Shown here piece by piece: positions 1 through 64,000 of a stretch of DNA of 64,000 nt (the first letter of the stretch is position 1; each line of letters begins with the position of its first letter). The position numbers were made by a program, and so were the translations under genes. The notes beneath the pieces were generated by a model. That model saw only the letters and a program-made list of their open reading frames with translations, did no database searches and was not told the origin of the DNA. The stretch is from Sulfurihydrogenibium azorense Az-Fu1. GTDB taxonomy: Bacteria > Aquificota > Aquificia > Aquificales > Hydrogenothermaceae. The stretch is from the NCBI RefSeq assembly GCF_000021545.1, contig NC_012438.1, positions 558,001 to 622,000 of the forward strand, written 5' to 3'.

Positions 1-349
1 TTTCTATCATTTTTTCTCTATAAGGTAGTATCTTTGGCTTTTCTATTATTATAACGCCGTCTATATTAACAATTTTATATTTTTTATCATCAATAATCCT
101 TTTAGCCTCTTTTAAAAAGATCTCACTGGAAGCATCTTTAAACTTTTTATCACTGTCTGGGAACAGTTGTCCAATATCACCATAACCTACAGCTCCCAAA
201 AGGGCATCTGTTAATGCGTGAAAAAATATATCACCGTCAGAATGGGCTAAAAATCCTTTATCAGATGGTATCTCTACACCTGCTATTATCAACTTTCTTC
301 CTTCCTCAAGTTTGTGTAAGTCGTAACCTATTCCTACTCTTATTTCCAA
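1..349 (-). CDS. ispF: 2-C-methyl-D-erythritol 2,4-cyclodiphosphate synthase, partial (C-terminus outside window)
   Basis: IspF makes 2-C-methyl-D-erythritol 2,4-cyclodiphosphate in the MEP isoprenoid pathway. Reading the minus strand from a TTG at 349 gives EIRVGIGYDLHKL, where the D-x-H pair is the family's metal site, followed by HSDGDIFFHALTDALLG and GDIGQLFPDSD, both IspF signatures. About 116 residues are present and the frame runs open off the left edge, so the C-terminus is missing. The start overlaps the end of nadK by 10 bases, so the two are probably cotranscribed and translationally coupled. Confidence 0.9.
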   Translation of the reverse strand, partial: MEIRVGIGYDLHKLEEGRKLIIAGVEIPSDKGFLAHSDGDIFFHALTDALLGAVGYGDIGQLFPDSDKKFKDASSEIFLKEAKRIIDDKKYKIVNIDGVIIIEKPKILPYREKMIE

Positions 350-1179
350 TTTAACTTCTCTCTAAGTATATCAAAGTAATTTTTATAAGGAGTTCTAACT
401 ATGAAAGTGTAGTAAGGAGATTGTTTTACCACTATTTCGTCACCATAAAAAAGCTGTGTTCCTTCTTGGCCATCTAAAGTTAACCATGCGTCTTTGTCTT
501 TTGAGATTAGTTTTATTTTGATTGGCTCTGTTGTTGGTAGTATGATAGGTCTGTCTGTTAAAGTATGGGGGCAAATAGGTACTAAAACAAACACTTCTAA
601 AGGAGGGTATACGATTGGACCTCCAGCTGACAAAGCGTAAGCTGTAGACCCTGTTGGAGTAGATACTATAACACCATCACCGTTAAAAGTTGTTATGTAT
701 CTATCTCCTACATAAACTGCTACGTCTACAATTCTTGCCAAAATTGCCTTGTTTACTATAACATCGTTTAGTACATCAGCTGTTAAAACCTCTTTTCCAT
801 CCCTTTTTAAAGTAGCCCTAAGCATCATTCTTTTTGATATACACAGAGGTTTAGACAAAATATCTTCTAATTTTTCATAAGCTTCTTCTTTATTTATCTC
901 AGTTAAAAAACCAAGTCTTCCCAAGTTTATTCCTATAAGTGGAATACCATACTTTGCTACTCTTCTTGATGCTATTAAAAGAGAGCCGTCTCCACCTACA
1001 ACTATTAATGCATCTATCTCCTTAATCTCTCCTTTTTCTAAATCTTGAACGTTTTCTATTATCTTAGATTCTATTCCTTTTTTTATAAGCCAGTCGTTTA
1101 AATTTTTAGAAAAATTTTTAGCTTCTTCACTTTGTTTAGAAAAAATTCTTAGCTTTTTATATATAGGTAGTATTGCCAT
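340..1179 (-). CDS. nadK: NAD kinase
   Basis: This 279-residue protein phosphorylates NAD to NADP in the cytoplasm. The diagnostic GGDGS motif of the NAD/diacylglycerol kinase fold lies near residue 62, followed by GRLGFLTE, a LNDVIV segment (NE/D motif equivalent) and TPTGSTAYALSAGGPIV, the nucleotide-binding core. The length is normal for bacterial NadK. The ATG at 1179 has only a weak AGGT ahead of it. It is probably the first gene of a unit continuing into ispF, driven by the - strand half of the divergent promoter pair at 1212-1262. Confidence 0.93.
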   Translation of the reverse strand: MAILPIYKKLRIFSKQSEEAKNFSKNLNDWLIKKGIESKIIENVQDLEKGEIKEIDALIVVGGDGSLLIASRRVAKYGIPLIGINLGRLGFLTEINKEEAYEKLEDILSKPLCISKRMMLRATLKRDGKEVLTADVLNDVIVNKAILARIVDVAVYVGDRYITTFNGDGVIVSTPTGSTAYALSAGGPIVYPPLEVFVLVPICPHTLTDRPIILPTTEPIKIKLISKDKDAWLTLDGQEGTQLFYGDEIVVKQSPYYTFIVRTPYKNYFDILREKLNWK

Positions 1180-1211
1180 TACCTAATTAACTCCATGATT
1201 TTAATAGTTTT

Positions 1212-1262
1212 ATTATAATGTAAAGTAAAAAAGTTTACAAACCGAAAATAGAGTGTTATAAT
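1212..1262. promoter_or_regulatory. divergent sigma70-type promoter pair between nadK and nlpC
   Basis: On the + strand TTTACA (1234-1239) and TATAAT (1257-1262) are 17 bases apart and fit the NlpC/P60 gene starting at 1295. On the - strand TTGTAA (1240-1235) and TATAAT (1217-1212), also 17 bases apart, fit nadK. The two -35 boxes almost coincide, so polymerase occupancy in the two directions should be mutually exclusive. Seen by eye only; no transcript data. Confidence 0.6.
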
Positions 1263-1294
1263 TTTTGACAGGTATAAAGAATAGGGGGACGCAC

Positions 1295-2023
1295 ATGAAA
1301 GTGTTAAAAAAGATTATAGGCATTTTTATGAGTTCTGCAATACTCATAATGCCATCAGTTGCAGAAGCAAAAACAAAAAAAATAGAAAAAAAACACAGTA
1401 AAAGTATCAGTGTAAAACATAAAAGTTTAGATAAAATCTCAAAACACTCGAGACATTCAAAACACTCCAAAAAAAGTTTAAAAGTCAAAAAAGTTTCTTA
1501 CTCCTACGGGCCAAGAGTTTACGGGGATGATTTAGAACCTAACAGAGATATCTACAAGTATGCAATAGGATTGTTAGGTACTAGATATACTTTTGGTGGA
1601 GAAAGTATAAATGGTATAGATTGTTCTTCTTTTGTCCAACACGTTTTTGAACTTGCTGGTTATAAAATGCCAAGAACTGCAAGAGAGCAAGCACTCTACG
1701 GCTATTTTGTAAGAAGAGAAAATATCAAACCCGGAGACCTTCTATTTTTTGCAACCTATGCCAGTTATCCTTCCCACGTAGGAATATACATAGGAAATGG
1801 AAAAATGATCCATGCTTCATCACGAGGAGGAAAAGTTGAGATCACAGATATAAATCAAGACTACTATATAAAGAGATTTTTATTTGCAAAAAGAATACCT
1901 GCAAATATGAAAGAACTTGTACCACAAGATTCAATAGAAAGTATAGAAGAATATATCTCTGAAAATTCTAAGAAAGAAGACCCTATAGCAAAAATTATAA
2001 AGGAAAAAGATGGAAAAAATTAG
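1295..2023 (+). CDS. NlpC/P60 family secreted peptidoglycan endopeptidase
   Basis: A cysteine peptidase predicted to cut peptide cross-links in the cell wall. From ATG 1295, which follows an AGGGGG ribosome site, the product has 242 residues. It has an N-terminal hydrophobic signal sequence (MKVLKK then IIGIFMSSAILIMPSVAEA), a stretch of about 45 residues very rich in Lys, His and Ser, and then the catalytic domain. The catalytic Cys is C110 in GIDCSSFVQHVF and the His is H161 in SHVGIYIGNGKMIHAS. A start at TTG 1265 is possible in frame but would put charged residues before the signal. The basic linker may bind wall polymers. The 3' end overlaps hslV by 14 bases. Confidence 0.85.
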   Translation: MKVLKKIIGIFMSSAILIMPSVAEAKTKKIEKKHSKSISVKHKSLDKISKHSRHSKHSKKSLKVKKVSYSYGPRVYGDDLEPNRDIYKYAIGLLGTRYTFGGESINGIDCSSFVQHVFELAGYKMPRTAREQALYGYFVRRENIKPGDLLFFATYASYPSHVGIYIGNGKMIHASSRGGKVEITDINQDYYIKRFLFAKRIPANMKELVPQDSIESIEEYISENSKKEDPIAKIIKEKDGKN

Positions 2024-2546
2024 AAGTACAACTATATTAGTTGTCCGTAGAAACGGTAAGACCGTTATGGCAGGAGACGGGCAAGTTACACTTGGATCTT
2101 CTGTAATGAAGCAAACAGCCAAAAAAGTTAGGAAGTTAAACGAAGGAAGAGTAGTTGTAGGATTTGCAGGCAGTGCAGCTGATGGACTGGCACTTATGGA
2201 GAGACTTGAAGAAAAGTTAAACAAACACAGAGGAAATCTAATAAGAGCATCTGTAGAACTTGCAAAAGACTGGAGACTTGATAAATACTTGAGAAGATTA
2301 GAAGCTGTTATGATTGCAGCTGATAAGGAGAATATACTGCTTTTGTCTGGAAATGGAGATGTTATAGAGCCGGATGAACCGGTTTTGGCTATTGGGTCAG
2401 GAGGAGATTATGCAAGGTCTGCTGCACTTGCACTTTATAGAAATACAGATTTAGATGCAAGAAAGATAGTAGAAGAGGCTATGAAGATAGCTGGCGAGAT
2501 TTGTATATACACAAACACAAACTTTATTATTGAAGAGATAGAATAA
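2010..2546 (+). CDS. hslV: ATP-dependent protease subunit HslV (ClpQ)
   Basis: HslV is the proteolytic dodecamer of the HslUV protease and works with the HslU ATPase, which is not in this window. The 178-residue sequence has the N-terminal-nucleophile motif TTILVVRRNG, with the putative catalytic Thr at residue 7 after removal of a short propeptide, followed by MAGDGQVTLG, GFAGSAADGLAL and AIGSGGDYARSAA. These match the family along its whole length. It overlaps the preceding gene by 14 bases and is followed 8 bases later by priA, so the three genes probably form one transcript. Confidence 0.95.
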   Translation: MEKIRSTTILVVRRNGKTVMAGDGQVTLGSSVMKQTAKKVRKLNEGRVVVGFAGSAADGLALMERLEEKLNKHRGNLIRASVELAKDWRLDKYLRRLEAVMIAADKENILLLSGNGDVIEPDEPVLAIGSGGDYARSAALALYRNTDLDARKIVEEAMKIAGEICIYTNTNFIIEEIE

Positions 2547-2553
2547 AACAATC

Positions 2554-4506
2554 TTGGAAGAAATTTTTGTAGAAGTTGCAGTTCCTGTTCCTCTTTTTAA
2601 CACTTTTGTCTATAGAATACCTTTACACTTAAATAAAGCAGATTTAATAGGTAGAAAAGTAAAGGTTCCTTTTAAATCAACAAAACATTACGGAATAATA
2701 TTAGGTGTTAAAAATCAGCCTGATTTTTCAAAGGTAAAAGATGTATTTTCAGTAGAGGATAAAGTTTTCACGGAAAAAGAGATAAATATAATAAAAAATC
2801 TTTCAGAATTTTACATTTCTCCAATAGGTTTAACAGTTGACTACTTTGTTCCAAACAAAATAAGAGAAAAAAACATAAAAGACCCTTTTATAGGAAAACT
2901 CTTTTTCTTAAAGGAAAATTCCCAAGTAAAAAAGTTAACCCACAAACAAAAAGAGTTATTGGAATTACTATACGAAAGAGATTATCTAACCTACGAAGAC
3001 CTAAAAGAGTTAGGTTTTGATAGAAAAACTATTAAATCTTTGGTAGATAAAGGGATAGTAGAAGTAAAAGAAGGTCTAAGTATATTAAAAGACTCTTTAG
3101 TTTTGTCTAGTTATAAGGAAGATTACGAAAGTATCAACACTTTAAAAAACAAAATCTACCTTTTTGATGAGTTTTATCCGGAAAAAAGACTAAACTACTA
3201 CTTGCAGCTTACACAAAAAATAAAAAATGGTAGTATCCATATTATCCTTCCTTCAGTTGAACTTTGTAATATTTACTATGAGATATTTTCAAGAAGATTT
3301 AAGAATGTATATGTTTACAACGACTCAATCTCTCCTTCTACTCAATGGCAGGTTTGGAAAAAGGCAATGGAACAAAACGTAATACTTATAGGAACGGTCT
3401 CTTCTGCAGTTATACCAATAAAAAACCAGAAAATCTTAATCGTAGAAGAAGAAGATTCAAAAGTCTATAAATCAAAAAGAACTCCTAAAATAGATATTAA
3501 AAGAGTTGCATACTATATTAATAAAGAGAAAGGTATACCTGTTATTTTTGCTTCATCTATTCCATCTTTAGAAAGTTTTTTATCCTTACAAAAAAAACAG
3601 ATTATACATTTAAATAACAAACCTAAAATTAATTCAGCTAACATCCAAATCATCCCCCATAAAAATATTAATAGTGATTTGCTTGTAATAAAGGACCTTA
3701 TCACAAAAAGTAGAAGCTGTCTAATTGTTGCAAATAAAAGTTATTACTCAAGTTTAGTTGTATGTGAGAGGTGTGGTTGGCAGGCTATTTGTCAAAAGTG
3801 TGGATATCATCTAAACGTCCATTTGAAAGAAGGGAAAAAATATTTAGAGTGTGGAAGGTGTAAAACAAAGTATGAATACACTCCTTTATGTCCTGAGTGT
3901 GATTTTAAAACTACAGAAACAGGGTTTGGAAAGGAAAAAGTGGAAGTTTTTTTAAAAAAATCTCTTCCAGTTGAGTTTTGGAATAAGTTTAAAGTTGTGA
4001 GTAGTTTGGAGCTAAAAACTTTAAGTGTAGGGAAGTTTGAAACTGTTATAAATCTTTATCCGGACTTTATTTTAGATTTTCCAGATTTTAGGTCAGAGTA
4101 TGAGTTTTTTAAAAAAGTGATGATTCCTATAACCGTTTGTGAAAAAAATTATGTTGCAATAACTAATCAAGAAGAAGAGTTAAAAAGGTTTAACTTTGAT
4201 GTTTATAAATTTTTAACTTGGGAGTTGAAAAAGAGGGAAAGACTTAACCTTCCACCGTTTATAAAAGTTATAAAGTTAGAGATATTTACAAAAAATCTAA
4301 AAGGTTCAATAGTTTCTAACTATGTAGAAGAGTTTTTTAAAAATTTAAAAATTATTAAAAAATCAGTCCTTGACAACTATCTTATGTACATATTTGAGTA
4401 TAAAAATGAAGAAGATAAGAAAATATTTAAAGATTTTTATGAAAAAACACTTAAAAAGTCAAATATTAAAATAACAATAGAAGTAAACCCAAGTAATTTT
4501 CAGTAG
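2554..4506 (+). CDS. priA: PriA-like primosomal protein with degenerate helicase motifs
   Basis: The 650-residue protein is collinear with the replication-restart helicase PriA. It has an N-terminal 3'-DNA-binding domain (VEVAVPVPLFNTFVYRIP), a helicase-like core, and the eight-Cys zinc-binding segment (CERCGW, CQKCGY, CGRCKT, CPEC) around residues 407-450. The start is TTG 2554. The catalytic motifs are eroded. The segment where GVTGSGKTE (Walker A) is expected reads LFDEFYPEKR. The DEEHD box reads EEEDS, and GSATPSLES reads ASSIPSLES. The zinc module and the terminal RLNLPPF element remain. It therefore probably binds forks and loads the primosome without unwinding DNA. The PriA identity is firm; loss of ATPase is inferred. 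Confidence 0.88.
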   Translation: MEEIFVEVAVPVPLFNTFVYRIPLHLNKADLIGRKVKVPFKSTKHYGIILGVKNQPDFSKVKDVFSVEDKVFTEKEINIIKNLSEFYISPIGLTVDYFVPNKIREKNIKDPFIGKLFFLKENSQVKKLTHKQKELLELLYERDYLTYEDLKELGFDRKTIKSLVDKGIVEVKEGLSILKDSLVLSSYKEDYESINTLKNKIYLFDEFYPEKRLNYYLQLTQKIKNGSIHIILPSVELCNIYYEIFSRRFKNVYVYNDSISPSTQWQVWKKAMEQNVILIGTVSSAVIPIKNQKILIVEEEDSKVYKSKRTPKIDIKRVAYYINKEKGIPVIFASSIPSLESFLSLQKKQIIHLNNKPKINSANIQIIPHKNINSDLLVIKDLITKSRSCLIVANKSYYSSLVVCERCGWQAICQKCGYHLNVHLKEGKKYLECGRCKTKYEYTPLCPECDFKTTETGFGKEKVEVFLKKSLPVEFWNKFKVVSSLELKTLSVGKFETVINLYPDFILDFPDFRSEYEFFKKVMIPITVCEKNYVAITNQEEELKRFNFDVYKFLTWELKKRERLNLPPFIKVIKLEIFTKNLKGSIVSNYVEEFFKNLKIIKKSVLDNYLMYIFEYKNEEDKKIFKDFYEKTLKKSNIKITIEVNPSNFQ

Positions 4507-4510
4507 TTTT

Positions 4511-5512
4511 TTAACTACACTGTAAAACTAAATTTTTTAAGGCTTGCATAAACTTAGGGTGGGTTTTTAGGGTTGGTATTCTTATATAGTTTTCTATGCC
4601 TAACTCTTTGGCAAGGTTGCCGTACTGATAATCAAGTTCATACAGTGTCTCAGAATGTTCAGAAACAAAACTAACAGGTATTACAACTAAATTTTTAACT
4701 CCTTCTTTTGATAGTCTTTCAATCTCTTGGTCTGTAAACGGTTCTAACCACTTTACTGGTCCAACTTTAGACTGGTATACCAAAGAGTACCTAACTCCTT
4801 TAAAGTTTTCCATTATTAACCTTACAGTTTCTTCTGTTTGGTGTTTGTATGGGTCTCCATCTAAAATTATCTTTTCTGGAAGACTATGGGCACTAAAAAG
4901 AAAGTAGTAGTTTTGATAGTCTTGAGGTAGGTTTTCCTTTATATTTTCTACCATTGCATTTATATAATCTATATTGTTATAATAGCAGTTGATTTTTTTA
5001 ATTGGAATGTTTGAAGAGTAGTAGTAAGGACTTTTTACTCCTTTAAGGGTTGATAAGACAGTGTATTTTCCTGCTTTTATATACTTTTTTATCTGTCTGT
5101 CAAACTCATTAAAAGATGAACCAGTGGTCGTCCTGCTGTATTGAGGATATAGAGGTAATAGTATTATCTTTTCTAAATCGTAATTAAACAGTTCTTGTAG
5201 AGCTTCATCAGTAAAAGGATGCCAGTATCTCATTGCAACAACTACCTTATAATCATCTCCCAGAGCTTCCTGTAAAGCTTGTGCCTGCTTTAAGGTTTGT
5301 TCTTTTTGGGGAGATTTTCCACCCATTATCTCGTAATACTTTCTTGTTTTTTTAGACCTAATCTTTGATATTAAAAATGCAACTGGTTTTTGTATAGGTT
5401 TTGGTATTTGTATGATATCATGGTCAGAAAATAGATTGTATAAAAATGGCTGTATAGCATCTAAACTGTCAGGACCACCCATATTAAGTAAAACTACACC
5501 TATCTTTTTCAT
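4511..5512 (-). CDS. hemH: ferrochelatase
   Basis: HemH inserts ferrous iron into protoporphyrin IX, or into coproporphyrin in some lineages, as a late step of haem synthesis. The 333-residue protein opens with KKIGVVLLNMGGPDSL, the family's N-terminal signature. It carries the metal-ligand region FLFSAHSLPEKI with the conserved His, and the late segment VVIPVSFVSEHSETLYELD. The length is typical of bacterial ferrochelatases. It converges on priA, with 4 bases between the stop codons, and diverges from the HIT gene. No transmembrane segment is evident, so it is probably soluble or peripheral. Confidence 0.95.
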   Translation of the reverse strand: MKKIGVVLLNMGGPDSLDAIQPFLYNLFSDHDIIQIPKPIQKPVAFLISKIRSKKTRKYYEIMGGKSPQKEQTLKQAQALQEALGDDYKVVVAMRYWHPFTDEALQELFNYDLEKIILLPLYPQYSRTTTGSSFNEFDRQIKKYIKAGKYTVLSTLKGVKSPYYYSSNIPIKKINCYYNNIDYINAMVENIKENLPQDYQNYYFLFSAHSLPEKIILDGDPYKHQTEETVRLIMENFKGVRYSLVYQSKVGPVKWLEPFTDQEIERLSKEGVKNLVVIPVSFVSEHSETLYELDYQYGNLAKELGIENYIRIPTLKTHPKFMQALKNLVLQCS

Positions 5513-5591
5513 TGCTTACCTCTTAATTTTATTGTTATAATTTATACCATACAAAATGTGGAAAAAATACACAAAATGTAAAAATTTACAT
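5512..5591 (+). promoter_or_regulatory. hemH/HIT intergenic promoter and repeat elements
   Basis: TTGCTT (5512-5517) and TATAAT (5536-5541), 18 bases apart, form a candidate + strand promoter for the HIT gene. Downstream, ACAAAATGT occurs twice (5551-5559 and 5571-5579) with a 20-base period, about two helical turns. The second copy runs into a dyad, ATGTAAA-AA-TTTACAT (5576-5591). These could be operator half-sites in the 5' leader. The regulator is unknown. Confidence 0.35.
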
Positions 5592-5611
5592 ATAAAACGG
5601 AGGCAATAGGT

Positions 5612-6100
5612 ATGGAAAGACTTTACTCTCCTTGGAGGTCCCAGTACATAGAAGGACTTAGTAAGTCTGATGAATGCTTTCTTTGTAGAGCTTTTAAAGA
5701 TAATGATGATGAAAAAAATCTTGTACTTTACAGAGGAAGAAATGCTTTTGTTATAATGAACCTTTTTCCTTACAATGCTGGACATTTAATGGTATGCCCA
5801 AACGACCATATAGGAGATTTTACCCAGATAGATGAGAAAACTATGTGTGAAATAGCTTTACTTACTCAAAAGATGGTAAAACTTCTAAAAAAGGTTCTTA
5901 ATCCGGATGGTTTTAATATAGGGTATAACATAGGAAGAGCTGCAGGAGCTGGACTTGAAACCCATATTCATAATCATATAGTCCCAAGATGGAATGGAGA
6001 CACTAACTTTATGCCAGTTTTAGGAGAGGTAAGAGTTATATCCCAAGACTTAAAAGAAATTTATAATAAATTAAAAGAAGGGTTGAAAGATGTTGAGTAA
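5612..6100 (+). CDS. HIT family hydrolase/transferase (Ap4A-phosphorylase-like)
   Basis: A histidine-triad protein of 162 residues that acts on nucleoside phosphates. The motif ETHIHNHIVPRW at about residues 113-124 is the H-x-H-x-H triad. The opening MERLYSPWRSQYI and the CFLCRAF pair resemble the bacterial branch annotated as AP-4-A phosphorylase or diadenosine tetraphosphate hydrolase. The exact substrate cannot be read from the sequence. The ATG follows CGGAGG. The gene ends inside the LapA-like gene with an 11-base overlap. Confidence 0.85.
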   Translation: MERLYSPWRSQYIEGLSKSDECFLCRAFKDNDDEKNLVLYRGRNAFVIMNLFPYNAGHLMVCPNDHIGDFTQIDEKTMCEIALLTQKMVKLLKKVLNPDGFNIGYNIGRAAGAGLETHIHNHIVPRWNGDTNFMPVLGEVRVISQDLKEIYNKLKEGLKDVE

Positions 6101-6413
6101 AATAAGGCTTATAATTTGGCTTTTTATATTGTTGATAGTTGCTTATTTTGTGGCGATGAATGCAACTTCTGTAAGTGTTAATCTTCTTCCGGGATACCAA
6201 ACCGTTCCAATGCCATTATCTGTAGTTATCATATTTAGCGTAGTTATAGGTGCAATATTTGCCTTAACTCTTACAATAGGTGATTGGATTAAATTTAAAA
6301 TGGAAATAAATAAATTAAATAAACAGCTTCAAAACTGCGAAAAGGAAAAGCAAGCTTTACTACAAACTAAAAACTTAACAAACCAACAAGAAAAGTCTGA
6401 GAGTAATGTATAA
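6090..6413 (+). CDS. LapA-domain (DUF1049) small inner-membrane protein
   Basis: The 107-residue protein has two hydrophobic helices (LIIWLFILLIVAYFVAMNA and LSVVIIFSVVIGAIFALTL) separated by a short NLLPGYQTVPMPL segment, then a charged coiled-coil tail from about residue 70 (KMEINKLNKQLQNCEKEKQ). This is the layout of LapA/DUF1049 proteins, which in E. coli take part in lipopolysaccharide assembly control. That role is not proven for this lineage. It overlaps the HIT gene and precedes the aldolase by 33 bases. Confidence 0.75.
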   Translation: MLSKIRLIIWLFILLIVAYFVAMNATSVSVNLLPGYQTVPMPLSVVIIFSVVIGAIFALTLTIGDWIKFKMEINKLNKQLQNCEKEKQALLQTKNLTNQQEKSESNV

Positions 6414-6446
6414 TAATAAATCAAAAATCATCTGTGGAGGAATAAA

Positions 6447-7253
6447 TTGTCCATAGGAAAGAGAGTAAGATTAGAGAGACTTATTAATAGAGATACAGGA
6501 AAAACTGTTTTAGTCCCTATGGACCATGGTGTTAGTTCAGGTCCTATGAAAGGGATTGTAAACCTGAAAGAAACAGTTCAAAAGATAGCAGAAGGTGGTG
6601 CAAATGCAATAATACTACATAAGGGTATGGTAGAAGCAGGACACAGAGGTAAAGGTAAAGATTTAGGTCTGATTATCCATATGTCAGCTTCTACAGATTT
6701 ATCATTAAGAAAAAACGATAAGGTGTTAGTATGCACTGTAGAAGAAGCTATAAAGTTAGGAGCTGACGGTGTTTCTATACACGTAAACATAGGTGCTGAA
6801 GATGAAAAACAGATGTTAAAAGACTTTGGAGAAGTATCTAAAAAATGTCTTGAATGGCAGATGCCACTTCTTGCTATGATGTACTACAGAGGTCCAGAAG
6901 TAAAAAACCCTTACGACCCTAAAGCGATAGCCCATATAGCAAGAATTGCAGCAGAACTTGGAGCTGATATTGTAAAAGTTCCTTACACAGGAGACCCTGA
7001 GACATTTAGAGAGGTTGTAGAAGGTTGCCCTGTTCCAGTTGTGATAGCCGGAGGTCCTAAAGTAGATTCAGATGAGGCTCTTTTAAAGATGGTTTATGAT
7101 GCCGTTGTAGTAGCTGGATGTGCCGGACTGTCTATAGGAAGAAATATATTCCAGCATGATAACGTATCTTTAATAACTTCTGTATTAGCTAAAATAGTCC
7201 ATGAAGGTATAAGTGTAGAAGAAGCATTAAATCTTATAAAAAATGTTGCTTAA
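6447..7253 (+). CDS. class I fructose-bisphosphate aldolase / ADH synthase family (DeoC/FbaB-type)
   Basis: The 268-residue TIM-barrel protein starts at TTG 6447 behind GGAGG (6436-6440). It matches the archaeal-type class I aldolases and the related 2-amino-3,7-dideoxy-D-threo-hept-6-ulosonate synthases: [19 protein letters not shown], the [10 protein letters not shown] phosphate/metal region, MMYYRGPEV, and [13 protein letters not shown] with the Schiff-base Lys. Late IAGGPK and [10 protein letters not shown] bind phosphate. Sequence alone does not separate a glycolytic/gluconeogenic aldolase from the aromatic-precursor enzyme. In an autotroph lacking other aldolase genes nearby, a gluconeogenic role is plausible. 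Confidence 0.82.
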
Positions 7254-7304
7254 AAAATAATTATGGATTATAATTTAGAGTAAATACTCAAGGAGGTGTG
7301 TGCG

Positions 7305-7403
7305 ATGGAAGCTTGGTTAGCGTTTATCATTATGACAGCTTTTACAATTTTAACAGGTATTATTGCTTTCGTTGGAGGAGCTTTAAAGAAAGGAGAAGAG
7401 TAA
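7305..7403 (+). CDS. small single-pass membrane protein (32 aa)
   Basis: A short reading frame begins at ATG 7305 directly behind a strong AAGGAGG (7290-7296). It encodes 32 residues: a short N-terminus, a hydrophobic helix of about 22 residues (WLAFIIMTAFTILTG, continuing IIAFVGGAL) and the charged tail KKGEE. The start signal is among the strongest in this area, and the stop lies 15 bases before the AI-2E permease start. The size and shape fit a real microprotein, perhaps an accessory to the downstream permease. I do not recognise a family. Confidence 0.6.
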   Translation: MEAWLAFIIMTAFTILTGIIAFVGGALKKGEE

Positions 7404-7418
7404 TAGAAAGGAGGCTGA

Positions 7419-8483
7419 TTGTTTTCTAATTATGAGAAGTTAGGAAATATATTTTTTATTATTTCCTTTCTTCTTTTTCTTTTTTTAGGATACGTTATAT
7501 TTAGTCCCTTTGTAGGGCTGATACTTGTATCTCTTCTTTTTGTAGTAATATTTTATCCATTTCATCTAAAAATAAAGTCTAAAGTTAAAAGTGATATTTT
7601 ATCTTCCTTGATTTCTACCTTGACAATTCTAACTTTTATACTTATACCTTTAAGTTTAATTGTCTTCTTTTTGGCAAAGGAGATTATAGATTTGTATCCA
7701 TTAGTATCTCAGTATATATCTAATCCAAATTACTTTGTTGAAAAGTTAAAATCAGTGCCGTATTTGTATAACTTGTATTTAAAGGTTCAAAATGAAATTT
7801 TTAATAACGTAAACAGCAATCTACACGAAACTTTTATCAACTATCTTAAAGGCTTTGCTTCTACATTTTTTGATATCGCTAAAGGATTTTTAACAAATCT
7901 AATTTTATTTTCTATAGGTATTTTTATCTTGATTTTAAATATTTTCTTTCTCTTTAAAGATGGAGAGAAACTCTATAAGTTGGTTCATTCAGTAATACCA
8001 CTTGATAAAGAAGAAAAGGATTATCTGTTTAAAAACTCTTATTTAGCTGTTCAAGCTGTTATATTAGGGAGTGTTTTCGTTGCAGTGGCTCAGGCTGTAG
8101 CAACGTTGATAGGTTTGTTGGTAGCTGGGGTAGATTATGCCATAATTATAGCTTTTATTACTTTTTTGGCTGCTTTTATACCCTTTGGTGGAGCTTCTTT
8201 AGTGTGGGTTCCGGTGGCAATTTATCTTTTTGCTACTAAGAGCTTTATTGCAGGATTGTTATTTTTCTTATATGGGACTTTTGTAATAAGTACAGTTGAT
8301 AACATTGTAAGACCTATAGTGGTAGGAAGTAAGATAGATATTCATCCTATGATTTTATTTTTTGCTATATTAGGCGGTTTAAAGGCTTTTGGTTTTCTGG
8401 GAATATTTATAGCTCCCGTTATAGTTGCTGTAATAGATGCGTTTATAATGCTTTATAAGAAAAGGTATAATATTCCTGATTAA
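7419..8483 (+). CDS. AI-2E family transporter (PerM-like permease)
   Basis: A 354-residue polytopic membrane protein beginning at TTG 7419 behind AGGAGG. It has paired N-terminal helices, a hydrophilic segment around residues 95-145, then a C-terminal bundle containing YLAVQAVILGSVFVAVAQAV and DNIVRPIVVGSKIDIHP, which are hallmarks of the AI-2E/PerM family (PF01594). Family members export small molecules or work as Na+/H+ antiporters; the substrate here is unknown. It converges on the Fe-S subunit gene with a 4-base overlap of the ends. Confidence 0.88.
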   Translation: MFSNYEKLGNIFFIISFLLFLFLGYVIFSPFVGLILVSLLFVVIFYPFHLKIKSKVKSDILSSLISTLTILTFILIPLSLIVFFLAKEIIDLYPLVSQYISNPNYFVEKLKSVPYLYNLYLKVQNEIFNNVNSNLHETFINYLKGFASTFFDIAKGFLTNLILFSIGIFILILNIFFLFKDGEKLYKLVHSVIPLDKEEKDYLFKNSYLAVQAVILGSVFVAVAQAVATLIGLLVAGVDYAIIIAFITFLAAFIPFGGASLVWVPVAIYLFATKSFIAGLLFFLYGTFVISTVDNIVRPIVVGSKIDIHPMILFFAILGGLKAFGFLGIFIAPVIVAVIDAFIMLYKKRYNIPD

Positions 8484-9190
8484 AAACCAAAATTAAAGCC
8501 GAATCCAAAGTTATCTTGAGACTGGATAATTCCTTTTTGTTTTCCGAAAAATTCCAGTTGCATTATGTCTGATTCTACTGGAATTTCTTTAGGACAGGAG
8601 AAAGTGCAGTACTTACAATGTATACAAGATGTGATGTTGTTTTCTTTTGCAATCTCTATTCTAACATCGCCAAGGGCATCGTTTTTATCTTTCCAGAATC
8701 TAAAAATTTTTATAAAGTTGATAGGTCCGCCAAAGTTTTTATCGTTCTGGAATGCAGGGCAAACGCTGTAGCATATTCCACACAGTATACAGTCTGCCTC
8801 TTTTTCAAACAATGCTAAATCTTGAGGATAAACTTTTTCAAAGTTGTCTCTGGGTTCAAACCACGCTTTTGCTTTCTTTAATTTTTCTAAAAATTCATCT
8901 TGGTCTACAATTAAATCTTTTATTATTGGCATATTATCAACCGGTTCTATGAGTAGAGTGTTATTTTCTGCTAAATCCAAGGCTTTTGTTTTACAGGCTA
9001 AAACTGGTTTACCGTTTACTTTTACCCCGCAAGTTCCGCATATAGAAGCTCTACAGTTAGACCTGTAGGATAAGCTTGGGTCTAAGTAGTTTTTTATATA
9101 GTCTAACACTTCTAAGATTGTTATTCTTTTTTCTTGTATATTTATTTCAAATTCTGAAAAGTAATCTTCTCTTTTAACTTTTACAATCAT
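8480..9190 (-). CDS. frdB: succinate dehydrogenase/fumarate reductase iron-sulfur subunit
   Basis: The 236-residue protein has the layout of SdhB/FrdB. An N-terminal [2Fe-2S] domain holds the cysteines in SNCRASICGTCGVKVNGKP and VLACKT. Two C-terminal clusters are bound by CILCGICYSVCP and CIHCKYCTFSCPKEIP. It would pass electrons between quinol or another donor and the flavin subunit; in the rTCA cycle, fumarate reductase supplies succinate to SucCD. No flavoprotein or membrane-anchor gene lies beside it, so partners must be elsewhere. Another Fe-S subunit role, such as heterodisulfide/thiol-fumarate reductase, cannot be excluded. Confidence 0.8.
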   Translation of the reverse strand: MIVKVKREDYFSEFEINIQEKRITILEVLDYIKNYLDPSLSYRSNCRASICGTCGVKVNGKPVLACKTKALDLAENNTLLIEPVDNMPIIKDLIVDQDEFLEKLKKAKAWFEPRDNFEKVYPQDLALFEKEADCILCGICYSVCPAFQNDKNFGGPINFIKIFRFWKDKNDALGDVRIEIAKENNITSCIHCKYCTFSCPKEIPVESDIMQLEFFGKQKGIIQSQDNFGFGFNFGF

Positions 9191-9230
9191 CTTTAGTACT
9201 TTCTCCTATCCGATGTAAATATTTGACACC

Positions 9231-10172
9231 TTACACTATATCATTTAAACTATTTGCAATAATAACTTTTCTAAGTAGTTCTTTTAACTGTTTAATATCA
9301 GATATTTGGTTTATTTTCTCTCTTAAATCATCTTCCACATAACCAAATTTTAGCTCTATAGTATCAATCACACTCTGTCTTAATCCTTCTATTAAACCTT
9401 TCTGTAGTCCTTGTTGCACTCCTTGTTCCAGTCCTTCTTTAAGTCCTTGCTGTAGTCCTTGTTGTAATCCTTCTTTATAACCTTCCTCTTTCCCAATCTT
9501 TAAAACATCTCTTAACACTGGATAACTCTCTATCTCTTCCCTTGTCCACTCTATTGTAATTGGCATCTCAAAATCCTCCTGTCTTATATAACTTCTTATC
9601 TCTTCCTCTATATTATTCCTTATTTTACTTATTTCAAGAAATAGTGTAAATAGTTCTTTTCTATCTTTTGGGTTTGCGTTCTTTATCTCTTTTATCACAT
9701 TCTCCACATAAAACTTAGGGTCTTCTATCTTACATAGACCTGCAAGTAGTTTGTCTGTGATATTTTGACTTGTTATTAACTCTTTACACGGTATATCTTT
9801 AATATCTATCAGTCTATACCTGTAGGTCCAGTCTGAAAACTGTATCTTGTCTGACATTTTTAAAGGCTCTTTTCCTATGTATATACATACTTGAATTAAG
9901 TCTTTTGGTTTATACTTGTCAGTGATAAGATAAAAGTACTCAAACATTCTATATGGCATAGAAGGGTCGTTTGTGCTTTGTATCTCTATATGTAAAATGG
10001 TATTGTCTTCTAACTTAACAACCAAGTCAGCTTCTCTGGTTTTAACTATTTTAAGGTCACTATCTTGAAGGAGCTGCCAGTTTACTTTTTTTCCGAGTAT
10101 TATCTCTATGAGTTTTGTGGCTGGGTTTTTGAATAGATGTTTTAGTAATAAATCGGTTTTTATTTTTTCCAT
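9231..10172 (-). CDS. Rpn family PD-(D/E)XK nuclease / putative transposase
   Basis: The 313-residue protein opens with KTDLLLKHLFKNPATKLIE and carries READLVVKLEDNTILHIEIQS, which supplies the D...ExQ core of the PD-(D/E)XK fold seen in Rpn (RpnA-like, recombination-promoting) nucleases. Residues of about 235-265 form a run of EGLQQG-like repeats, a heptad-like element common in this family. The C-terminus has the usual helical region. The family is widespread in thermophiles, and its role is linked to RecA-independent recombination or phage defence. A second, broken relative lies at 59411-60369. It stands alone on the - strand with no flanking inverted repeats visible. Confidence 0.82.
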   Translation of the reverse strand: MEKIKTDLLLKHLFKNPATKLIEIILGKKVNWQLLQDSDLKIVKTREADLVVKLEDNTILHIEIQSTNDPSMPYRMFEYFYLITDKYKPKDLIQVCIYIGKEPLKMSDKIQFSDWTYRYRLIDIKDIPCKELITSQNITDKLLAGLCKIEDPKFYVENVIKEIKNANPKDRKELFTLFLEISKIRNNIEEEIRSYIRQEDFEMPITIEWTREEIESYPVLRDVLKIGKEEGYKEGLQQGLQQGLKEGLEQGVQQGLQKGLIEGLRQSVIDTIELKFGYVEDDLREKINQISDIKQLKELLRKVIIANSLNDIV

Positions 10173-10304
10173 TTGGTTTTTTAACTTTTAAAAATTTTCT
10201 AATATGATAACATTTTTTTGTAGGTTCGTTGTATTTTTCTACCTACCGAGTTATAACTGTCAATCCATCCAAAATAGTAGTTTTTTAAAATGTGAAATAT
10301 AAAA

Positions 10305-10341
10305 TGTTTATTTATATGTTGATTTATATGTTGATTTAAAC
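10305..10341 (+). repeat. 12-base tandem repeat inside an inverted repeat upstream of the TonB receptor
   Basis: ATTTATATGTTG is repeated exactly at 10310-10321 and 10322-10333 and begins a third time (ATTTAAAC). The block is bracketed by TGTTTA (from 10305) and TAAACA (10337-10342). It lies about 50 bases before the receptor start, in the 217-base gap 10173-10389, which otherwise holds only AT-rich sequence. It is a candidate binding site for a metal-responsive regulator; no known operator consensus is recognised. Confidence 0.4.
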
Positions 10342-10389
10342 ATTAAAATATATTAAAATAGTCATATTAAATTAACAAGGAGGTTTAAT

Positions 10390-12492
10390 ATGAAGAGGTT
10401 GGCTTTAGGGGTATTATTATCTACTACTGCAATTGTTTACTACTCACAGGCTGTAGAAGGTATCAGGATAGAAAAAATTACAGTTGAAGAGAAAGCTGCT
10501 AAAGAAGAAGTTGCATCTAAAAAAGAGCTTACTCAAGAAGAGTCAAAGATTACAAGGCAGATAGACCTTGGAGAGATTTTATCTGAGTTTTATCCGGAAA
10601 TATGGTACATGAGAAAGGCAGGAATTGCTAACGACCTGTATATAAGAGGTTTTTCAAAAGATAATATCAACGTTTTAATTGATGACTCAAAAATTTACGG
10701 AGCATGTCCTAACAGAATGGACCCACCTGCTTTTCACGTTTCAAGCCCACAAATAGACAAAGTAACAATTAAAGAAGGTCCGTTTGATGTAGAAAATGCT
10801 GGTTCGTTAGCAGCTGTTGTAAACGTTAAAACAAAAGATCCTAAAGAAGGAGTAGGAGGAGAATTAGGGGGAAGTTATGGAAGCTGGAGTTATAGGACTC
10901 TTTATGGCTGGGGTTATGTGGGGAACAAGTTTATAAAAGTATTGGCAGGAGCTTCTAACCAGTACTCTAAACCTTACGAAAGTGGAGAAGGAAAGAAAGT
11001 AACTGAGTATGCTGTTTATTCTCCAAATGGAAGATATAAACCGCAATACATAAATGACAAAGCGTTTAACATAGATAGAGTCTGGTTTAAAACTATACTA
11101 ACACCTAACGATAACGCTGAAATTAAACTTTCTTACGCTTTTGAAAATGCAAGGAATGTTCTATACCCTGCTTTAAAGATGGATGCTCTTTATGATAGAA
11201 CAAACAGGTTAAATGGTGATTTTGTATTAAAAGATATAGGATTGAAGTTTAGTATCTACTACAACGAAGTAAAACACGATATGAGAGATACATTTAGAAC
11301 TACTTCAAATCCTTTTCCTGCTCTTGGATATAGTATGAAAACCTATGCAGAGTCCAAAATGTTTGGCTGGAAACTGTCTAAAGATTTAAATCTATTAGGA
11401 GTTGATACGACTGTAGGAATTGACTCTTATTTAAGAAACTGGCTTGCAAACAACGTGCAACAAGGCGGATCTAACGTAAATAATGGTATGATACCAGATG
11501 TTAACATTAAAGATATAGGACTGTTTATTAAGGGTAGTAAAAATATAGACAGATTGACTTTATCAGCTGGGCTGAGATACGATTACAACTACTCAAAAGC
11601 AGACCCTGATTCTATGAGTTCAAGTAATAAAAATTTATTTACCTCTAAAAATGGTAATAAATTCTCTAACAGTGATAACTATCTATCTGGCTACGTGATA
11701 GGAAAGTATAACTTTAACAAGAAAGATAACGTTTATGTAGGCTTAGGACACACAGTTAGAGCTCCAGACCCTGAAGAAAGGTTTATATCATTATCTGGAA
11801 TGTCTCCTTGGTACGGTAATCCAGATTTAAAACCTACCAAAAACACAGAGTTAGATTTAGGTGGAGAGTTTTTCCCTGTTAACAACTTAGGTATAAAAGC
11901 TAATCTCTTTTACAGTAGTTTAAAAGATTATATCTATTTGTATCAGTATAGAGCCTCCAATACATCTTGTGTACCTAGTTCTAGTGGTAATACAACCTGT
12001 ACTACTTATAAAAATATTGATGCGGCTATATACGGTGGTGATATAAACGGAGTTTACGGATTTACTGACAAGGTATTTGCAGAGCTTGGCATTGCATACC
12101 AAGTAGGTAAAAAGACAAGTAAAAAAGGCTTATACACAGATAGTGATTTAGTTGAGATACCACCTTTGAAAGCAAGGGCAGCTGTTAAGTATGACGATGG
12201 AACATTTTATGGCTTGGTAGAAGGTATATACTCTGCAAAACAATCAAAAGTAGACTCTGATTTAAAAGAACAACAAACAGGAAGCTGGTTTATTATGAAT
12301 GTAAAAGCTGGATACACTTATGCTAACAAGCTTTTTGTTGGAGTTGGTGTTGATAACGTTTTTGATAAGTTTTACTACAACTACCTCTCTTACGTAAGAG
12401 ACCCATTTAGAGGAATATCTCAATCTGGAGTACCTGTTAAAATACCAGAACCGGGAAGATTTATATACGCAAACGTTTCATACAGGTTTTAG
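10390..12492 (+). CDS. TonB-dependent outer-membrane receptor, probable copper (OprC/NosA-like)
   Basis: The 700-residue protein has a signal peptide (MKRLALGVLLSTTAIVYYS), a TonB-box-like stretch EKITVEE, a plug domain (YIRGFSKDNINVLIDDSK; VTIKEGPFDVENAGSLAAVVNV) and a 22-strand-type barrel ending in the aromatic RFIYANVSYRF. The plug contains ACPNRMDPP, giving a C-x3-M pair at C106 and M110. The barrel region has KHDMRD, an H-x-M pair at H296 and M298. OprC of Pseudomonas is reported to bind copper through a CxxxM-HxM site, so a copper receptor is the best guess. The ATG follows AAGGAGG. A strong terminator follows. It is monocistronic. Confidence 0.85.
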   Translation: MKRLALGVLLSTTAIVYYSQAVEGIRIEKITVEEKAAKEEVASKKELTQEESKITRQIDLGEILSEFYPEIWYMRKAGIANDLYIRGFSKDNINVLIDDSKIYGACPNRMDPPAFHVSSPQIDKVTIKEGPFDVENAGSLAAVVNVKTKDPKEGVGGELGGSYGSWSYRTLYGWGYVGNKFIKVLAGASNQYSKPYESGEGKKVTEYAVYSPNGRYKPQYINDKAFNIDRVWFKTILTPNDNAEIKLSYAFENARNVLYPALKMDALYDRTNRLNGDFVLKDIGLKFSIYYNEVKHDMRDTFRTTSNPFPALGYSMKTYAESKMFGWKLSKDLNLLGVDTTVGIDSYLRNWLANNVQQGGSNVNNGMIPDVNIKDIGLFIKGSKNIDRLTLSAGLRYDYNYSKADPDSMSSSNKNLFTSKNGNKFSNSDNYLSGYVIGKYNFNKKDNVYVGLGHTVRAPDPEERFISLSGMSPWYGNPDLKPTKNTELDLGGEFFPVNNLGIKANLFYSSLKDYIYLYQYRASNTSCVPSSSGNTTCTTYKNIDAAIYGGDINGVYGFTDKVFAELGIAYQVGKKTSKKGLYTDSDLVEIPPLKARAAVKYDDGTFYGLVEGIYSAKQSKVDSDLKEQQTGSWFIMNVKAGYTYANKLFVGVGVDNVFDKFYYNYLSYVRDPFRGISQSGVPVKIPEPGRFIYANVSYRF

Positions 12493-12525
12493 CCTGCTGC
12501 GGCTAATAACCTCCTAATCTGTTTC

Positions 12526-12560
12526 AAGGGAGCTGTTGCTCCCTTTTTTTTATTTTTTTT
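12526..12560 (+). terminator. rho-independent terminator of the TonB receptor gene
   Basis: The 8-base-pair stem AAGGGAGC/GCTCCCTT (12526-12533 and 12538-12545) with the loop TGTT is followed by a long T tract. It lies 33 bases after the stop codon and separates the receptor from the mdh promoter region. Confidence 0.9.
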
Positions 12561-12570
12561 CAAGTGAAAA

Positions 12571-12617
12571 TCAAACACTGTTTGATTGACAAATTTATAA
12601 TGTCGTTATATTCTAAT
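12571..12617 (+). promoter_or_regulatory. mdh operon promoter with a perfect 15-base palindrome
   Basis: TCAAACACTGTTTGA (12571-12585) is a perfect palindrome with 7-base arms and one central base. It abuts TTGACA (12586-12591), a consensus -35 box. Possible -10 boxes are TATATT (12607-12612, 15-base spacer) and TATTCT (12609-12614, 17-base spacer). A separate TATAAT at 12596-12601 would place the palindrome over its -35 region instead. The core AAACACTGTT recurs in the forD promoter (17994-18003). A regulator of the rTCA genes may bind here. Confidence 0.5.
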
Positions 12618-12648
12618 GTATGCAAAAATTATAAAGGAGGAAATGTTT

Positions 12649-13647
12649 ATGGCAGACTATAAAAGACCTACAGTATCAATAGTAGGAGCGGGGAATGTAG
12701 GAGAACACGTAGCAAACCTAATAGCCATAAAAGAACTTGCAAACGTTAGACTTTTTGATTTACCAAAAAAATTAGATGATAAAACTTTTGAAGTAGTAAA
12801 AGGAAAAGCTTTAGATATAAAACAGATGGCTGCAGCAATTGGTGTAGATGTAGATATTAGGGGTTATAATGTAACAGCTGATGGGCAAGGATACGAACCT
12901 TTAAAAGACTCTGATATAGTTGTTATTACAGCTGGATTTCCCAGAAGACCGGGAATGAGTAGAGATGACCTTTTAACTGCAAATGTTAACATTATAAGAG
13001 TAATAGCAGAGAGAGTAGCTCTTTACGCTCCTAACGCTGTTGTTATTGTAGTTTCTAACCCGGTTGACGTTTTGACTTATGCAGCTTTAAAAATAACCGG
13101 ATTTCAAAAAAATAAAGTGATTGGAATGGCTGGGGTTTTAGACACTGCAAGGTTTAAAACGTTTATATCTCAAGAGTTGAAAGTATCTATTTCTAACATC
13201 AACTGTTTTGTTATAGGTGGACATGGTGATGATATGGTTCCACTTCTTTCTGTATCAAATGTAGGAGGAACTCCTTTAAAAGAGTTGTTTACAAAAGAGA
13301 AGTTAGAAGAGTTAATAAATAGAACAAAATTCGGGGGAGGGGAAATTGTAAATCTAATGGGTACTTCTGCTTACCATGCTCCCGGTGCATCTGTAGTTCA
13401 AATGGTTGAAGCAATTTTAAAAGACAAAAAAGCTATTATGCCTTGCTCCGTGTACCTTGAAGGAGAAGATGCAAGATTTTATGAAGCTTACGACGTTTGC
13501 GTAGGACTACCAGTAAAAGTAGGAGCTCACGGTTGGGAAGAAATTATTAAAATCAACCTCTCAGAAGAGGAAAAACAGATGTGGCAAAAGTCTGTAAAGT
13601 CTGTAAAAGAAGGCATTGAAAGAATAAAAGAGTTAAAATTAATATAA
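12649..13647 (+). CDS. mdh: malate dehydrogenase
   Basis: Mdh interconverts oxaloacetate and malate with NAD(P)H, the first reductive step of the rTCA arc encoded downstream. The 332-residue product has the nucleotide-binding motif VSIVGAGNVGEHVANL, the substrate loop PRRPGMSRDDLL, whose Arg pattern favours malate over lactate, VVVSNPVDVLTY, and the catalytic His in VIGGHGDDMVPL. AAAGGAGG (12633-12640) lies 8 bases before ATG 12649. In-frame starts at 12616 and 12643 are too early or too close to that site. It heads the run mdh-fumA-uma2-fumB-sucC-sucD. Confidence 0.93.
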   Translation: MADYKRPTVSIVGAGNVGEHVANLIAIKELANVRLFDLPKKLDDKTFEVVKGKALDIKQMAAAIGVDVDIRGYNVTADGQGYEPLKDSDIVVITAGFPRRPGMSRDDLLTANVNIIRVIAERVALYAPNAVVIVVSNPVDVLTYAALKITGFQKNKVIGMAGVLDTARFKTFISQELKVSISNINCFVIGGHGDDMVPLLSVSNVGGTPLKELFTKEKLEELINRTKFGGGEIVNLMGTSAYHAPGASVVQMVEAILKDKKAIMPCSVYLEGEDARFYEAYDVCVGLPVKVGAHGWEEIIKINLSEEEKQMWQKSVKSVKEGIERIKELKLI

Positions 13648-13664
13648 AAAAACTGAGGTAAAAT

Positions 13665-14510
13665 ATGAGAGAAGTACATTTTAATGAAATAGTAGAAAAA
13701 GTAAAAAATTTAGTGATGGATAGTGAGTATAGGCTTCCTCAAGATTTTATCCAAGCCATAAAGGTAGCAGTAAACAAAGAAGAATCACCTCTTGGTAAAG
13801 AGATTCTCCAAGAGATACTAAAAAATGCAGAAGTAGCAGAAAAAGAGCAGGTTGCTTACTGTCAGGATACAGGATACCCAGTTTTCTTTGTGGAAGTAGG
13901 TCAAGATGTAAAAATAGTAGGAGGAAGTCTAAGGGAAGCTATAAACGAGGGAGTGAGAAGGGCAACTAAAGAAGGTTATCTAAGAGCATCTTTAGCATAC
14001 GACCCTATCTTTGATAGGAAGAATACTCAAGATAACACACCTGCTTTGATATACTTTGATATTATAGAAGGAGATAAAATAAAGATAAAATTTGCAGCAA
14101 AAGGTGGTGGGTCTGAAAATCAAAGTAAACAAGCCATGTTAAAACCTGCTGATGGCATTGAAGGTGTAAAAAAATTTGTTTTACAAACAATAGCAAACGC
14201 TGGACCAAATGCTTGTCCACCTTTCACTGTAGGAGTTGGTATAGGTGGAACTTTTGATTACTCTGCAGTACTTGCAAAAAAAGCACTCTTTAGACATATA
14301 GGAGAAAGACATCCTGACCCAAGAATAGCAGCCTTAGAAGAAGAGCTATTAAACCTTGCAAATCAACTTGGTGTAGGACCTCTTGGATTTGGAGGAACTA
14401 CTACAGCTGTGGATGTTAAGATAGAGATAGCACCTTGTCATATAGCATCTTTACCTGTTGCTGTTAATATTCAATGCCACGCAGCAAGACATAAGGAGAT
14501 TGAGATTTAA
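13665..14510 (+). CDS. fumA: fumarate hydratase class I, alpha subunit
   Basis: This is the N-terminal half of a two-subunit class I [4Fe-4S] fumarase, which dehydrates malate to fumarate in the reductive direction. The 281 residues show [17 protein letters not shown], the Cys-containing signature, [31 protein letters not shown] with another cluster Cys, and the C-terminal [14 protein letters not shown] with a third. The matching beta subunit is two genes on. The stop codon overlaps the ATG of the inserted Uma2 gene (TAATG). Related tartrate dehydratase subunits look alike, but the context supports fumarase. Confidence 0.92.
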
Positions 14511-15124
14511 TGAAAGTTTCTACAAAAGAGAAACTTTTAAATAAGAAAAAAACAGGAATTCCCAGAGCTCTTATATACGAGATGCGTTATGGTTCCCCTA
14601 TTTATTATAGGGACTACGATAAAGTGCTTAAAGGAGAAATTCCTTTAGAGGCGGTTAAGGGAAGCAGTGGATTACAGGCATGGTTAATAAAGATTATTTT
14701 AAAGTTCTTACTTAAAGTTTTAAATAAGAAGTATGAAATCCTTTCAAATGAAGTAGGATTTAAGTTTGCTAAAAAAAGCTGGTATAACCTCGATATAGCA
14801 ATCTGGGAAAAAGAAAAGATAAAACCGTATTTAAAAGAAAATAAACTTATTCCTGTCCCTCCTGAATTAGTGATAGAAGTAGATACAAAAGCAGACTTGA
14901 GAAAGTTTGAAAATCCCCAAGACTATTTTCATAAAAAAACTCAAGATTTATTAAATGCAGGAATTAAAAAAGTTATATGGATATTTACTCAAGATAAAAA
15001 AGTATGGATAGCTCAGCCAAGTAAACCATGGCTTATTGTTGACTGGAATTACGATATTCCAGTTTTAGATGACTTGAAAATGAATATAGAAAAACTAATA
15101 AAAGAGGAAGAAGAAAATGAGTGA
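14510..15124 (+). CDS. Uma2 family (DUF820) PD-(D/E)XK protein lodged in the fumarase operon
   Basis: The 204-residue protein is a Uma2/DUF820 family member with a restriction-endonuclease-like fold. The segment PPELVIEVDTKADLRKFENP holds the conserved acidic residues, and KKTQDLLNAGIKKVIWIF is the family's K...Y/L-x2-G-V-x2-V-W element. N-terminal MRYGSPIYYRDYDKVLKGE is also typical. Its function is unknown. The ATG overlaps the fumA stop by one base, and its end overlaps fumB by 8 bases, so it is translationally coupled to both fumarase subunits though it has no obvious metabolic link to them. Confidence 0.8.
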   Translation: MKVSTKEKLLNKKKTGIPRALIYEMRYGSPIYYRDYDKVLKGEIPLEAVKGSSGLQAWLIKIILKFLLKVLNKKYEILSNEVGFKFAKKSWYNLDIAIWEKEKIKPYLKENKLIPVPPELVIEVDTKADLRKFENPQDYFHKKTQDLLNAGIKKVIWIFTQDKKVWIAQPSKPWLIVDWNYDIPVLDDLKMNIEKLIKEEEENE

Positions 15125-15680
15125 TGCAAAAATAATAACTACCCCTTTAACAGATGATGTAATAGAAAGTTTAAGAGCTGGAGAGAAAGTTTTAATAACT
15201 GGATGGGTTTACACCGCAAGGGATGCAGCTCATAAAAGAATGCTTGAAGAGTATGAAAAAACAGGAAAACTACCTTTTGACATTAAAGGTCAAGTTATTT
15301 ACTACGTTGGACCTACTCCCGCAAAACCAGGACAAGTTATAGGTTCAGCCGGACCTACTACAGCCTACAGAATGGATAAGTACACACCTAAACTTTTAGA
15401 ACTAGGATTAAAAGGAACAATAGGAAAAGGATGGAGAGGTCCTGAAGTAAAAGAAGCTCTAAAAAAGTATAAAGCAGTTTACTTTGCTGCGTACGGTGGA
15501 ACTGCAGCTCTACTGTCAAAACATATTACAAAAGTTGAGATGGTAGCTTATGAAGACTTAGGACCAGAAGCTATTAGAAAACTTTACTTTGAAAACTTTC
15601 CAGTTATAGTAGCAAACGATATATACGGTGGTGATGTTTTTGAAGAAGGACAGAAAAAATACAGAAAACTGGTAATATAA
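15117..15680 (+). CDS. fumB: fumarate hydratase class I, beta subunit
   Basis: This is the C-terminal half of the two-subunit class I fumarase, 187 residues. Visible family motifs are LRAGEKVLITGWVYTARDAAHKR with the catalytic region, IYYVGPTPAKPGQVIGSAGPTTAYRMD, the KGWRGPEVKEAL loop (family KG substrate-binding motif) and AAYGGTAALLSKHI. The start at 15117 sits inside the end of the Uma2 gene. sucC follows 17 bases later behind its own AGGAGG, so the operon continues in pathway order. Confidence 0.92.
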   Translation: MSDAKIITTPLTDDVIESLRAGEKVLITGWVYTARDAAHKRMLEEYEKTGKLPFDIKGQVIYYVGPTPAKPGQVIGSAGPTTAYRMDKYTPKLLELGLKGTIGKGWRGPEVKEALKKYKAVYFAAYGGTAALLSKHITKVEMVAYEDLGPEAIRKLYFENFPVIVANDIYGGDVFEEGQKKYRKLVI

Positions 15681-15697
15681 CAGCAGGAGGTTAACAG

Positions 15698-16864
15698 ATG
15701 AAAGTACATGAACATCAGGCAAAAGAAATCTTTAGAAAGTATGGCCTTCCAGTACCAAGAGGTTATCCAGCTTTTGATGTAAAAGAAGCAGTAGAGGCAG
15801 CTGAAGAGCTTGGAACTTGGCCTGTAGTTGTAAAAGCTCAAATCCACGCAGGTGGAAGAGGTAAAGCTGGCGGTGTAAAACTTGCTAAATCCATAGAAGA
15901 AGTACAACAAATAGCAGCTGAGCTTTTAGGGAAAAAGTTAGTTACATTCCAGACAGGTCCTGAAGGTTTACCAGTAAGCAGACTATACATAGAGGAAGGA
16001 ACAGCTATTGATAAAGAGTATTACGTAGCTATCACGTTAGATAGAAGTAAATCAAAACCTATAATAATGGTTTCAGCTGCCGGTGGAATGGAAATTGAAG
16101 AAGTTGCAGCAACAAACCCAGAAGCTATAATAACCCATACAATAGAGCCATTTATAGGACTTAGAAGTTATCATGCAAGAGAGTTAGCATTAAAGTTAGG
16201 ACTTCCTAAGAACCTTTTAAACAAAGCAGCAAACTTATTTATGACTTTATACAAAATTTACATAGAACTTGATGCTTCTATGGTAGAAATTAACCCGTTA
16301 GTATTAACAAAAGACGGTAATTTAGTAATTTTAGACGCAAAAATAGACTTTGATGATAACGGATTGTTTAGACATCCAGAAATAATGGAGATGGATGACC
16401 CAACCCAAATATCTCCGTTAGAAGTAGAAGCTAAAAAGTTTAACCTTAACTACATAAAACTTGATGGAAACATCGCTTGTATGGTTAATGGTGCAGGACT
16501 TGCAATGTCAACTATGGATACTATAAAGTTGGCAGGAGGAGAACCGGCTAACTTCCTTGATGTTGGTGGGTCTGCAAACGCAACACAGATAGCGAACGCA
16601 TTTAAAATAATACTCTCTGACCCTAACGTAAAGGCTATATTTATAAACATATTTGGTGGAATTTTAAGATGTGATAGACTTGCAGAAGGTATCATTACAG
16701 CTGCAAAAGAAGTATCTATAAACGTACCTGTTATAGTAAGAATGGAAGGAACAAATGTAGAATTAGGTAAAAAGATGCTTCAAGAGTCTGGTTTACCACT
16801 TATAACTGCTGATACAATGTGGGAAGGAGCCCTAAAAGCAGTAGAGGCTGCAAACAAAGGTTAA
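15698..16864 (+). CDS. sucC: succinyl-CoA synthetase, ADP-forming, beta subunit
   Basis: SucC with SucD converts succinate, CoA and ATP to succinyl-CoA, the substrate for the 2-oxoglutarate:ferredoxin oxidoreductase. The 388-residue length matches SucC, not the longer citryl-CoA synthetase large subunit that occurs in this phylum. The ATP-grasp domain opens [22 protein letters not shown] and continues [18 protein letters not shown], with MVEINPLVL and [10 protein letters not shown] binding Mg-ATP. The CoA-ligase domain has [19 protein letters not shown] and [11 protein letters not shown]. The ATG follows CAGGAGG. Confidence 0.94.
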
Positions 16865-16867
16865 AAA

Positions 16868-17026
16868 ATGGGATACTTTACAGATAAATACCTTCCTTAC
16901 TATACGATTGAAGAAAGAGACAGATGGGAAGGAGACTGGGAGCTTGTAGAAGGTATTCCTTACGCCCTTACCTCTTCTTCTGTTGTTCATTGTAAGATTA
17001 ACTTAGATGTATCAAAAATAATTTAA
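16868..17026 (+). pseudogene. truncated Uma2 (DUF820) family remnant between sucC and sucD
   Basis: A 52-codon frame starts at ATG 16868 just after sucC and reads MGYFTDKYLPYYTIEERDR, then WEGDWELVEGIPYALTSSS. This is the usual N-terminus of Uma2/DUF820 proteins (Y-T/S-I-E-E-x2-x-W-E-G-x-W/F-E-L-I/V-x-G-x-P-Y). It breaks off after [14 protein letters not shown], about a quarter of the way into the domain, so the catalytic acids are missing. It looks like the relic of a second Uma2 insertion into the same operon, though it is still translatable. Confidence 0.75.
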
Positions 17027-17040
17027 ACAAGGAGGTTTGT

Positions 17041-17922
17041 ATGAGCGTTTTAGTAAATAAAAATACAAAAGTTGTAGTACAAGGAATAACAGGAAGAGAA
17101 GGCTCTTTCCATGCTATACAGTGTAAAGCCTATGGAACTCAAGTTGTAGCAGGAGTTACACCCGGAAAAAAGGGAGAAAATGTTGAAGGTATACCTGTTT
17201 TTGACACAGTAAAGGAAGCAGTAGAGGAGACCGGAGCTGACTGTTCTTTAATTTTTGTACCACCACCATTTGCAGCAGACGCAATATTAGAAGCCGTAGA
17301 TGCAGGAATAAAAACTGTAATATGTATAACAGAAGGAATACCAGTAAACGATATGCTTCCGGTTAAACAGTATATTAAAAAGTACTATCCAGACACAGTT
17401 TTAATAGGACCAAACTGTCCCGGTGTCATCACACCAGAAGAAGCTAAGATAGGTATAATGCCCGGACATATATTCAAAAAAGGAAATGTAGGAATAGTAT
17501 CAAGAAGTGGAACACTTACCTACGAAGCTGCTTACCAACTTACAACAAGAGGTATAGGACAGTCAACTGCAGTGGGAATAGGAGGAGACCCTATACCGGG
17601 AACAGTTTTTGCAGACGTACTAAAATGGTTCCAAGACGACCCAGAAACTGAAGCCATCGTTATGATTGGAGAGATAGGTGGAACAGCTGAAGAAGAAGCT
17701 GCCGAGTTTATAAAGTCCTACGTTAAAAAACCAGTTGTTGCTTACATAGCAGGAGTAACAGCACCTCCGGGAAAAAGGATGGGACATGCAGGAGCTATCA
17801 TAGCCGGAGGAAAAGGAACAGCTGCAGAAAAGTACAAAGCCTTAGAATCAGCAGGAGTTGTTACTGTTAAAAACCCATCTATAATAGGTGAAACAGTTGA
17901 AAAAGTTTTAAAAAATAAATAA
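17041..17922 (+). CDS. sucD: succinyl-CoA synthetase, alpha subunit
   Basis: The 293-residue catalytic partner of SucC. It has the CoA-binding Rossmann segment [22 protein letters not shown], the [20 protein letters not shown] loop, [15 protein letters not shown], and the phosphohistidine site [18 protein letters not shown] with the active His. The length and motifs are standard. The ATG at 17041 follows AAGGAGG. It ends the TCA run; a fresh promoter at 17980 then drives the for cluster. Related citryl-CoA synthetase small subunits share the fold, but gene order points to succinyl-CoA synthetase. Confidence 0.94.
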
Positions 17923-17979
17923 TATTATATGAATATGGTCATAGATTAATGCGGAAAAAACATTATTATATTTACTAAC

Positions 17980-18008
17980 TTGACTAAAAAATAAAACACT
18001 GTTATATT
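17980..18008 (+). promoter_or_regulatory. forD promoter containing the AAACACTGTT core
   Basis: TTGACT (17980-17985) and TATATT (18003-18008) are 17 bases apart and lie 31 bases before the forD ATG. The spacer contains AAACACTGTT (17994-18003), the same 10 bases found in the palindrome upstream of mdh. The surrounding symmetry is weaker here (TAAAACACTGTTATA). The rest of the 116-base gap after sucD shows no terminator. Confidence 0.5.
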
Positions 18009-18038
18009 ATTTGAAATTTTAAATAGGAGGTCTACATT

Positions 18039-18749
18039 ATGAGAGTCAACATCGGTCCAGAAGGTTATATACCTAAAGCAGCCGCAATGGAAGGGGTGGC
18101 TTTACCATCTGCACCTAACAAAGGTCTTCTTTACGGTGAAGAAGTAGACGAAGAAGTAGCTATGAGAGAAGCTGCAAAAGCTATGCTAACAAGACAAAAT
18201 CCTACTATATTCCCAGGTCCTAAAATTCTTTGGGGATGGAGTCCTTCTGCATTTGAAGAAGCAGACGCTATTTTAGAGCTTGCAAAAGAGATACCTAATT
18301 GTAGAATTATTCCTATGCCAGACTACAGACCAAAATATCCTAAGATAGACCCAGAAGCTGAAATTAACCCAAACCATCCAAACTTAACTATCTTACACAA
18401 CAGAATTGAAGCTTGTATATTCGTGGGAGTTCACTGTCATTACGCTAACTTATCTTTAAGAATGATAAGAGCAGGTACTAACTGTTTTACCATTGCAATT
18501 TGTGGTGAATTAGGTCACGAAGAAGCTCATGCAACTATAAGAGATGCTCACGGTGAAAAAATAAGGAAGTTTAAGGACATCTTAATAGAAGTTAGAAATG
18601 AACTTGGAATTAAATGGGAACCAAAATTACCACCACCAAACCCATCTTTACCAAAAGAAAATTGGGAAACTGTATCATTTGCAGACTATGGAGAGTATAC
18701 ATTTTTACTTTTACCTAAAAAAGGTGAAATTATAACTGATTCTGAATAA
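18039..18749 (+). CDS. forD: 2-oxoglutarate:ferredoxin oxidoreductase, subunit D (ForD-type, no Fe-S motif)
   Basis: The first gene of a five-subunit cluster ordered D-A-B-G-E, the order known for the 2-oxoglutarate enzyme (for genes) of Hydrogenobacter thermophilus. The 236-residue protein has no ferredoxin cysteines, unlike the delta subunit of common POR enzymes. It carries EEVAMREAAKAMLTRQNPTI then FPGPKILWG, NPNHPNLTILHNRIEACI then FVGVHCHYANLSLRMIRAG, and a C-terminal extension of about 45 residues absent from PorD in this window. The pattern resembles the epsilon subunit (CdhB) of acetyl-CoA decarbonylase/synthase, a comparison made by eye. Its biochemical role is unknown. Confidence 0.82.
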   Translation: MRVNIGPEGYIPKAAAMEGVALPSAPNKGLLYGEEVDEEVAMREAAKAMLTRQNPTIFPGPKILWGWSPSAFEEADAILELAKEIPNCRIIPMPDYRPKYPKIDPEAEINPNHPNLTILHNRIEACIFVGVHCHYANLSLRMIRAGTNCFTIAICGELGHEEAHATIRDAHGEKIRKFKDILIEVRNELGIKWEPKLPPPNPSLPKENWETVSFADYGEYTFLLLPKKGEIITDSE

Positions 18750-18796
18750 AAAGTAGTTTTTTAAAAATTATTTTATTTTATATTGGAGGTATGACC

Positions 18797-19966
18797 ATGC
18801 CAGAACAAAAAGTCGTAGATACGGATTATCTTTTACTAGAAGCTCCAAGAGAGCGTAAATTCATAACTGGTGCTCAAGCTATGGCAGAAGCTGTAAAAAG
18901 AGCCAATGTTGATATGGCTATAGCATATCCAATTACTCCACAATCAGAAGTTATGCACTTGGTTGGGGACCTTTGGGCTCAAGGATATCTTAAAGATTAC
19001 TATAGAGCAGAAGAAGAGTATGGAGCTTTCTCTGCCATTGCAGGAGCTGCAAGAGGTGGAGCAAGAGTATTTACAGCCACATCAGGTCCGGGATTGCTCA
19101 GAGGTTTAGAGGCTATAGTTTCATGGCCAGGACATAGAGTTCCAGCCGTTTTAGGGGTATTAACTAGGGTAGTAAACGCTCCGCTGTCAATACAGCCAGA
19201 TAACATTGAAATATCCTACTTATTAAACTGTGGAGCAGTTGTACTTCATGCAGAAAACCAACAGGATGTATTTGATTTTACATTAGCAGCTTTTGCGATA
19301 GCTGAAATGGTAGATGTTTACATTCCTGTAGCTGTTGCAACAGAAGGTTTCTTCGTTACACACGCAAAAGGATACGTAGACTTACCACCTGAAGATATGA
19401 AACTTCCAGATAAAAATCCATATAAATCTCCAGTTCCTCCTACAGATTGTGAAATTCCTCCTGCAAGAATTCAAAGAGATGCTCCTGTTCAAAAATCTAA
19501 CTTTATGAGCTACCTTATACACGCAGTATGGCAGCAAGAAATATGGTCATCTAATGCAAGAGCTATGAAATATATATACAAATACCTCAAAGGTCCAATA
19601 GAAGTTATAAACCCGGATGCAGAAGTGTTTGTTGTAGCTTCAGGATGTGCAGCTGCTCAAGCAAGAGAAGCAGTTAGATATTCACAGTTAGAAGGTCTAA
19701 ATGTTGGTCTTGTTAAAGTTAAGTCTATAAGACCATTCCCTGAAAAAGAAATTAGAGAAGTTTTAAAGAATGCTAAAGGAATAGTTATACCAGAGCATAA
19801 CATTGTAGGTTGGTTAGCTAGAGAAGTTAGATCTGTAATACCAAATAATGACAGAGTAGTAAACGGGCCAAGAGTTTACGGTGGAATGACTTTACCAACA
19901 GAGTTAATACTTGATGAAATTTATAAGATACTTGGTATTAAGAAAGATAGAAAAGTTTTAGTTTAA
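18797..19966 (+). CDS. forA: 2-oxoglutarate:ferredoxin oxidoreductase, alpha subunit
   Basis: The alpha subunit binds the 2-oxoacid/TPP pyrimidine side of the CO2-fixing OGOR. The 389 residues show FITGAQAMAEAVKRANVDMA, IAYPITPQSEVMHL, the family's YPITP signature, GAARGGARVFTATSGPG and the transketolase-C-like segment with SIRPFPEKEIREVLKN. GGAGG (18785-18789) is 7 bases from ATG 18797 and only 1 base from ATG 18791, so the later start is preferred. Assignment to 2-oxoglutarate rather than pyruvate rests on adjacency to sucCD and on the D-A-B-G-E order. Confidence 0.9.
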   Translation: MPEQKVVDTDYLLLEAPRERKFITGAQAMAEAVKRANVDMAIAYPITPQSEVMHLVGDLWAQGYLKDYYRAEEEYGAFSAIAGAARGGARVFTATSGPGLLRGLEAIVSWPGHRVPAVLGVLTRVVNAPLSIQPDNIEISYLLNCGAVVLHAENQQDVFDFTLAAFAIAEMVDVYIPVAVATEGFFVTHAKGYVDLPPEDMKLPDKNPYKSPVPPTDCEIPPARIQRDAPVQKSNFMSYLIHAVWQQEIWSSNARAMKYIYKYLKGPIEVINPDAEVFVVASGCAAAQAREAVRYSQLEGLNVGLVKVKSIRPFPEKEIREVLKNAKGIVIPEHNIVGWLAREVRSVIPNNDRVVNGPRVYGGMTLPTELILDEIYKILGIKKDRKVLV

Positions 19967-19990
19967 TACTTTTTAAAGGAGGTATCAATC

Positions 19991-20869
19991 ATGGGTTTAG
20001 AATACGTCAGAATAACAACAGGATTTGAAGATTATATGCCAAAAGACTATGTAGATTTGGTAAAGTATGGCCAGTTCGGAAAAGAGTATGATATTCAAGA
20101 ACTTGGTACATTCAAAGAGCTTCTTGAAGAGCACCCAATGTGTGCAGGTTGCTTTATGGCATATTTTGTAAGAGTGTTTTACGCATCTTTACCTAATCCA
20201 GAAGATACTATAGTTATAGGTACTGCAGGTTGTGCAAGATTAGCATTGTCTCAAGCAGCAGTACCATTTATTTACGGAAATTATGGAGATACTAACGCAG
20301 TTGCTTCAGGATTGAAAAGAGCATTAAAAATAAGATTTCCTGACAAAGAAAAAGATGTTGTTGTAGTAGCTGGTGATGGTGGTTTAATGGATATTGGTTT
20401 TGGTATGACGATGCATTCATGGTTTAGAAGAGAGAACTTTACAACAATAATGGTAGATAACGAGGTATACGGAAACACAGGTGGACAAGAAAGTGGTATG
20501 ACCAGAAAAGGTATCCAGTTAAAGATGGCTCCAAAGGGTAAGAAATTTGATAAAATAAATGTTGTAGAGCTTGCTAAAGCAGCTGGTTGTGTGTACGTAG
20601 CAAGAATATCACCTACAAATCCAAAGAGAATTGCAAAAACAATTAAAAGAGCTATATTAGCGGCGAGACATTTTGGTCCAACTTTCATTCACGCTTACAC
20701 ATCTTGTAATATTGAATACTCTATACCTACTGAAAAAGTACTTGAAGATGCAAGAAAAAGAGAAAAAGAAGACTTTGCATTCTATGAATATATGACGGAT
20801 GAAGTTAAAGAATATTTTGAACAAATAGAAAACAAAGGGAAACAACAACCTTCAGAAGTAAAAGCTTAA
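19991..20869 (+). CDS. forB: 2-oxoglutarate:ferredoxin oxidoreductase, beta subunit
   Basis: The TPP- and [4Fe-4S]-binding subunit, 292 residues. HPMCAGCFMAYFVR and GTAGCARL supply cluster cysteines. VVVAGDGGLMDIGFGMTMHS is the GDG...N thiamine-diphosphate motif, and MVDNEVYGNTGGQESGMTRK completes it. A late TSCNIEYSIP contributes the last Cys. The AAAGGAGG ribosome site precedes ATG 19991. A stable stem-loop follows the stop codon before forG, so mRNA for D-A-B may be processed or partly uncoupled from G-E. Confidence 0.93.
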   Translation: MGLEYVRITTGFEDYMPKDYVDLVKYGQFGKEYDIQELGTFKELLEEHPMCAGCFMAYFVRVFYASLPNPEDTIVIGTAGCARLALSQAAVPFIYGNYGDTNAVASGLKRALKIRFPDKEKDVVVVAGDGGLMDIGFGMTMHSWFRRENFTTIMVDNEVYGNTGGQESGMTRKGIQLKMAPKGKKFDKINVVELAKAAGCVYVARISPTNPKRIAKTIKRAILAARHFGPTFIHAYTSCNIEYSIPTEKVLEDARKREKEDFAFYEYMTDEVKEYFEQIENKGKQQPSEVKA

Positions 20870-20875
20870 TGTTTT

Positions 20876-20899
20876 AAGGGTGGTTTTTAGACCACCCTT
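20876..20899 (+). other. intra-operon stem-loop between forB and forG
   Basis: AAGGGTGGT (20876-20884), the loop TTTTAG and ACCACCCTT (20891-20899) form a perfect 9-base-pair stem. TTAAAATTTATT follows, so there is no T run and termination is unlikely to be efficient. The ribosome site of forG begins 11 bases later. It is likely an mRNA processing or stability element. Confidence 0.6.
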
Positions 20900-20923
20900 T
20901 AAAATTTATTAAAGGAGGAAATC

Positions 20924-21604
20924 ATGAAGCGTTATAACATAAGGCTTGCAGGTGTTGGAGGTCAAGGAGTAGTAACATCTGCCCACATAATAGGTAATGC
21001 AATGTCAAACGCAGGGAAGTTTGCTTCCTTAGTACCTTTCTTTGGTTCAGAAAAAAGGATGGCTCCAGTTGAAGCTTACGTAAGAGCTTCAGATCAGCCT
21101 ATATACGAAGTAGGAGAGGTTATATTTCCTAACGTTATTATGATATACCACCCACAAGTTATAACTCACGGTAAATCTTACACAATGCCATTTTACTCAG
21201 GCCTAAAAGAAAATGGTATGGTAATAATAAACACTGATAGGGATATACTTACAGATGAAGATTGGAAACATTTAGAAGAGTTAGATACAAAGGTAATAAT
21301 GTTCCCAGCTACAACTATAGCGTTAGAACTTGCTGGAACAGAACTTGCTACGAATATGGCTATGATAGGTTTATTCTTTGGTATTACAAGATTAGTGACA
21401 GAAGAAGATATAGAAAAGGCTGTTAGAGAGAGATTCTTAGGTAATACGTTTGTTGCTTCAGGTGGTACAGCTGCATTAGATAGTACAATAGAGAAAAAGT
21501 TTAAAAAGAAAGCAGAACTTTTAGAGAAAAATATGATGGTTATTAAAGAAGCATTCAAAATGGCTGAAAGAGAAGGCTGGGTAGAAGAAACTGTTACCAT
21601 TTAA
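20924..21604 (+). CDS. forG: 2-oxoglutarate:ferredoxin oxidoreductase, gamma subunit
   Basis: The 226-residue gamma subunit, which binds CoA in the related oxidoreductases. It starts RYNIRLAGVGGQGVVTSAHIIGNAM, the G-x-G-G-Q-G motif of the family, continues FGSEKRMAPVEAYVR, and has TELATNMAMIGLFFGIT, the conserved helix near the C-terminal third. Its C-terminal helix FKKKAELLEKNMMVIKEAFK is shared with PorG at 33430. The AAAGGAGG site lies 5 bases before the ATG. Confidence 0.92.
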   Translation: MKRYNIRLAGVGGQGVVTSAHIIGNAMSNAGKFASLVPFFGSEKRMAPVEAYVRASDQPIYEVGEVIFPNVIMIYHPQVITHGKSYTMPFYSGLKENGMVIINTDRDILTDEDWKHLEELDTKVIMFPATTIALELAGTELATNMAMIGLFFGITRLVTEEDIEKAVRERFLGNTFVASGGTAALDSTIEKKFKKKAELLEKNMMVIKEAFKMAEREGWVEETVTI

Positions 21605-21628
21605 AAATTTAAACAGGAGGATTTTACA

Positions 21629-21859
21629 ATGTACTATGTTGCAGAAACTAAAATAGATAAGTGTTCTACTTACAAGTGTAACCAGTGTGTACTTTTCTGC
21701 CCTGAGCCAAATACTTTAATGTTTTTAGATGCTAAGAACTTTGCTTATGTTAATCAAGCAAGATGTAAAGGTTGTGCTATCTGTGTATATGTTTGCGGTG
21801 ATCTATTAAAAAGAAACTGTATAGAAATGGTAATGGCGACAGTAAGTGAAGCTGCATAA
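21629..21859 (+). CDS. forE: 2-oxoglutarate:ferredoxin oxidoreductase, epsilon (ferredoxin-like) subunit
   Basis: A 76-residue 2x[4Fe-4S] protein that would carry electrons between external ferredoxin and the beta subunit. Cysteines 12, 17, 20 and 24 form the first set, with an unusual C-x4-C-x2-C-x3-C-P spacing. Cysteines 46, 49, 52 and 56 form a standard second set. It takes over the electron-transfer role that the delta subunit plays in four-subunit enzymes. A hairpin with a T tract follows. PorE at 30428 is its close paralogue. Confidence 0.92.
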   Translation: MYYVAETKIDKCSTYKCNQCVLFCPEPNTLMFLDAKNFAYVNQARCKGCAICVYVCGDLLKRNCIEMVMATVSEAA

Positions 21860-21875
21860 TTAATTTTGATCACTA

Positions 21876-21915
21876 GCTCCTCTGAAAAAGAGGAGCGACT
21901 TATTTACTTTTTTTT
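21876..21915 (+). terminator. terminator-like hairpin after forE
   Basis: GCTCCTCT (21876-21883), the loop GAAAA and AGAGGAGC (21889-21896) form an 8-base-pair GC-rich stem. A T-rich stretch starts about 11 bases later. The distance weakens it as an intrinsic terminator, so it may act as an attenuator that lowers read-through into the inorganic-carbon module. No convincing new promoter is visible in the 78-base gap. Confidence 0.6.
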
Positions 21916-21937
21916 AACTTAAAAAGGGGGAAGTAAA

Positions 21938-22225
21938 ATGGAATTAAAGGAAAAACTACAAAAAGTTCAAGAAAAATTAGAAAATGCAAATATTAATCCA
22001 GATATTGATTTAGAGTTCTTCTTTTTCGATGAAAATTCAAATCCTTTAACTAAACCTTATATCTTAGTAAAGTATTATCCAACTGAAACAGATGTAAGGG
22101 AGAGTAAAATTGAGTTATCTCAAAGTCTTCTAAACGAAGATGTTGATAATATAGTAGGGTTTATAACTTTTCAAATAGAAAACTTTGAAAGTGAGATTGA
22201 CAGTGTTGAATTTGGAGGAGAGTAA
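21938..22225 (+). CDS. uncharacterised 95-aa acidic protein at the head of the inorganic-carbon module
   Basis: I do not recognise a family. The protein is acidic, soluble and free of Cys and His. It starts with a predicted amphipathic helix (LKEKLQKVQEKLENANI), then IDLEFFFFDENSNPLTKPYILVKYYPTE, which looks like a beta hairpin, and a C-terminal FITFQIENFESEIDSVEFGG. The ATG follows AAAAAGGGGG. It overlaps the CobW-like gene, so the two are probably translated together. It may be a partner or chaperone of a neighbouring product; nothing in the sequence shows which. Confidence 0.65.
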   Translation: MELKEKLQKVQEKLENANINPDIDLEFFFFDENSNPLTKPYILVKYYPTETDVRESKIELSQSLLNEDVDNIVGFITFQIENFESEIDSVEFGGE

Positions 22226-23138
22226 AAAAGCTTACATTTTTACAGGATTCCTTGGGTCCGGTAAAACTACCTCAATGATTAATACGGTTAATCAATATTT
22301 TCAGGACAAGAAAGTTGCCGTTATAGTTAATGAGTTTGGAGAGGTAAGTATAGACGGTAAAATCTTATCTTCTTCCTTAGGAAAGGATGTTTTAGAGCTA
22401 AGTGAAGGTTGTATATGCTGTGTACTTTATGATGAGCTTAATAAAGTTCTTTCTGATTTATCCCAATCTTACGATTTTGAGTATCTCTTTATAGAAACTT
22501 CTGGCTTATCTGAGCCATTTCCTATATACTCAGCATTAGATTCTATGGGATATATTGTTGAATCTATTATATGTATTATAGATTCAAAAAACTATAAAAA
22601 ACATTTGACTGAAGATGTGTTTAAGTATCAAATTGGTAGCTCTAACATTATTGCTTTAAATAAGATTGACCTTGTAGAACCAGACCAAATTCCTGAGATA
22701 GAGAAAGAGATTAGTCAACTAAAAAGACAGTATAACTTAAGAAACTTTTTAACCGGACAGGAGCTAATTCCAAAGTATGAGATAATAAAAACTACTTATG
22801 GACAGCTTCCTGAATATGTTTTTAAATCTTTAAATGAGTACATATTTAACCGTTTTGACCCAAGTTTGTTTGAAGACAGGCATTTTCACGGCAGTTATAA
22901 ACAAGACGTAGTAGTTTACCCTAATGACACTTTAACTTATCAGCAATTTGTAAAGATAGTTGAAAATTTTCCACCGAATTTAATAAGGTCTAAAGGGATT
23001 ATAAAATTAAAAGATATTAATAATCCTTTGATTTTTAATTATTCTTATGGAAATTATAGCTTTTATGATTATAAAGGAAACATAGAAGAAGGAAAATTAG
23101 TAAATATTTACATTGAAAGGTTAAGTATTTCTACTTAA
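22206..23138 (+). CDS. CobW/COG0523 family GTPase (candidate zinc metallochaperone for DabA)
   Basis: A G3E GTPase of about 310 residues. Near the N-terminus GFLGSGKTT is the P-loop. VIVNEFGEVSIDG follows, then the signature GCICC (C-x-C-C metal motif), FIETSGLSEPFP (switch II) and ALNKIDLV (guanine specificity). A shorter C-terminal domain ends with GNIEEGKLVNIYIERL. Members deliver Zn or other metals to client enzymes. Three genes downstream is dabB, followed by the zinc enzyme dabA, so DabA is a plausible client. The start is uncertain: no ATG, with TTG at 22206 or 22212 or an earlier GTG possible, all inside the upstream gene. Confidence 0.82.
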   Translation: MNLEESKKAYIFTGFLGSGKTTSMINTVNQYFQDKKVAVIVNEFGEVSIDGKILSSSLGKDVLELSEGCICCVLYDELNKVLSDLSQSYDFEYLFIETSGLSEPFPIYSALDSMGYIVESIICIIDSKNYKKHLTEDVFKYQIGSSNIIALNKIDLVEPDQIPEIEKEISQLKRQYNLRNFLTGQELIPKYEIIKTTYGQLPEYVFKSLNEYIFNRFDPSLFEDRHFHGSYKQDVVVYPNDTLTYQQFVKIVENFPPNLIRSKGIIKLKDINNPLIFNYSYGNYSFYDYKGNIEEGKLVNIYIERLSIST

Positions 23139-23217
23139 CGTTTATGATTAGGATTATACTTTTCTGTAGATACTTTGAATAAAATTTATCATCAAATTTA
23201 AAATCAGAGGTAATAAG

Positions 23218-24057
23218 GTGGCTATGTACTACTATCCAACAAAAGAAGAAATTGAAAATCAAAAAAGTTTGATTTTATCTAAAGAAAAATTACAAGAAGA
23301 TAGTTTAATTCCATCTTTAGATGGTAAGTTTACTCCATTTAGATACTTTAAACATGGTTTAGATGTTAGCCCTTCTCCTTCAGTTGGAAAAAAAGTTGTA
23401 ATATCTGGAAAAGATTTAGATACTATTTTAAATCAAGAAAAGATAGCATTGGTACCATATACTGTTCCATTTGAGAGAAGTTATTCTATTGTAGAGCTTC
23501 AAGATTTAACGAGTGAAAAAAGGATTACGAATCTTCTTTATGATGCGGTTTATGAAGGTATTCCTATTTCTGACCTTAAAATTGGACTTGAAATAGTTGG
23601 TCTTCGTATTTTAGATGTAATAAAATCAGGATACTATAATATTTTGCTTTCTGACTTTAATATATCTCAGTATAGAATTCCTTTACCTATTACGTTTTTA
23701 TTGATGTATTTAGAAAATTTTTTAAAAGAAAAAGGTATCGATGTAAGGAATCTAAAATTTATAGTGCAGTCTTCTGAAATTAAAAATCCTTTTGAAGTAG
23801 CTACTCTGCTTTCCCTTGGCTCTAGTATGGTTTATCCTTCTTCTATGGATGAAGAAAAGGTAATTGATTTACTAAATCAGTATGTCTATGACCTAATTTC
23901 TAAAAAAGGTTATAAAAGTATTGAAGAATTTATAGGTAGTAAAAATGTTAATGTTATAGGACTCAAGAATGAATTTTTAGAACTAATAAACCCTAGTTAT
24001 AAATCTTCTTTTGAGGTTGAAGGTCTAAGTGAGATAGAAAGCTATCTTTACACTTAA
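23218..24057 (+). CDS. stand-alone glutamate synthase central-domain homologue (no glutaminase or Fe-S parts)
   Basis: The 279 residues align by eye with the central domain and the start of the FMN domain of large-subunit glutamate synthase (GltB). GYYNILLSDFNISQYRIPLP corresponds to the GltB ILLSDR...PIP segment. FLLMYLENFLKEKGIDVRNL then KFIVQSSEIKNPFEVATLLS corresponds to its HHHLI.........VVESGEAREVHHFALLLG segment, and LGSSMVYPSS to YGADAVNPY. KKGYKSIEEFIGSKNVNVIG corresponds to MGISTLQSYRGAQIFEALG. The GltB His and Gly-rich ligands are mostly replaced and the glutaminase and Fe-S parts are absent, so catalysis is doubtful. The start is GTG 23218 (AGAGG upstream) or ATG 23224. Its role is unknown. 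Confidence 0.7.
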   Translation: MAMYYYPTKEEIENQKSLILSKEKLQEDSLIPSLDGKFTPFRYFKHGLDVSPSPSVGKKVVISGKDLDTILNQEKIALVPYTVPFERSYSIVELQDLTSEKRITNLLYDAVYEGIPISDLKIGLEIVGLRILDVIKSGYYNILLSDFNISQYRIPLPITFLLMYLENFLKEKGIDVRNLKFIVQSSEIKNPFEVATLLSLGSSMVYPSSMDEEKVIDLLNQYVYDLISKKGYKSIEEFIGSKNVNVIGLKNEFLELINPSYKSSFEVEGLSEIESYLYT

Positions 24058-24081
24058 TCTCAAATTATAAAGAGGTTGTAT

Positions 24082-25665
24082 ATGAATGGGATTGTTTTTC
24101 TTATACCGTTTATTCCTCTAATTATAGCTTTATTAATACTGTTTATTGATTCGAAAAAAGTCATTCATAGAGTAAGTATATTTTTCTCTCTCGGTGTGGC
24201 AATTTTAAGTATATATGGTACTTATCAACAATTTAAATACAACCAAGTAATCGTGTCTGAAAACAAGATACTTAGTTTTGACAGATTAGCATCTATTTTA
24301 ACTTTGTATGTATCAATTCTGGGAGTTATAATAAGAAGGTACTCTTACAAATATATGTGGGATGAACCTGGATATAAAAGGTTTTTTATTTTGCTTAACT
24401 TTATATTTAGTTCTATTTACTTTCTACTAATGGCAAATCATATTTTTATAGTTGTTTTAGCATGGATTTTACTAAGTTTATCTCTTTTTTATCTTTTATC
24501 ATTTAGAGCTGATTCTAAAACAGCTGTCTACTTTGGGAGTGTTGCTTTTTGGTTCCATAGATTGGGAGATCTTTTCTTTATTATATCAATGGTATTAGTA
24601 GTTAGGAATATGAATAGTTTCTATCTTTCTGATTTAAAAGATATGTGGCTTAATTCAACGGGCTATGATTTAGAGATAGCTGCTATCTTTTTAATTTTTG
24701 CAGCATTATGTAAATCCTCTATTATTCCTTTTCACTTCTGGCTACCATATACTTCAGAGGGTCCTACACCGGTATCAGCTCTAATGCATGCAGGTATAGT
24801 CAACATAGGAGGAATAATTTTAAACAAGTTTGCCTATATATTTTTACATACCCAGTATGCTTTAAATGTGGCATTTATATTTGGATTAATAACGGCTATT
24901 GTTGCTTCGATAGTAATGTTAACTATGCCGGATATTAAGAGAGCTCTAGGTTATTCTACTGTAGGACAGATGGGTTATATGATTATGGAAGTAGGAGTAG
25001 GAGCATTTAGTTTGGCTATATATCACTTGATAGTTCATGGTATTTTTAAAGCAACTTTATTTTTAGAGTCTGGAAATGTTATACATCAAGCAAGAAGAGA
25101 GCCTAATATCACTAAATCTTTTTCTTATAAGGTATTTTTAGAAGAAGAGAGGAAATTCAACAAAAATTTTCAGTTATTTATTGGTATTGTAATTCTTGTC
25201 CTTTTACTCTATACAGTGGTAGAGTTTTTAGTTAAAAAAGATCTTTCTAATTACTATGCAGCTCTTGTGTTTTTGGCTTTTGGATGGTTTACAAGTTTTC
25301 AACTTTTTAACTCTTTTTTTAAAGTTTCAAGAGAACAGTCTTTAGGTTTAATAGTATCTTTAATAGTTTCTTTTTTGCTTATAGTTATAGTTTACTCTTT
25401 TGTAGGCCTTGCTTTTGAAAGTTATCTTTACGGGGATAACTATAAACGATTATTTGAAGCGGCTAACTTATCTTTTGGGTTAATCAGTATAGCTGTATTG
25501 TTTTTGATACTCTCAGGAGTAGTAGTATGGCTTTTATCCTATTATTCAATAAACAGTGAAAGTTCAAACGGTAAACTATCCTTTATCAAAACTCTTTCAA
25601 TTTACAAATTCTTTTATGAAGAGATGTTCTTTAGAAAGCTTTTCTTAAAAAAATTTAAAATTTAG
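24082..25665 (+). CDS. dabB: DabB: NuoL/MrpA-like membrane subunit of the DAB inorganic-carbon pump
   Basis: A 527-residue antiporter-like membrane protein. The core IIPFHFWLPYTSEGPTPVSA then LMHAGIVNIGGIILNKFAYI matches proton-pumping NuoL/MrpA subunits, as do MPDIKRALGYSTVGQMGYMI and YHLIVHGIFKATLFL. DabB drives the cytoplasmic DabA carbonic-anhydrase-like subunit using the cation gradient. No other complex I genes are here, and dabA lies four genes on, so DabB is preferred over NuoL. ATG 24082 is 7 bases from AAAGAGG; TTG 24076 is too close. The C-terminal third is poorly conserved and contains a charged loop EEERKFNKNF. Confidence 0.88.
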   Translation: MNGIVFLIPFIPLIIALLILFIDSKKVIHRVSIFFSLGVAILSIYGTYQQFKYNQVIVSENKILSFDRLASILTLYVSILGVIIRRYSYKYMWDEPGYKRFFILLNFIFSSIYFLLMANHIFIVVLAWILLSLSLFYLLSFRADSKTAVYFGSVAFWFHRLGDLFFIISMVLVVRNMNSFYLSDLKDMWLNSTGYDLEIAAIFLIFAALCKSSIIPFHFWLPYTSEGPTPVSALMHAGIVNIGGIILNKFAYIFLHTQYALNVAFIFGLITAIVASIVMLTMPDIKRALGYSTVGQMGYMIMEVGVGAFSLAIYHLIVHGIFKATLFLESGNVIHQARREPNITKSFSYKVFLEEERKFNKNFQLFIGIVILVLLLYTVVEFLVKKDLSNYYAALVFLAFGWFTSFQLFNSFFKVSREQSLGLIVSLIVSFLLIVIVYSFVGLAFESYLYGDNYKRLFEAANLSFGLISIAVLFLILSGVVVWLLSYYSINSESSNGKLSFIKTLSIYKFFYEEMFFRKLFLKKFKI

Positions 25666-25685
25666 CTAAAAGGGAGCTACTAATA

Positions 25686-26252
25686 ATGGAGATTTTGCAT
25701 ATATCTTATTGGTTAGCTACTATATTTGGAGTTTGGTATGTAATAAAAAATAAAAAGCTTGTAAATTTTTTTATTCTGTATAGTTTTCTAAACTTGTTTG
25801 TAATTACTTTTCTTTATAAACACTTACAAGAGTACATTTTAGGTACAGTCTCAACTTTAGTGCTATTTTTTTTAGTTATAAAGTTTTTAAAGAATACTTA
25901 CAATCTTGAAACTATAGTAGGTTTAGAAGGCTTAGTATTTAAAACACCTTTGTTTGCTTTTATTTTAAGGTTAGTCTTACTTATGGTAGGTAGTTTTCCC
26001 CCATTTTTATCTTCTAATGTAATATACTACAACCTTCTTGACCCTAATGTAAATTTGTATTCAATTGTTAGCCTTATACTGCTGCTTATTTTTAACTTTA
26101 CTCTATTTATGAGAATAACAGTTAATATTTTGTTTGGAAAACCAACAGAACGCATTCTTTATAAAGATATATCTAAGAAATTTGGTCTAATTGTATTTGC
26201 CATTATTTTTCTAAATTTTTGTCTTGGAATATACTACATCTTAAATCTATAG
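25686..26252 (+). CDS. uncharacterised membrane protein between dabB and sbtA (NuoL/M C-terminal-like)
   Basis: 188 residues with about five hydrophobic helices. The middle helix pair FKTPLFAFILRLVLLMVGSF PPFLSSNVIYY resembles the region of antiporter-like complex I subunits where a conserved G-x-P-P-x-x-G-F precedes a helix. The C-terminal LILLLIFNFTLFMRITVNIL FGKP resembles the same proteins near their last helices. DabB here seems complete, so this may be a small extra membrane subunit of the DAB complex or a decayed second antiporter half. I know of no named family. Confidence 0.65.
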   Translation: MEILHISYWLATIFGVWYVIKNKKLVNFFILYSFLNLFVITFLYKHLQEYILGTVSTLVLFFLVIKFLKNTYNLETIVGLEGLVFKTPLFAFILRLVLLMVGSFPPFLSSNVIYYNLLDPNVNLYSIVSLILLLIFNFTLFMRITVNILFGKPTERILYKDISKKFGLIVFAIIFLNFCLGIYYILNL

Positions 26253-26265
26253 TAGGAGATTACTC

Positions 26266-27240
26266 ATGAGTTTAGATTTACTGATACAAAATGTATTAAA
26301 CCCTGTAATATTATTTTTCTTCCTTGGAGTACTATCTATTTTTTTACGGACAGGATTGGAGATACCTCAGCCCATCCCTAAATTTATTTCTTTGTATTTA
26401 CTTATGTCTATAGGCTTACACGGTGGTTATGAGCTTTCTAAAAGTGGTTTGGACTTTTATGTCTTTAAAGTTTTAGGTTTGGCTTTACTTATGGCTATAG
26501 TGGTACCTATATACTCTTTCTTTATTTTAAGATTAAAAGTGGACATCTATAATGCTGTAGCTATAGCTGCTACCTATGGTTCTATAAGTGCAGTTACATT
26601 TATAACAGCTGTAAACTTTCTACAGTCTATAGGAGATAGTTATAGTGGTTTTATGGTAGCTGCTATGACCTTAATGGAATCTCCCGCGATTATAATAGGT
26701 TTAATATTACTTAATATTTTTGCTAAAAAGTCGGACAATGGAAATCTAGATGTAAAAGAACTTTTAAGGGAGTCTTTTTTTAACCCTTCCGTATATATAC
26801 TTACAGGTTCATTGTTAATAGGTTTTATAACAGGAGAAAAGGGTTGGAAGGTTGTAGACCCTCTATTTGGACAACTTTTTAAACCTATGTTAGCATTTTT
26901 CTTACTAGATATGGGAATAGTTGCTGCAAGACGTTTAAGTGAGCTGAAAAAGGTTGGTATGTTTTTAGTTGCTTTTGCAATAATTATTCCTATAATTAAT
27001 GCTACTATAGCTATTTTGATAGCTAGTAGTGTAGGAATGACGAAAGGAGATGCTTTTGTTTTTGCGGTCTTGTGTGCAAGTGCGTCTTACATAGCTGTTC
27101 CTGCTGCTATGAGATTATCCGTTCCTGAAGCAAATCCAAGTATATACGTAACTATGGCACTTGCATTAACCTTTCCATTTAATATATCTGTAGGTATTCC
27201 TCTATACTATTGGTTAGCAAATAAAATTTTAGGGGGATAA
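26266..27240 (+). CDS. sbtA: SbtA: sodium-dependent bicarbonate transporter
   Basis: The 324-residue permease with about ten helices matches the SbtA family (DUF897). It has NPVILFFFLGVLSIFLRTGL EIPQPIPKFISLYLLMSIGL HGG at the start, AIAATYGSISAVTFITAVNF with the inverted-repeat discontinuous helix, SFFNPSVYILTGSLLIGFIT G, and LCASASYIAVPAAMRLSVPE ANPSIY. SbtA imports bicarbonate with Na+ and is inhibited by its PII-like partner, which is the next gene, 4 bases downstream. The ATG follows TAGGAG. The family is best known from cyanobacterial carbon concentration. Confidence 0.93.
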   Translation: MSLDLLIQNVLNPVILFFFLGVLSIFLRTGLEIPQPIPKFISLYLLMSIGLHGGYELSKSGLDFYVFKVLGLALLMAIVVPIYSFFILRLKVDIYNAVAIAATYGSISAVTFITAVNFLQSIGDSYSGFMVAAMTLMESPAIIIGLILLNIFAKKSDNGNLDVKELLRESFFNPSVYILTGSLLIGFITGEKGWKVVDPLFGQLFKPMLAFFLLDMGIVAARRLSELKKVGMFLVAFAIIIPIINATIAILIASSVGMTKGDAFVFAVLCASASYIAVPAAMRLSVPEANPSIYVTMALALTFPFNISVGIPLYYWLANKILGG

Positions 27241-27243
27241 ATC

Positions 27244-27537
27244 ATGAAAAGGATGAAGAAAATTGAGGTTGTGATTGATACTATCCATTTAGAACATTTG
27301 ATAAGTCTATTAGAAAACAGAGGATTTACAGGTTATACAGTAATTAAAGATGTTTATGGTAAAGGAGAGAGAGGGTTGATGATTGGTGATGAGGTAACAG
27401 GTGTTTTTCAAAATAGCTACCTTTTTACAATTTGTGAAGAACAACAACTAAACGATGTTATAGAAGATTTAAGAAAAATGTTAAAAAAGTATGGAGGAGT
27501 TTGTATAGTCTCTGATGTAGACTGGCTTATACACTAA
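27244..27537 (+). CDS. sbtB: SbtB: PII-like regulator of SbtA
   Basis: The 97-residue protein has the PII ferredoxin-like fold: KIEVVIDTIHLEHLISLLEN RGFTGYTVIKDVYGKG, a T-loop-like RGLMIGDEVTGVFQNSYLFT, and VIEDLRKMLKKYGGVCIVSD. SbtB proteins bind adenine nucleotides, including cAMP, and gate SbtA. The C-terminal CGPxGC redox R-loop found in many cyanobacterial SbtB proteins is missing; the end is DVDWLIH. It is probably regulated by nucleotide state rather than by thiol redox, an inference from that absence. It lies 4 bases after sbtA and 17 bases before dabA. Confidence 0.88.
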   Translation: MKRMKKIEVVIDTIHLEHLISLLENRGFTGYTVIKDVYGKGERGLMIGDEVTGVFQNSYLFTICEEQQLNDVIEDLRKMLKKYGGVCIVSDVDWLIH

Positions 27538-27554
27538 TTATTTAGGGGGTTTTT

Positions 27555-30392
27555 ATGAAAACTGTAGCCTTAAAAGAAGCTTCTTCTATTTTACCTAAAT
27601 ACTGGCCTTTGACTATGTTTGTACACCACAATCCTCTGCACGAGTTGGAGAGTTTGCATTTTAAACAAGCTCTTAAAATAGCAAAAGACCTATTTGATGC
27701 CAAAGTTTATATGGATCCATCTTACTATGTAGATTTATACAGAAAAGGTAAGGTTAGAAAAGACTCTTTAGAAAAAAATATAGAAGAATTTTTAAGAGAA
27801 AATAATTTTAACTTTAATAAATACAAAGTTAGAAAATTTTTAACAGATATAAGTCCTAGTTGGAAAGAGTATAAAGAAGAAAGTTTTAACAATCCGAGTA
27901 TTAAAGTACCTGATTACCTTTTAGAATATATTAAAAAAGATAAGGGCTACGATAATTTAGACAATCTTTTCTATACGTACATAAAAAAGTACTTGTTTAG
28001 TGAAATACTTGATATTTTATTTGACCAAAATATCTATAACGTATTTTTTAATGATGCTGTTGAGTTTATATCAAGATTTTTAGATGAAGGGCAGACAAGT
28101 ATAACTCTGCCATTTAGGGAACAGGGATACTGGAACTGTTTTAGACAGTTTTATAAATTAGATAAACATCCAGAAGATATTATAGAGGAGTTTGAAAATA
28201 CTTTTCAACCACCTTCATTACAAGATTATGCAAGGCAGTTGTATATCAGATTTTTCGGTTGGAGTAGTTTCATAAAATTTAGAGAATCTACTCCTTTCTA
28301 TCCTTACCAAGAAGAGTTTCCTATTAATTTAGAAGACTTTGGATCAAGTTTACTTTACCTTGAAAATCAATATATACAAGAATTGAATAAATCTAAAATT
28401 AAAAACTATTTTGATCTTATGGCTTTTTACAAAGAAAACAAATACTATGTAATACTTAAATTATTTGAACATAGAAAAATATTAACACCAAAGTATATAT
28501 CTAAACTTTACACATCTAAGGATTATGATAACATCTTTAATAAGTTTATAAATGAAGAAATTGAAAGTGAAGCAAAAGCTATAGTAAACCTTTCTACAAA
28601 AGTGTTTGATAAAAGTGACTATCTACAAACATACAATCTTGTAAAAACTTTGAAAGAAGATGAAGAGTGTTATCTGTGGATAAAATCATTAGAAGATTCT
28701 TATGCCTTAAATTTTGGTAGAGAGTTTATTAAAGAATACCAAATAGATGAAAAACCTAAAGCTTTTGCTGTTTTTTGTGTAGATGTTAGGTCAGAAGCTC
28801 TTAGAAGGAATCTAGAGAGGGTAGATAATTACAAAACTTTTGGAGTTGCTGGTTTTTTTGGTGTTAAGATGGCTTTAATAGAGTTTGATAAAGCCCATGA
28901 ACTCCTTCTCTGCCCTGCTATGGAGATACCAGACAAAGTAGTTCTTGAAGTACCTACACAAAAAACACAAGATTATGAAAAGAGAAAAAAATTACTTATA
29001 TCACTAAAAAAGATTTTAGAAGGATTGAAGAATAACCCATATACTCCTTTTTTTGCAGTTGAGTCTTTTGGTTGGTTGTTTGGTTATAAACTTTTCGGTA
29101 AAACATTGTTTCCAAGTGTTGTAGCCAAGATAGATAAAAAAATTAAACCTAAACCCCCTAAAACTTTTTACATGATTGATAAATTATCTGAAAAAGAAGT
29201 AGATACATATACAGATAAATTCTTTTACGAAAAGATATATCAAGCTTTTGAAAAGGAGGGTATAAAAATTAAAGATTGTGAAGTGAAGGATATACTATCC
29301 AAACTAAAAAATAATGAAAATATTTCTCAAAACTATCAAAAAGTTCTAAACAGGTATAGAATAACAAAACAGTATTACGATTATATATATAATAGATTTT
29401 CCAATATAGGTTATACATTAGATGAGCAAGTTATACTGGCAGAAAACTTTTTAAGATTGATAGGTATGGTGGAGGATTTTCCTGAGTTTGTTTTACTTGT
29501 AGGTCATGGAAGTGTTTCTGATAATAATCCTTACGAGTCTGCTTTAGATTGTGGTGCCTGTGGCGGTAATTCCGGATATCATAATGTTAGAGCTATGTGT
29601 ATGATTTTAAATAAAAAAGAAGTAAGAGAAAAACTTAGTATAAGAATCCCTGATGGTACTATTTTTATTCCAGGATTACACAATACCACTACAGATGAAA
29701 TTGAGTTTTATGATGAAGATTTAGTACCAGAAAATAGTTTAGATAAATGGGAAGAGATTAAAAAGGATTTTAAAAAAGCAGGCGAAAAAACTAGAATAGA
29801 AAGATTATCATCCCTTCCTTACGCTGATAATCCAGAAGATGTAATTGTTAGATCAATAGACTGGTCAGAAATGAGGCCAGAGTGGGGTCTTTCTAAAAAC
29901 CTTGGTGTGTTTGTAGGTAAAAGTGAGAGTCGTATAAATAGTGTCCTAAAAAATAGATTCTTCTTACATTCTTATGATTATAAGATAGATGTAGACAACT
30001 CTATTTTGAAAAGAATTCTTAATGGACCTCTTTTAATTGCCCAATGGATAAACGCAGAACATTACTTTTCTACAGTAGATAATGAAAAATTTGGTTCAGG
30101 GTCTAAAGTTTACCACAACGTTGTATCAAGGATAGGGGTTTTTAGTGGTAATTACTCTGATTTAAAGATAGGTCTACCTTACCAAACTGTTTATGTTGAA
30201 GACCGTCCTTTCCATGAACCCATAAGATTAATCGCTTTTGTAGAAGCTCCCTTAGAGAAAGTAGTAGAGGCTGCATCTCAAACAGATCATCCCATGATGC
30301 TTGTAAAAAATGAGTGGATAAGGCTTGTTGTTATAGACAAAGAGAAAAATAAAGTTTTTTTATTTTCAAATGGTAATTTTGTAGAATTGTGA
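27555..30392 (+). CDS. dabA: DabA: DUF2309 carbonic-anhydrase-like subunit of the DAB inorganic-carbon pump
   Basis: The 945-residue protein is a DUF2309 member. DabA is reported to hold a beta-carbonic-anhydrase-like zinc site and, with DabB, to hydrate CO2 vectorially and accumulate bicarbonate. The zinc ligands are recognisable. FCVDVRSEALRRNLE gives C408 and D410, LLVGHGSVSDNNPYESAL gives H651, and DCGACGGNSGYHNVRAM gives C666. The C-x-D and H-x14-C spacings match those reported for the Halothiobacillus protein. The N-terminal MFVHHNPLHELE is also characteristic. The C-terminal half has PLLIAQWINAEHYFSTVDNE KFGSGSKVYHN. It is the last gene of the module before porE, 35 bases on. Confidence 0.94.
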   Translation: MKTVALKEASSILPKYWPLTMFVHHNPLHELESLHFKQALKIAKDLFDAKVYMDPSYYVDLYRKGKVRKDSLEKNIEEFLRENNFNFNKYKVRKFLTDISPSWKEYKEESFNNPSIKVPDYLLEYIKKDKGYDNLDNLFYTYIKKYLFSEILDILFDQNIYNVFFNDAVEFISRFLDEGQTSITLPFREQGYWNCFRQFYKLDKHPEDIIEEFENTFQPPSLQDYARQLYIRFFGWSSFIKFRESTPFYPYQEEFPINLEDFGSSLLYLENQYIQELNKSKIKNYFDLMAFYKENKYYVILKLFEHRKILTPKYISKLYTSKDYDNIFNKFINEEIESEAKAIVNLSTKVFDKSDYLQTYNLVKTLKEDEECYLWIKSLEDSYALNFGREFIKEYQIDEKPKAFAVFCVDVRSEALRRNLERVDNYKTFGVAGFFGVKMALIEFDKAHELLLCPAMEIPDKVVLEVPTQKTQDYEKRKKLLISLKKILEGLKNNPYTPFFAVESFGWLFGYKLFGKTLFPSVVAKIDKKIKPKPPKTFYMIDKLSEKEVDTYTDKFFYEKIYQAFEKEGIKIKDCEVKDILSKLKNNENISQNYQKVLNRYRITKQYYDYIYNRFSNIGYTLDEQVILAENFLRLIGMVEDFPEFVLLVGHGSVSDNNPYESALDCGACGGNSGYHNVRAMCMILNKKEVREKLSIRIPDGTIFIPGLHNTTTDEIEFYDEDLVPENSLDKWEEIKKDFKKAGEKTRIERLSSLPYADNPEDVIVRSIDWSEMRPEWGLSKNLGVFVGKSESRINSVLKNRFFLHSYDYKIDVDNSILKRILNGPLLIAQWINAEHYFSTVDNEKFGSGSKVYHNVVSRIGVFSGNYSDLKIGLPYQTVYVEDRPFHEPIRLIAFVEAPLEKVVEAASQTDHPMMLVKNEWIRLVVIDKEKNKVFLFSNGNFVEL

Positions 30393-30427
30393 TATAATTT
30401 TAACAAACTTAATAGGAGGTTTATCTA

Positions 30428-30664
30428 ATGTATTATGTTGCAGAAGTTATAAATGATGAATGTACCAAGTACAAGTGTAATCAATGTACTTTATTTTGCC
30501 CAGAACCAAACACTTTGATGTATGTTGATACTCCTGAAGAAAGACATGCTTTTGTTTATGCTAACAGATGTAAAGGATGTGCTCTGTGTGTATATGTGTG
30601 TAGCAATCTTTTAAAAAGAAATGCTATACATATGATAATGCCAGAAGTACATTCAGCAACTTAA
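30428..30664 (+). CDS. porE: pyruvate:ferredoxin oxidoreductase, epsilon (ferredoxin-like) subunit
   Basis: A 78-residue 2x[4Fe-4S] protein, a close paralogue of ForE. Cysteines at 12, 17, 20 and 24 form the first set and 48, 51, 54 and 58 the second, with the same C-x4-C-x2-C-x3-C-P spacing in the first set. The cluster order E-D-A-B-G is that reported for pyruvate:ferredoxin oxidoreductase of Hydrogenobacter thermophilus, so pyruvate is the expected substrate: acetyl-CoA plus CO2 plus reduced ferredoxin to pyruvate. The ATG follows AGGAGG. Confidence 0.9.
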   Translation: MYYVAEVINDECTKYKCNQCTLFCPEPNTLMYVDTPEERHAFVYANRCKGCALCVYVCSNLLKRNAIHMIMPEVHSAT

Positions 30665-30693
30665 AATATTTTTTTTATATAGGAGGTATTACT

Positions 30694-31263
30694 ATGGCAA
30701 AATTAGGACCTATGGGATTTTCACCATATCCAGCAGCTGTTAAAGAATTTGTTCTTAATCCACCACCAGGAAAAGCTTTACTTTTTGATGAGATAGTAGA
30801 TGAAGAAATTGCAATGAAAGAAGCTGCAAAAGCTATGTTGACAAGAGAAAACCCTACTATATTTCCAGGACCTCAAGTTTTATATGCTTGGAGTGAAGAT
30901 GCAAAGAAAAAAGCAAAACTTATAAAAGAGTTAGCTAATGTGCTAGGTGCTAAGATAATCCCTATGTATGATTACAGACCTAAATATCCTAAAATTAACC
31001 CTGAAGTGGAAATAAATCCAAACCATCCAAATTTGACTATCTGGCATAATAATATAAAAGCTTGCATATTTATAGGAGTACATTGTCATTATGCTAACGT
31101 TGCATTGAAAATAATTAGAGCTGAAACAGATTGTTTCACTATAGCTATGTGTAGTATGGAAGGACACGAAGATGCAATGATAACACTAAGAGACCAACAT
31201 CCGGAAGAATTAGAGAAATTTATTGAAATAGCTAAGCAAGTTAGAGCCGAATTAGGAAAATAA
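30694..31263 (+). CDS. porD: pyruvate:ferredoxin oxidoreductase, subunit D (no Fe-S motif)
   Basis: A 189-residue paralogue of ForD. It shares PNPTIFPGPQVL-type and KINPEVEINPNHPNLTIWHN segments, with ACIFIGVHCHYANVALKIIR AETDCFTIAMCSMEGHEDAM later. It lacks the C-terminal extension of ForD and any ferredoxin cysteine motif, so it is not the classical delta subunit. The conserved GVHCHYAN is a possible ligand-binding element. The gap of 91 bases to porA is AT-rich and shows no hairpin or clear promoter. The role of the subunit is unknown. Confidence 0.82.
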   Translation: MAKLGPMGFSPYPAAVKEFVLNPPPGKALLFDEIVDEEIAMKEAAKAMLTRENPTIFPGPQVLYAWSEDAKKKAKLIKELANVLGAKIIPMYDYRPKYPKINPEVEINPNHPNLTIWHNNIKACIFIGVHCHYANVALKIIRAETDCFTIAMCSMEGHEDAMITLRDQHPEELEKFIEIAKQVRAELGK

Positions 31264-31354
31264 GTTTAATTATAATTATTTTATTTATGATAATAGTCAT
31301 TGAATAAATTATTTTATAAGTAGATTATTTTTACAAATATCAGGAGGTTTTATC

Positions 31355-32551
31355 ATGATTAACCCATTAACAACAGAAGTTCAATATAATAAGTCAGGTC
31401 AAAAAATAGTATCACCAGATTACCTTCTATTTGAAGCTCCAAGGGAAAAGTTCTTTATGACAGGTTCAGAAGCTGTTAAAGAAGCCGTTAAAAGAGCATC
31501 TGTAGATGCATCAGTATCGTACCCTATAACCCCACAGTCAGAAGCTGCACACCTAATAGGTGAGTTATGGGTTGAAGGATACGTTGGAGTATACTTCAGA
31601 GGTGAATCTGAGTTTGGTGTTATGTCAGAGGTTGCAGGTTGTGCTTTAGCAGGTGCAAGAACAATTACTACAACATCAGGTCCTGGAACATTAAGAGCCT
31701 TTGAAAACTTCCCAATGTGGGCAGGAACAAGAATACCTGTTCAGTTAGTACTTATGGCAAGAGGTGTTAATTCTCCTTTGTCTATTCAGCCAGATAACCT
31801 TGAAGTAGGATTTTTATTAGATACAGGATGTATGATATGGTATGCAGAGAACGCTCAAGATTTATTTGATATGATATTAGCAGGATTTGTTGTAGCTGAA
31901 AAACCAGCTGTACATGTACCTGTAATAACAGTAGTTGACGGTTTCTTTGTGTCTCACACAAGAGAAGCTGTAATGCTTCCACCAGATGACATAGCTTTAC
32001 CTCCTTACGACCCTAAAAAAGCTCCTATGCCTGTTATAGATCTAGAAGTTCCTCCTGGAAGATTTTTAAGAGACCCATTTGTTATGAAATCTAACTATAT
32101 ATCTTACGCAACCCATGCAAGCTGGCAGTTTGAAGTTAGAGCTGCTATAGAAAGGTCAAGACCTTATGCAAAACATTACTTAAGAGGTTTAATAGAAGAG
32201 TTTGGAAACCCTGATGCTGATATTGTATTCGTTGCAGCAGGTACTGCGGCATCTCAATCGAAAGAAGCAGTTAGATTATTAAAAGATGAGCATGGTATAG
32301 ATGCTAAAGTAGTTAAATTAAAAACTATAAGACCTTTTCCATATGAAGAGTTAAGATCAGCTGTTAAAAATGCTAAGTACATTTTTGTTCCTGAGTTTAA
32401 TGTTGTAGGTTGGATGGAAAGAGAGGTAAGAAGATACTTATACAAGCATTCAGATGCAGAAATAATAGGAGCTCCAAGAGTGGCAGGTGGTATGACAATG
32501 CCAGCTGAGGTAATTGTAGAAGAAGTTTTAGACTATTTAAAAGTTAGATAA
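31355..32551 (+). CDS. porA: pyruvate:ferredoxin oxidoreductase, alpha subunit
   Basis: The 398-residue alpha subunit shows SVSYPITPQSEAAHLIGELW, CALAGARTITTTSGPGTLRA, SPLSIQPDNLEVGFLLDTGC and a C-terminal domain with KTIRPFPYEELRSAVKNAKY. It is paralogous to ForA over its whole length. The ATG follows CAGGAGG. The pyruvate assignment is inferred from the E-D-A-B-G order and from the second cluster's distance from sucCD; the alpha sequence alone does not decide the substrate. Confidence 0.9.
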   Translation: MINPLTTEVQYNKSGQKIVSPDYLLFEAPREKFFMTGSEAVKEAVKRASVDASVSYPITPQSEAAHLIGELWVEGYVGVYFRGESEFGVMSEVAGCALAGARTITTTSGPGTLRAFENFPMWAGTRIPVQLVLMARGVNSPLSIQPDNLEVGFLLDTGCMIWYAENAQDLFDMILAGFVVAEKPAVHVPVITVVDGFFVSHTREAVMLPPDDIALPPYDPKKAPMPVIDLEVPPGRFLRDPFVMKSNYISYATHASWQFEVRAAIERSRPYAKHYLRGLIEEFGNPDADIVFVAAGTAASQSKEAVRLLKDEHGIDAKVVKLKTIRPFPYEELRSAVKNAKYIFVPEFNVVGWMEREVRRYLYKHSDAEIIGAPRVAGGMTMPAEVIVEEVLDYLKVR

Positions 32552-32572
32552 TTTAAGTAGGAGGTATACGGT

Positions 32573-33433
32573 ATGTCTTTTAAAGTGTTTCAAATAAATG
32601 AAGAATTTTTAGATGTAATGCCAAAAGAGATAGTTGATCTTCAAGAGAATGCAACTTGGGGAAATCCTAAAAGGGGAGTAATGGATCTTCCTTTCCACAA
32701 GGAGTTAATTGAAGAACACTCTTTGTGTGCTGGTTGCCCCGAAGCAGCTGCTTTAAGGTATATTATGGCATCTATACCCAATCCTGAAGATACTGTTATA
32801 GTTAACTCAACAGGATGTACTTCTTTGGTATTCCCTCACATTGCAATGCATACAGTTCACTCTCTTTTCGGAAACCAAAATGCTGTAGCATCTGGAATAA
32901 AGAGGGTTTTAGAGTATAGATACCCTGATAAAGTTAAAGATGTTATAGTATTGGCAGGTGATGGAGCTACTATAGATATAGGATTGGACTGTACATTGCA
33001 ATCTTTCTTTAGACAAGAGAAAATTACAACTATCTGCTTTGATAACGAGGTTTATGCAAACACAGGTGGACAAGAGAGTGGAGCTACACCTAAAGGCCAC
33101 GTGTTTAAAATGGCTCCTAAAGGTAAGCAGTTTGAAAAAGTTCCAATGTGGCAACTGGCTATAGACTCTGGTTGTAAATATGTAGCAAGGTTGACAGTTT
33201 CTTCTCCAAAGAGAGTAGAATCCGTAATTAAAAAAGCTGTATATGTAGCTAGAGAAGTAGGACCAACATATGTTCATCTTTACACTCCTTGTATACTTGA
33301 AATAGGTCTCAACTCTGACCAAGGTCTAGAAGAGATGAGATCAAAGGATAAAGAAAGATTCGCTTTCTTTGAGTATATATCTCCTGAAGCAGAGGAAGTA
33401 ATTAACAGGAAAAAAGCGGAGGGCTTACTATGA
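32573..33433 (+). CDS. porB: pyruvate:ferredoxin oxidoreductase, beta subunit
   Basis: The 286-residue TPP subunit. HSLCAGCPEAAALRYI and STGCTSLVFPH carry cluster cysteines. VLAGDGATIDIGLDCTLQSF and CFDNEVYANTGGQESGATPK are the TPP motif. TPCILEIGLNSDQG supplies the last Cys. The SLCAGCPE variant differs from PMCAGCFM in ForB, consistent with a different substrate. The stop overlaps the porG start by 4 bases. Confidence 0.93.
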   Translation: MSFKVFQINEEFLDVMPKEIVDLQENATWGNPKRGVMDLPFHKELIEEHSLCAGCPEAAALRYIMASIPNPEDTVIVNSTGCTSLVFPHIAMHTVHSLFGNQNAVASGIKRVLEYRYPDKVKDVIVLAGDGATIDIGLDCTLQSFFRQEKITTICFDNEVYANTGGQESGATPKGHVFKMAPKGKQFEKVPMWQLAIDSGCKYVARLTVSSPKRVESVIKKAVYVAREVGPTYVHLYTPCILEIGLNSDQGLEEMRSKDKERFAFFEYISPEAEEVINRKKAEGLL

Positions 33434-34149
33434 AAAGAAAAAGAGTCAATATTAGAATGCCTGGTCTTGGTGGACAAGGGGCTGTCACGGCAGCTCATAT
33501 AATAGCTACAGCTGCAGACTATGAAGGTTACTATGCAGTTTCTAATCCATTCTTTGGGGCTGAAAAAAGAATGGCTCCTGCTGAAAGTTATGCAAGAATA
33601 GGTGTAGAGCCGATTTATGACAGAGGAGAGGTTGTATATCCAGATGTTATTATGGTTTTTCATAACCATGTTATAACTATGGGTAAATCCTACACAATGC
33701 CTTTCTACTCTGGAATAAAGAAAAATGGACTTATTATAATTAACTCAGAAGAAGATCTTTTAACTCCTGGTGATAAAGCTTACCTTGATTCTTTAAATGT
33801 TAAAGTTTACAACTTCCCTGCGACAAAGTTTGCTATTGAACAAGCGGGAACGGAACTTGCTACAAATATGGCAATGGTTGGAGCTCTATTTGGATGTATC
33901 GGATCTGTAGGGCTTGAGGCTATAGAAGAAGGTATTAAAGCAAGATTCCTTAAAAAATTCGTTGCATCTGGTGGTACAGCATCGTTAGACTCAGCTCTTG
34001 AAAGAAAGTTTAAGAAAAAGTTAGAATTAATAGAGAAAAACTTAAACACAGCTAAAGCTGCTTATGAGCTTGCAGCAGAGTGGGCAAAATCTCAAGGTCT
34101 TGAATCTTTTTTACCGCCACCACCTAAAAAGAAAGCAGAAGTTGCATAA
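33430..34149 (+). CDS. porG: pyruvate:ferredoxin oxidoreductase, gamma subunit
   Basis: The 239-residue gamma subunit begins RVNIRMPGLGGQGAVTAAHI IATA with the family's GxGGQG motif, then NPFFGAEKRMAPAESYARI and TELATNMAMVGALFGC. The C-terminal tail ends in a run of prolines and lysines (FLPPPPKKKAEVA) that ForG lacks. It is the last gene of the 12.6-34.15 kb region, and a strong bidirectional terminator follows. Confidence 0.92.
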   Translation: MKRKRVNIRMPGLGGQGAVTAAHIIATAADYEGYYAVSNPFFGAEKRMAPAESYARIGVEPIYDRGEVVYPDVIMVFHNHVITMGKSYTMPFYSGIKKNGLIIINSEEDLLTPGDKAYLDSLNVKVYNFPATKFAIEQAGTELATNMAMVGALFGCIGSVGLEAIEEGIKARFLKKFVASGGTASLDSALERKFKKKLELIEKNLNTAKAAYELAAEWAKSQGLESFLPPPPKKKAEVA

Positions 34150-34152
34150 ATC

Positions 34153-34180
34153 TAAAAGTCCCCAAAAAGGGGACTTTTTA
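34153..34180. terminator. bidirectional terminator between porG and rel
   Basis: AAAAGTCCCC (from 34154), the loop AAAAA (34164-34168) and GGGGACTTTT form a stem of about 10 base pairs flanked by A and T runs on both sides. It can terminate porG on the + strand and rel on the - strand. The rel stop codon begins at 34183, next to the stem. Confidence 0.9.
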
Positions 34181-36316
34181 TTAAATTCTTTCTACTTTAA
34201 CAACATCGGAGAAATTTTTTATTGAGTTTAATATAGTGTTTAAATGGTTCTTGTCTTTTACTTCTAATGAAAATTTTATTAATGCTTTTTTATCTTTCAG
34301 TTCTGAGACTTTAACATTTTTTATGTTTGACCCTGTAGATGCTATCACATTAGATATGTTTGCTAAAACACCGGGTTTATCTTCAGCTATCACTTTTATA
34401 TTTGTTAAATATTTTATCTTTTCGTTTTGTTTCCATATAACATTTACTAATCTCTCTGGTTCTGTATTTTCAACAATTTTAGCATTCTTACATTCTCTAT
34501 TATGTATTGCTATTCCTTTTCCTTTTGTTATTACTCCTATAATATCGTCACCCGGTATAGGATTACAACATTTTGCTATAAAGCTTAGGACATTGTTTAT
34601 TCCATCTACTTCTATAAATATCTCTTTCTTTTTTTCTTGTGTTAGTGATTTTTCTAAAAACTGTCCCTGTTTTTCTTCTTTAAATAGATTAACAATTTTT
34701 AAAGGGGATATTTTTCCATCTCCTACTGCAATTAAAAGGTCTTCAAAACTTTTATAGTTGTATTTTGATAGTATCTTTTGTTTATCTTCTTCTGTTAAAG
34801 AAGTTATTTTTAGATTAACCTTTTTTAGGAATTTGTCTAAAAGTTTTTCTCCAAACTTTAGACTTTTTTCTCTTTCTATCTTTGATAAAAACTGTTTTAT
34901 ATTTGTCTTTGCTTTTGAGGTTACCACAAACTTTAACCAGTCTCTTGAGGGATAATGTCCCTCTTTTGTTATTACTTCAACTAAATCTCCACTTTTTAGT
35001 TTAGTATCAAGGGGAACAAACTTACCGTTTACCTTTCCTCCAACTGCTTTATGACCTACCATTGTATGAATAGCGTAAGCAAAATCTACAACTGTAGAAC
35101 CCGAAGGTAGCTTTACCAAATCTCCTTTCGGGGTAAAAACGTATATTTCTTCTGAAGATAAATCTGTACTAATGTCTTCTAAAACTTTAGAGTCTTTTGT
35201 TTCTTTTAATGTTTCTACTATGTTTTTCAACCAGTTGAATGCTTCTACGTCTTTTTCAGTTAAATGATTTCCACCTTTGTATCTCCAGTGAGCTGCAATA
35301 CCTTCTTCTGCAATTTTGTGCATTTGATGAGTTTTTATCTGTATTTCTACAAACTTACCTTCAGGACCTACTACAGTTGTGTGAAGAGCTTGATAGAAGT
35401 TTGATTTTGGAAGTGAGATGTAATCTTTAAACTTTCCTGGAACAGGTGTCCAAATGGAGTGTATAAGTCCAAGAGTTAAATAACAATCTTTTATATCCTC
35501 TACTAGTATTCTTACTCCAAAAATGTCATAAATGTCACTAAGTTTAAGGTTTTTTCTTAATGTTTTTTCGTATATACTATATATGTGTTTTGACCTGTAC
35601 TGGATTGTTGCATTTATGTTATGCTCTTTTAGTATTTTTTCTATCTCAGGGATTACTTTCTCTTTTAGATACTTTTCACTTTTTTCTTTTGATGTAGCAA
35701 AGTAAGAAACTACTTTTTTATACTCTTCTGGATAAAGGTACATAAAAGAAAGGTCATCAATTTCCCTTTTTATATTCCATAGACCTAGTCTTCCTGCTAA
35801 AGGTGAGTATATTTCAAGGCTTTCTTTTGCTATCCTTTTTTGCTTATCTTCTCTAAGGTAATGTAGCGTTCTTAGATTGTGTAGTCTATCTGCAAGTTTA
35901 ACAAGGATTACTCTAATATCATTTGATGTTGATATTATAAGTTTACGAAAATTCTCTACTTTTGCATCTTCTAAGTTTTCAAAGTTATACTTTCCTATTT
36001 TAGTAACACCGTCAACTATCTGTGAAACTTTTTTCCCAAACTTTTCTTCTATCTCAGTAGTAGTTGTATTTGTATCTTCAAGTATATCGTGTAAGAGAGC
36101 AGATATTATTGATACCTTATCTAATTTCAAGTCTGCTAATATTTTAGCAGCTTCTATTGGATGAATGTAGTATGGCTCACCTGATTTTCTGTATTGATCT
36201 TTGTGTTTTTCTACTATAAAGTCTATAGCTTCTACTACTTCCTCTCTTTCTTTTTCAGGTAAGTAGTTAATCTTATCAATAAGCTCTTTTGCTTCTTTTA
36301 TTTGGGTAGTTTCCAT
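34181..36316 (-). CDS. bifunctional (p)ppGpp synthetase/hydrolase Rel (RelA/SpoT)
   Basis: The 711-residue stringent-response enzyme. The hydrolase HD domain has H52 (YYIHPIEAAK) and H76-D77 (ALLHDILEDT). The synthetase domain has the GKFKDYISLPKSNFYQALHT element and IQIKTHQMHKIAEEGIAAHW. A TGS domain (IYVFTPKGDLVKLPSGSTVV DFAYAIH) and a C-terminal ACT domain (AEDKPGVLANISNVIASTGS) follow. Both active sites look intact, so it should make and degrade (p)ppGpp. It is the only such gene visible here and is transcribed away from the two low-complexity genes' region. The ATG at 36316 has a weak ribosome site. Confidence 0.94.
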   Translation of the reverse strand: METTQIKEAKELIDKINYLPEKEREEVVEAIDFIVEKHKDQYRKSGEPYYIHPIEAAKILADLKLDKVSIISALLHDILEDTNTTTTEIEEKFGKKVSQIVDGVTKIGKYNFENLEDAKVENFRKLIISTSNDIRVILVKLADRLHNLRTLHYLREDKQKRIAKESLEIYSPLAGRLGLWNIKREIDDLSFMYLYPEEYKKVVSYFATSKEKSEKYLKEKVIPEIEKILKEHNINATIQYRSKHIYSIYEKTLRKNLKLSDIYDIFGVRILVEDIKDCYLTLGLIHSIWTPVPGKFKDYISLPKSNFYQALHTTVVGPEGKFVEIQIKTHQMHKIAEEGIAAHWRYKGGNHLTEKDVEAFNWLKNIVETLKETKDSKVLEDISTDLSSEEIYVFTPKGDLVKLPSGSTVVDFAYAIHTMVGHKAVGGKVNGKFVPLDTKLKSGDLVEVITKEGHYPSRDWLKFVVTSKAKTNIKQFLSKIEREKSLKFGEKLLDKFLKKVNLKITSLTEEDKQKILSKYNYKSFEDLLIAVGDGKISPLKIVNLFKEEKQGQFLEKSLTQEKKKEIFIEVDGINNVLSFIAKCCNPIPGDDIIGVITKGKGIAIHNRECKNAKIVENTEPERLVNVIWKQNEKIKYLTNIKVIAEDKPGVLANISNVIASTGSNIKNVKVSELKDKKALIKFSLEVKDKNHLNTILNSIKNFSDVVKVERI

Positions 36317-36436
36317 TTTTAATAACCTAAGATTTAGTTATAAAGATAATATAACGATTTTTAAGAATTATCAAGGATTTTCGTCGATTTTTTGATATCG
36401 ATTATTGGAGAATGAGATGAATTAGATGATTTGAAA

Positions 36437-36457
36437 ACAGGGGCATAAAGCCCCTGT
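36437..36457 (-). terminator. terminator of the Lys/Glu-rich protein gene
   Basis: On the - strand ACAGGGGC, the loop TTTAT and GCCCCTGT form an 8-base-pair stem followed by TTTT. It lies 7 bases after the stop codon of the gene at 36464. The remainder of the 147-base gap to rel is AT-rich leader sequence for rel with no other structure seen. Confidence 0.85.
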
Positions 36458-36463
36458 CTTAGA

Positions 36464-36709
36464 TTACTTCTTCTCTTCTTGTTTTTCTTCTTTTTTCTCT
36501 TCTTGTTTTTCTTCTTTTTTCTCTTCTTTCTTTACATGTTTCTTTACTTGTTTCTTTACTTGTTTCTTTTCAGCTTTTTTCTCTTCTTTAGCTGGAGCTT
36601 CTTGTTTTGCTCCTTCTGCTGCTGGAGCTGCTGCTTTTTCTTCAGCGATAGATGCGAATCCTAGACCTAAAACTGCTACTGAGAGTGCTGATAATACTAA
36701 CTTCTTCAT
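36464..36709 (-). CDS. exported Lys/Glu-rich low-complexity protein
   Basis: An 81-residue protein with a signal peptide (MKKLVLSALSVAVLGLGFAS IA) and a mature part made almost only of Ala, Lys, Glu, Gln and Val: an Ala/Pro-rich start, then KKQVKKQVKKHVKKEEKK, then repeats of EEKKEEKQ. It should form an extended or helical, highly charged chain in the periplasm or membrane-bound. The family is not recognised. The ATG has TAGGAGG before it. It sits 27 bases after a lipoprotein gene with the same MKKLVL opening. Confidence 0.7.
   Translation of the reverse strand: MKKLVLSALSVAVLGLGFASIAEEKAAAPAAEGAKQEAPAKEEKKAEKKQVKKQVKKHVKKEEKKEEKQEEKKEEKQEEKK
36473..36520 (-). repeat. two identical 24-base tandem repeats within the Lys/Glu-rich gene
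   Basis: The 24-base unit at 36473-36496 is repeated without change at 36497-36520, and a partial third copy follows. Each unit encodes an eight-residue KKEEKQEE block. The perfect identity implies recent expansion by slippage and predicts length variation between strains. Confidence 0.8.
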
Positions 36710-36736
36710 ACTACTACCTCCTATAAAAGATTTAAG

Positions 36737-36988
36737 TTATTTGCCTGCTGGTTGTTGTGCAGGTTGTTCAGCTGGTTTTTGTTCTCCAGCTGGTTGTGCA
36801 GGTTGTTGCTGCTCTTGTCCTGCTGGTGCTGCTTGTTGAGCAGGTTGTTGCTCAGCTGGAGCTGGTGCAGGAGCTGCTTGTTGAGCAGGTTGTTGTTGCT
36901 CAGCTGGTTGTTCTTCTTTCTTTTGGCAGCTGAAAAGTAAAGATGCTGATAATACAGCTGCCACAGAACCGAGTACTAATTTTTTCAT
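36737..36988 (-). CDS. small Gln/Pro/Ala-rich lipoprotein
   Basis: An 83-residue protein with a lipoprotein signal (MKKLVLGSVAAVLSASLLFS then C), with the lipobox LLFSC and acylation Cys at about residue 21. The mature chain is KKEEQPAEQQQPAQQAAPAP and further PAEQQPAQQAAPA-type repeats, with no folded domain apparent. It probably forms an extended surface or periplasmic linker, similar to those spacing envelope proteins. The ATG follows AGGAGG. It is followed by the Lys/Glu-rich gene, so both may share one transcript. Confidence 0.72.
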   Translation of the reverse strand: MKKLVLGSVAAVLSASLLFSCQKKEEQPAEQQQPAQQAAPAPAPAEQQPAQQAAPAGQEQQQPAQPAGEQKPAEQPAQQPAGK

Positions 36989-37062
36989 TTAGTATTACCT
37001 CCTTACTTTGATTTACATTAAATACTTTACATTAAGAAAATTACAAATCAATTAAAAGAAAA

Positions 37063-38463
37063 TTACAAATTTGTAATCTTTTGAAAAGTAATTATGAAGG
37101 TTGTACCAATGTTTTCCTCACTGAGAACTTCTATTTTTGTATCGTGCTGAGTAAGTATTGCTTTAACTAAACTAAGTCCAAGACCGCTTCCAGTGTATAT
37201 TCCTCTACTTTCATCAACTCTGTAAAATTTTTCAAAGATTTTGTCTATTTTTTCTTGAGGTATCCCTATCCCTGAGTCTTCTATTTTTAGGATAATTTCT
37301 TTATTATCGTTTTCCAGTAAATCGATCTTTATATACCCGTTTTCTTTATTGAATTTAATTGCGTTATCTATTAAGTTAGCTATTGCTCGTGAGATATACT
37401 TTTCATTTCCGTAGATGTAGACATCTTCTTGAATGTTTAGGATTATATCTATTTTTTTTGTCTGGGCGTAATCTTTAAAAAGGTTGTATATCTTTTTTAC
37501 TATGTTAGATAGATTTATCTTCTCTTTTTGAAGTTGAAAAGTTCCTGATTCTAGCTTTGATAGTGTAAGTAAATCTTCTATCATCTGAGTTAATGAGTCT
37601 GTCTCTTCTATGATGTAAACGAGCAAATTTCCACAATCATTGGATAAATTACCTTTCATTAAAAGGTTTTCTGCTGAGCTTCTTATTCTTGTTATAGGTG
37701 TTTTTAAGTCGTGGGCTATACTTTCTGTAGTCTCTTTTAGCGTTCTTATAAGAGTTTCTATTCTATCTAACAAATCATTTATAAGTAAAGCCAAATCGTC
37801 TAACTCATCTTTACTACCTGTGATTGCTACCCTTTTATCAAGTTTCATACTGGTTGTTATATCTTTTGCTGTGTTGGATATATTTTTTATTTTTTTTGTT
37901 ATTGAATTTGTTATTAAAATACCTCCTGTAAGGGATAAGAAAAATACAATAATACCTGATATATAGAAGATTTCCATAAGACGGTTTAGTAGTTTGTTGT
38001 TTTCTAACTTTGATTTTCCTATTACAAGTATATGTTTGTTAGATAGTTTATATATTATTACATCAAAATACTCTATAGTAGTTAAAATGTATGTATCTGG
38101 TTTTAGTTTTCCGTAGTTTTCTAAGTTTATAACTAAGTCTTTCGTATGTATTCCTGTGTTTGTGTTTAAAATAATTTCTCCTTTTTTATCGTACATTTTA
38201 AAAAATAGTTCTACACTTTTTATTATTTCAGCTTCTTTGGTTATTTGATTTTTCAGTCCATTTAATCCTTCTTGTTTGTATAAGATTTTGTAAGATTTAG
38301 CTTTTTCTATAAGCTCTTCCTTTGTCTTGTTTTCTAAGTAAAGTTCAAAAAAAGAGTAAACCATGAAAAAAGATATTAAGAGTGAGATAAGTAAAGTAAA
38401 AGAGTATAAGAGAATTACTTTTATAGAAATTTTATTAAAAAATTTAATCAGATTTGAGAACAT
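37063..38463 (-). CDS. sensor histidine kinase
   Basis: A transmembrane kinase that pairs with the response regulator encoded just upstream. From ATG 38463 the product has 466 residues: a first membrane helix ([20 protein letters not shown]), an extracytoplasmic sensor of about 130 residues, a second helix (IFYISGIIVFFLSLTGGILI), HAMP, a HisKA domain with SIAHDLKTPITRIRSSAENL holding the phosphorylated His, and the ATPase boxes NLIDNAIKFN, EDSGIGIP, FEKFYR and GSGLGLSLVKAI. ATG 38502 is in frame, but it lengthens the overlap with the regulator to 59 bases against 20, so the later start is preferred. Confidence 0.92.
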   Translation of the reverse strand: MFSNLIKFFNKISIKVILLYSFTLLISLLISFFMVYSFFELYLENKTKEELIEKAKSYKILYKQEGLNGLKNQITKEAEIIKSVELFFKMYDKKGEIILNTNTGIHTKDLVINLENYGKLKPDTYILTTIEYFDVIIYKLSNKHILVIGKSKLENNKLLNRLMEIFYISGIIVFFLSLTGGILITNSITKKIKNISNTAKDITTSMKLDKRVAITGSKDELDDLALLINDLLDRIETLIRTLKETTESIAHDLKTPITRIRSSAENLLMKGNLSNDCGNLLVYIIEETDSLTQMIEDLLTLSKLESGTFQLQKEKINLSNIVKKIYNLFKDYAQTKKIDIILNIQEDVYIYGNEKYISRAIANLIDNAIKFNKENGYIKIDLLENDNKEIILKIEDSGIGIPQEKIDKIFEKFYRVDESRGIYTGSGLGLSLVKAILTQHDTKIEVLSEENIGTTFIITFQKITNL

Positions 38464-39118
38464 AACCAAAGCCACGAACTGTATGAATAAGTTTTTTCTC
38501 AAATCTTTTGTCTATCTTTTCTCTCAACCTATGAATGTGGACATCTACTACGTTGCTGTCTATATCAAAGTCTATATCGAAAACATTTTCTAAAATCATA
38601 TTTCTAGTAATTATTCTTTCTGAATTTTCAACTAAGTACTTTAGAAGTTCAAACTCTTTTGCTGTAAGGTTTATCTTTTTTCCATTACGATACACTTCTT
38701 TTTTTAGTAAATCTATTGTAAGGTCTGCATACTTAAGTTTAGATATCTCTTCTATGGTTTTTGTTCTACGGATAAGGGCGTTTATCCTTGCTATAAGTTC
38801 AGGAAAGCTAAAGGGTTTTGTAAGGTAATCATCAGCTCCAAGTTGTAGTCCTTTCACTTTGTCTTCTATTTCTCCTTTTGCACTTAAAACTAAGATAGGA
38901 GTTTTAACCTTCTTTTCTCTTAATTGTCGTATTACTTCGTAGCCTGACATTTTAGGAAGCATTATATCTAAAACGATAACGTCGTACTCTTCATAGGTAG
39001 CATAACTCATTCCTTCTTCTGCATCAAATGCCTGCTGAACGGCAAAACCTTCTTCTTTAAGTCTTTTTGCTATAAGGTGGGAAAGCTCTTTATCATCTTC
39101 TATGATTAGTACTTTCAT
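38444..39118 (-). CDS. OmpR/PhoB family response regulator
   Basis: The 224-residue regulator has a receiver domain with the acidic pair in IIEDDKELSHL, the phosphoacceptor Asp in DVIVLDIMLPKMSGYEVI and the Lys in GADDYLTKPFSFPELIARI. A winged-helix domain follows, with KKINLTAKEFELLKYLVENS and SNVVDVHIHRLREKIDK, then IHTVRGFGYVLK. It is probably activated by the kinase at 37063-38463, with which it overlaps by 20 bases. It starts inside the end of the M50 protease gene (26-base overlap). Confidence 0.94.
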   Translation of the reverse strand: MKVLIIEDDKELSHLIAKRLKEEGFAVQQAFDAEEGMSYATYEEYDVIVLDIMLPKMSGYEVIRQLREKKVKTPILVLSAKGEIEDKVKGLQLGADDYLTKPFSFPELIARINALIRRTKTIEEISKLKYADLTIDLLKKEVYRNGKKINLTAKEFELLKYLVENSERIITRNMILENVFDIDFDIDSNVVDVHIHRLREKIDKRFEKKLIHTVRGFGYVLKSD

Positions 39119-40214
39119 TTATCTCCCTCAAGTACCTTGATATAATATCTTCTATATCTGACCTTCTTAATATTCCTAAAAAGGTATTATTGTACTTAAC
39201 AGGGATTTCTTCAAGGTTATTCTTTCTCATATAACTGTAAGCTCTTGATAGTTTTTCATCTGGTAAGACATAAATATCTATCGGTTTTACAACATCATTT
39301 AAAATTAGCTCTTCTTGTTTGTAGTAAGGTATTTTACTTAAATCTCTTGTATCTAAAAAAAGTATTCTTCCGTCTTTTAACAAAACTGGATAAAGTCTTG
39401 TAATTGGTCTTTCGTAAGTTATAAACTCTAGTAATGGTAAATCAGCTGGTACAGGGTTCATAACGTTCATTACGTTTTCTACTCTAAACCTTGACAGTAT
39501 GTAGTTTAACTTTGTTGATAGTAAAGCTTCTTTAGAAGCTCTCTTTATAAAAAATCCTAAAAATGAAAGCCAGATACCGTTTACTATACTTCCTGTAAAC
39601 AGGCTAAAAATTCCAAGTAAAATAAGAATTATTCCAAAAATGTTTCCTAACTTTGATGCTATTTCTGTAGCTTTTAATATACCGTACTTACTCCACAAGA
39701 TAGACCTGAATATCCTTCCACCGTCTAATGGAAATGCAGGAATAAGGTTAAAAGCTCCTAAAAAGAAGTTAACCATAAACACGTAGTTTAAAAATCCATT
39801 AAATAGGTCATCTTTAGGATAGAAATATACAGCTGTAAAAAACAAAGAAGCTAAGAAAAAACTCATTAAAGGTCCTGCAATAGCTATTTTAAACTCTTGG
39901 GAAGGAGTTTTAGGCTCATCTTGAAACAAAGCTACTCCGCCAAATATAAAAAGGTATATATCCTTTACTGGTATTCCATACCTCATTGCCACCAATGAGT
40001 GGGAAAGCTCATGAAGAAGGACAGATATAAAAAGGGTTATGGCAGATACTATTGAAACTAAGTAGTAGTTTATCTTTGGCAATTCAGGGTAAAATGAAGG
40101 ATAAAATCCTTCGGCTAACGTTATAGTTATGAGAAAAAAAGCAATGAACCAGCTGTAATCTAAGTTAACTTCTATTCCAAAAACCTTGAAAAGTCTTATT
40201 CCACTAAAACTCAT
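39093..40214 (-). CDS. site-2-type M50 intramembrane metalloprotease with CBS-like tail
   Basis: The 373-residue polytopic membrane protein has the zinc-binding HExxH in LLHELSHSLVAMRYG and the second ligand segment NLIPAFPLDGGRIFRSILW, both embedded in helices as in S2P/RseP-like peptidases. The C-terminal third after about residue 240 has two CBS-like motifs (VMNPVPADLPLLEFITYERP and YMRKNNLEEIPVKYNNTF) that may sense nucleotides. The M50B/CBS arrangement is common in thermophiles. It could cleave a membrane-anchored regulator; the downstream two-component pair suggests an envelope-signalling setting. No PDZ domain is visible. Confidence 0.9.
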   Translation of the reverse strand: MSFSGIRLFKVFGIEVNLDYSWFIAFFLITITLAEGFYPSFYPELPKINYYLVSIVSAITLFISVLLHELSHSLVAMRYGIPVKDIYLFIFGGVALFQDEPKTPSQEFKIAIAGPLMSFFLASLFFTAVYFYPKDDLFNGFLNYVFMVNFFLGAFNLIPAFPLDGGRIFRSILWSKYGILKATEIASKLGNIFGIILILLGIFSLFTGSIVNGIWLSFLGFFIKRASKEALLSTKLNYILSRFRVENVMNVMNPVPADLPLLEFITYERPITRLYPVLLKDGRILFLDTRDLSKIPYYKQEELILNDVVKPIDIYVLPDEKLSRAYSYMRKNNLEEIPVKYNNTFLGILRRSDIEDIISRYLREINESTNHRR

Positions 40215-40711
40215 CTTTTCCTTTTCCTTCTTTTTGGTATTAGCTTTTTAAAAGTAGAGTAAATTATATCAGTAAATATATGAACAATCTCTGCCAAAAC
40301 TATACCAATAAAGAAAGATAAAGTAAACTGATTTAAAATTAAAGTTTTAAAGTCTTTTAGCTCAAAAGTAATCTGCTTTTCTGGATAAAGATATTTCATT
40401 AAATATTTAAAACTAATAAAAATCAACAGAAAAATAGCTGTTAAATAAATAATTTTGAAAACTGTACCGTATATTGGAATATGAGAAACACCTCTATGTT
40501 TGAAAATCTTTGTGTAGGGATACCATACTATCCTTAAAATGTTCCATCTTTTATTTGGTTTTGATAGGTATATATCGTTATCTGGTGTTAAAAAAAATGT
40601 ACCTACCAAGTATCCTGTCGTAAATCCAAAGAAGTCTGTAGGTTGAAGGAAGTAAACAGCGGGAGGTAGGACTAAAAGGTTTACTATGTCATGAGTTCTC
40701 CCGCTTGCCAA
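40211..40711 (-). CDS. DUF2227 putative metal-binding membrane protein
   Basis: 166 residues. The N-terminal SGRTHDIVNLLVLPPAVY and the PDNDIYLSKPNKRW region, with HRGVSHIPIYGT and EIVHIFTDIIY, hold conserved His and Asp residues like those of DUF2227 proteins, which resemble membrane-bound metal-dependent hydrolases. About four hydrophobic segments are present, and the tail is very basic (KKLIPKRRKRKR). The function is unknown. Its stop overlaps the M50 protease start (ATGA). Confidence 0.75.
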   Translation of the reverse strand: MASGRTHDIVNLLVLPPAVYFLQPTDFFGFTTGYLVGTFFLTPDNDIYLSKPNKRWNILRIVWYPYTKIFKHRGVSHIPIYGTVFKIIYLTAIFLLIFISFKYLMKYLYPEKQITFELKDFKTLILNQFTLSFFIGIVLAEIVHIFTDIIYSTFKKLIPKRRKRKR

Positions 40712-40714
40712 ATA

Positions 40715-41560
40715 TCACTCCGCTAAGTTTATAACATAAAACTCTGCTCTTCTGTTTGTAAATCTGTCTATCTCATTTTTATTTGAGACTATGTATTTAT
40801 CCTTTCCTACACCTTCTATTAATATTCTGTTTGGGTCTATACCCATCTTAACTAAATACTTTTTAACAGTTTCTGCCCTTTTTAAAGCCAATTTATCGTT
40901 GTAGGCTTTAGACCCTATGTTATCTGTATATCCTACAATTTTAACTTTAACATCAGGATGTGTTTTTAGATATCTTGCTACTACATTTAAATAAGGAAGG
41001 TACTCTTTTTTAATAGATACACTGTTAAGATAAAAGTGAACTCTTACAGGCTCTTCTAAGGCTTGCTTTTCTTTGACTTCTTTAATCTCGTTTTTTGTAA
41101 TAACATCTGATGGTTTCATTTCTTGAGGTTCTGTTGCTACTTTAACTTCTTTTTGTGCTTTATCAGGTATATTAGGGTTTAAACCAAGCTCTATCTCTTT
41201 ATAGCAAGGAATACCATCCCCATCTTTATCACTATTTATATTTTTCTCGATAACAGACAGTAAGTATTTTATCTTTACTGGATAATTTACAGTACTCACA
41301 CCTTCTATTTTCATACTCTTTTTAGTTTCTGATTTAAGTAAATAGGTTTCTACTTTTCCATTTTCCATCCTTTTTTCATCTTTTAAACTCTCAATATAAC
41401 TTTCAACTATACCTACTTCTGTAGGTGAACACTCAAGAGCATGTTTCTCTTTTAATATCTCTAACTTTTTTTCTATTTCTTCAAGGTTTAACTCAACATC
41501 AGCAAAAGAAGGAAAAGCTAAACAAGTTAACAGTCCTGTAATTAAAATTCCTTTTCTCAT
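40715..41560 (-). CDS. OmpA-family peptidoglycan-binding outer-membrane protein
   Basis: From ATG 41560, which follows AGGAGA, the product has 281 residues. It has a signal peptide (MRKGILITGLLTCLAFPSFA), a middle region with the calcium-binding-like DKDGDGIPCYKEIELGLNPN, and a C-terminal OmpA domain (HFYLNSVSIKKEYLPYLNVV, VKIVGYTDNIGSKAYNDKLA LKRAETVKKYL, NRRAEFYVI) that binds diaminopimelate in the wall. An ATG at 41605 would precede the signal with charged residues and is rejected. It overlaps the DUF4398 gene by 4 bases (ATGA). Confidence 0.9.
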   Translation of the reverse strand: MRKGILITGLLTCLAFPSFADVELNLEEIEKKLEILKEKHALECSPTEVGIVESYIESLKDEKRMENGKVETYLLKSETKKSMKIEGVSTVNYPVKIKYLLSVIEKNINSDKDGDGIPCYKEIELGLNPNIPDKAQKEVKVATEPQEMKPSDVITKNEIKEVKEKQALEEPVRVHFYLNSVSIKKEYLPYLNVVARYLKTHPDVKVKIVGYTDNIGSKAYNDKLALKRAETVKKYLVKMGIDPNRILIEGVGKDKYIVSNKNEIDRFTNRRAEFYVINLAE

Positions 41561-41850
41561 TTTGTCTCTCCTGTGTTTGTTTTTTCCAAGGCTTTTAACG
41601 ACCACTCAATTGATTTTTTAGCAGCTTCTATTGCATTTTCTGTTTGGAAGTCTGATGCTTGTTCTTTTGCTATGTTATAAAATCCAAGTGCTTTTCCATA
41701 TTCATACTGAGCTTTAATGTGGGCTCCTGATTCGTATGCTATCTTTAAAGCCTTCTGAGCTTCATCTAAGTACTCAGACATGGTTATATTTTTCTCTAAG
41801 GCAAAGCTAAACCCAAACATCACCATTAAAATTGCAATTACTTTTTTAGC
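41557..41850 (-). CDS. DUF4398-like exported helical protein
   Basis: From ATG 41850, which has TTAGGAG 7-8 bases before it, this is a 97-residue protein. After a signal sequence (MAKKVIAILMVMFGFSFA), the mature part is alpha-helical with DEAQKALKIAYESGAHIKAQ YEYGKALGFYNIAKEQASDF, a tetratricopeptide-like hairpin typical of DUF4398. These proteins usually accompany an OmpA-domain partner, as here. It is the first gene of the six-gene envelope operon 41850-37063. Confidence 0.72.
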   Translation of the reverse strand, partial: AKKVIAILMVMFGFSFALEKNITMSEYLDEAQKALKIAYESGAHIKAQYEYGKALGFYNIAKEQASDFQTENAIEAAKKSIEWSLKALEKTNTGETK

Positions 41851-41933
41851 CATTTCTCTAACTCCTAAATTTTTTATATATTTTTTCGGCAAAAGTTTAA
41901 AATATATTATACATTTCTTTTAGGAGGTTTTAT

Positions 41934-42347
41934 TTGAAAACCTATACAAAGTATTTAACTTTCAACACAAAAAATAGAAGAGAGTTGATAAAAATAACTA
42001 AAGATGTTTCACAAGCTGTAGAAGAATCTGGAGTTCAGGAGGGTTTATGCTTAGTTTCTGCTATGCATCTTACTGCATCTATAATTATTCAAGACGATGA
42101 AGAAGGACTCCACGAAGATATATGGAAGTGGTTAGAGAATCTTGCACCCTTTAAACCAGATTACAACCATCATAAAACTGGCGAAGACAACGCAGATGCT
42201 CACTTAAAAAATCTTCTTACACATCTTCAAGTAGTTTTGCCTATAACAAAGGGAAGACTTGACCTTGGTCCTTGGCAGGAAATATTTTATGCAGAGTATG
42301 ATGGACAAAGGCCTAAAAGAGTAATAATAAAGATTATAGGAGTGTAA
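41934..42347 (+). CDS. yjbQ: YjbQ/UPF0047 family protein
   Basis: The 137-residue cytoplasmic protein belongs to the YjbQ family. [37 protein letters not shown] and [20 protein letters not shown] hold the conserved His, Glu and Asn residues. The ending [30 protein letters not shown] is a hallmark. The E. coli and other homologues show weak thiamine-phosphate synthase activity; the true role is uncertain. The TTG start at 41934 follows TAGGAGG. The metH ATG lies directly after its stop codon. Confidence 0.9.
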
Positions 42348-45300
42348 ATGGATTTAAGAAGTTTAATAAAAGAGAGAGTTTTAGTTATAGACGGTGCAAT
42401 GGGAACAATGATACAGTCCACCATTATCCCTATGTCTGCTTGGGATGGAAAAGTGGGCTGTAATGAAATTCTGAATATAACTGCACCTCAAATTATACAA
42501 AATATTCATGAGAAATACTTACAAGCCGGAGCTGATATTATAAAAACAAACACTTTTGGAGCATTACCTTGGGTACTTGAAGAATACGGTATCCCAGACA
42601 AAGCTTACGAATTGGCAAAGGCAGGTGCTTTACTTGTTAAACAGTTATGTGATAAATACTCAACAGCAGAAAAACCAAGATTTGTAGCAGGGTCTTTGGG
42701 ACCTGGAACAAAACTTCCTTCCCTTGGTCATATAGATTATGATACTATGTATGAAGGTTACAAAGTTGCAGCTTACGGGTTAATTGACGGTGGTGTAGAT
42801 GTTTTTCTTGTTGAAACCTGTCAAGACCCACTTCAGATAAAAGTCGCACTCCACGCTCTTAACGATGCTTCAAAAGAAAGACGAAAAGATATTCCTATTA
42901 TGGTTTCTGCAACTATAGAACTTACAGGAACGATGCTTATAGGTACAGACGCACAAACACTTGCAGCCATAATGGAACCTTTTGATATCCTTACTCTTGG
43001 TTTTAACTGTGGAACAGGGCCAGATCAAGTAGAACAACATCTGAGAAAATTATCTCAAGTATGGAAAGGGTATATATCAGTACATGCAAACGCTGGACTT
43101 CCAGAAAACAGAGGAGGACAGACTTACTATCCAATGAACGCTGAAGAGTTTGCAGAAAAAGAAAGTAAATTTTTAGACATTGATGGAGTTGCAATAGTAG
43201 GAGGATGTTGTGGAACAACTCCTTCACACATAAAAGCACTTTATGAAAAAGTAAAAGGTAAAAAGCCAAAAAAACCAGTAGGAAAACAACCAAAATCCCT
43301 TGCTTCACTGTTTATGACACAACCTTTAAAGCAAGATCCACCACCATTTTTAGTTGGAGAGAGGACAAACGCAACAGGTTCTAAACAATTTAGAGAGCTT
43401 CTATTGAAAGAAGATTATGACGGAATTTTGGCAATAGCCCAAGACCAAGTAAAATCAGGTTCTCATGCCCTTGATGTTTCTGTTAACTATGCAGGTAGAG
43501 ACGAGATAAAGGATATGAAAGAAGTAATAAGGCGTTTTAATGAAAAAATTCCTATACCTTTAATGGTTGACTCTACCCAACCAAAAGCTATAGAAGCTGG
43601 CCTAAAACACATAGGTGGAAAACCAATTATAAACTCAGCTAACTTAGAAGACTCTGAAGAAAAGTTTGACAAAATCTGTCAACTTGCAAAGAGATTTGGA
43701 ACTTCTTTAGTCCTTTTGGCAATAGATGAACAAGGTATGGCAAAAACAAAAGAGAGAAAGTTAGAAGTAGCAGAAAGAATGTATGAACGGGCAACAAAAG
43801 TCCATGGTTTAGATCCAGAAGATTTAGTTTTCGACTTACTTACATTTACAGTTGGAAGTGGAGATCAAGAGTATAGGGATGCAGCAGTTCAAACAATAGA
43901 AGCTATTAGAGAATTAAGGAAAAGACATCCAGAAGTTGGAGCTGTTCTTGGTATATCCAACGTGTCTTTTGGTCTTGATATGCATGCAAGAAAGTATCTT
44001 AACTCTGTTTTTCTGCACCATTGTGTAGAAGCTGGATTAACAATGGCTATAGTAAACCCAAAACATCTTATTCCATTTCATAAAATATCAGAAGAAGATA
44101 GGAAAGTATGTGAAAATCTTTTATTTAATGTTTGGGAAAATGGAAAAGACCCACTTTTTGAGTTTATTCATTATTTTTCAAAAAAGAAAGAAAGTATATT
44201 AAGTGAAGAAAGTAAAGACTTTAAAAATCTTCCGATAGAAGAAAAAATAAAAAAACTTCTAATAGATGGAGAGAAAGAAAAACTTATAAAAGCCGTAGAA
44301 GAAGCACGGCACAAGATACCACCAGAGAAGATTATCAATGAAATACTAATAGACGCTATGAAAATTGTAGGAGATCTTTTTGGTGAAGGAAAGATGCAAC
44401 TTCCTTTTGTTCTTCAATCAGCAGAGAGTATGAAAGCTGCAGTAGATTACCTAAATCAATTTTTACCAAAAACAACCAAAAAGAAAAAAACTACACTTGT
44501 ACTTGGTACAGTAAAAGGAGACGTTCACGATGTAGGAAAAAATCTTGTTGATATAATACTTACAAATAACGGCTTTAACGTTGTAAACCTTGGAATAAAG
44601 GTAGAACTTGAACAGTTTTTAAAAGCAGCTGAAGAGCATAAAGCAGATGCTATAGGAATGAGTGGTTTACTTGTAAAATCAACCCTTGAGATGAAAAACA
44701 ACCTTGAAGAAATGCAGAAAAGAGGAATAAAAATACCTGTTTTACTGGGAGGAGCCGCTTTAAACAAAAAGTTTGTAGATGAATACTGTAGACCTGTTTA
44801 CGATGGTCCTATATTTTACTGTAGAGATGCCTTTGATGGAATAGAGGCAATGACCAGAATAGAAAAAGGTATCTTTGATACAGACTTAGGCTATAAAGAA
44901 GAGGAAGAAACTCAAGTAAAAATAGAAGAAAAGTTAGAGATACCTCCTTTAAAAGATATAAAAATGCCCTCTATGGATGTTGTAGTACCAACTCCTCCTT
45001 TTTGGGGAAGAAAAGTATGGATACATCCAGACAGTCCTGAATATGAAGAAATAAGAGAACTTGCTTTTAGGTGGATAAATAAGGGAGCCCTTTTTAAGAG
45101 AGCTTGGGGATACACAAGAGGCGATAAATCGAGAGAAGAGTACGAAAAATTAAAAAAAGAGGAAATACTGCCGAACTTTGAAAGATTAAAAAAACTCTTA
45201 ATAGAAAACGATTTATTTAACCCGATAATTATATACGGATATTATCCTTGTAGGTCAGATTTTCCTATAAGATTAAAAAACAATGACAATAGAGAGTCAT

Positions 45301-45878
45301 CTCTACTTATCTTTCCTCCTTCAGAAGGTTGGAAAAGTGAGGAAGATGTAAACAGAGAACCATTAGAGAATATTTTAGATAGAGTTTACAAAAAAATAGA
45401 TTTTCCAAGGTCTTCAAAACCTCCTTACAGGTCCTTATCCGATTACTTCCACCATGATAGACACGATGTAGTTGCATTTACAGTGGTATCTGCAGGTAAA
45501 AAACTATCAGAATATGAAAATGAACTTTTTAAACAAGGTAAATATAAAGACTATCATCTTATACACGGTCTTGGAGTTGAACTGGCAGAAGCTTTAGCTG
45601 AAATAGTACACAAAAAAATCAGAATAGAACTTGGTATAGCAAAAGCAGAAGGAGAATCCTTGTACGATGTAAACTGGCAGATACGAAACTATCAAGGAGC
45701 GAGGTATTCTCCTGGTTATCCTGCATGTCCTGATTTAGCTATTAACGATATAATCTTTGATATACTAAAACCACAGGAATACGGAATAACACTTACAGAG
45801 AATCACCTTATAGTCCCAGAACAGTCCACAGATGCTATAGTAGTTTACCACCCTGAAGCAACATACTTTAGCGTTTAA
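42348..45878 (+). CDS. metH: cobalamin-dependent methionine synthase
   Basis: MetH moves a methyl group from methyltetrahydrofolate through cobalamin to homocysteine. The 1176-residue chain has four modules. The homocysteine domain has DGAMGTMIQ and the Zn site GGCCGTTPSHIKALYE. The folate domain has ERTNATGSKQFRELLL and MVDSTQPKAIEAGLKHIGGK. The cobalamin domain has KGDVHDVGKNLVDIIL with the cobalt-ligand His. The activation domain ends with RYSPGYPACPDLA, the AdoMet-binding element. The usual HTEK after ACPD is changed to LAIND, so reactivation may differ. No B12 riboswitch is visible upstream. Confidence 0.95.
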   Translation: MDLRSLIKERVLVIDGAMGTMIQSTIIPMSAWDGKVGCNEILNITAPQIIQNIHEKYLQAGADIIKTNTFGALPWVLEEYGIPDKAYELAKAGALLVKQLCDKYSTAEKPRFVAGSLGPGTKLPSLGHIDYDTMYEGYKVAAYGLIDGGVDVFLVETCQDPLQIKVALHALNDASKERRKDIPIMVSATIELTGTMLIGTDAQTLAAIMEPFDILTLGFNCGTGPDQVEQHLRKLSQVWKGYISVHANAGLPENRGGQTYYPMNAEEFAEKESKFLDIDGVAIVGGCCGTTPSHIKALYEKVKGKKPKKPVGKQPKSLASLFMTQPLKQDPPPFLVGERTNATGSKQFRELLLKEDYDGILAIAQDQVKSGSHALDVSVNYAGRDEIKDMKEVIRRFNEKIPIPLMVDSTQPKAIEAGLKHIGGKPIINSANLEDSEEKFDKICQLAKRFGTSLVLLAIDEQGMAKTKERKLEVAERMYERATKVHGLDPEDLVFDLLTFTVGSGDQEYRDAAVQTIEAIRELRKRHPEVGAVLGISNVSFGLDMHARKYLNSVFLHHCVEAGLTMAIVNPKHLIPFHKISEEDRKVCENLLFNVWENGKDPLFEFIHYFSKKKESILSEESKDFKNLPIEEKIKKLLIDGEKEKLIKAVEEARHKIPPEKIINEILIDAMKIVGDLFGEGKMQLPFVLQSAESMKAAVDYLNQFLPKTTKKKKTTLVLGTVKGDVHDVGKNLVDIILTNNGFNVVNLGIKVELEQFLKAAEEHKADAIGMSGLLVKSTLEMKNNLEEMQKRGIKIPVLLGGAALNKKFVDEYCRPVYDGPIFYCRDAFDGIEAMTRIEKGIFDTDLGYKEEEETQVKIEEKLEIPPLKDIKMPSMDVVVPTPPFWGRKVWIHPDSPEYEEIRELAFRWINKGALFKRAWGYTRGDKSREEYEKLKKEEILPNFERLKKLLIENDLFNPIIIYGYYPCRSDFPIRLKNNDNRESSLLIFPPSEGWKSEEDVNREPLENILDRVYKKIDFPRSSKPPYRSLSDYFHHDRHDVVAFTVVSAGKKLSEYENELFKQGKYKDYHLIHGLGVELAEALAEIVHKKIRIELGIAKAEGESLYDVNWQIRNYQGARYSPGYPACPDLAINDIIFDILKPQEYGITLTENHLIVPEQSTDAIVVYHPEATYFSV

Positions 45879-45920
45879 TTTAAAATTAGCATATATTAAA
45901 AGGAGAACAAAAGTTTTAAG

Positions 45921-46841
45921 ATGGATACTATGTATAAGTACATATTTGGACCTGTTTTATCAAGAAGGTTTGGTTTATCTCTCGGGATAGACCTTTCTCC
46001 CGAGAAAAAAAGTTGCAACTTTGACTGTCTCTACTGTGAACTTGAAAAAGCAAGACCTATTGATAAGATAGAAAACCAGCCAGACCCAGATGATATTGTA
46101 AAAGAAGTTCACGACTATCTTTCCAAAAATCACTATCCTGACGTTATTACAACAACAGCAAACGGAGAGCCTACTCTTTACACCAGATTAAACGAGCTTA
46201 TAGATAAGTTAAATAAGATAAAAGGTTCGTCAAAAACTTTAATTTTATCAAACGGTAGCACAATAAATAACCCTACAGTAAGAGAAGCTCTTAAAAAGTT
46301 TGATATAGTAAAGCTGTCTTTAGATGCAGCAGACCAAAAAACTTTTGAGAAAATAGACAGACCATTAAAAGGAATAAAGATAGATGATATTATTAAAGGA
46401 ATGATATCTTTTAGAAAAGAGTACAAAGGAAGTCTTGTTTTAGAAGTTCTTGTAGTAAAACATATTAACGATAAAAAAGAAGTAATAGAAAAGATAGTAG
46501 AAGCTGCAAAAAAGATAAATCCAGATAGGATAGATATATCTACGGTGGATAGACCTCCTGCTTACAGAGTTTTTCCAGTAGACAATCAAACCCTTTACGA
46601 GATTGCTAAAATGTTTGAAGGTTTAAACGTAAACGTTGCAACAAGAAAATCAGGGGGATCGGTTCAAAAAGTTCACTTAGATAAAGAAGATATCATAAAA
46701 ACATTTAAAAATAGAGCATACACTGAAAGCGATATAGAAACATTGTTTGACGATGAAACAAAGAAAAATATATTAGATTTACTGTCCCAAAATCAGCTTA
46801 AATTCTACACCGTAGCTAATCTAAAATTTATCAAAGCATAA
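45921..46841 (+). CDS. radical SAM protein (COG0731-like)
   Basis: The 306-residue protein opens with YKYIFGPVLSRRFGLSLGID LSPEKKSCNFDCLYCELEKA, where the three Cys of C-x3-C-x2-C bind the SAM [4Fe-4S] cluster. TTTANGEPTLYTRL and LSLDAADQKTFEKIDRPLKG are further radical SAM barrel elements. A C-terminal tail of about 70 residues ends in a winged-helix-like segment. The COG0731 group includes proteins of unknown substrate. The start is ATG 45921 or 45930; both follow AAAGGAG, spaced unusually far away for either. Confidence 0.85.
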   Translation: MDTMYKYIFGPVLSRRFGLSLGIDLSPEKKSCNFDCLYCELEKARPIDKIENQPDPDDIVKEVHDYLSKNHYPDVITTTANGEPTLYTRLNELIDKLNKIKGSSKTLILSNGSTINNPTVREALKKFDIVKLSLDAADQKTFEKIDRPLKGIKIDDIIKGMISFRKEYKGSLVLEVLVVKHINDKKEVIEKIVEAAKKINPDRIDISTVDRPPAYRVFPVDNQTLYEIAKMFEGLNVNVATRKSGGSVQKVHLDKEDIIKTFKNRAYTESDIETLFDDETKKNILDLLSQNQLKFYTVANLKFIKA

Positions 46842-46915
46842 TAACATCTTAAAAAGACAAAATCTAAATGTGTTAAAATATTTTAAAAGTATTTTAAAAA
46901 TCTTGGAGAAATATT

Positions 46916-47815
46916 ATGACATTTCAAGATATTATACTGTCATTACAAAGGTTCTGGGTAGAGAAGGGATGTATCTTATGGCAACCTTACGATATAGAAG
47001 TTGGAGCTGGAACGATGAACCCGGCTACTTTCTTAAGGGTATTAGGACCAGAGCCTTGGAATGTTTGTTATGTAGAGCCTTCAAGAAGACCTAAAGACGG
47101 AAGATACGGAGAAAATCCAAATAGATTACAACATTACTACCAGTTTCAAGTTATCTTAAAGCCAGCTCCAGAAAACCCTCAAGAGTTGTACTTAGAAAGT
47201 TTAACCCATCTTGGAATAGACCTTACAAAACACGATATTAGATTTGTAGAAGATGACTGGGAAAGTCCAACTCTTGGAGCTTGGGGGCTTGGATGGGAAG
47301 TTTGGCTCGATGGAATGGAGATAACCCAGTTTACTTACTTTCAACAGGCAGGCAGTTTAGACCTCCCCCAAATTAGTGTAGAGATAACCTATGGTCTTGA
47401 AAGGATAGCAACCTACCTTCAAAAAGTTGACAGTGTTTACGATATAATCTGGAGTGAAGGACTTACTTACGGAGATATCTATAAAGAAGCAGAAAGACAG
47501 TGGTCTATCCATAACTTTGAAGTTGTAGATATTGACTTTTTATATAAAACTTTTGATATGTATGAAGACCAAGGCTATAAACTAATAGAGAAAAACCTTC
47601 CAATACCAGCTTACGACTATGCTTTAAAATGTTCCCACACTTTCAACCTTCTTGATGCAAGGGGAGCTCTATCTGTAAACGAAAGGGCAAGGTACATAGC
47701 AAGGGTCAGAAACCTTGCAAAAGAGTGTGCAAAAGCCTTTGTATCCCACAGAGAAGAACTTGGATACCCTTTAATAAAAAAGTCAAGGAGTAGTAATGAA
47801 AACGTATCTACTTGA
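46916..47815 (+). CDS. glyQ: glycyl-tRNA synthetase alpha subunit
   Basis: The 299-residue alpha subunit of the tetrameric bacterial glycyl-tRNA synthetase. It contains class II aminoacylation motifs: [60 protein letters not shown], then [40 protein letters not shown]. The length is standard. Its end overlaps glyS by 20 bases, which keeps the subunits in equal amounts. Confidence 0.96.
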
Positions 47816-49829
47816 AATTGGCTGTGAAGAATTACCTCCAAAGGTAATTCTAACATATAAAGACTTTTTAAAACAGTATGTGGAAGAGTCTTTTAAAGAG
47901 TTTTTTGAGTACGACTCTCCAGATAACATAAAAGTTTTTGCAACTCCAAGAAGATTGGCAGTTTTAATTAAAAACCTAAGAGAAAAGCAACCACCAAAAC
48001 AGCAAGTGATACTCGGGCCTCCTTACAAAGTAGCAGTTGACCAAGAAGGTAAATTTACAAAAGCGGCTCTATCCTTTGCCCAAAAGAACAACATTCCCCT
48101 TGAAAATCTTCAAAAAATCCAAAACGAAAAAGGGGAATACTTAGGAGCTGTAATACTACAAGAAGGTAAAGATTTAAAACACCACATAATGGAAGTTATT
48201 CCTACTTTATTTAAAAGTTTTCCACAGCTAAAATCTATGGTTTGGAACGACTCAGGATATAGATTCCCAAGACCAATAAGATGGGTAGTCTCCCTCTTAG
48301 ATGATGAGGTTATTCCATTTTCTGTAGCAGGTGTGAATGCAGACAGATATACCCATCTTCACAGATTTATGACAGCTCCCGTTGGAAGAGGAGAGAAAAA
48401 ACAGATAAACCATAGCAATGAGTATGAAGAGATAACAAAACTTGGATTTATAATAGCAAACTTTGAAGACAGGAAAAATGCAATAAAAACCCAGTATGAA
48501 GGTTTTGCAAGGTCTTTAGACGCTCAAATCATAGAAGACCAAGACCTTTTAGATGAGATAACCTGTTTAACAGAATTCCCAGTAGGGATAGTAGGAGATT
48601 TTTCTCCAGAGTATCTTATCTTGCCAGATGAAGTTATTATAACAGTTTGTAAACATCACCAAAGATACTTAAACTTTAAAAAAGATGGAAAACTAATTCC
48701 AAAATTCTTAGCCTTCTCAAACGTGGCCGTGAAAGATAGGGACGTTATAAAAAACGGCTACGAAAAAGTTTTAAAAGCAAGACTTGAAGATGCACTATTT
48801 TTCTACAAAGAAGATTTAAAACAAAAACTTGAAGATAACGTAGAAAAGTTAAAAGGTATTCAATTCCACGAAAAGTTAGGATCTCTCTACGATAAAGTGA
48901 TAAGAAACTTAGATCTTGCAAAAATTATAGCTAAAGAGATAGGATACACAGATGAGACTAAAATAGAGAGAGCTGTTTTACTTTCTAAAGCAGACTTACT
49001 TACAAATATGGTTAAAGAGTTTGATGAATTACAAGGAATAATGGGAATGTACTATGCATTAAAACAGGGGGAAGACCGAGAAGTTGCAAAAGCTATATAC
49101 GAACATTACCTGCCAAAAACAGCAGATGATGACCTTCCACAAACAACACTTGGAACGATCCTAGCCCTTGCAGATAAAATAGATACAGTTGTATCATTCT
49201 TTAGTATAGGTGAAATACCAAAAGCTTCAGCAGACCCATTTGCAGTTAGAAGAAACGCAATAGGCATTGTTAGATTGTTAGTTGAAAAAGAGATAGATAT
49301 AGACTTGTCAAAAATTATAAAAGATGAAAAAGTTTTAGACTTTCTCCTTGGAAGACTTGAAAGCTATCTGCAAAGTAAAGGTTATAGAACAGATATTATA
49401 AACGCTGTCCTTTCTTTAAAGGATGCGAATCTTTATAGAAACTACCTAAAAGTTAAAGCTCTAACTAAAATAATAAACTTACCTGATTATGAAAGTGTTA
49501 TCCAAGTGTTTAAACGAGTTGGTAATATAATTCCAGAAGGTTTTACTGGATGCGTAGATCAAACACTACTGGAAAATCCTTATGAAAAGCAGCTTTACGA
49601 TAAAGTGTCAGTTGTAAAAGATGAATATTTAAAGTTAATTGAAAGTAAAGACTACGAAGGGGCTCTTGGAAAGCTGATAGAATTAAAGCCATATATAGAT
49701 AAATTTTTTGATAACGTTATGATAATGGTAGAAGATGAAAAGATAAAACAAAATAGGTTATCCCTTTTAAAACAGATAAACGATTTATTTAGATACTTAG
49801 GAGACTTTACAAAAATAGTAGGAGGTTGA
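47796..49829 (+). CDS. glyS: glycyl-tRNA synthetase beta subunit
   Basis: The 677-residue beta subunit that binds tRNA and completes the glycylation enzyme. [18 protein letters not shown] is the family start, [14 protein letters not shown] and [20 protein letters not shown] follow, and [20 protein letters not shown] lies in the HD-like region. The C-terminal DALR-like domain ends with [22 protein letters not shown]. The ribosome site AAGGAG sits within glyQ. ppsA follows at once. Confidence 0.96.
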
Positions 49830-49831
49830 TT

Positions 49832-52255
49832 ATGAAAAAGTTAGTTATGTGGCTTAACGAAGTAGGTATGGAAGATATAGAACTTGTTGGTGGTAAGAAT
49901 GCTTCTTTAGGTGAGATGATCAAAGGTCTTTCTTCCATCGGAATCAAAGTTCCTATGGGTTTTGTTGTTACGTCGGCGGCTTACTGGTATTTTGTTGATT
50001 ACAACAACCTTAGAGACAAAATTAAAGAAATTTTAACAGGCTTAGACCCAAATAATATTGAAGACTTATCTAAAAGAGGTCTCACAATAAGAGAGCTTAT
50101 AAAAGGTGGAACATTTCCTGAAGATCTAAAAAATGAGATTTTAAAAGCTTATGAAGATTTAAGTAAGATGTACAACCAATTTAGAGTAGATGTTGCTGTA
50201 AGGTCTTCTGCTACAGCCGAGGACTTACCAAACGCATCTTTTGCAGGTCAGCAGGATACATACCTTAACATAAAAGGAGACGAGACTTTACTTTCTGCTA
50301 TAAAAAGCTGTTTTGCATCTTTATTTACAGATAGAGCTATCTCTTACAGAGAGGCTTTTAAGTTTGACCACTTTGCAATAGGTCTTGCAGTTGGCGTTCA
50401 AAAGATGGTTAGGTCAGACCTTGCTTCTTCTGGTGTATCTTTCTCAATAGACTCTGATAGTGGATTTAAAGATGTAGTTCTTATAAACGCATCTTACGGA
50501 CTTGGTGAGATGGTCGTTCAAGGAGCTGTTACTCCTGATGAGTTTTTAGTATTCAAACCAACTTTAAAAGAAGGTTATGAAGCTATTATAGAGAAAAAGT
50601 TAGGTAGGAAAACCCACAAGATGGTTTACGGAACAACTCCAGATGAAAGAACAAAGATAGTAGCTGTTTCAAAAGAAGAACAGATGAAATTTTCTCTTAC
50701 TGACGAAGAAGTTTTAAAACTTGCAAGATGGGTTATGGCAATTGAAGAGTATTACTCAAATAAGTATGGTAAGTGGACTCCAATGGACGTAGAATGGGCA
50801 AAGGATGGAGAATTAAACGAGCTGTTTATAGTCCAAGCAAGACCAGAAACAGTCCACTCTCAAAAAGACCATTCTAAAATAATTACTTATAAAATAACAG
50901 AACCTTACGAATCAAGGATAAATAAAAGAATAGTAGAAGGAATAGCTGTTGGAGATAAAGTAGCCTTTGGTAAAGTTAGAATACTCCACGATTTAGAAGA
51001 TGCAAAAGACTTTCAACCTGGCGAAGTATTAGTTACAGATATGACAGACCCTGACTGGGAACCTATAATGAAAAAAGCAGCTGCAATAGTGACTAACAAA
51101 GGTGGGAGAACTTGTCATGCAGCAATTGTTGCAAGAGAGTTAGGTGTTCCAGCAGTTGTAGGGACTGGTAATGCAACTGAGGTCCTAGAAAACGGTGATG
51201 AAGTAACTGTATCATGTGCTGAAGGTGAAAGAGGATATGTGTATAGAGGAAAAATTGAATATGAGGTAGAAGAGTTTGATTTAAGAAATCTCCCAAAAAC
51301 AAAAACTCCTATTATGATGAATGTTGCATCTCCAGAAGGAGCTTTTGACCTTACCTTTTTACCTAATGCTGGTGTTGGACTTGCAAGGGAAGAGTTTATA
51401 ATAAATAACTATATATCCATACACCCACTTGCACTTATTAAATTTGATGAAATAAAACAAAAAGACCCTCAGTTGGCAGAAAAGATAGAAGATTTAACAT
51501 TTGGATATGAAAACAAAGAAGAGTATTACGTTAAAAAACTATCCTACGGTATAGCAAAGATAGCAGCTGCCTTCTATCCAAAACCTGTAATAGTAAGATT
51601 CTCTGACTTTAAATCAAACGAGTATGCAAACCTACTGGGAGGAAAATACTTTGAACCAGAAGAAGAAAACCCAATGATAGGTTTCAGAGGAGCTTCAAGA
51701 TACTACTCAGACTTCTTCAAACCTGCATTTGGTTTAGAGTGTAAAGCTATACTAAGAGTAAGAAATAAAATGGGACTTAAAAACGTTATAGTTATGGTTC
51801 CATTCTGTAGAACCCCTGAAGAAGCAAAGAAAGTTTTAGAAGTAATGGAAGAGTATGGTCTTAAAAAAGGAGAAAATGGATTACAAGTTTACGTAATGTG
51901 TGAACTTCCATCTAACGTTATACTTGCAGACCAATTTGCAGAGTACTTTGATGGATTTTCTATAGGATCAAATGACTTAACCCAGTTAACTCTTGGATTA
52001 GATAGAGATTCATCGCTGGTTGCTCACTTATACGATGAGAGAAACGAAGCTGTCAAAAGGATGATAGCACAGGTTATAAAAGTGGCAAAAGAAAAAGGTA
52101 AAAAGATAGGAATATGTGGACAAGGACCATCTGACTATCCAGAGTTTGCACAATTTTTAGTAGAGCAAGGAATAGACACTATCTCTATAAACCCTGACTC
52201 AATAGTAAAAACAACAATTGCAATATATGAAATAGAACAAAAGTTAGGAAAATAA
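49832..52255 (+). CDS. ppsA: phosphoenolpyruvate synthase
   Basis: PpsA converts pyruvate and ATP to PEP, AMP and phosphate, leading the pyruvate made by the rTCA cycle into gluconeogenesis and carboxylation. The 807-residue protein has the ATP-binding N-domain (VGGKNASLGEMIKGL; AVRSSATAEDLPNASFAGQQ DTYLN), the phosphohistidine site TNKGGRTCHAAIVARELGVP AVVG, and the PEP/pyruvate barrel ending with FSIGSNDLTQLTLGLDRDSS and ICGQGPSDYPEFA. ATG 49832 follows AGGAGG; TTG 49826 is too near it. It overlaps nothing and follows glyS by 2 bases. Confidence 0.95.
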   Translation: MKKLVMWLNEVGMEDIELVGGKNASLGEMIKGLSSIGIKVPMGFVVTSAAYWYFVDYNNLRDKIKEILTGLDPNNIEDLSKRGLTIRELIKGGTFPEDLKNEILKAYEDLSKMYNQFRVDVAVRSSATAEDLPNASFAGQQDTYLNIKGDETLLSAIKSCFASLFTDRAISYREAFKFDHFAIGLAVGVQKMVRSDLASSGVSFSIDSDSGFKDVVLINASYGLGEMVVQGAVTPDEFLVFKPTLKEGYEAIIEKKLGRKTHKMVYGTTPDERTKIVAVSKEEQMKFSLTDEEVLKLARWVMAIEEYYSNKYGKWTPMDVEWAKDGELNELFIVQARPETVHSQKDHSKIITYKITEPYESRINKRIVEGIAVGDKVAFGKVRILHDLEDAKDFQPGEVLVTDMTDPDWEPIMKKAAAIVTNKGGRTCHAAIVARELGVPAVVGTGNATEVLENGDEVTVSCAEGERGYVYRGKIEYEVEEFDLRNLPKTKTPIMMNVASPEGAFDLTFLPNAGVGLAREEFIINNYISIHPLALIKFDEIKQKDPQLAEKIEDLTFGYENKEEYYVKKLSYGIAKIAAAFYPKPVIVRFSDFKSNEYANLLGGKYFEPEEENPMIGFRGASRYYSDFFKPAFGLECKAILRVRNKMGLKNVIVMVPFCRTPEEAKKVLEVMEEYGLKKGENGLQVYVMCELPSNVILADQFAEYFDGFSIGSNDLTQLTLGLDRDSSLVAHLYDERNEAVKRMIAQVIKVAKEKGKKIGICGQGPSDYPEFAQFLVEQGIDTISINPDSIVKTTIAIYEIEQKLGK

Positions 52256-52273
52256 ATCTAGCAAATTTTCAAC

Positions 52274-52295
52274 GGGGAGTTAAGTCTCCCCTTCT
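52274..52295 (+). terminator. hairpin terminator after ppsA
   Basis: GGGGAG (52274-52279), the loop TTAAGT and CTCCCC (52286-52291) are followed by TTCTTCTT. The stem is 6 base pairs and the tract is T-rich rather than all T, so it is probably a moderate intrinsic terminator. Confidence 0.7.
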
Positions 52296-52310
52296 TCTTA
52301 CAAAATATGT

Positions 52311-52340
52311 AAACTTTAATAGATTGTAAAATTAAAGTTT
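52311..52340 (+). promoter_or_regulatory. perfect 10-base inverted repeat upstream of the pil operon
   Basis: AAACTTTAAT (52311-52320) and ATTAAAGTTT (52331-52340) are exact reverse complements separated by AGATTGTAAA. The centre-to-centre spacing of 20 bases is two helical turns, which suits a dimeric or tetrameric DNA-binding protein. It lies about 60-90 bases before pilM. AT-rich hairpin formation in RNA would be weak, so a protein site is more likely. Confidence 0.4.
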
Positions 52341-52399
52341 CTATACTTTATGTCGAAATAATATTAACAGTGAATTAATGATTAAGAGGAAGTTAAGGT

Positions 52400-53368
52400 A
52401 TGATAACTTTGCCTAAAATTAAACTTAGTATGCCTACTTTAAAATTACCAGCTTTTAATTTGAAAAAATCTAGTAAACTTTACAGTGGTATAGAAGTTGA
52501 TACCGATTATATAAGAGTAGGGATCTTAAAAAAAGAAAATGAGATTATAGAAATCCCTATAATGCCTTTTGAGTTTGAAGTAACCGGAGACAATAGCCAA
52601 GATGGTAGAATCTTAAAAGATGAGTTAGAAAGAAGAGGTTTGAAGATAAAATCCGCATCTTTTAGCATACCTATGTCTTCTGTTTTGTATAAAACTTTAC
52701 ACCTTCCCAGAGTGAACGAGAAAGAGTTGGTAGATGCTATAGAATGGAATATAAAAGAAGACATAGAAAATTTTAGAGCAGAAACTCATTATGATTGGGA
52801 TATTATTTCATCAGATAATGAATTTCTAAATATTTTAGTAGTTATTACTAAAAAGGAAGCTGTAGAAAGAATTATCGAAATTTCACAAGTTTCTGGTGTT
52901 GATGTAGATGTTATTGATACTGTAGGTACTTCTTTATTAAATTTAGCATTGTTGCAAAAACAGAAGATTGAAAAGAATAGAGAAGAAAAAAATATATGTG
53001 TTATCCATCTTGATAAAAATGACTCATTTATGATCTTTTCTAATGAAAATGTTGTTCTCCAGCCTTTAGACTTTAATCCTAAAGTATATGAAAACTTCAG
53101 TCCAGATGAAAAGGAGCAAGAGGTTATAAGACTAATAAACGAGATTAATTACTTTTTCTTAACAATTAACGAACCAAGAATAATATACACATCCGGATAC
53201 TTTGCAAAGTACCCCGAAATAAAGGCGTACATGCAACTTAAATTTTCTACAAGATTTGTATTAGAAGATTTAGACCCGGTTTTAGCTTTAGGTATCAATT
53301 ATCAAGGCTCATTCCCCTTAGGGATTTACAATAACGTATTAAGTTTAGCTTATAGAGGTATGCCATGA
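52400..53368 (+). CDS. pilM: type IV pilus assembly protein PilM
   Basis: The 322-residue actin-like cytoplasmic ATPase fold of type IV pilus assembly. The N-terminal SGIEVDTDYIRVGILKKENE is the phosphate-1-like element. ASFSIPMSSVLYKTLHLPRV NEKELVDAIEWNIKEDIENF is the PilM shuttle region, and PVLALGINYQGSFPLGIYNN is near the end. PilM binds the N-terminus of PilN. Its ATG follows GGAAG. The stop overlaps the pilN start by 4 bases. It begins the pilM-N-O-P-Q order. Confidence 0.87.
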   Translation: MITLPKIKLSMPTLKLPAFNLKKSSKLYSGIEVDTDYIRVGILKKENEIIEIPIMPFEFEVTGDNSQDGRILKDELERRGLKIKSASFSIPMSSVLYKTLHLPRVNEKELVDAIEWNIKEDIENFRAETHYDWDIISSDNEFLNILVVITKKEAVERIIEISQVSGVDVDVIDTVGTSLLNLALLQKQKIEKNREEKNICVIHLDKNDSFMIFSNENVVLQPLDFNPKVYENFSPDEKEQEVIRLINEINYFFLTINEPRIIYTSGYFAKYPEIKAYMQLKFSTRFVLEDLDPVLALGINYQGSFPLGIYNNVLSLAYRGMP

Positions 53369-53967
53369 TAAAAATTGATTTAAACCCGAAAAAAAAGAAG
53401 AAAGTAACTTCTTTTAAAAAGATATCAGTACCTACTCTGAAACTACCAGAGATTGGAAAAGATAGTTTTTTAATTATAACTATTGCGGGGATGTTTTTTA
53501 TATTAGCAGAATTTGCATATTTATTTTATTTAAATAGTAGAATATCTCTTTTAAAAGAAAAAAAAATAAAAATAGAATTAGAAATTAGTAAATTAAAGAA
53601 ATATGAAGAAAAATTAAAAGAATTAGAAAAAACTATTTCTTTGTTAGAACAGCAAAAAGAAAAACTTCTATTGAAAGTAAAAACCTTCGAATATTTATCT
53701 CAATATAAAAAACCTTTAACTCCTAAATTAGATTTAATAGTTAAGAATTTACCAGATGGAGTTTGGTTAGACAATTTAGAGTTGAGTTTTGTAGAAGCAA
53801 AAGTAAATGGTTATAGTCTAAATCCAGAAAATATAGCTACTTATTATAAAAATCTAAAAATCTTTTATGATACTATTACTTTTAATGGAACTGAAAAAAA
53901 AGTATCCTCTATGAATAATTTTTATTATAGCTTTGAATTTAACTTAAAAGGCTTTAAACAAAAATAA
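53365..53967 (+). CDS. pilN: type IV pilus assembly protein PilN
   Basis: The 200-residue inner-membrane protein has a short cytoplasmic N-terminus (MIKIDLNPKKKKKV; the IDLNP motif binds PilM), one membrane helix (FLIITIAGMFFILAEFAYLF YL), a coiled coil of about 50 residues rich in Lys and Glu, and a periplasmic ferredoxin-like domain (YLSQYKKPLTPKLDLIVKNL PDGVWLDNLELSF). This is the standard PilN form. It follows pilM with a 4-base overlap and precedes pilO. Confidence 0.88.
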   Translation: MIKIDLNPKKKKKVTSFKKISVPTLKLPEIGKDSFLIITIAGMFFILAEFAYLFYLNSRISLLKEKKIKIELEISKLKKYEEKLKELEKTISLLEQQKEKLLLKVKTFEYLSQYKKPLTPKLDLIVKNLPDGVWLDNLELSFVEAKVNGYSLNPENIATYYKNLKIFYDTITFNGTEKKVSSMNNFYYSFEFNLKGFKQK

Positions 53968-53978
53968 GGAGCATACGT

Positions 53979-54671
53979 ATGGATATAAAACAACAATGGG
54001 AAATGACTCCAAAATGGCAAAAAATATTCTTGATATTAGTAATATTTGGAGCTATAGCGTATTTAATTTTTATATCCTTCATATCTCAAAAATTAGAAGA
54101 ATACTCGAACTTGCAGCAAGAAGTAGAAACTTTAGAAAGTAATCTTAATACTCTAAAAGCTATTGCTAATCCACAAAAAGAAAAAGTTCTCAAATTAAAG
54201 ATAAAGAATATAAAAAATGAAATAGATGAAAATAATGGGAAATTAGAGGTTTTATCAAAAATAATACCTTCTGACCCTAAAATAGAAGAAATCCTAAAAA
54301 TAATTACAAACTACGCGTTATCATCTGGTTTGATAATTAATGGATTTAAAGTAGAAAAAGAAGAAGATGTTTATTTATTTTATGATAAAGAAAGTGATAC
54401 TTTAAAGACAATACCAAAAAATCAAGAAAAAGAAAAAAATAAGGAGTCTACTAATCAAATTCCGAAAGAAGCTTTAAATGTAAAAAAAATCTATCTTTCA
54501 TCAAGTTTTAGTGGAGGAATAGATCAACTTAAAAACCTTTTAAATTATTTATCAAAATCTGAAAGACTTATCATAGTTGAATCATTATCTATTAAAAAAG
54601 AGAGTTCCAAATTGTTAAATTTTAATTTAAGCTATGTTATTTACTATATGCCTGAGGAGGTAAATCAATGA
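53979..54671 (+). CDS. pilO: type IV pilus assembly protein PilO
   Basis: The 230-residue partner of PilN, with a membrane helix (WQKIFLILVIFGAIAYLIFI SFI), a coiled coil, and a periplasmic ferredoxin-like domain starting near SKIIPSDPKIEEILKIITNY ALSSGLIINGFKVEKEED. An Asn/Lys/Glu-rich linker of about 30 residues interrupts the domain. The gene is between pilN and the short PilP-like gene, whose start overlaps its end by 4 bases. Similar layouts are seen in pilO of other bacteria. Confidence 0.85.
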   Translation: MDIKQQWEMTPKWQKIFLILVIFGAIAYLIFISFISQKLEEYSNLQQEVETLESNLNTLKAIANPQKEKVLKLKIKNIKNEIDENNGKLEVLSKIIPSDPKIEEILKIITNYALSSGLIINGFKVEKEEDVYLFYDKESDTLKTIPKNQEKEKNKESTNQIPKEALNVKKIYLSSSFSGGIDQLKNLLNYLSKSERLIIVESLSIKKESSKLLNFNLSYVIYYMPEEVNQ

Positions 54672-54907
54672 AATTAAAGTTTATTCTGTCTATAACGGCT
54701 TTTTCCTTTTTAATTGCAAAAGCTGAAAATCTGAATTTGCCACCAATTCAAGATGTAACTCCTTTTGTTGGTTTGGAAAATGCTGTTGGTTATATTCAAA
54801 AAGAGAATGGAGAAAAATTTATTGTAGTAGAGACTCCAGAAGGAACAAAGTTAATTAAAGTAAAAGCAAATCCGAAAAAGTTAATAGAAAAATCAGAAAT
54901 AAAGTAA
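54668..54907 (+). CDS. short PilP-like periplasmic protein
   Basis: A 79-residue exported protein with the signal MKLKFILSITAFSFLIAKA and a mature part of about 60 residues. It lies where pilP is expected, between pilO and pilQ. PilP is normally about 170 residues and a lipoprotein; here there is no lipobox Cys, and only a piece resembling the beta domain (AVGYIQKENGEKFIVVETPE GTKLIKV) remains. It may be a minimal PilP or an unrelated replacement. The PilP assignment is by position. Confidence 0.65.
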   Translation: MKLKFILSITAFSFLIAKAENLNLPPIQDVTPFVGLENAVGYIQKENGEKFIVVETPEGTKLIKVKANPKKLIEKSEIK

Positions 54908-54920
54908 AATGGAGAGAGTC

Positions 54921-56735
54921 ATGAAGAAAGTGAAAAATTCTTTATTAGCATTAGTAATAGGTTCAGTAACACCATTGTCTTTATCTTTTGCAGAAAAAGT
55001 CTCTATAGAACTTAACAATGCTAAGTTATCAACCGTTGTAGATGCTATTTCACAAGTTTCTAGTATAAATATAATTTGGGATAAAGATGCTATAGCACAA
55101 AAAGATAAGTTAGTGTACGTATCTATAAAAAAACCTTACGATGCAGAAAAACTTTTAAATTTAATTTTAGTAGAAAATGGACTTATTGCAGTTAGAGAAG
55201 GAGATGTTTATAAAATTAGGTTATCTGATGAATATTTTGTATCTATTCCTCCAGAAGTTATAAAAACATTAGGAAAAGATATTTTTGATGAGATTGTTTT
55301 AACGATAAAAAAGAACGCTTCTTCATCTGCTTTAATAGAGGCAGATAGAAATACTTACACAGTTTATTTAAAAGATAAAAAAGATAACGTTTATAAAATA
55401 AAGAATATAGTTTCAGCGTATTTAGATACTTTGAAAAAACAAACTGAAGAAATTGCAAAATTACAAAAAGAGCAAGGTCAATTTGTAAAAAAAGAGTTTA
55501 ATATATCTTATGAAAATTACAAATTAATTGAAGATAAAATTATTGAAAATATTGGTCCTTTTGGTAGATATAATTATGACAAGGAAAAAGGGATCTTAAC
55601 TATTTTAGATACAAAGGATAACATTCTTAATATCACGAGAGTCATTGGGAAGGCAACAAAAGAAAAAATTGAGACAAAATGTTTTTATGCTAGAGGGCTT
55701 GAGCCTGGAGAAATTATTATGAATATTAAAGAAAATTATTTATCAGAAAATGGAACTGTAATATTTAAATCTAAAGAAGCTTTGGAAATTGGGGGAACAG
55801 AAACAAGACAATTATCTACAACAGGCGGGACTCAGACAGGTATAGCAGGTTTAACTAAATCAACTTCTCAACCAGCAACAATAATAACATCATTACCTAA
55901 GATATGTATTACCGATAAACCAGATATTATAGAGAAGATAAAATATAGATTCTCTGACTATCTTTTAGATAGACCATATCAAATATCTATTGAAGCAAGA
56001 ATTGTTCAAATAAGTAGTAAAAATGTAAAAGATTTAGGTATTCAATGGGGTGGATTAGCATCTAATATTGATAATAATAATACTAAAATAATAGCTGGGA
56101 CTAACTCTACAAGTTATTTAGCTAACTATAGACCTGGTAGTGCTTATGCAGTTGATTTTCCAGCAGTGCAATCAAAAATTCCTGGTGGTTTTTCATTAGG
56201 CTTTATTTTGGGAGGAACTCAAAACTTTTTGGATATTAGACTTTCAGCTTTACAAAGTATTGGAAAATCTAAAATTTTATCAAAACCATCAGTTATAACA
56301 ATAGATGGGGAAACAGCAGAAATTTCACAAGGTTATGAAATACCTTATACAACAGCTGTAGCTGCGGGTGGTGGAACTGTTTCATCAGTGTCATTTAAAA
56401 AAGCAGTCTTAAAATTAAATGTAACTCCAAGAACTACAGCGGATGGAAACATTATTATGGATTTAATTATAACTCAGGATATACCAGATTTTAAAAACCT
56501 ATTACTTGGTAATCCACCTATACAAACAAAGACTGTAACTAGTAAAGTTGTTGCAAAAGATGGTTCAGTTGTAGTGATAGGTGGTATTTTAGAAAAAACA
56601 GAAGATACTCAAACATCTGGTGTGCCTGGATTAATGAATATCCCAATTCTTGGAAATCTATTTAAAGAAAACTTTAAACAAGATACTTCAACAGAGTTAC
56701 TTATTTTCCTATCTCCAAAAATCGTATACGAATAA
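54921..56735 (+). CDS. pilQ: type IV pilus secretin PilQ
   Basis: The outer-membrane secretin channel through which the pilus passes. From ATG 54921, behind GGAGAG, the product has 604 residues. It has a signal peptide, an STN-like domain (SIELNNAKLSTVVDAISQVS SINIIWD), N-domains with a Lys/Glu-rich helix, and the C-terminal secretin domain (YQISIEARIVQISSKNVKDL GIQWG; SKPSVITIDGETAEISQGYE IPYT; VVAKDGSVVVIGGILEKTED and the closing FKEN...TELLIFLSP). ATG 54909 has no ribosome site. It ends the pil run and converges on the thioredoxin-fold gene. Confidence 0.92.
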   Translation: MKKVKNSLLALVIGSVTPLSLSFAEKVSIELNNAKLSTVVDAISQVSSINIIWDKDAIAQKDKLVYVSIKKPYDAEKLLNLILVENGLIAVREGDVYKIRLSDEYFVSIPPEVIKTLGKDIFDEIVLTIKKNASSSALIEADRNTYTVYLKDKKDNVYKIKNIVSAYLDTLKKQTEEIAKLQKEQGQFVKKEFNISYENYKLIEDKIIENIGPFGRYNYDKEKGILTILDTKDNILNITRVIGKATKEKIETKCFYARGLEPGEIIMNIKENYLSENGTVIFKSKEALEIGGTETRQLSTTGGTQTGIAGLTKSTSQPATIITSLPKICITDKPDIIEKIKYRFSDYLLDRPYQISIEARIVQISSKNVKDLGIQWGGLASNIDNNNTKIIAGTNSTSYLANYRPGSAYAVDFPAVQSKIPGGFSLGFILGGTQNFLDIRLSALQSIGKSKILSKPSVITIDGETAEISQGYEIPYTTAVAAGGGTVSSVSFKKAVLKLNVTPRTTADGNIIMDLIITQDIPDFKNLLLGNPPIQTKTVTSKVVAKDGSVVVIGGILEKTEDTQTSGVPGLMNIPILGNLFKENFKQDTSTELLIFLSPKIVYE

Positions 56736-56737
56736 AA

Positions 56738-57289
56738 TCATTCTCTCCACTTTATGGAACAGCCCATAGAAGGATATTGAACTGGGTCTATGGGTTTTCC
56801 TTCTGCTAAGTTTGTTATGGCTTCTTTTAACTCCTCTCTTGTTACTTTTGTTTCATCTTGCCAGTTATCGTCTATTCTTCCATGGTATACAAGTTTATGT
56901 TGTTTATCAAATAGGTATATATCAGGAGTACATTGAGCTTTGAATAATTTTGCAACTTCTTGAGTTTCATCTACAAGGTAGGGAAAAGGTATTCCCCATT
57001 CTTTAATCTTTTCTATCATCTTTTCTGGAGCATCGTCAGGATAGTTTGGATGGATGTTTGGATTTATTGCAACAGTATTTATTCCAAGTTGTTTAGCGTA
57101 TTGAGATAGTCTTATGAGTCTTGGCCATACTGCAATAGCGTATGGGCAGTGATTACAGGTAAACACTACTAACAGTCCTTTCTCTCCGTAAAGCTCATCA
57201 CTTTTGTATAAATTTCCAAAAGGGTCTTTCAGCTCAAAATCCGGCATTTTACTTCCAAGAGGAATATCTATAGAGTATGTTAAAGCCAT
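56738..57289 (-). CDS. thioredoxin-fold AhpC/TSA-family protein
   Basis: The 183-residue cytoplasmic protein matches AhpC/TSA-domain proteins of the redoxin group. [40 protein letters not shown] has the CNHCPY pair (C-x-x-C) at about residues 46-49, and [22 protein letters not shown] holds a third Cys and the cis-Pro. It probably acts as a thiol reductase or peroxidase on an unknown partner. It follows rnr by 3 bases on the - strand. Confidence 0.85.
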
Positions 57290-57292
57290 CTT

Positions 57293-59398
57293 TTATTCCT
57301 CCTTACTGACAAATTTTAAGTCTATTTTTTTACTATCTTCATCTACTTTTACTATTTTAACTTTTACTTTATCTCCAAGTCTAAATCTCATTTTTTCTCC
57401 AATCATTTGGTGATTTTTTTCATCGTATTTCATCTTTTCTGGTAGGTCAGATATAGGTATAAGGCCTTCTATTATGTATCTTTCTATCTCTACAAACAAA
57501 CCAAAAGGCATTACACCAGTTATTATTCCTTCAAATTTTTCTCCAATTTTTTCTTTTAGTATTCTAAGTTTTAGTATATCAAGGGCATCTCTCTCTGCAT
57601 CATCTGCAACTCTTTCGGCTTGTGAACATTGCTGTGCTATAATCTCTAGTTTTTTAGGTAATTCTTCTAAATCTTTTTTTGTAAATTTTTTCTTGATAGC
57701 TTTTTTAAGCAGTCTATGAACCCAAACGTCTGCATACCTTCTTATTGGAGAGGTAAAGTGAGTATAACACTCCGAAGCAAGTCCAAAGTGTCCGATATTA
57801 TAAGGGGAGTATTTTGCTTGTTTCATCGTTCTTAAAGCTAAAAATCTCACTAAAGACTCTTCTGGAGTACCGACTGCCATCTCTATAAGCTTTTGTATAA
57901 ATTTTGGCTCTACTTCTCCTTTTGGATATTCTACTTTATAACCTAATCCTGCCATTATATCTACAAAAGCGTTTACTTTTTCAATCTTTGGCTTTTCATG
58001 GACTCTGTAGATGAATGGAAGGTTGAGTTTTTCCATATGTCTTGCTACTGTTTCGTTTGCTATAATCATAAACTCTTCTATTATTCTATGAGCTAAATGT
58101 CTTTCGTAAGGGACTACGTCGTATGGGTCTCCCTTTTCGTCAAATAGTATTTGAGATTCAGGCATATCAAAATCTATACTTCCTCTTTCTTCTTTTGCTT
58201 TCATGAGTATTTTAGCAAGTTCTTCCATATGTTTTAGCGGTTCTACTAAATCTGGAAAAGCTTTTACATGTTCTGGCTCTCCAAGTATTATTGCTAGTGC
58301 TTGGTCATAAGTTAACTTTGCTTTACTTTCTATAACGCTTTCATAGATTTTATAATCTATAACTTCTCCTTTTTTGTTTATTAACATTTCACAGGTAAAT
58401 GCGTATTTTCTCTCAAAAGGTCTAAGACTACAAAGGTTAGATGCAAGCCTTTCAGGTAGCATGTGTAATGCTCTTTCTGGAAGGTAGTAAGTATTTCCTC
58501 TTTGGAATGCTTCCCTATCTATTGCAGAACCTTCTTTTACATAGTAAGAAACGTCTGCTATGTGAACGTAGAGTCTGTAGTTTTCTCCCTCTTTTTCTAT
58601 CGCTACTGCATCGTCATGGTCTCTTGCACTTTCAGGGTCTATTGTGAAACATATCTGTTTTGTTAAATCTTTTCTATTTTTTGTTATTTTGACAGTTGAA
58701 GGTAAGCTTTCAGCTTCTTTTATTGCTTCTTCACTGTGGGTTAAAGGTAAATCGTATTTTCTCGCTACTATCTCTGCAACTGTCTGGGTATTTTTAACAT
58801 TTCCAAGGTCTTTAATTATTCTTCCTTTCGCTTCTACTTTTCTGGCAGGATACTGGGTTATCTCAACAACTACGTAGTTATCCAGTGGATACTTTTTAGC
58901 TTCTTTTTTATTTATATAGATTTTATGTGGTATTACAAAATCTAAAAGGTGAACAAAGTATCTATTTTTTTCTTTTTTAAGTTTACCGACAGCTGTTTTG
59001 ACTCTTCTTTCTAAGACCTTTACTATTTTAGCTTCTTTTTTTCCTTTATATATCTTTTCTTCTGCTAAAACTATGTCTCCGTCAAAAAGATAATCCATTT
59101 CAATAGGAGGAATAAATAGGTCTGGCTCTCCGTCTTCTCTTATTAAAAATCCAAATCCACTTTCGTGAGCTTCTACTTTACCTTTTATTAAATTTTTCTC
59201 TTCTTGTAGCTGAGGTTTTAGTTTGTAGAGACCTTTTGAGTAAACTACAGTTTTGTTTTTCTGTAGTTTTTTTAGTATCTTTTTCAGTTGCTTTTCTTCT
59301 TTTTTTTCTAAATTAAAACTTTTAGATATTTGTTTGAAAAATAAACCTTTTTTATTTCTTTTTAATAATTCTAAAACCTTTTCTTGTGTTAATTCCAA
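57293..59398 (-). CDS. rnr: ribonuclease R
   Basis: A 701-residue 3'-5' exoribonuclease of the RNB family that degrades structured RNA. Domains in order are an N-terminal helix-turn-helix, two cold-shock OB domains, the RNB core with CFTIDPESARDHDDAVAIEK, whose Asp residues bind Mg, and IADVSYYVKEGSAIDREAFQ RGNTYYLPERALHMLP, and a C-terminal S1 domain (FEGIITGVMPFGLFVEIERY IIEGLIPISDLP). It starts at TTG 59398 behind GAGGGGG. There is no Lys-rich tail, unlike E. coli RNase R. Confidence 0.94.
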   Translation of the reverse strand: MELTQEKVLELLKRNKKGLFFKQISKSFNLEKKEEKQLKKILKKLQKNKTVVYSKGLYKLKPQLQEEKNLIKGKVEAHESGFGFLIREDGEPDLFIPPIEMDYLFDGDIVLAEEKIYKGKKEAKIVKVLERRVKTAVGKLKKEKNRYFVHLLDFVIPHKIYINKKEAKKYPLDNYVVVEITQYPARKVEAKGRIIKDLGNVKNTQTVAEIVARKYDLPLTHSEEAIKEAESLPSTVKITKNRKDLTKQICFTIDPESARDHDDAVAIEKEGENYRLYVHIADVSYYVKEGSAIDREAFQRGNTYYLPERALHMLPERLASNLCSLRPFERKYAFTCEMLINKKGEVIDYKIYESVIESKAKLTYDQALAIILGEPEHVKAFPDLVEPLKHMEELAKILMKAKEERGSIDFDMPESQILFDEKGDPYDVVPYERHLAHRIIEEFMIIANETVARHMEKLNLPFIYRVHEKPKIEKVNAFVDIMAGLGYKVEYPKGEVEPKFIQKLIEMAVGTPEESLVRFLALRTMKQAKYSPYNIGHFGLASECYTHFTSPIRRYADVWVHRLLKKAIKKKFTKKDLEELPKKLEIIAQQCSQAERVADDAERDALDILKLRILKEKIGEKFEGIITGVMPFGLFVEIERYIIEGLIPISDLPEKMKYDEKNHQMIGEKMRFRLGDKVKVKIVKVDEDSKKIDLKFVSKEE

Positions 59399-59410
59399 TA
59401 CTTCCCCCTC

Positions 59411-60369
59411 TTATAGGTTATTTATGTAATTTTTTAATTCTTCTAAAGTAGACACTTTTATAACAGTTCTGTAGATGTTTTTTAGTACTTCAACAGATTT
59501 TATACTTTCTATTTTTGTATTGATATCTTCCATAACTTCTCCAAATTTTATTTCTATAGCTTCCTTTATATCATCTTTAAGCTGCTTTTTAATACCTTCT
59601 TCTATTCCTTGCTGTAATCCTTCTATTCTCCATTTTTCTGTTAAGGTCATCATTTTTTCTTTCCCTCCTACTTCTTCAAGGATGTTTTCAACAGTTTTTA
59701 GATCTTTCTTTGCAAGTGCAATATAGTTAATAATAATATAAATACAATCTTTTGTTTCTGCAACAAGTAAATTTCTTAGAATAGGTTTCAGGTCGTTGAA
59801 ATCCTTAAAAATATTCTTTAATGTTAATATAGCTGATAATAGACAAATATCGTCGTAAAATTCTTTAACTATTCTCTTAGAGCTTATCTTATTTAAGTCC
59901 ACCAAAATGTAATCCAATGAATGGATTAATAATCTTGTATTGGGTGGATAAGGTTTTAAATCTGGTATAGATTTAGGAATGTTCCAGTCTTTACTTCCAT
60001 GATAAAAGACTATAGGGATTACTGGTGTATATAGTCTATTATTTTTTCATCTTCTTCCATTATTGACGCTTTATAGTATACTATCTGTGAAGGTGTTCTT
60101 TTATCTGGGTAAGATTTATGTTCAAAAACGAAGTAAAGTATAGCGTTGTTATTCGGTGATTTTGTATTTAGTTTACACTCAAAGGATAAATCTAAGAAAA
60201 ATTTTTCTCTTTTAACGCTTTGTTTTTCAGTAGGTAAAAGTTTTAAAGAGTTTGGTTTTATTATCTTGTAAAGGTTGGGTAGAAAACCTTTTAAAAATCT
60301 TTCTGTGTTTTCTTCCTTAGAGAAGATTGTTTTAAAAAACCAGTCGTGAGGGGATTTTTCAATTGACAT
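59411..60369 (-). pseudogene. frameshifted Rpn family PD-(D/E)XK nuclease gene
   Basis: Two - strand frames belong to one gene. The first (60369-60019) has HDWFFKTIFSKEENTERFLK GFLP and LDLSFECKLN, typical of the Rpn/transposase family, and stops after EKIIDYIHQ. The second (from about 60028 to 59411) continues, in another frame, TPVIPIVFYHGSKDWNIPKS, the conserved PVI-P-I-V-x-Y-H-G motif, and ends with a Gln/Gly-rich repeat and helices. The shift lies at TATATACACCAG near 60025-60040, where removing one TA pair restores the frame. It overlaps argD by 11 bases. Confidence 0.85.
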
Positions 60370-61519
60370 TCAAAACCTCTTTTAGTATATCTACAGCTTC
60401 ATCTACCTCTTTTTCAGTTATTATTAGTGGTGGGACGAATCTGAGGGTGTTTTCTCCTGCAGTTCCCACTATTAAACCTTTTTCCAAGGTTTTTTTCATA
60501 ACTTCTTTGGCGGATATACTTTGTGGTAAGTCCATACCTACCATAAGACCTAAACCTTTTACAGGATATCCAAATATTTTTAAAGCCTCTTTTAGATACT
60601 CTCCTACCTTTTGTACTCTATCTAAAAATCCTTCTGATAGTACTTCTTCTAAAACTACTTTTGCTGCAACTGTTGACAGGTAGTTTCCTCCAAATGTAGA
60701 TGCGTGAGTCCCGGGAACAAAGGATTTAGCTATATCATCTTTTGCTATAATAGCTCCTATAGGTACTCCTCCACCAAGTCCTTTAGCCAGAGAAATAATA
60801 TCAGGTTGTATATCAAAATGCTGATATGCGAATAGTTTTCCTGTTCTTCCTATTCCTGTTTGAACTTCATCGACTGTAAAGAGTATATCATTTTCTTTAC
60901 AAAGTTTGTAAAGTTCCTTTATAAACTCCTTATTAGCTGGGTTTACACCACCTTCTCCTTGAACCAACTCTATTAAAATGGCAGCTGTTTTGTCTGTTAT
61001 AAGATTTTTAACTGAATCTATATCGTTAAATTTTGCGTATTTAAACCCTTCTACAAGTGGATAAAAACCTTCATGATACTTAGGCTGGGCTGTTGCTGTA
61101 ACTGTTGCAAGTGTTCTTCCGTGGAAGCTTCCTTCAAAGGTTATTATTTCGTATCTTTCTTGTTTTTTATCGTAGAAGTATCTTCTTACAAGTTTAATAA
61201 GGGCTTCGTTGCTTTCTGCTCCAGAGTTGCAGAAAAATACCTTCCCTCCAAAGCTATTTTCAGATAGTATCTTTGCAACTTCTATTTGGGGTTTTATGTA
61301 GAATAAGTTTGATATGTGTATTATTTTACTTGCTTGTTCACAGATGGCTTTTGTAAGTTTAGGGTGGTTATAGCCAAGGGCATTTACAGCTATTCCTGAC
61401 AACATATCTAAGTATTTTTTTCCTTTATCGTCGTAAAGGTAGCAACCTTCTCCCTTCTCAAAAAAATAGGGTAATCTTCCGTAGTTTTGAAAAAGGTATT
61501 TACTTGCTTTTTCTATCAA
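60359..61519 (-). CDS. argD: acetylornithine aminotransferase
   Basis: A 386-residue PLP-dependent class III aminotransferase of arginine synthesis, perhaps also the succinyldiaminopimelate step of lysine synthesis. It shows YLDMLSGIAVNALGYNHPKL, FFCNSGAESNEALIKLVRRY, TFEGSFHGRTLATVTATAQP, FTVDEVQTGIGRTGKLFAYQ and ISLAKGLGGGVPIGAIIA, where the Lys of SLAKGLGGG binds PLP. It starts at TTG 61519, behind GGAGGAG, one base after the ubiE stop. Confidence 0.95.
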   Translation of the reverse strand: MIEKASKYLFQNYGRLPYFFEKGEGCYLYDDKGKKYLDMLSGIAVNALGYNHPKLTKAICEQASKIIHISNLFYIKPQIEVAKILSENSFGGKVFFCNSGAESNEALIKLVRRYFYDKKQERYEIITFEGSFHGRTLATVTATAQPKYHEGFYPLVEGFKYAKFNDIDSVKNLITDKTAAILIELVQGEGGVNPANKEFIKELYKLCKENDILFTVDEVQTGIGRTGKLFAYQHFDIQPDIISLAKGLGGGVPIGAIIAKDDIAKSFVPGTHASTFGGNYLSTVAAKVVLEEVLSEGFLDRVQKVGEYLKEALKIFGYPVKGLGLMVGMDLPQSISAKEVMKKTLEKGLIVGTAGENTLRFVPPLIITEKEVDEAVDILKEVLNVN

Positions 61520-61520
61520 T

Positions 61521-62204
61521 CTACTCCTCCGTCTGTTTTTTAAGAACTGCTATATGAATAAGTCCTAATAATTTTGATTGGTAAAAATGTGTAGTAAATC
61601 CATTTGATTTGAAAAACTCTAATAACTCTTGTTTTGTTATACTGTTTTTAATAGACTCTACAAAGTAATCCCACTCTTGTTTTGAAAATATTAATCTGCC
61701 TATAGGTCTAAACATCTTGTCTGTAAATAAAAGTATAAGGTTGTATAAAATCTTACTTCTTGGTTTTGCAATTTCTAATATTGATACGTATCCATCTTTT
61801 TTTAGGACATATTTTAACTGGTTTGTAATCTCTAAAGCTGGAAGATGTCTAAAAACAAGAGAAAAGTAAACGTTGTCTAAAGATTTTTCTTTAAAGGGGA
61901 GTTTTAATGCATCTGATTTTAAAAAGAGAATGTTTTCACCGCCTATTTTTGATTTTGCTACTTTCAGCATATTAAAAGAGATATCAAGAGCGTATATGTA
62001 AGAATTTTTATCTATCTTTTGATTTATCTTTTTTACTATCTCACCTGTTCCTGTGCCTATATCTAGAATGTACTTGCCGTTAGGTGTGGCATTTATTAAT
62101 GTTTCTTGCCATTTATTTATCTTACTAAATGTAGCAAAGTTTAAAAATTTATCGTAAGATCTGTGTACACTATCAAATATTTTTTCTGCTACACTTTTTT
62201 CCAT
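61521..62204 (-). CDS. ubiE: UbiE/MenG quinone C-methyltransferase
   Basis: The 227-residue SAM methyltransferase has [29 protein letters not shown], a typical UbiE/MenG start, then [16 protein letters not shown] (SAM loop I), [17 protein letters not shown] and [26 protein letters not shown]. It should add the ring methyl of menaquinone-type quinones; Aquificota make modified menaquinones, so a demethylmenaquinone-like substrate is likely. It overlaps cysS by 16 bases. Confidence 0.88.
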
Positions 62205-63652
62205 TTTGTTCCAAATGGGGTGTCTTCTATTACTATCCCTTTTTCAGCTAATTTATCTCTTATTGTGTCTGCAATGGAAAACTGTTTTTCTTTTCTTGCT
62301 TTGTCCCTTACTTCTATAAGTATGTTTATTAGGTCTTCATCTAACTTTTCTTCTTGTTTTTCTACTTTTATTTCTTCAGTTTTTACACAAGGTTGTAAGC
62401 TGTCAAAAAGTCCAAAAATATCTCTACATATATTGTGAAGTGTGTCTGCAGCTTCTTTGTATGATTGAAGGGCTTTTTTTGATATTCCTCCTTGTTTTAT
62501 AGCTTTATCTTTCAGTATATTCATCTGTCTTACAAGTCCAAATAAAGATGCCAGAGCTTCTGGTGTGTTAAAGTCATCACTCATTGCAGAGTAAAACCCA
62601 GACTGGGCTTTCTGGATTTCAGTGTATAAATCCTCTTCAAAGTTTTCGTCAGTAGGGAGTTTTTGTAGTATCTCATATTCCTGTATAGCGTTTTTTAATC
62701 TTTCATAGGCTTTTTTTGTTTCTTCCATCTTATCCCAAGAAAAGTCAAGGGGACTTCTGTAATGTACTGATAATACAAGGAGTCTTAATATATCCGGTTC
62801 GTACTTTGAGTAAATCTCTTTTAGAGTAACGTAGTTTCCTAAAGACTTTGACATTTTTTGACCATTTACAGTGACAAGTCCGTTGTGTATCCAGTACCTT
62901 GCAAATGGTTTTCCTGTTAAGCTTTCAGCTTGAGCTATCTCGTTTTCGTGGTGTGGGAAAGTTAAATCAAGACCACCGCCGTGTATGTCTATTGTTTCTC
63001 CTAAATGTTTAAATATCATTGCACAACATTCTGTATGCCATCCTGGTCTACCTTTTCCCCATGGAGACTCCCAGTATGGTTCTCCTGCCTTTGCTGACTT
63101 CCACAGAGCAAAATCAAGAGGGTCTTTTTTCTTTTCTCCCGGTTCTATTCTTGCACCTGCCAAAAGTTCATCTATACTTCTTTTCGATAACTTTCCGTAA
63201 TCTTTAAACTTCCTAACAGAAAAGTACACATCCCCATCAACTTCGTAGGCATAGCCTTTGTCTATAAGTTCTTGAATAAACTTAATAATATCGGGAATGT
63301 GGGTTGTTACTCTTGGCTCTATGTCTGCAGGTTCTATTCTAAACTTTTCTGCATCGTCAAAGTACTCTTTTATATATTTGTCTGATATTACTGTAAAGGG
63401 AACACATTCGTTTTTTGCTCTATTTATAATCTTATCATCAACGTCTGTAAAGTTTCTTACAAAGATTACATTGTATCCTAAGTATCTTAGATATCTTCTA
63501 ATCATATCAAAGACTATAAGACTTCTTCCATGTCCTACGTGGTTATAATCGTAAACTGTAACGCCACAGGTGTATATCTTTACTTGTGGTGGCTTTATGG
63601 GTGCAAAATCCTCTTTTTTTCCTGTTAGAGTGTTGTATATCTTTAAACTCAT
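62189..63652 (-). CDS. cysS: cysteinyl-tRNA synthetase
   Basis: The 487-residue class I synthetase has the Zn Cys and HIGH-like element ([20 protein letters not shown]), [53 protein letters not shown] and the [18 protein letters not shown] loop, then a C-terminal anticodon-binding domain ending [16 protein letters not shown]-like. ATG 63652 has AGGAG about 10 bases before it; an in-frame ATG at 63694 adds 14 non-conserved residues and is rejected. It is followed by ubiE in overlap. Confidence 0.96.
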
Positions 63653-63696
63653 AGGTAGCGGCTCCTGATTTAAATTATAAAAAAATTTTATCACAC

Positions 63697-64000
63697 TTAC
63701 TCTTTTGATTCCCGTTTAGATATAAGCCAAAATACAACTCCAAGAGAAAGTATTACAGCACTGTAAGACAATAGGTCTATAGCTTTCTTTTCTGAATCAC
63801 TTCCTAAAGATGCTATAAACAGTTTTCTTATTATTGCAGCTAAAGCAATACCTACAAACACAGTTATAGCAAATCTACCACCTTTAAGGTGCCTTAATTC
63901 TTCTGTCATAAGTTCTCCAACAGCCCAAAGGATTAGTAAACTACCTAAAATAGCTAAAATACCTTCTTCCAGTTCAACAATGTTAAAAGTAAGTTTATAT
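63697..64000 (-). CDS. PsiE-like membrane protein, partial (N-terminus outside window)
   Basis: The frame runs open to the right edge of the window, and about 100 C-terminal residues are visible. They begin [29 protein letters not shown], continue [38 protein letters not shown] and end with a last membrane helix and ISKRESKE. The [25 protein letters not shown] stretch is the PsiE (phosphate-starvation-inducible E) signature. The ATG at 63909 is internal: the frame upstream of it encodes a further conserved helix. The function is unknown beyond phosphate-starvation links in E. coli. Confidence 0.8.

Follow-up and report, generated by a model that had tools for sequence, protein, structure and literature searches.

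The window analyzed here, a stretch of 64,000 nucleotides from the single-contig genome of the hot-spring bacterium Sulfurihydrogenibium azorense Az-Fu1 (1,640,877 bases), encodes a PriA protein in a reading frame that starts 7 bases past the stop codon of hslV (Table 1). The gene order NlpC/P60–hslV–priA (1265-4506) was kept in most members of the S. azorense family of PriA proteins (below, f1), and recG and an NAD kinase gene were found upstream in the nearest genera. The recG gene of S. azorense starts 336 bases ahead of the window.

Several searches identified the protein as PriA. Its top NCBIfam matches were all models of primosomal protein N'/PriA, including PRK05580, at scores far under their cut-offs; the equivalog cut-off of TIGR00595 was likewise not reached (136 bits vs. 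230). The protein matched solved PriA chains in the PDB (phmmer, 4e-26) and the Pfam family PriA_3primeBD (PF17764, 2e-17). Homology extends over the whole length, and the PriA domain order, 3'-DNA-binding domain (3'BD), WH, helicase domain 1 (HD1), helicase domain 2 (HD2) enclosing the cysteine-rich region (CRR), and C-terminal domain (CTD), is shared with E. coli PriA. The positions of E. coli F16 and K61 in the 3'BD are occupied by F and K/R in most f1 members. The nearest named public relatives found are from Sulfurihydrogenibium MAGs (61% identity). When the genome was searched with the TIGR00595 profile no second PriA was found; among the other, weak matches one was RecG, and the remainder were much weaker and lay in frames of other sizes.

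Table 1. The S. azorense priA gene, its parts and its upstream neighbor (positions in the window).
Feature	Position	Strand	Basis
hslV, upstream neighbor (context rather than mechanism)	2010..2546	+	
priA, 650 aa, TTG start	2554..4506	+	ORF, Pfam, NCBIfam, phmmer
3'-DNA-binding domain, residues 7-100	2572..2853	+	PF17764, 2e-17
Degenerate helicase domain 1, about residues 191-370	3124..3663	+	
Erased Walker A, EFYPEKRL, residues 206-213	3169..3192	+	alignment with E. coli K-12 PriA
R212 at the Walker lysine position	3187-3189	+	
Erased motif II/Walker B, EEEDS; E298 at the aspartate position	3445..3459	+	
Former aromatic-rich loop, PKIDIKR for WRYHARD	3484..3504	+	
Erased motif III, ASSIP, residues 333-337	3550..3564	+	
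Cysteine-rich zinc domain, 8 cysteines, C404-C449	3763..3900	+	
Helicase domain 2, second half, about 20-30 residues shorter than in E. coli	3904..4158	+	
Erased motif V site	3997-4020	+	alignment
Erased motif VI site	4123-4146	+	alignment
C-terminal domain, about residues 536-650	4159..4503	+	

Alignment with E. coli K-12 PriA, our reference for the motifs, revealed that the S. azorense protein has none of the signatures of an active SF2 helicase (Walker A, DEEH, SAT, and motifs V and VI). Walker A is changed from GVTGSGKT to EFYPEKRL, motif II from DEEHD to EEEDS (from residue 298), motif III from GSATP to ASSIP, motif V from GTQMLAKG to VSSLELKT, and motif VI from QVAGRAGR to IPITVCEK, and the aromatic-rich loop WRYHARD is replaced by PKIDIKR. 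No AAA+ domain or ATPase motif was matched in the protein by Pfam or NCBIfam. The initial annotation had described the erasure of Walker A, DEEHD, and motif III, with the zinc cysteines and N-terminal domain retained. The alignment and the PF17764 match bore this out, and the loss proved to be wider than first noted, as motifs V and VI are erased too. All eight zinc cysteines are present, and they are invariant across f1.

Motif Loss across the Aquificota

Of 136 genomes searched in the phylum, 126 contained a relative. Motifs were counted in 90 extracted proteins, some of the drafts being partial: 33 in f1, 34 in f2, 6 in f3, 2 in f4, and 15 in f5. The helicase motifs are absent from every one of the 75 proteins in f1–f4, that of Aquifex aeolicus (f2) included, and present in all 15 of the Desulfurobacteriaceae-like f5 (L079–L093), whose genomes we take to be those of Desulfurobacterium and Thermovibrio. 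TIGR00595 scores ranged from 442 to 535 bits in f5 and did not exceed about 238 in the other families; by these scores no intact PriA was seen elsewhere in the other motif-less genomes. Chance or a sequencing fault is ruled out as the source of the S. azorense sequence because the same state was observed in all f1 members examined (33/33). The initial annotation had named one mutated strain among intact close relatives as the outcome that would overturn its reading, and when we looked for such relatives there were none in f1–f4; the loss is lineage-wide. In some drafts (L118 and L120; genomes G085 and G094) the priA frame is interrupted by a stop or frame shift, probably through assembly faults.

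In a maximum-likelihood tree, which came from a quick search and needs caution, f1–f4 formed one clade beside f5 (SH-aLRT 99). That tree requires one change for the motif loss, in agreement with the taxonomy, and most simply the loss would have been one ancestral event. The f5 proteins are the nearest relatives with recognizable helicase motifs (I, II, III, V, and VI) and, unlike S. azorense PriA, they have a full-length HD2. The interval from the last zinc cysteine to motif VI is about 20–30 residues shorter in f1–f3 than the 101 residues of E. coli, f4, and f5. The f5 motifs themselves are altered: Walker A reads GSGKM in 15/15, with methionine for the threonine at the Mg-coordinating position, and motif II reads DEEQD rather than DEEHD in 14/15, whereas motif I of the outgroup PriAs was always GSGKT wherever the pattern was detected. 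This threonine-to-methionine change may mark the first step of motif loss, and the f5 PriAs are possibly already impaired.

One of the f2 genomes is that of A. aeolicus, its DnaC matching PDB 3ECC over the whole chain (402 bits). Its PriA (L158:2008-4044, minus strand) has eroded motifs and no match to the Pfam PriA domains, and in the Aquificaceae the 3'BD is no longer recognized by Pfam. PriA has been scored as absent from A. aeolicus (PMC1193525), which the failure of the Pfam models to match may explain. This cryptic PriA corrects the record that Aquifex lacks the protein.

Predicted Structure and Restart Partners

An AlphaFold2 model of S. azorense PriA, made with 21 sequences (pLDDT 85.5, pTM 0.79), had as its best structural match 8fak_H, E. 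coli PriA in the PriA–PriB–fork complex (Z 29.5, 3.1 Å over 561 residues). Residues 4–649 of the model align to 8fak, and the PriA fold is retained in the model. In 8fak the zinc domain is swung, forming a pore for the lagging-strand ssDNA (PMC10175261). The model lay 9.6 Å from the ADP-bound structure 4nl4 over 566 residues. For comparison, a model of the intact PriA L131, made with its CTD masked, lay 6.0 Å from 8fak over 532 residues and 4.7 Å from 4nl4 over 587. A preference of the S. azorense protein for the fork-bound conformation is suggestive only, because the L131 control lacked this preference but had its CTD masked.

The genome encodes a DnaC/DnaI-type loader of 239 aa with its own Walker A (G000:C1:889474-890193) and an SSB with the C-terminal end DEDVPF. 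Searches of the genome with family models did not find PriC, DnaT, DnaD/DnaB_2, or DciA, partners that could escape such models if very diverged. No PriB was seen with these models either, since the one protein matched as an SSB fold was the SSB. A second intact helicase, which the initial annotation had suggested looking for, is present in the form of RecG and a PcrA/UvrD-family helicase; the particular candidate PriA2 is absent. This gene content is the basis on which we infer a partnership of PriA with DnaC in S. azorense.

Alternative Explanations and the Proposed Role of PriA

The loss of otherwise strongly conserved motifs could be taken as a sign of a decaying pseudogene, or of a mutation in a single strain. 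This was rejected, and we give it practically no credence: the frame is open over 650 codons, the 75 proteins of four families are alike, and dN/dS against the closest relative (82% identity) is 0.10 overall, a value that argues against a pseudogene, and 0.077 in HD1. In the zinc domain it is 0.025, with dS near saturation. PriA has at the same time diverged rapidly, with a cross-genus identity of about 33–38% as opposed to about 80–85% for HslV, and its divergence is also high relative to RecG. This fast evolution compared with that of its neighbors could mean a changed job, and PriA might have left replication restart altogether, for example for a structural DNA- or RNA-binding function. The unrecognizable 3'BD of the Aquificaceae and the missing PriB, PriC, DnaT, DnaD, and DciA are consistent with such a move. 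However, we consider it improbable, as the whole PriA architecture is kept (residues 4-649), the zinc cysteines are invariant in what is the sole PriA of the genome, and a DnaC/DnaI-type loader and SSB are encoded with it.

The former ATP site bears on a further alternative. Throughout f1 the Walker lysine is replaced by arginine (33/33) and the Walker B aspartate by glutamate (33/33); f3 has R/E in 4/6 and R/D in one, and f2 and f4 have uncharged residues or gaps at the two sites. A salt bridge formed by the fixed pair Arg212 and Glu298 may replace the Mg-ATP network, holding domain 1 together, and is made plausible by the two positions changing together, though the independent events are few. 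The same residues could instead belong to an unusual pocket (Arg212, Glu298-Glu300) in which PriA binds ATP or another nucleotide as a switch, perhaps with slow hydrolysis. Such a pocket would fit the invariance of both residues in f1 and the conservation of the erased Walker A stretch, where the nearest species share 95% identity over 21 codons. Against it, none of the glycines, the lysine, or the threonine of the P-loop is left, the charged pair is lost too in the Aquificaceae and f4, and the single change K230R abolishes the ATPase of E. coli PriA (PMC4504706). We think a nucleotide switch quite improbable.

In our judgment S. azorense PriA is probably a pseudohelicase that recognizes forks but has no ATP motor. 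By sequence it fits that description, having lost the catalytic motifs while its other parts persist under selection. The initial annotation had proposed an ATPase-free fork-binding loader in this lineage. An ATPase-free PriA does appear to be fixed there, as is well supported by the phylum-wide loss, the single loss on the tree, the purifying selection, the predicted fold, and the lack of a second PriA. "Loader" is an overstatement, and PriA is more likely a fork-recognition scaffold, because the genome encodes the AAA+ loader, of the DnaC/DnaI type and complete with a Walker A, as another protein. Under this proposal, abandoned forks and D-loops would be bound via the 3'BD and a channel formed by the zinc domain, HD2, and the CTD. 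The fork-bound scaffold would then help DnaC to place DnaB, without unwinding, and any removal of the lagging strand would be left to another helicase, with RecG or PcrA/UvrD as candidates.

A more detailed joint reading is that the Aquificales have a reduced restart kit, consisting of a motorless PriA scaffold and DnaC, without PriB, PriC, DnaT, DnaD, or DciA. PriA would from the outset have the fork-bound shape with its pore formed, which E. coli PriA adopts only when it is on DNA. An Arg-Glu pair would take the place of ATP, and the protein would have eroded stepwise from the Walker Thr-to-Met state still found in the Desulfurobacteriaceae. Taken as a whole, this reading is speculative and rather unlikely.

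PriA pseudohelicases are already known as a kind. D. radiodurans PriA is without ATPase and helicase activity, yet binds forks and DnaB (PMC4504706). It shares with S. azorense PriA defective Walker A and B motifs, including the Lys-to-Arg change, and the retention of the other parts. Its ATPase-dead, fork- and DnaB-binding nature was determined by experiment. As described in PMC4504706, motifs I and II are poorly matched in the PriAs of Deinococcus-Thermus, whereas S. azorense PriA no longer has any of motifs I, II, III, V, and VI; compared with that description, the S. azorense protein, from another phylum, also has a shortened HD2 and an Arg paired with a fixed Glu. The Aquificota loss appears to be separate from, and more complete than, that in D. 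radiodurans, and what distinguishes it would be how completely the motifs are erased, together with the shorter HD2 and the Arg/Glu pair. Wild-type E. coli PriA has intact motifs and the partners PriB, DnaT, and PriC, none of which were found in the S. azorense genome. Its ATPase is unneeded for PriA–PriB restart in vivo (PMC10175261), restart works without ATPase in K230R and K230A mutants (PMC4504706, PMC10175261), and K230A proteins were used for DnaB loading assays (PMC10175261).

The actinobacterial PriA (NCBIfam PRK14873) is not known to have the helicase motifs and is, like that of S. azorense, divergent. It has been described as smaller and very divergent (PMC1193525). Membership of S. 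azorense PriA in the actinobacterial-type branch was not supported, in that it scored 157 bits with the PRK05580 PriA models vs. 44 bits with the PRK14873 models, and the tree grouped it with the Desulfurobacteriaceae-like PriA among the sequences tried.

In a literature search with partial coverage of subscription journals, we came across no description of PriA motif loss in the Aquificota, nor any biochemistry or genetics of an Aquificota PriA. Nearly all bacteria have a PriA with helicase activity, yet E. coli can do without that activity, which raises the question of the purpose of the motor. The near phylum-wide natural loss, beside an apparently motif-bearing sister family, is a natural experiment on that purpose, and Aquificota PriA with DnaC could be a simple, heat-stable system for the study of restart. 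Our data also advise caution in automatic annotation, by which some motif-less PriAs are called helicases. Five motif-less proteins (L018, L022, L023, L024, and L027, from genomes G077, G093, G089, G092, and G083, respectively) scored 233-238 bits, above the TIGR00595 cut-off of 230, and would be labeled helicases; the cut-off therefore fails to separate the two states.

Follow-up and report, generated by a model that had tools for sequence, protein, structure and literature searches.

An rTCA operon of Sulfurihydrogenibium azorense Az-Fu1 houses inorganic-carbon uptake genes which, with a probability of about 0.55, form a module dedicated to the five-subunit, probably O2-tolerant OGOR and POR encoded on either side of them. 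These enzymes are also paired with unrelated pumps, and again in a second phylum, which points to a carbon supply reserved for the oxygen-tolerant fixation of CO2. The window, i.e. the whole stretch of DNA analysed, comprises 64,000 nt of NC_012438.1 (positions 558,001-622,000, forward strand).

Organisation of the operon

The features identified in the window were the following.

12616..13647, +, malate dehydrogenase, mdh (Pfam Ldh_1_N/C; NCBIfam malate dehydrogenase subfamily NF004863 above cut-off)
13665..14510, +, fumarase alpha subunit (Pfam Fumerase, 389 bits)
15117..15680, +, fumarase beta subunit (Pfam Fumerase_C)
15698..16864, +, succinyl-CoA synthetase beta subunit, sucC (NCBIfam NF001913 above cut-off)
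17041..17922, +, succinyl-CoA synthetase alpha subunit, sucD (NCBIfam NF004230 above cut-off)
18039..21859, +, forDABGE, five-subunit 2-oxoacid:ferredoxin oxidoreductase, OGOR type by gene order
21876-21896, +, hairpin directly 3' of forE
21938..22225, +, 95-aa companion of for with a near-invariant C-terminal tail (alignment of 25)
22185..23138, +, CobW/COG0523-type GTPase (Pfam cobW, 145 bits; start codon uncertain)
23218..24057, +, stand-alone GltB-central-domain-like protein (Pfam Glu_syn_central, 38 bits)
24076..25665, +, dabB, NuoL/Mrp-like membrane subunit (Pfam Proton_antipo_M, PF00361)
25686..26252, +, third membrane gene of the DAB operon, product resembling a portion of a NuoM/MrpD-like antiporter
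26266..27240, +, sbtA, Na+-dependent bicarbonate transporter family (Pfam Sbt_1, PF05982, 398 bits)
27244..27537, +, sbtB-like PII protein (Pfam P-II, 55.9 bits)
27555..30392, +, dabA, beta-CA-like catalytic subunit (Pfam DabA, PF10070, 657 bits)
30428..34149, +, porEDABG, five-subunit 2-oxoacid:ferredoxin oxidoreductase, POR type by gene order

As the preliminary description had it, forDABGE and porEDABG bracket eight genes of the + strand. The window ORFs between forE and porE are exactly these eight, in the order 95-aa protein, CobW GTPase, GltB-central-like protein, dabB, third membrane gene, sbtA, PII-like sbtB and dabA. The small gaps described earlier were found from dabB through porG, each being at most 91 bp. 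The start given for the region, position 12649, is an internal ATG of the malate dehydrogenase gene, the longest ORF of which spans 12616-13647. A Uma2-like ORF (14510-15124) lies between the two fumarase genes. A scan of 15001-34900 found no terminator-like site on the + strand 3' of 22517, the total being 5 sites against 9.0 expected, and the promoter scan stayed at chance level (75 found, 79.6 expected). Searching Rfam gave no hit above the gathering score anywhere in the window. The hairpin behind forE had a counterpart at the equivalent position in 7 of 14 relatives examined, as judged by eye, and its sequence was not conserved.

Both oxidoreductase sets have genes for alpha, beta, gamma, ferredoxin-like epsilon and CO_dh-like delta subunits together. 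ForD matched Pfam CO_dh, and ForA, ForB and ForG matched models of OFOR subunits, A and B below the curated cut-offs and G above that of PorC_KorC; forE was assigned from its own sequence and its relatives. In porEDABG the CO_dh, POR_N, TPP_enzyme_C and POR families were matched above cut-off, and the 4Fe-4S matches of PorE fell slightly under it. The beta subunits of For and Por were separated in the tree with a support of 100/100. Judged by gene order and relatives, forDABGE would be the OGOR and porEDABG the POR. Five-subunit OGOR and POR are probably O2-tolerant, and we infer the same for those of S. azorense. O2 tolerance was proposed for the five-subunit OOR and POR of Sulfurimonas pluma (Molari et al. 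2023, PMC10066037), described as related to the enzymes of Aquificales and identical to them in operon organisation. Unlike in that account, dab and cobW here belong to the shared block; the terms inorganic carbon, bicarbonate and carbonic anhydrase do not occur in its main text. Five-subunit enzymes are also reported for Nitrospira, Leptospirillum and Nitrospina (PMC10052474).

The 95-aa protein matched no Pfam family, and its model (pLDDT 85) had no fold match at E 0.001. Among the distinct cobW-like ORFs of the retrieved loci, the CxCC motif was present in 53/53 and Walker A in 52/53, and the window protein has both. Relatives of the stand-alone GltB-central-like protein occurred in only three of 136 Aquificota genomes (G098, G078 and G079), always in the gap between for and por. 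Neither protein was retained as a candidate part of the pump: cobW lies 3' of for in genomes whose sole pump gene is sbtA, and 3' of porG in Campylobacterota, and the GltB-central-like gene is kept between for and por in G079, a genome lacking DabA.

The uptake genes

The zinc site of DabA, which we take to be C351, D353, H524 and C539 in Halothiobacillus neapolitanus numbering, is intact in the window protein (C408, D410, H651 and C666 by alignment to 9rd0_A) and invariant in 12 DabA sequences; the equivalent of Leu658 is also present in this alignment. A NuoL/Mrp-like DabB is encoded in the same operon, separated from dabA by the third membrane gene and sbtAB. Its PDB match to DabB2 (9rd0_B, E=9.5e-41) ranked after two NADH dehydrogenase subunits. 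The model of the third membrane protein (pLDDT 90) gave Foldseek matches to complex I and Mrp antiporter subunits, and in relatives the gene likewise lies between dabB and dabA. The active-site residues of DabA and the NuoL-like DabB are shared with DAB1 and DAB2 of H. neapolitanus (PMC13144422, PDB 9rd0), of which DAB1 likewise includes a third, small membrane protein (PMC13144422). We therefore rejected the idea that the third membrane gene is wholly new; it is of the kind found in DAB1, likened to it by description alone. Unlike the Halothiobacillus systems, the pump of the window is tied to rTCA enzymes, and its DabA falls in a separate deep clade of the tree.

SbtA belongs to the SbtA family, with a PDB match to 7cye_A (SbtA, E=5e-31). 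The PII-like protein had four PDB matches at E 0.001, all named P-II or Pii-like and none SbtB. An Sbt_1 family gene followed by a PII-like gene is the arrangement of the cyanobacterial SbtA-SbtB pair, unlike which the PII gene here sits inside a DAB operon and has its best PDB matches in 5d4n/5d4l.

Recurrence of the linkage

DabA or SbtA was detected in 67 of the 136 Aquificota genomes, and all 67 carried the five-subunit marker, which was present in 76 of the 136. Five-subunit here denotes a PF02552 match at E <1e-30, the full five-gene set having been seen in the retrieved loci only. When synteny was mapped across Aquificota, as the preliminary description had proposed, pump and enzyme genes lay at most 10 kb apart in 47 of the 67 pump-bearing genomes, counted on the retrieved stretches, and in 12 of 14 genera. 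The linked gene was sbtA in 18 and dab in 31 of these 47, two genomes being counted under both. Three pump types, namely two deep DabA clades and SbtA, were thus all found linked to for/por, in differing orders and on either strand. Four of seven genomes in the genus of the window had the enzymes and a pump and lacked beta-CA; the other three had neither enzymes nor pump. Since the arrangement, far from being confined to one genome, recurs across Aquificota genera and in Campylobacterota, it is not a product of chance, and the refuting condition of the preliminary description, occurrence in a single genome, fails.

No linkage was seen in genus g11 (6 genomes, one of A. aeolicus size), genus g14 (5 genomes), G026 and G079. 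The 13 genomes read as unlinked include G003, G004, G007, G031 and G034, with short contigs or only the for or dab side retrieved, and in 7 of the 20 remaining genomes (G011, G013, G015, G017, G020, G024 and G057) contig ends prevent reading across. In G024 a weak dabB match adjoins for-cobW at a contig end. Nine five-subunit genomes had neither DabA nor SbtA, one of them (G018) 99% complete. OFOR neighbours were found by BLAST with the window proteins at E 1e-5, so distant two- or four-subunit enzymes would be missed. The counts of co-occurrence are not phylogenetically independent, beta-CA being absent from the whole of family f2 with or without a pump (see below). Pump presence is strongly lineage-bound.

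Carbonic anhydrases and carboxylases

OGOR and POR use CO2, the pumps yield bicarbonate, and PYC_OADA-type carboxylases would use bicarbonate. The preliminary description had raised this mismatch and suggested searching the genome for the enzymes concerned, and the doubt proved to be real. The S. azorense genome contained one alpha-CA, a gamma-CA-like protein encoded at 294229-294747 of the genome and two PYC_OADA-type carboxylase subunits, and no beta-CA match was found in it; both fates of bicarbonate are thus possible. Beta-CA was present in 2 of the 67 pump genomes versus 49 of the 69 other Aquificota, and within family f1 in 2/13 versus 25/28; in family f2 it was found in 0/64 genomes, with or without a pump. 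Beta-CA is thus nearly absent from pump genomes, but the idea that they lack any cytosolic carbonic anhydrase was rejected, as a gamma-CA-like protein occurs in 122/136 Aquificota. This protein being present with and without pumps, a low cytosolic CA activity is not proven.

According to the preferred reading of a dedicated supply to OGOR and POR, DabA-DabB and the third membrane protein would probably hydrate incoming CO2 to bicarbonate using the proton-motive force, and SbtA would probably take up bicarbonate together with Na+, with the PII-like SbtB as its gate. The pool could feed biotin carboxylases directly, namely pyruvate carboxylase and a second one, probably of the 2-oxoglutarate carboxylase kind, and serve as a reservoir from which CO2 for OGOR and POR would be released either by uncatalysed dehydration, expected to be fast at hot-spring temperature, or by a weak gamma-CA-like activity. 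By a rough estimate, the uncatalysed reaction could keep pace with demand at 68 C. The absence of beta-CA would limit leakage of CO2. Ion coupling, expression and the fate of bicarbonate are predictions within this scheme. From the earlier proposal of an rTCA carbon-supply system, the link to rTCA stands (47/67 Aquificota, three pump types, Campylobacterota), and in its pumps the system is indeed comparable to the CCMs of Calvin-cycle organisms. Against the scheme, the gain from a pump for OGOR and POR may be small without a CO2-tight compartment. The unlinked genomes, the nine five-subunit genomes without DabA and SbtA, the gamma-CA-like protein found regardless of pumps, the phylogeny-bound counts and the Campylobacterota genomes with beta-CA (below) also count against it.

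The module might instead mainly feed bicarbonate-using carboxylases (pyruvate, 2-oxoglutarate and acetyl-CoA carboxylase, and biosynthesis), replacing beta-CA without raising CO2 for OGOR and POR, which we regard as the leading alternative, though the less likely reading. The near mutual exclusion of beta-CA and pumps is what it would predict, and a second PYC_OADA subunit was found in G000, G098, G100, G078, G079 and 48 of the 64 f2 genomes, while genomes of genus g8 with a match have one. MpsAB and CA can complement each other's mutants (PMC6689103) and have been presented as alternative systems of supply, two in number (PMC8552792), and a trend towards either CA or transporter has been noted (Scott et al. 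2024, PMC10880623). However, it leaves unexplained why the pump lies beside the CO2-using for/por and not beside biotin carboxylases, and why it tracks the five-subunit enzymes. In G065, G069, G074-G076 and G103, moreover, a pump occurs with a single PYC_OADA subunit.

Campylobacterota and the history of the locus

In Campylobacterota, for/por lay at most 10 kb from dab in 11 of 14 loci, which had been chosen for likeness to the window DabA; beta-CA was present in 3 of these 14 genomes. Within the order of a Sulfurimonas, 4 of 298 drawn genomes had the five-subunit marker, all with dab beside the enzymes; the independent figure is 3/3, since the centre genome G140 had itself been chosen for dab. 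The trees of PorB, CobW and DabA concur in grouping Campylobacterota with Hydrogenothermaceae of genera g2 and g4, which share the por<- ->dab order. The first PorB tree was without Aquificaceae PorB, and the tree rebuilt with four such rows retained the Campylobacterota-Hydrogenothermaceae grouping with a support of 94/95, its outgroup branch being very long. In the ForB tree no resolved grouping was obtained for Campylobacterota. Trees and gene order together suggest a joint passage of por, cobW and dab between phyla, the direction of transfer being read from nesting and midpoint roots.

The same concordance would fit a linkage that is mainly historical, in which an aerobic rTCA island passed on by descent and horizontal transfer carries the pump along, both suiting oxic, low-CO2 habitats without functional coupling in the cell. 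The lineage-bound pump presence and the unlinked genera g11 and g14 agree with this, but for/por is accompanied by three distinct pump systems, in varied orders and on either strand, and in G026 sbtA lies elsewhere while a dabA remnant remains on the for contig, so that pumps turn over while the enzymes stay; we consider a purely historical linkage rather unlikely. A role of DAB and SbtA in pH, Na+ or membrane-potential balance in place of carbon supply is very improbable: DabB and the third membrane protein are antiporter-like and S. aureus MpsAB was argued to use the sodium gradient (PMC13144422), but DabA retains its entire carbonic-anhydrase-like site, DAB2 did not rescue sodium stress (PMC13144422), and SbtA and DAB substitute for each other next to the same enzymes.

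More tentatively, dedicated supply may be one side of a transferable aerobic-rTCA cassette of five-subunit OGOR and POR, a pump, the metallochaperone-like CobW and the 95-aa factor, in which O2 tolerance would cost activity or CO2 affinity and so create dependence on a pump, as in the RuBisCO trade-off, relatives without five-subunit enzymes using beta-CA and diffusion. Most work on CO2-concentrating mechanisms has dealt with RuBisCO. With a pump accompanying the five-subunit rTCA enzymes from genus to genus, in several types and in two phyla, one can test whether a different cycle of carbon fixation evolved a CCM of its own, and whether the need for it arose from O2 tolerance. The little-studied parts named here (CobW, the 95-aa protein and the third DAB membrane gene) may interest those who move the rTCA cycle into new hosts. 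That DIC toolkit genes are co-located with rTCA genes has already been pointed out in a general way (Scott et al. 2024, PMC10880623); the available text of that work does not appear to single out the five-subunit enzymes, several pump types per site, the CobW and 95-aa companions or the transfer to Campylobacterota, and the locus may be drawn in its Figure 2. In the membranes of A. aeolicus, DabA was reported to be abundant (PMC10052474).

Organisation of the locus

The window spans positions 558001-622000 of the single 1,640,877-base contig. Between forE and porE, eight genes were found on one strand in the following order:

95-amino-acid protein (21938-22225)
CobW GTPase
GltB-central-like protein (23218-24057)
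dabB
188-amino-acid membrane protein
sbtA
PII-like protein
dabA

The intergenic gaps from dabB through porG are all 91 bp or less. The preliminary description of eight same-strand genes between the five-subunit 2-oxoacid:ferredoxin oxidoreductases for (OGOR type by gene order) and por (POR type by gene order) is borne out. The for genes are preceded by mdh, the two fumarase genes and sucCD. A Uma2-like ORF (14510-15124; 23 bits, under the Pfam cut-off) lies between the two fumarase genes and overlaps both; a passage of PMC10052474 places a Uma2-homologous gene in the A. aeolicus PFOR cluster as well. A stable hairpin is located immediately 3′ of forE (21876-21896). It is present, with differing sequence, in 7 of the 14 related loci examined (L037, L038, L040, L032, L033, L034 and L062), and may protect the for message or separate it from the downstream genes.

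Judged from their sequences, the pump genes look functional. In an alignment to H. neapolitanus DabA2 (9rd0), C408, D410, H651 and C666 of the window DabA occupy the zinc-site positions, and the leucine of RPEWGL, equivalent to Leu658, is retained. This leucine is described in PMC13144422 as strictly conserved among 150 DabA2 homologues and as substituting for a canonical beta-carbonic anhydrase (CA) residue. The window SbtA matches the structure of a cyanobacterial transporter. No Pfam family was found for the 188-amino-acid membrane protein, but its confident model (pLDDT 90) resembles part of the complex I and Mrp antiporter subunits. Many DAB operons hold a gene of this kind between dabB and dabA, and DAB1 has been described with a small third membrane protein.

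Distribution and linkage in Aquificota

Among 136 Aquificota genomes, DabA was detected in 52, SbtA in 21 and at least one of the two in 67. The five-subunit marker (a PF02552 match with E under 1e-30) was present in 76 genomes, including all 67 with a pump; nine carried the marker without a detected pump and 60 had neither. Within Sulfurihydrogenibium, the window's own genome (G000), G098, G100 and G103 had both, and G099, G101 and G102 neither. Fisher values for this co-occurrence ignore phylogeny and were not counted as proof. An alpha-CA is carried by three of the nine pumpless five-subunit genomes (G008, G016, G018).

In the fetched stretches of 47 of the 67 pump genomes, dab or sbtA lay within 10 kb of for or por on the same contig, in several orders:

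Aquificaceae, typical: forDABGE, 95-amino-acid protein, cobW, dabB, dabA, PII
Aquificaceae, typical: forDABGE, 95-amino-acid protein, cobW, sbtA, sbtB
Two Hydrogenothermaceae genera: for, 95-amino-acid protein, cobW, followed by dab (opposite strand) and por

Contig ends interrupt the region in seven further pump genomes. No linkage was seen in genus g11 (including G001), the Hydrogenobaculum-like genus g14, G026 and G079, some of which were readable only in part. In G026, contig C28 carries for-cobW together with a dabA remnant (6085-6348) that has an internal stop, while sbtA lies on a different contig; one pump may be replacing another there. The Hydrogenobaculum-like genomes G030, G032 and G034 have two DabA copies each, none seen beside for.

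A DabA tree (88 rows, quick search) contained two deep groups with support of 100, one with Hydrogenothermaceae, Hydrogenobaculum and Campylobacterota, the other with Aquificaceae, two other Sulfurihydrogenibium genomes, Proteobacteria and one actinobacterial MAG. Members of both groups, and also SbtA, adjoin for or por, which gives three pump types. Differing pumps beside the same enzymes are stronger evidence of a working link than the shared ancestry of one arrangement would be. We conclude that the carbon-supply module for the five-subunit enzymes of the reverse TCA cycle is real, conserved and probably functional, its mechanism being our inference. The basic co-location of carbon-uptake and reverse TCA cycle genes is already in print (Scott et al., PMC10880623). 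The association of pumps with five-subunit enzymes was not found in the titles and abstract openings searched, and within that literature the wider pattern appears new.

Occurrence in Campylobacterota

A set of 80 DabA loci taken from named genomes included 14 of Campylobacterota, and 11 of these had for or por within 10 kb. BLAST with the window proteins found no for or por near the DabA loci of other phyla outside Aquificota, six of which displayed a RuBisCO signature. The five-subunit delta gene was present in 4 of 298 genomes drawn from the order of Sulfurimonas G140; G140 itself had been chosen beforehand for its dab, the other three had not. In all four, dab adjoins for or por and cobW adjoins porG. 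Campylobacterota grouped with Hydrogenothermaceae genera g2 and g4 in the trees of DabA (support 99), CobW (99/97) and PorB (96/96 without Aquificaceae rows, 94/95 with them), and the divergent por-dab order is common to both; the ForB tree did not settle their position. The Sulfurimonas pluma enzymes are reported in PMC10066037 as closely related to those of Aquificales. The pump and CobW appear to have travelled along with the five-subunit enzymes.

Carbonic anhydrases and bicarbonate use

A beta-CA was found in 51 of the 136 Aquificota genomes, yet just two pump genomes out of 67 (G066 and G068) carry one. This scarcity is partly a lineage effect: family f2 has no beta-CA in 64 genomes, whereas in family f1 2 of 13 pump genomes carry one against 25 of 28 others. 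Three of 14 Campylobacterota genomes with a window-like dab also have it. The tendency towards either a CA or a transporter is already known (PMC10880623), also from abstracts on Firmicutes and S. aureus. Alpha-CA occurred in 7 of 67 pump genomes, one being the window's own, against 27 of 69 others. A gamma-CA-like protein with the histidines expected of the class was present in 122 of 136.

Two PYC_OADA carboxylase subunits were found in the window's own genome, in 48 of 64 f2 genomes, in all five SbtA-bearing Hydrogenothermaceae (G000, G098, G100, G078, G079) and, without SbtA, in G066 and G068; many other Hydrogenothermaceae have one. It is therefore probable that such carboxylases consume some of the bicarbonate directly. 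A rough estimate puts the uncatalysed dehydration of 20 mM bicarbonate at 2-4 mM/s at 68 °C, against a demand of about 1 mM/s, so a hot cell may feed OGOR and POR without a fast CA. The preliminary description had expected either dehydration of bicarbonate or carboxylases using it; the window's own genome holds candidates for both (alpha-CA and gamma-CA-like protein; paired PYC_OADA), and the bicarbonate may meet either fate.

Companion genes

All 53 distinct relatives share the CxCC metal-binding motif of CobW. The protein tracks the five-subunit enzymes and not the pump, and a role in enzyme assembly or zinc supply is therefore possible. In most of the Aquificota loci read, the 95-amino-acid protein comes after forE; its C-terminal tail is near-invariant in 25 sequences, like a docking peptide. 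The stand-alone GltB-central-like protein is 31-45% identical to Aquificaceae GltB against 25% to its own genome's GltB; such copies were found in only 4 of 136 genomes, all Hydrogenothermaceae and always in the for-por gap.
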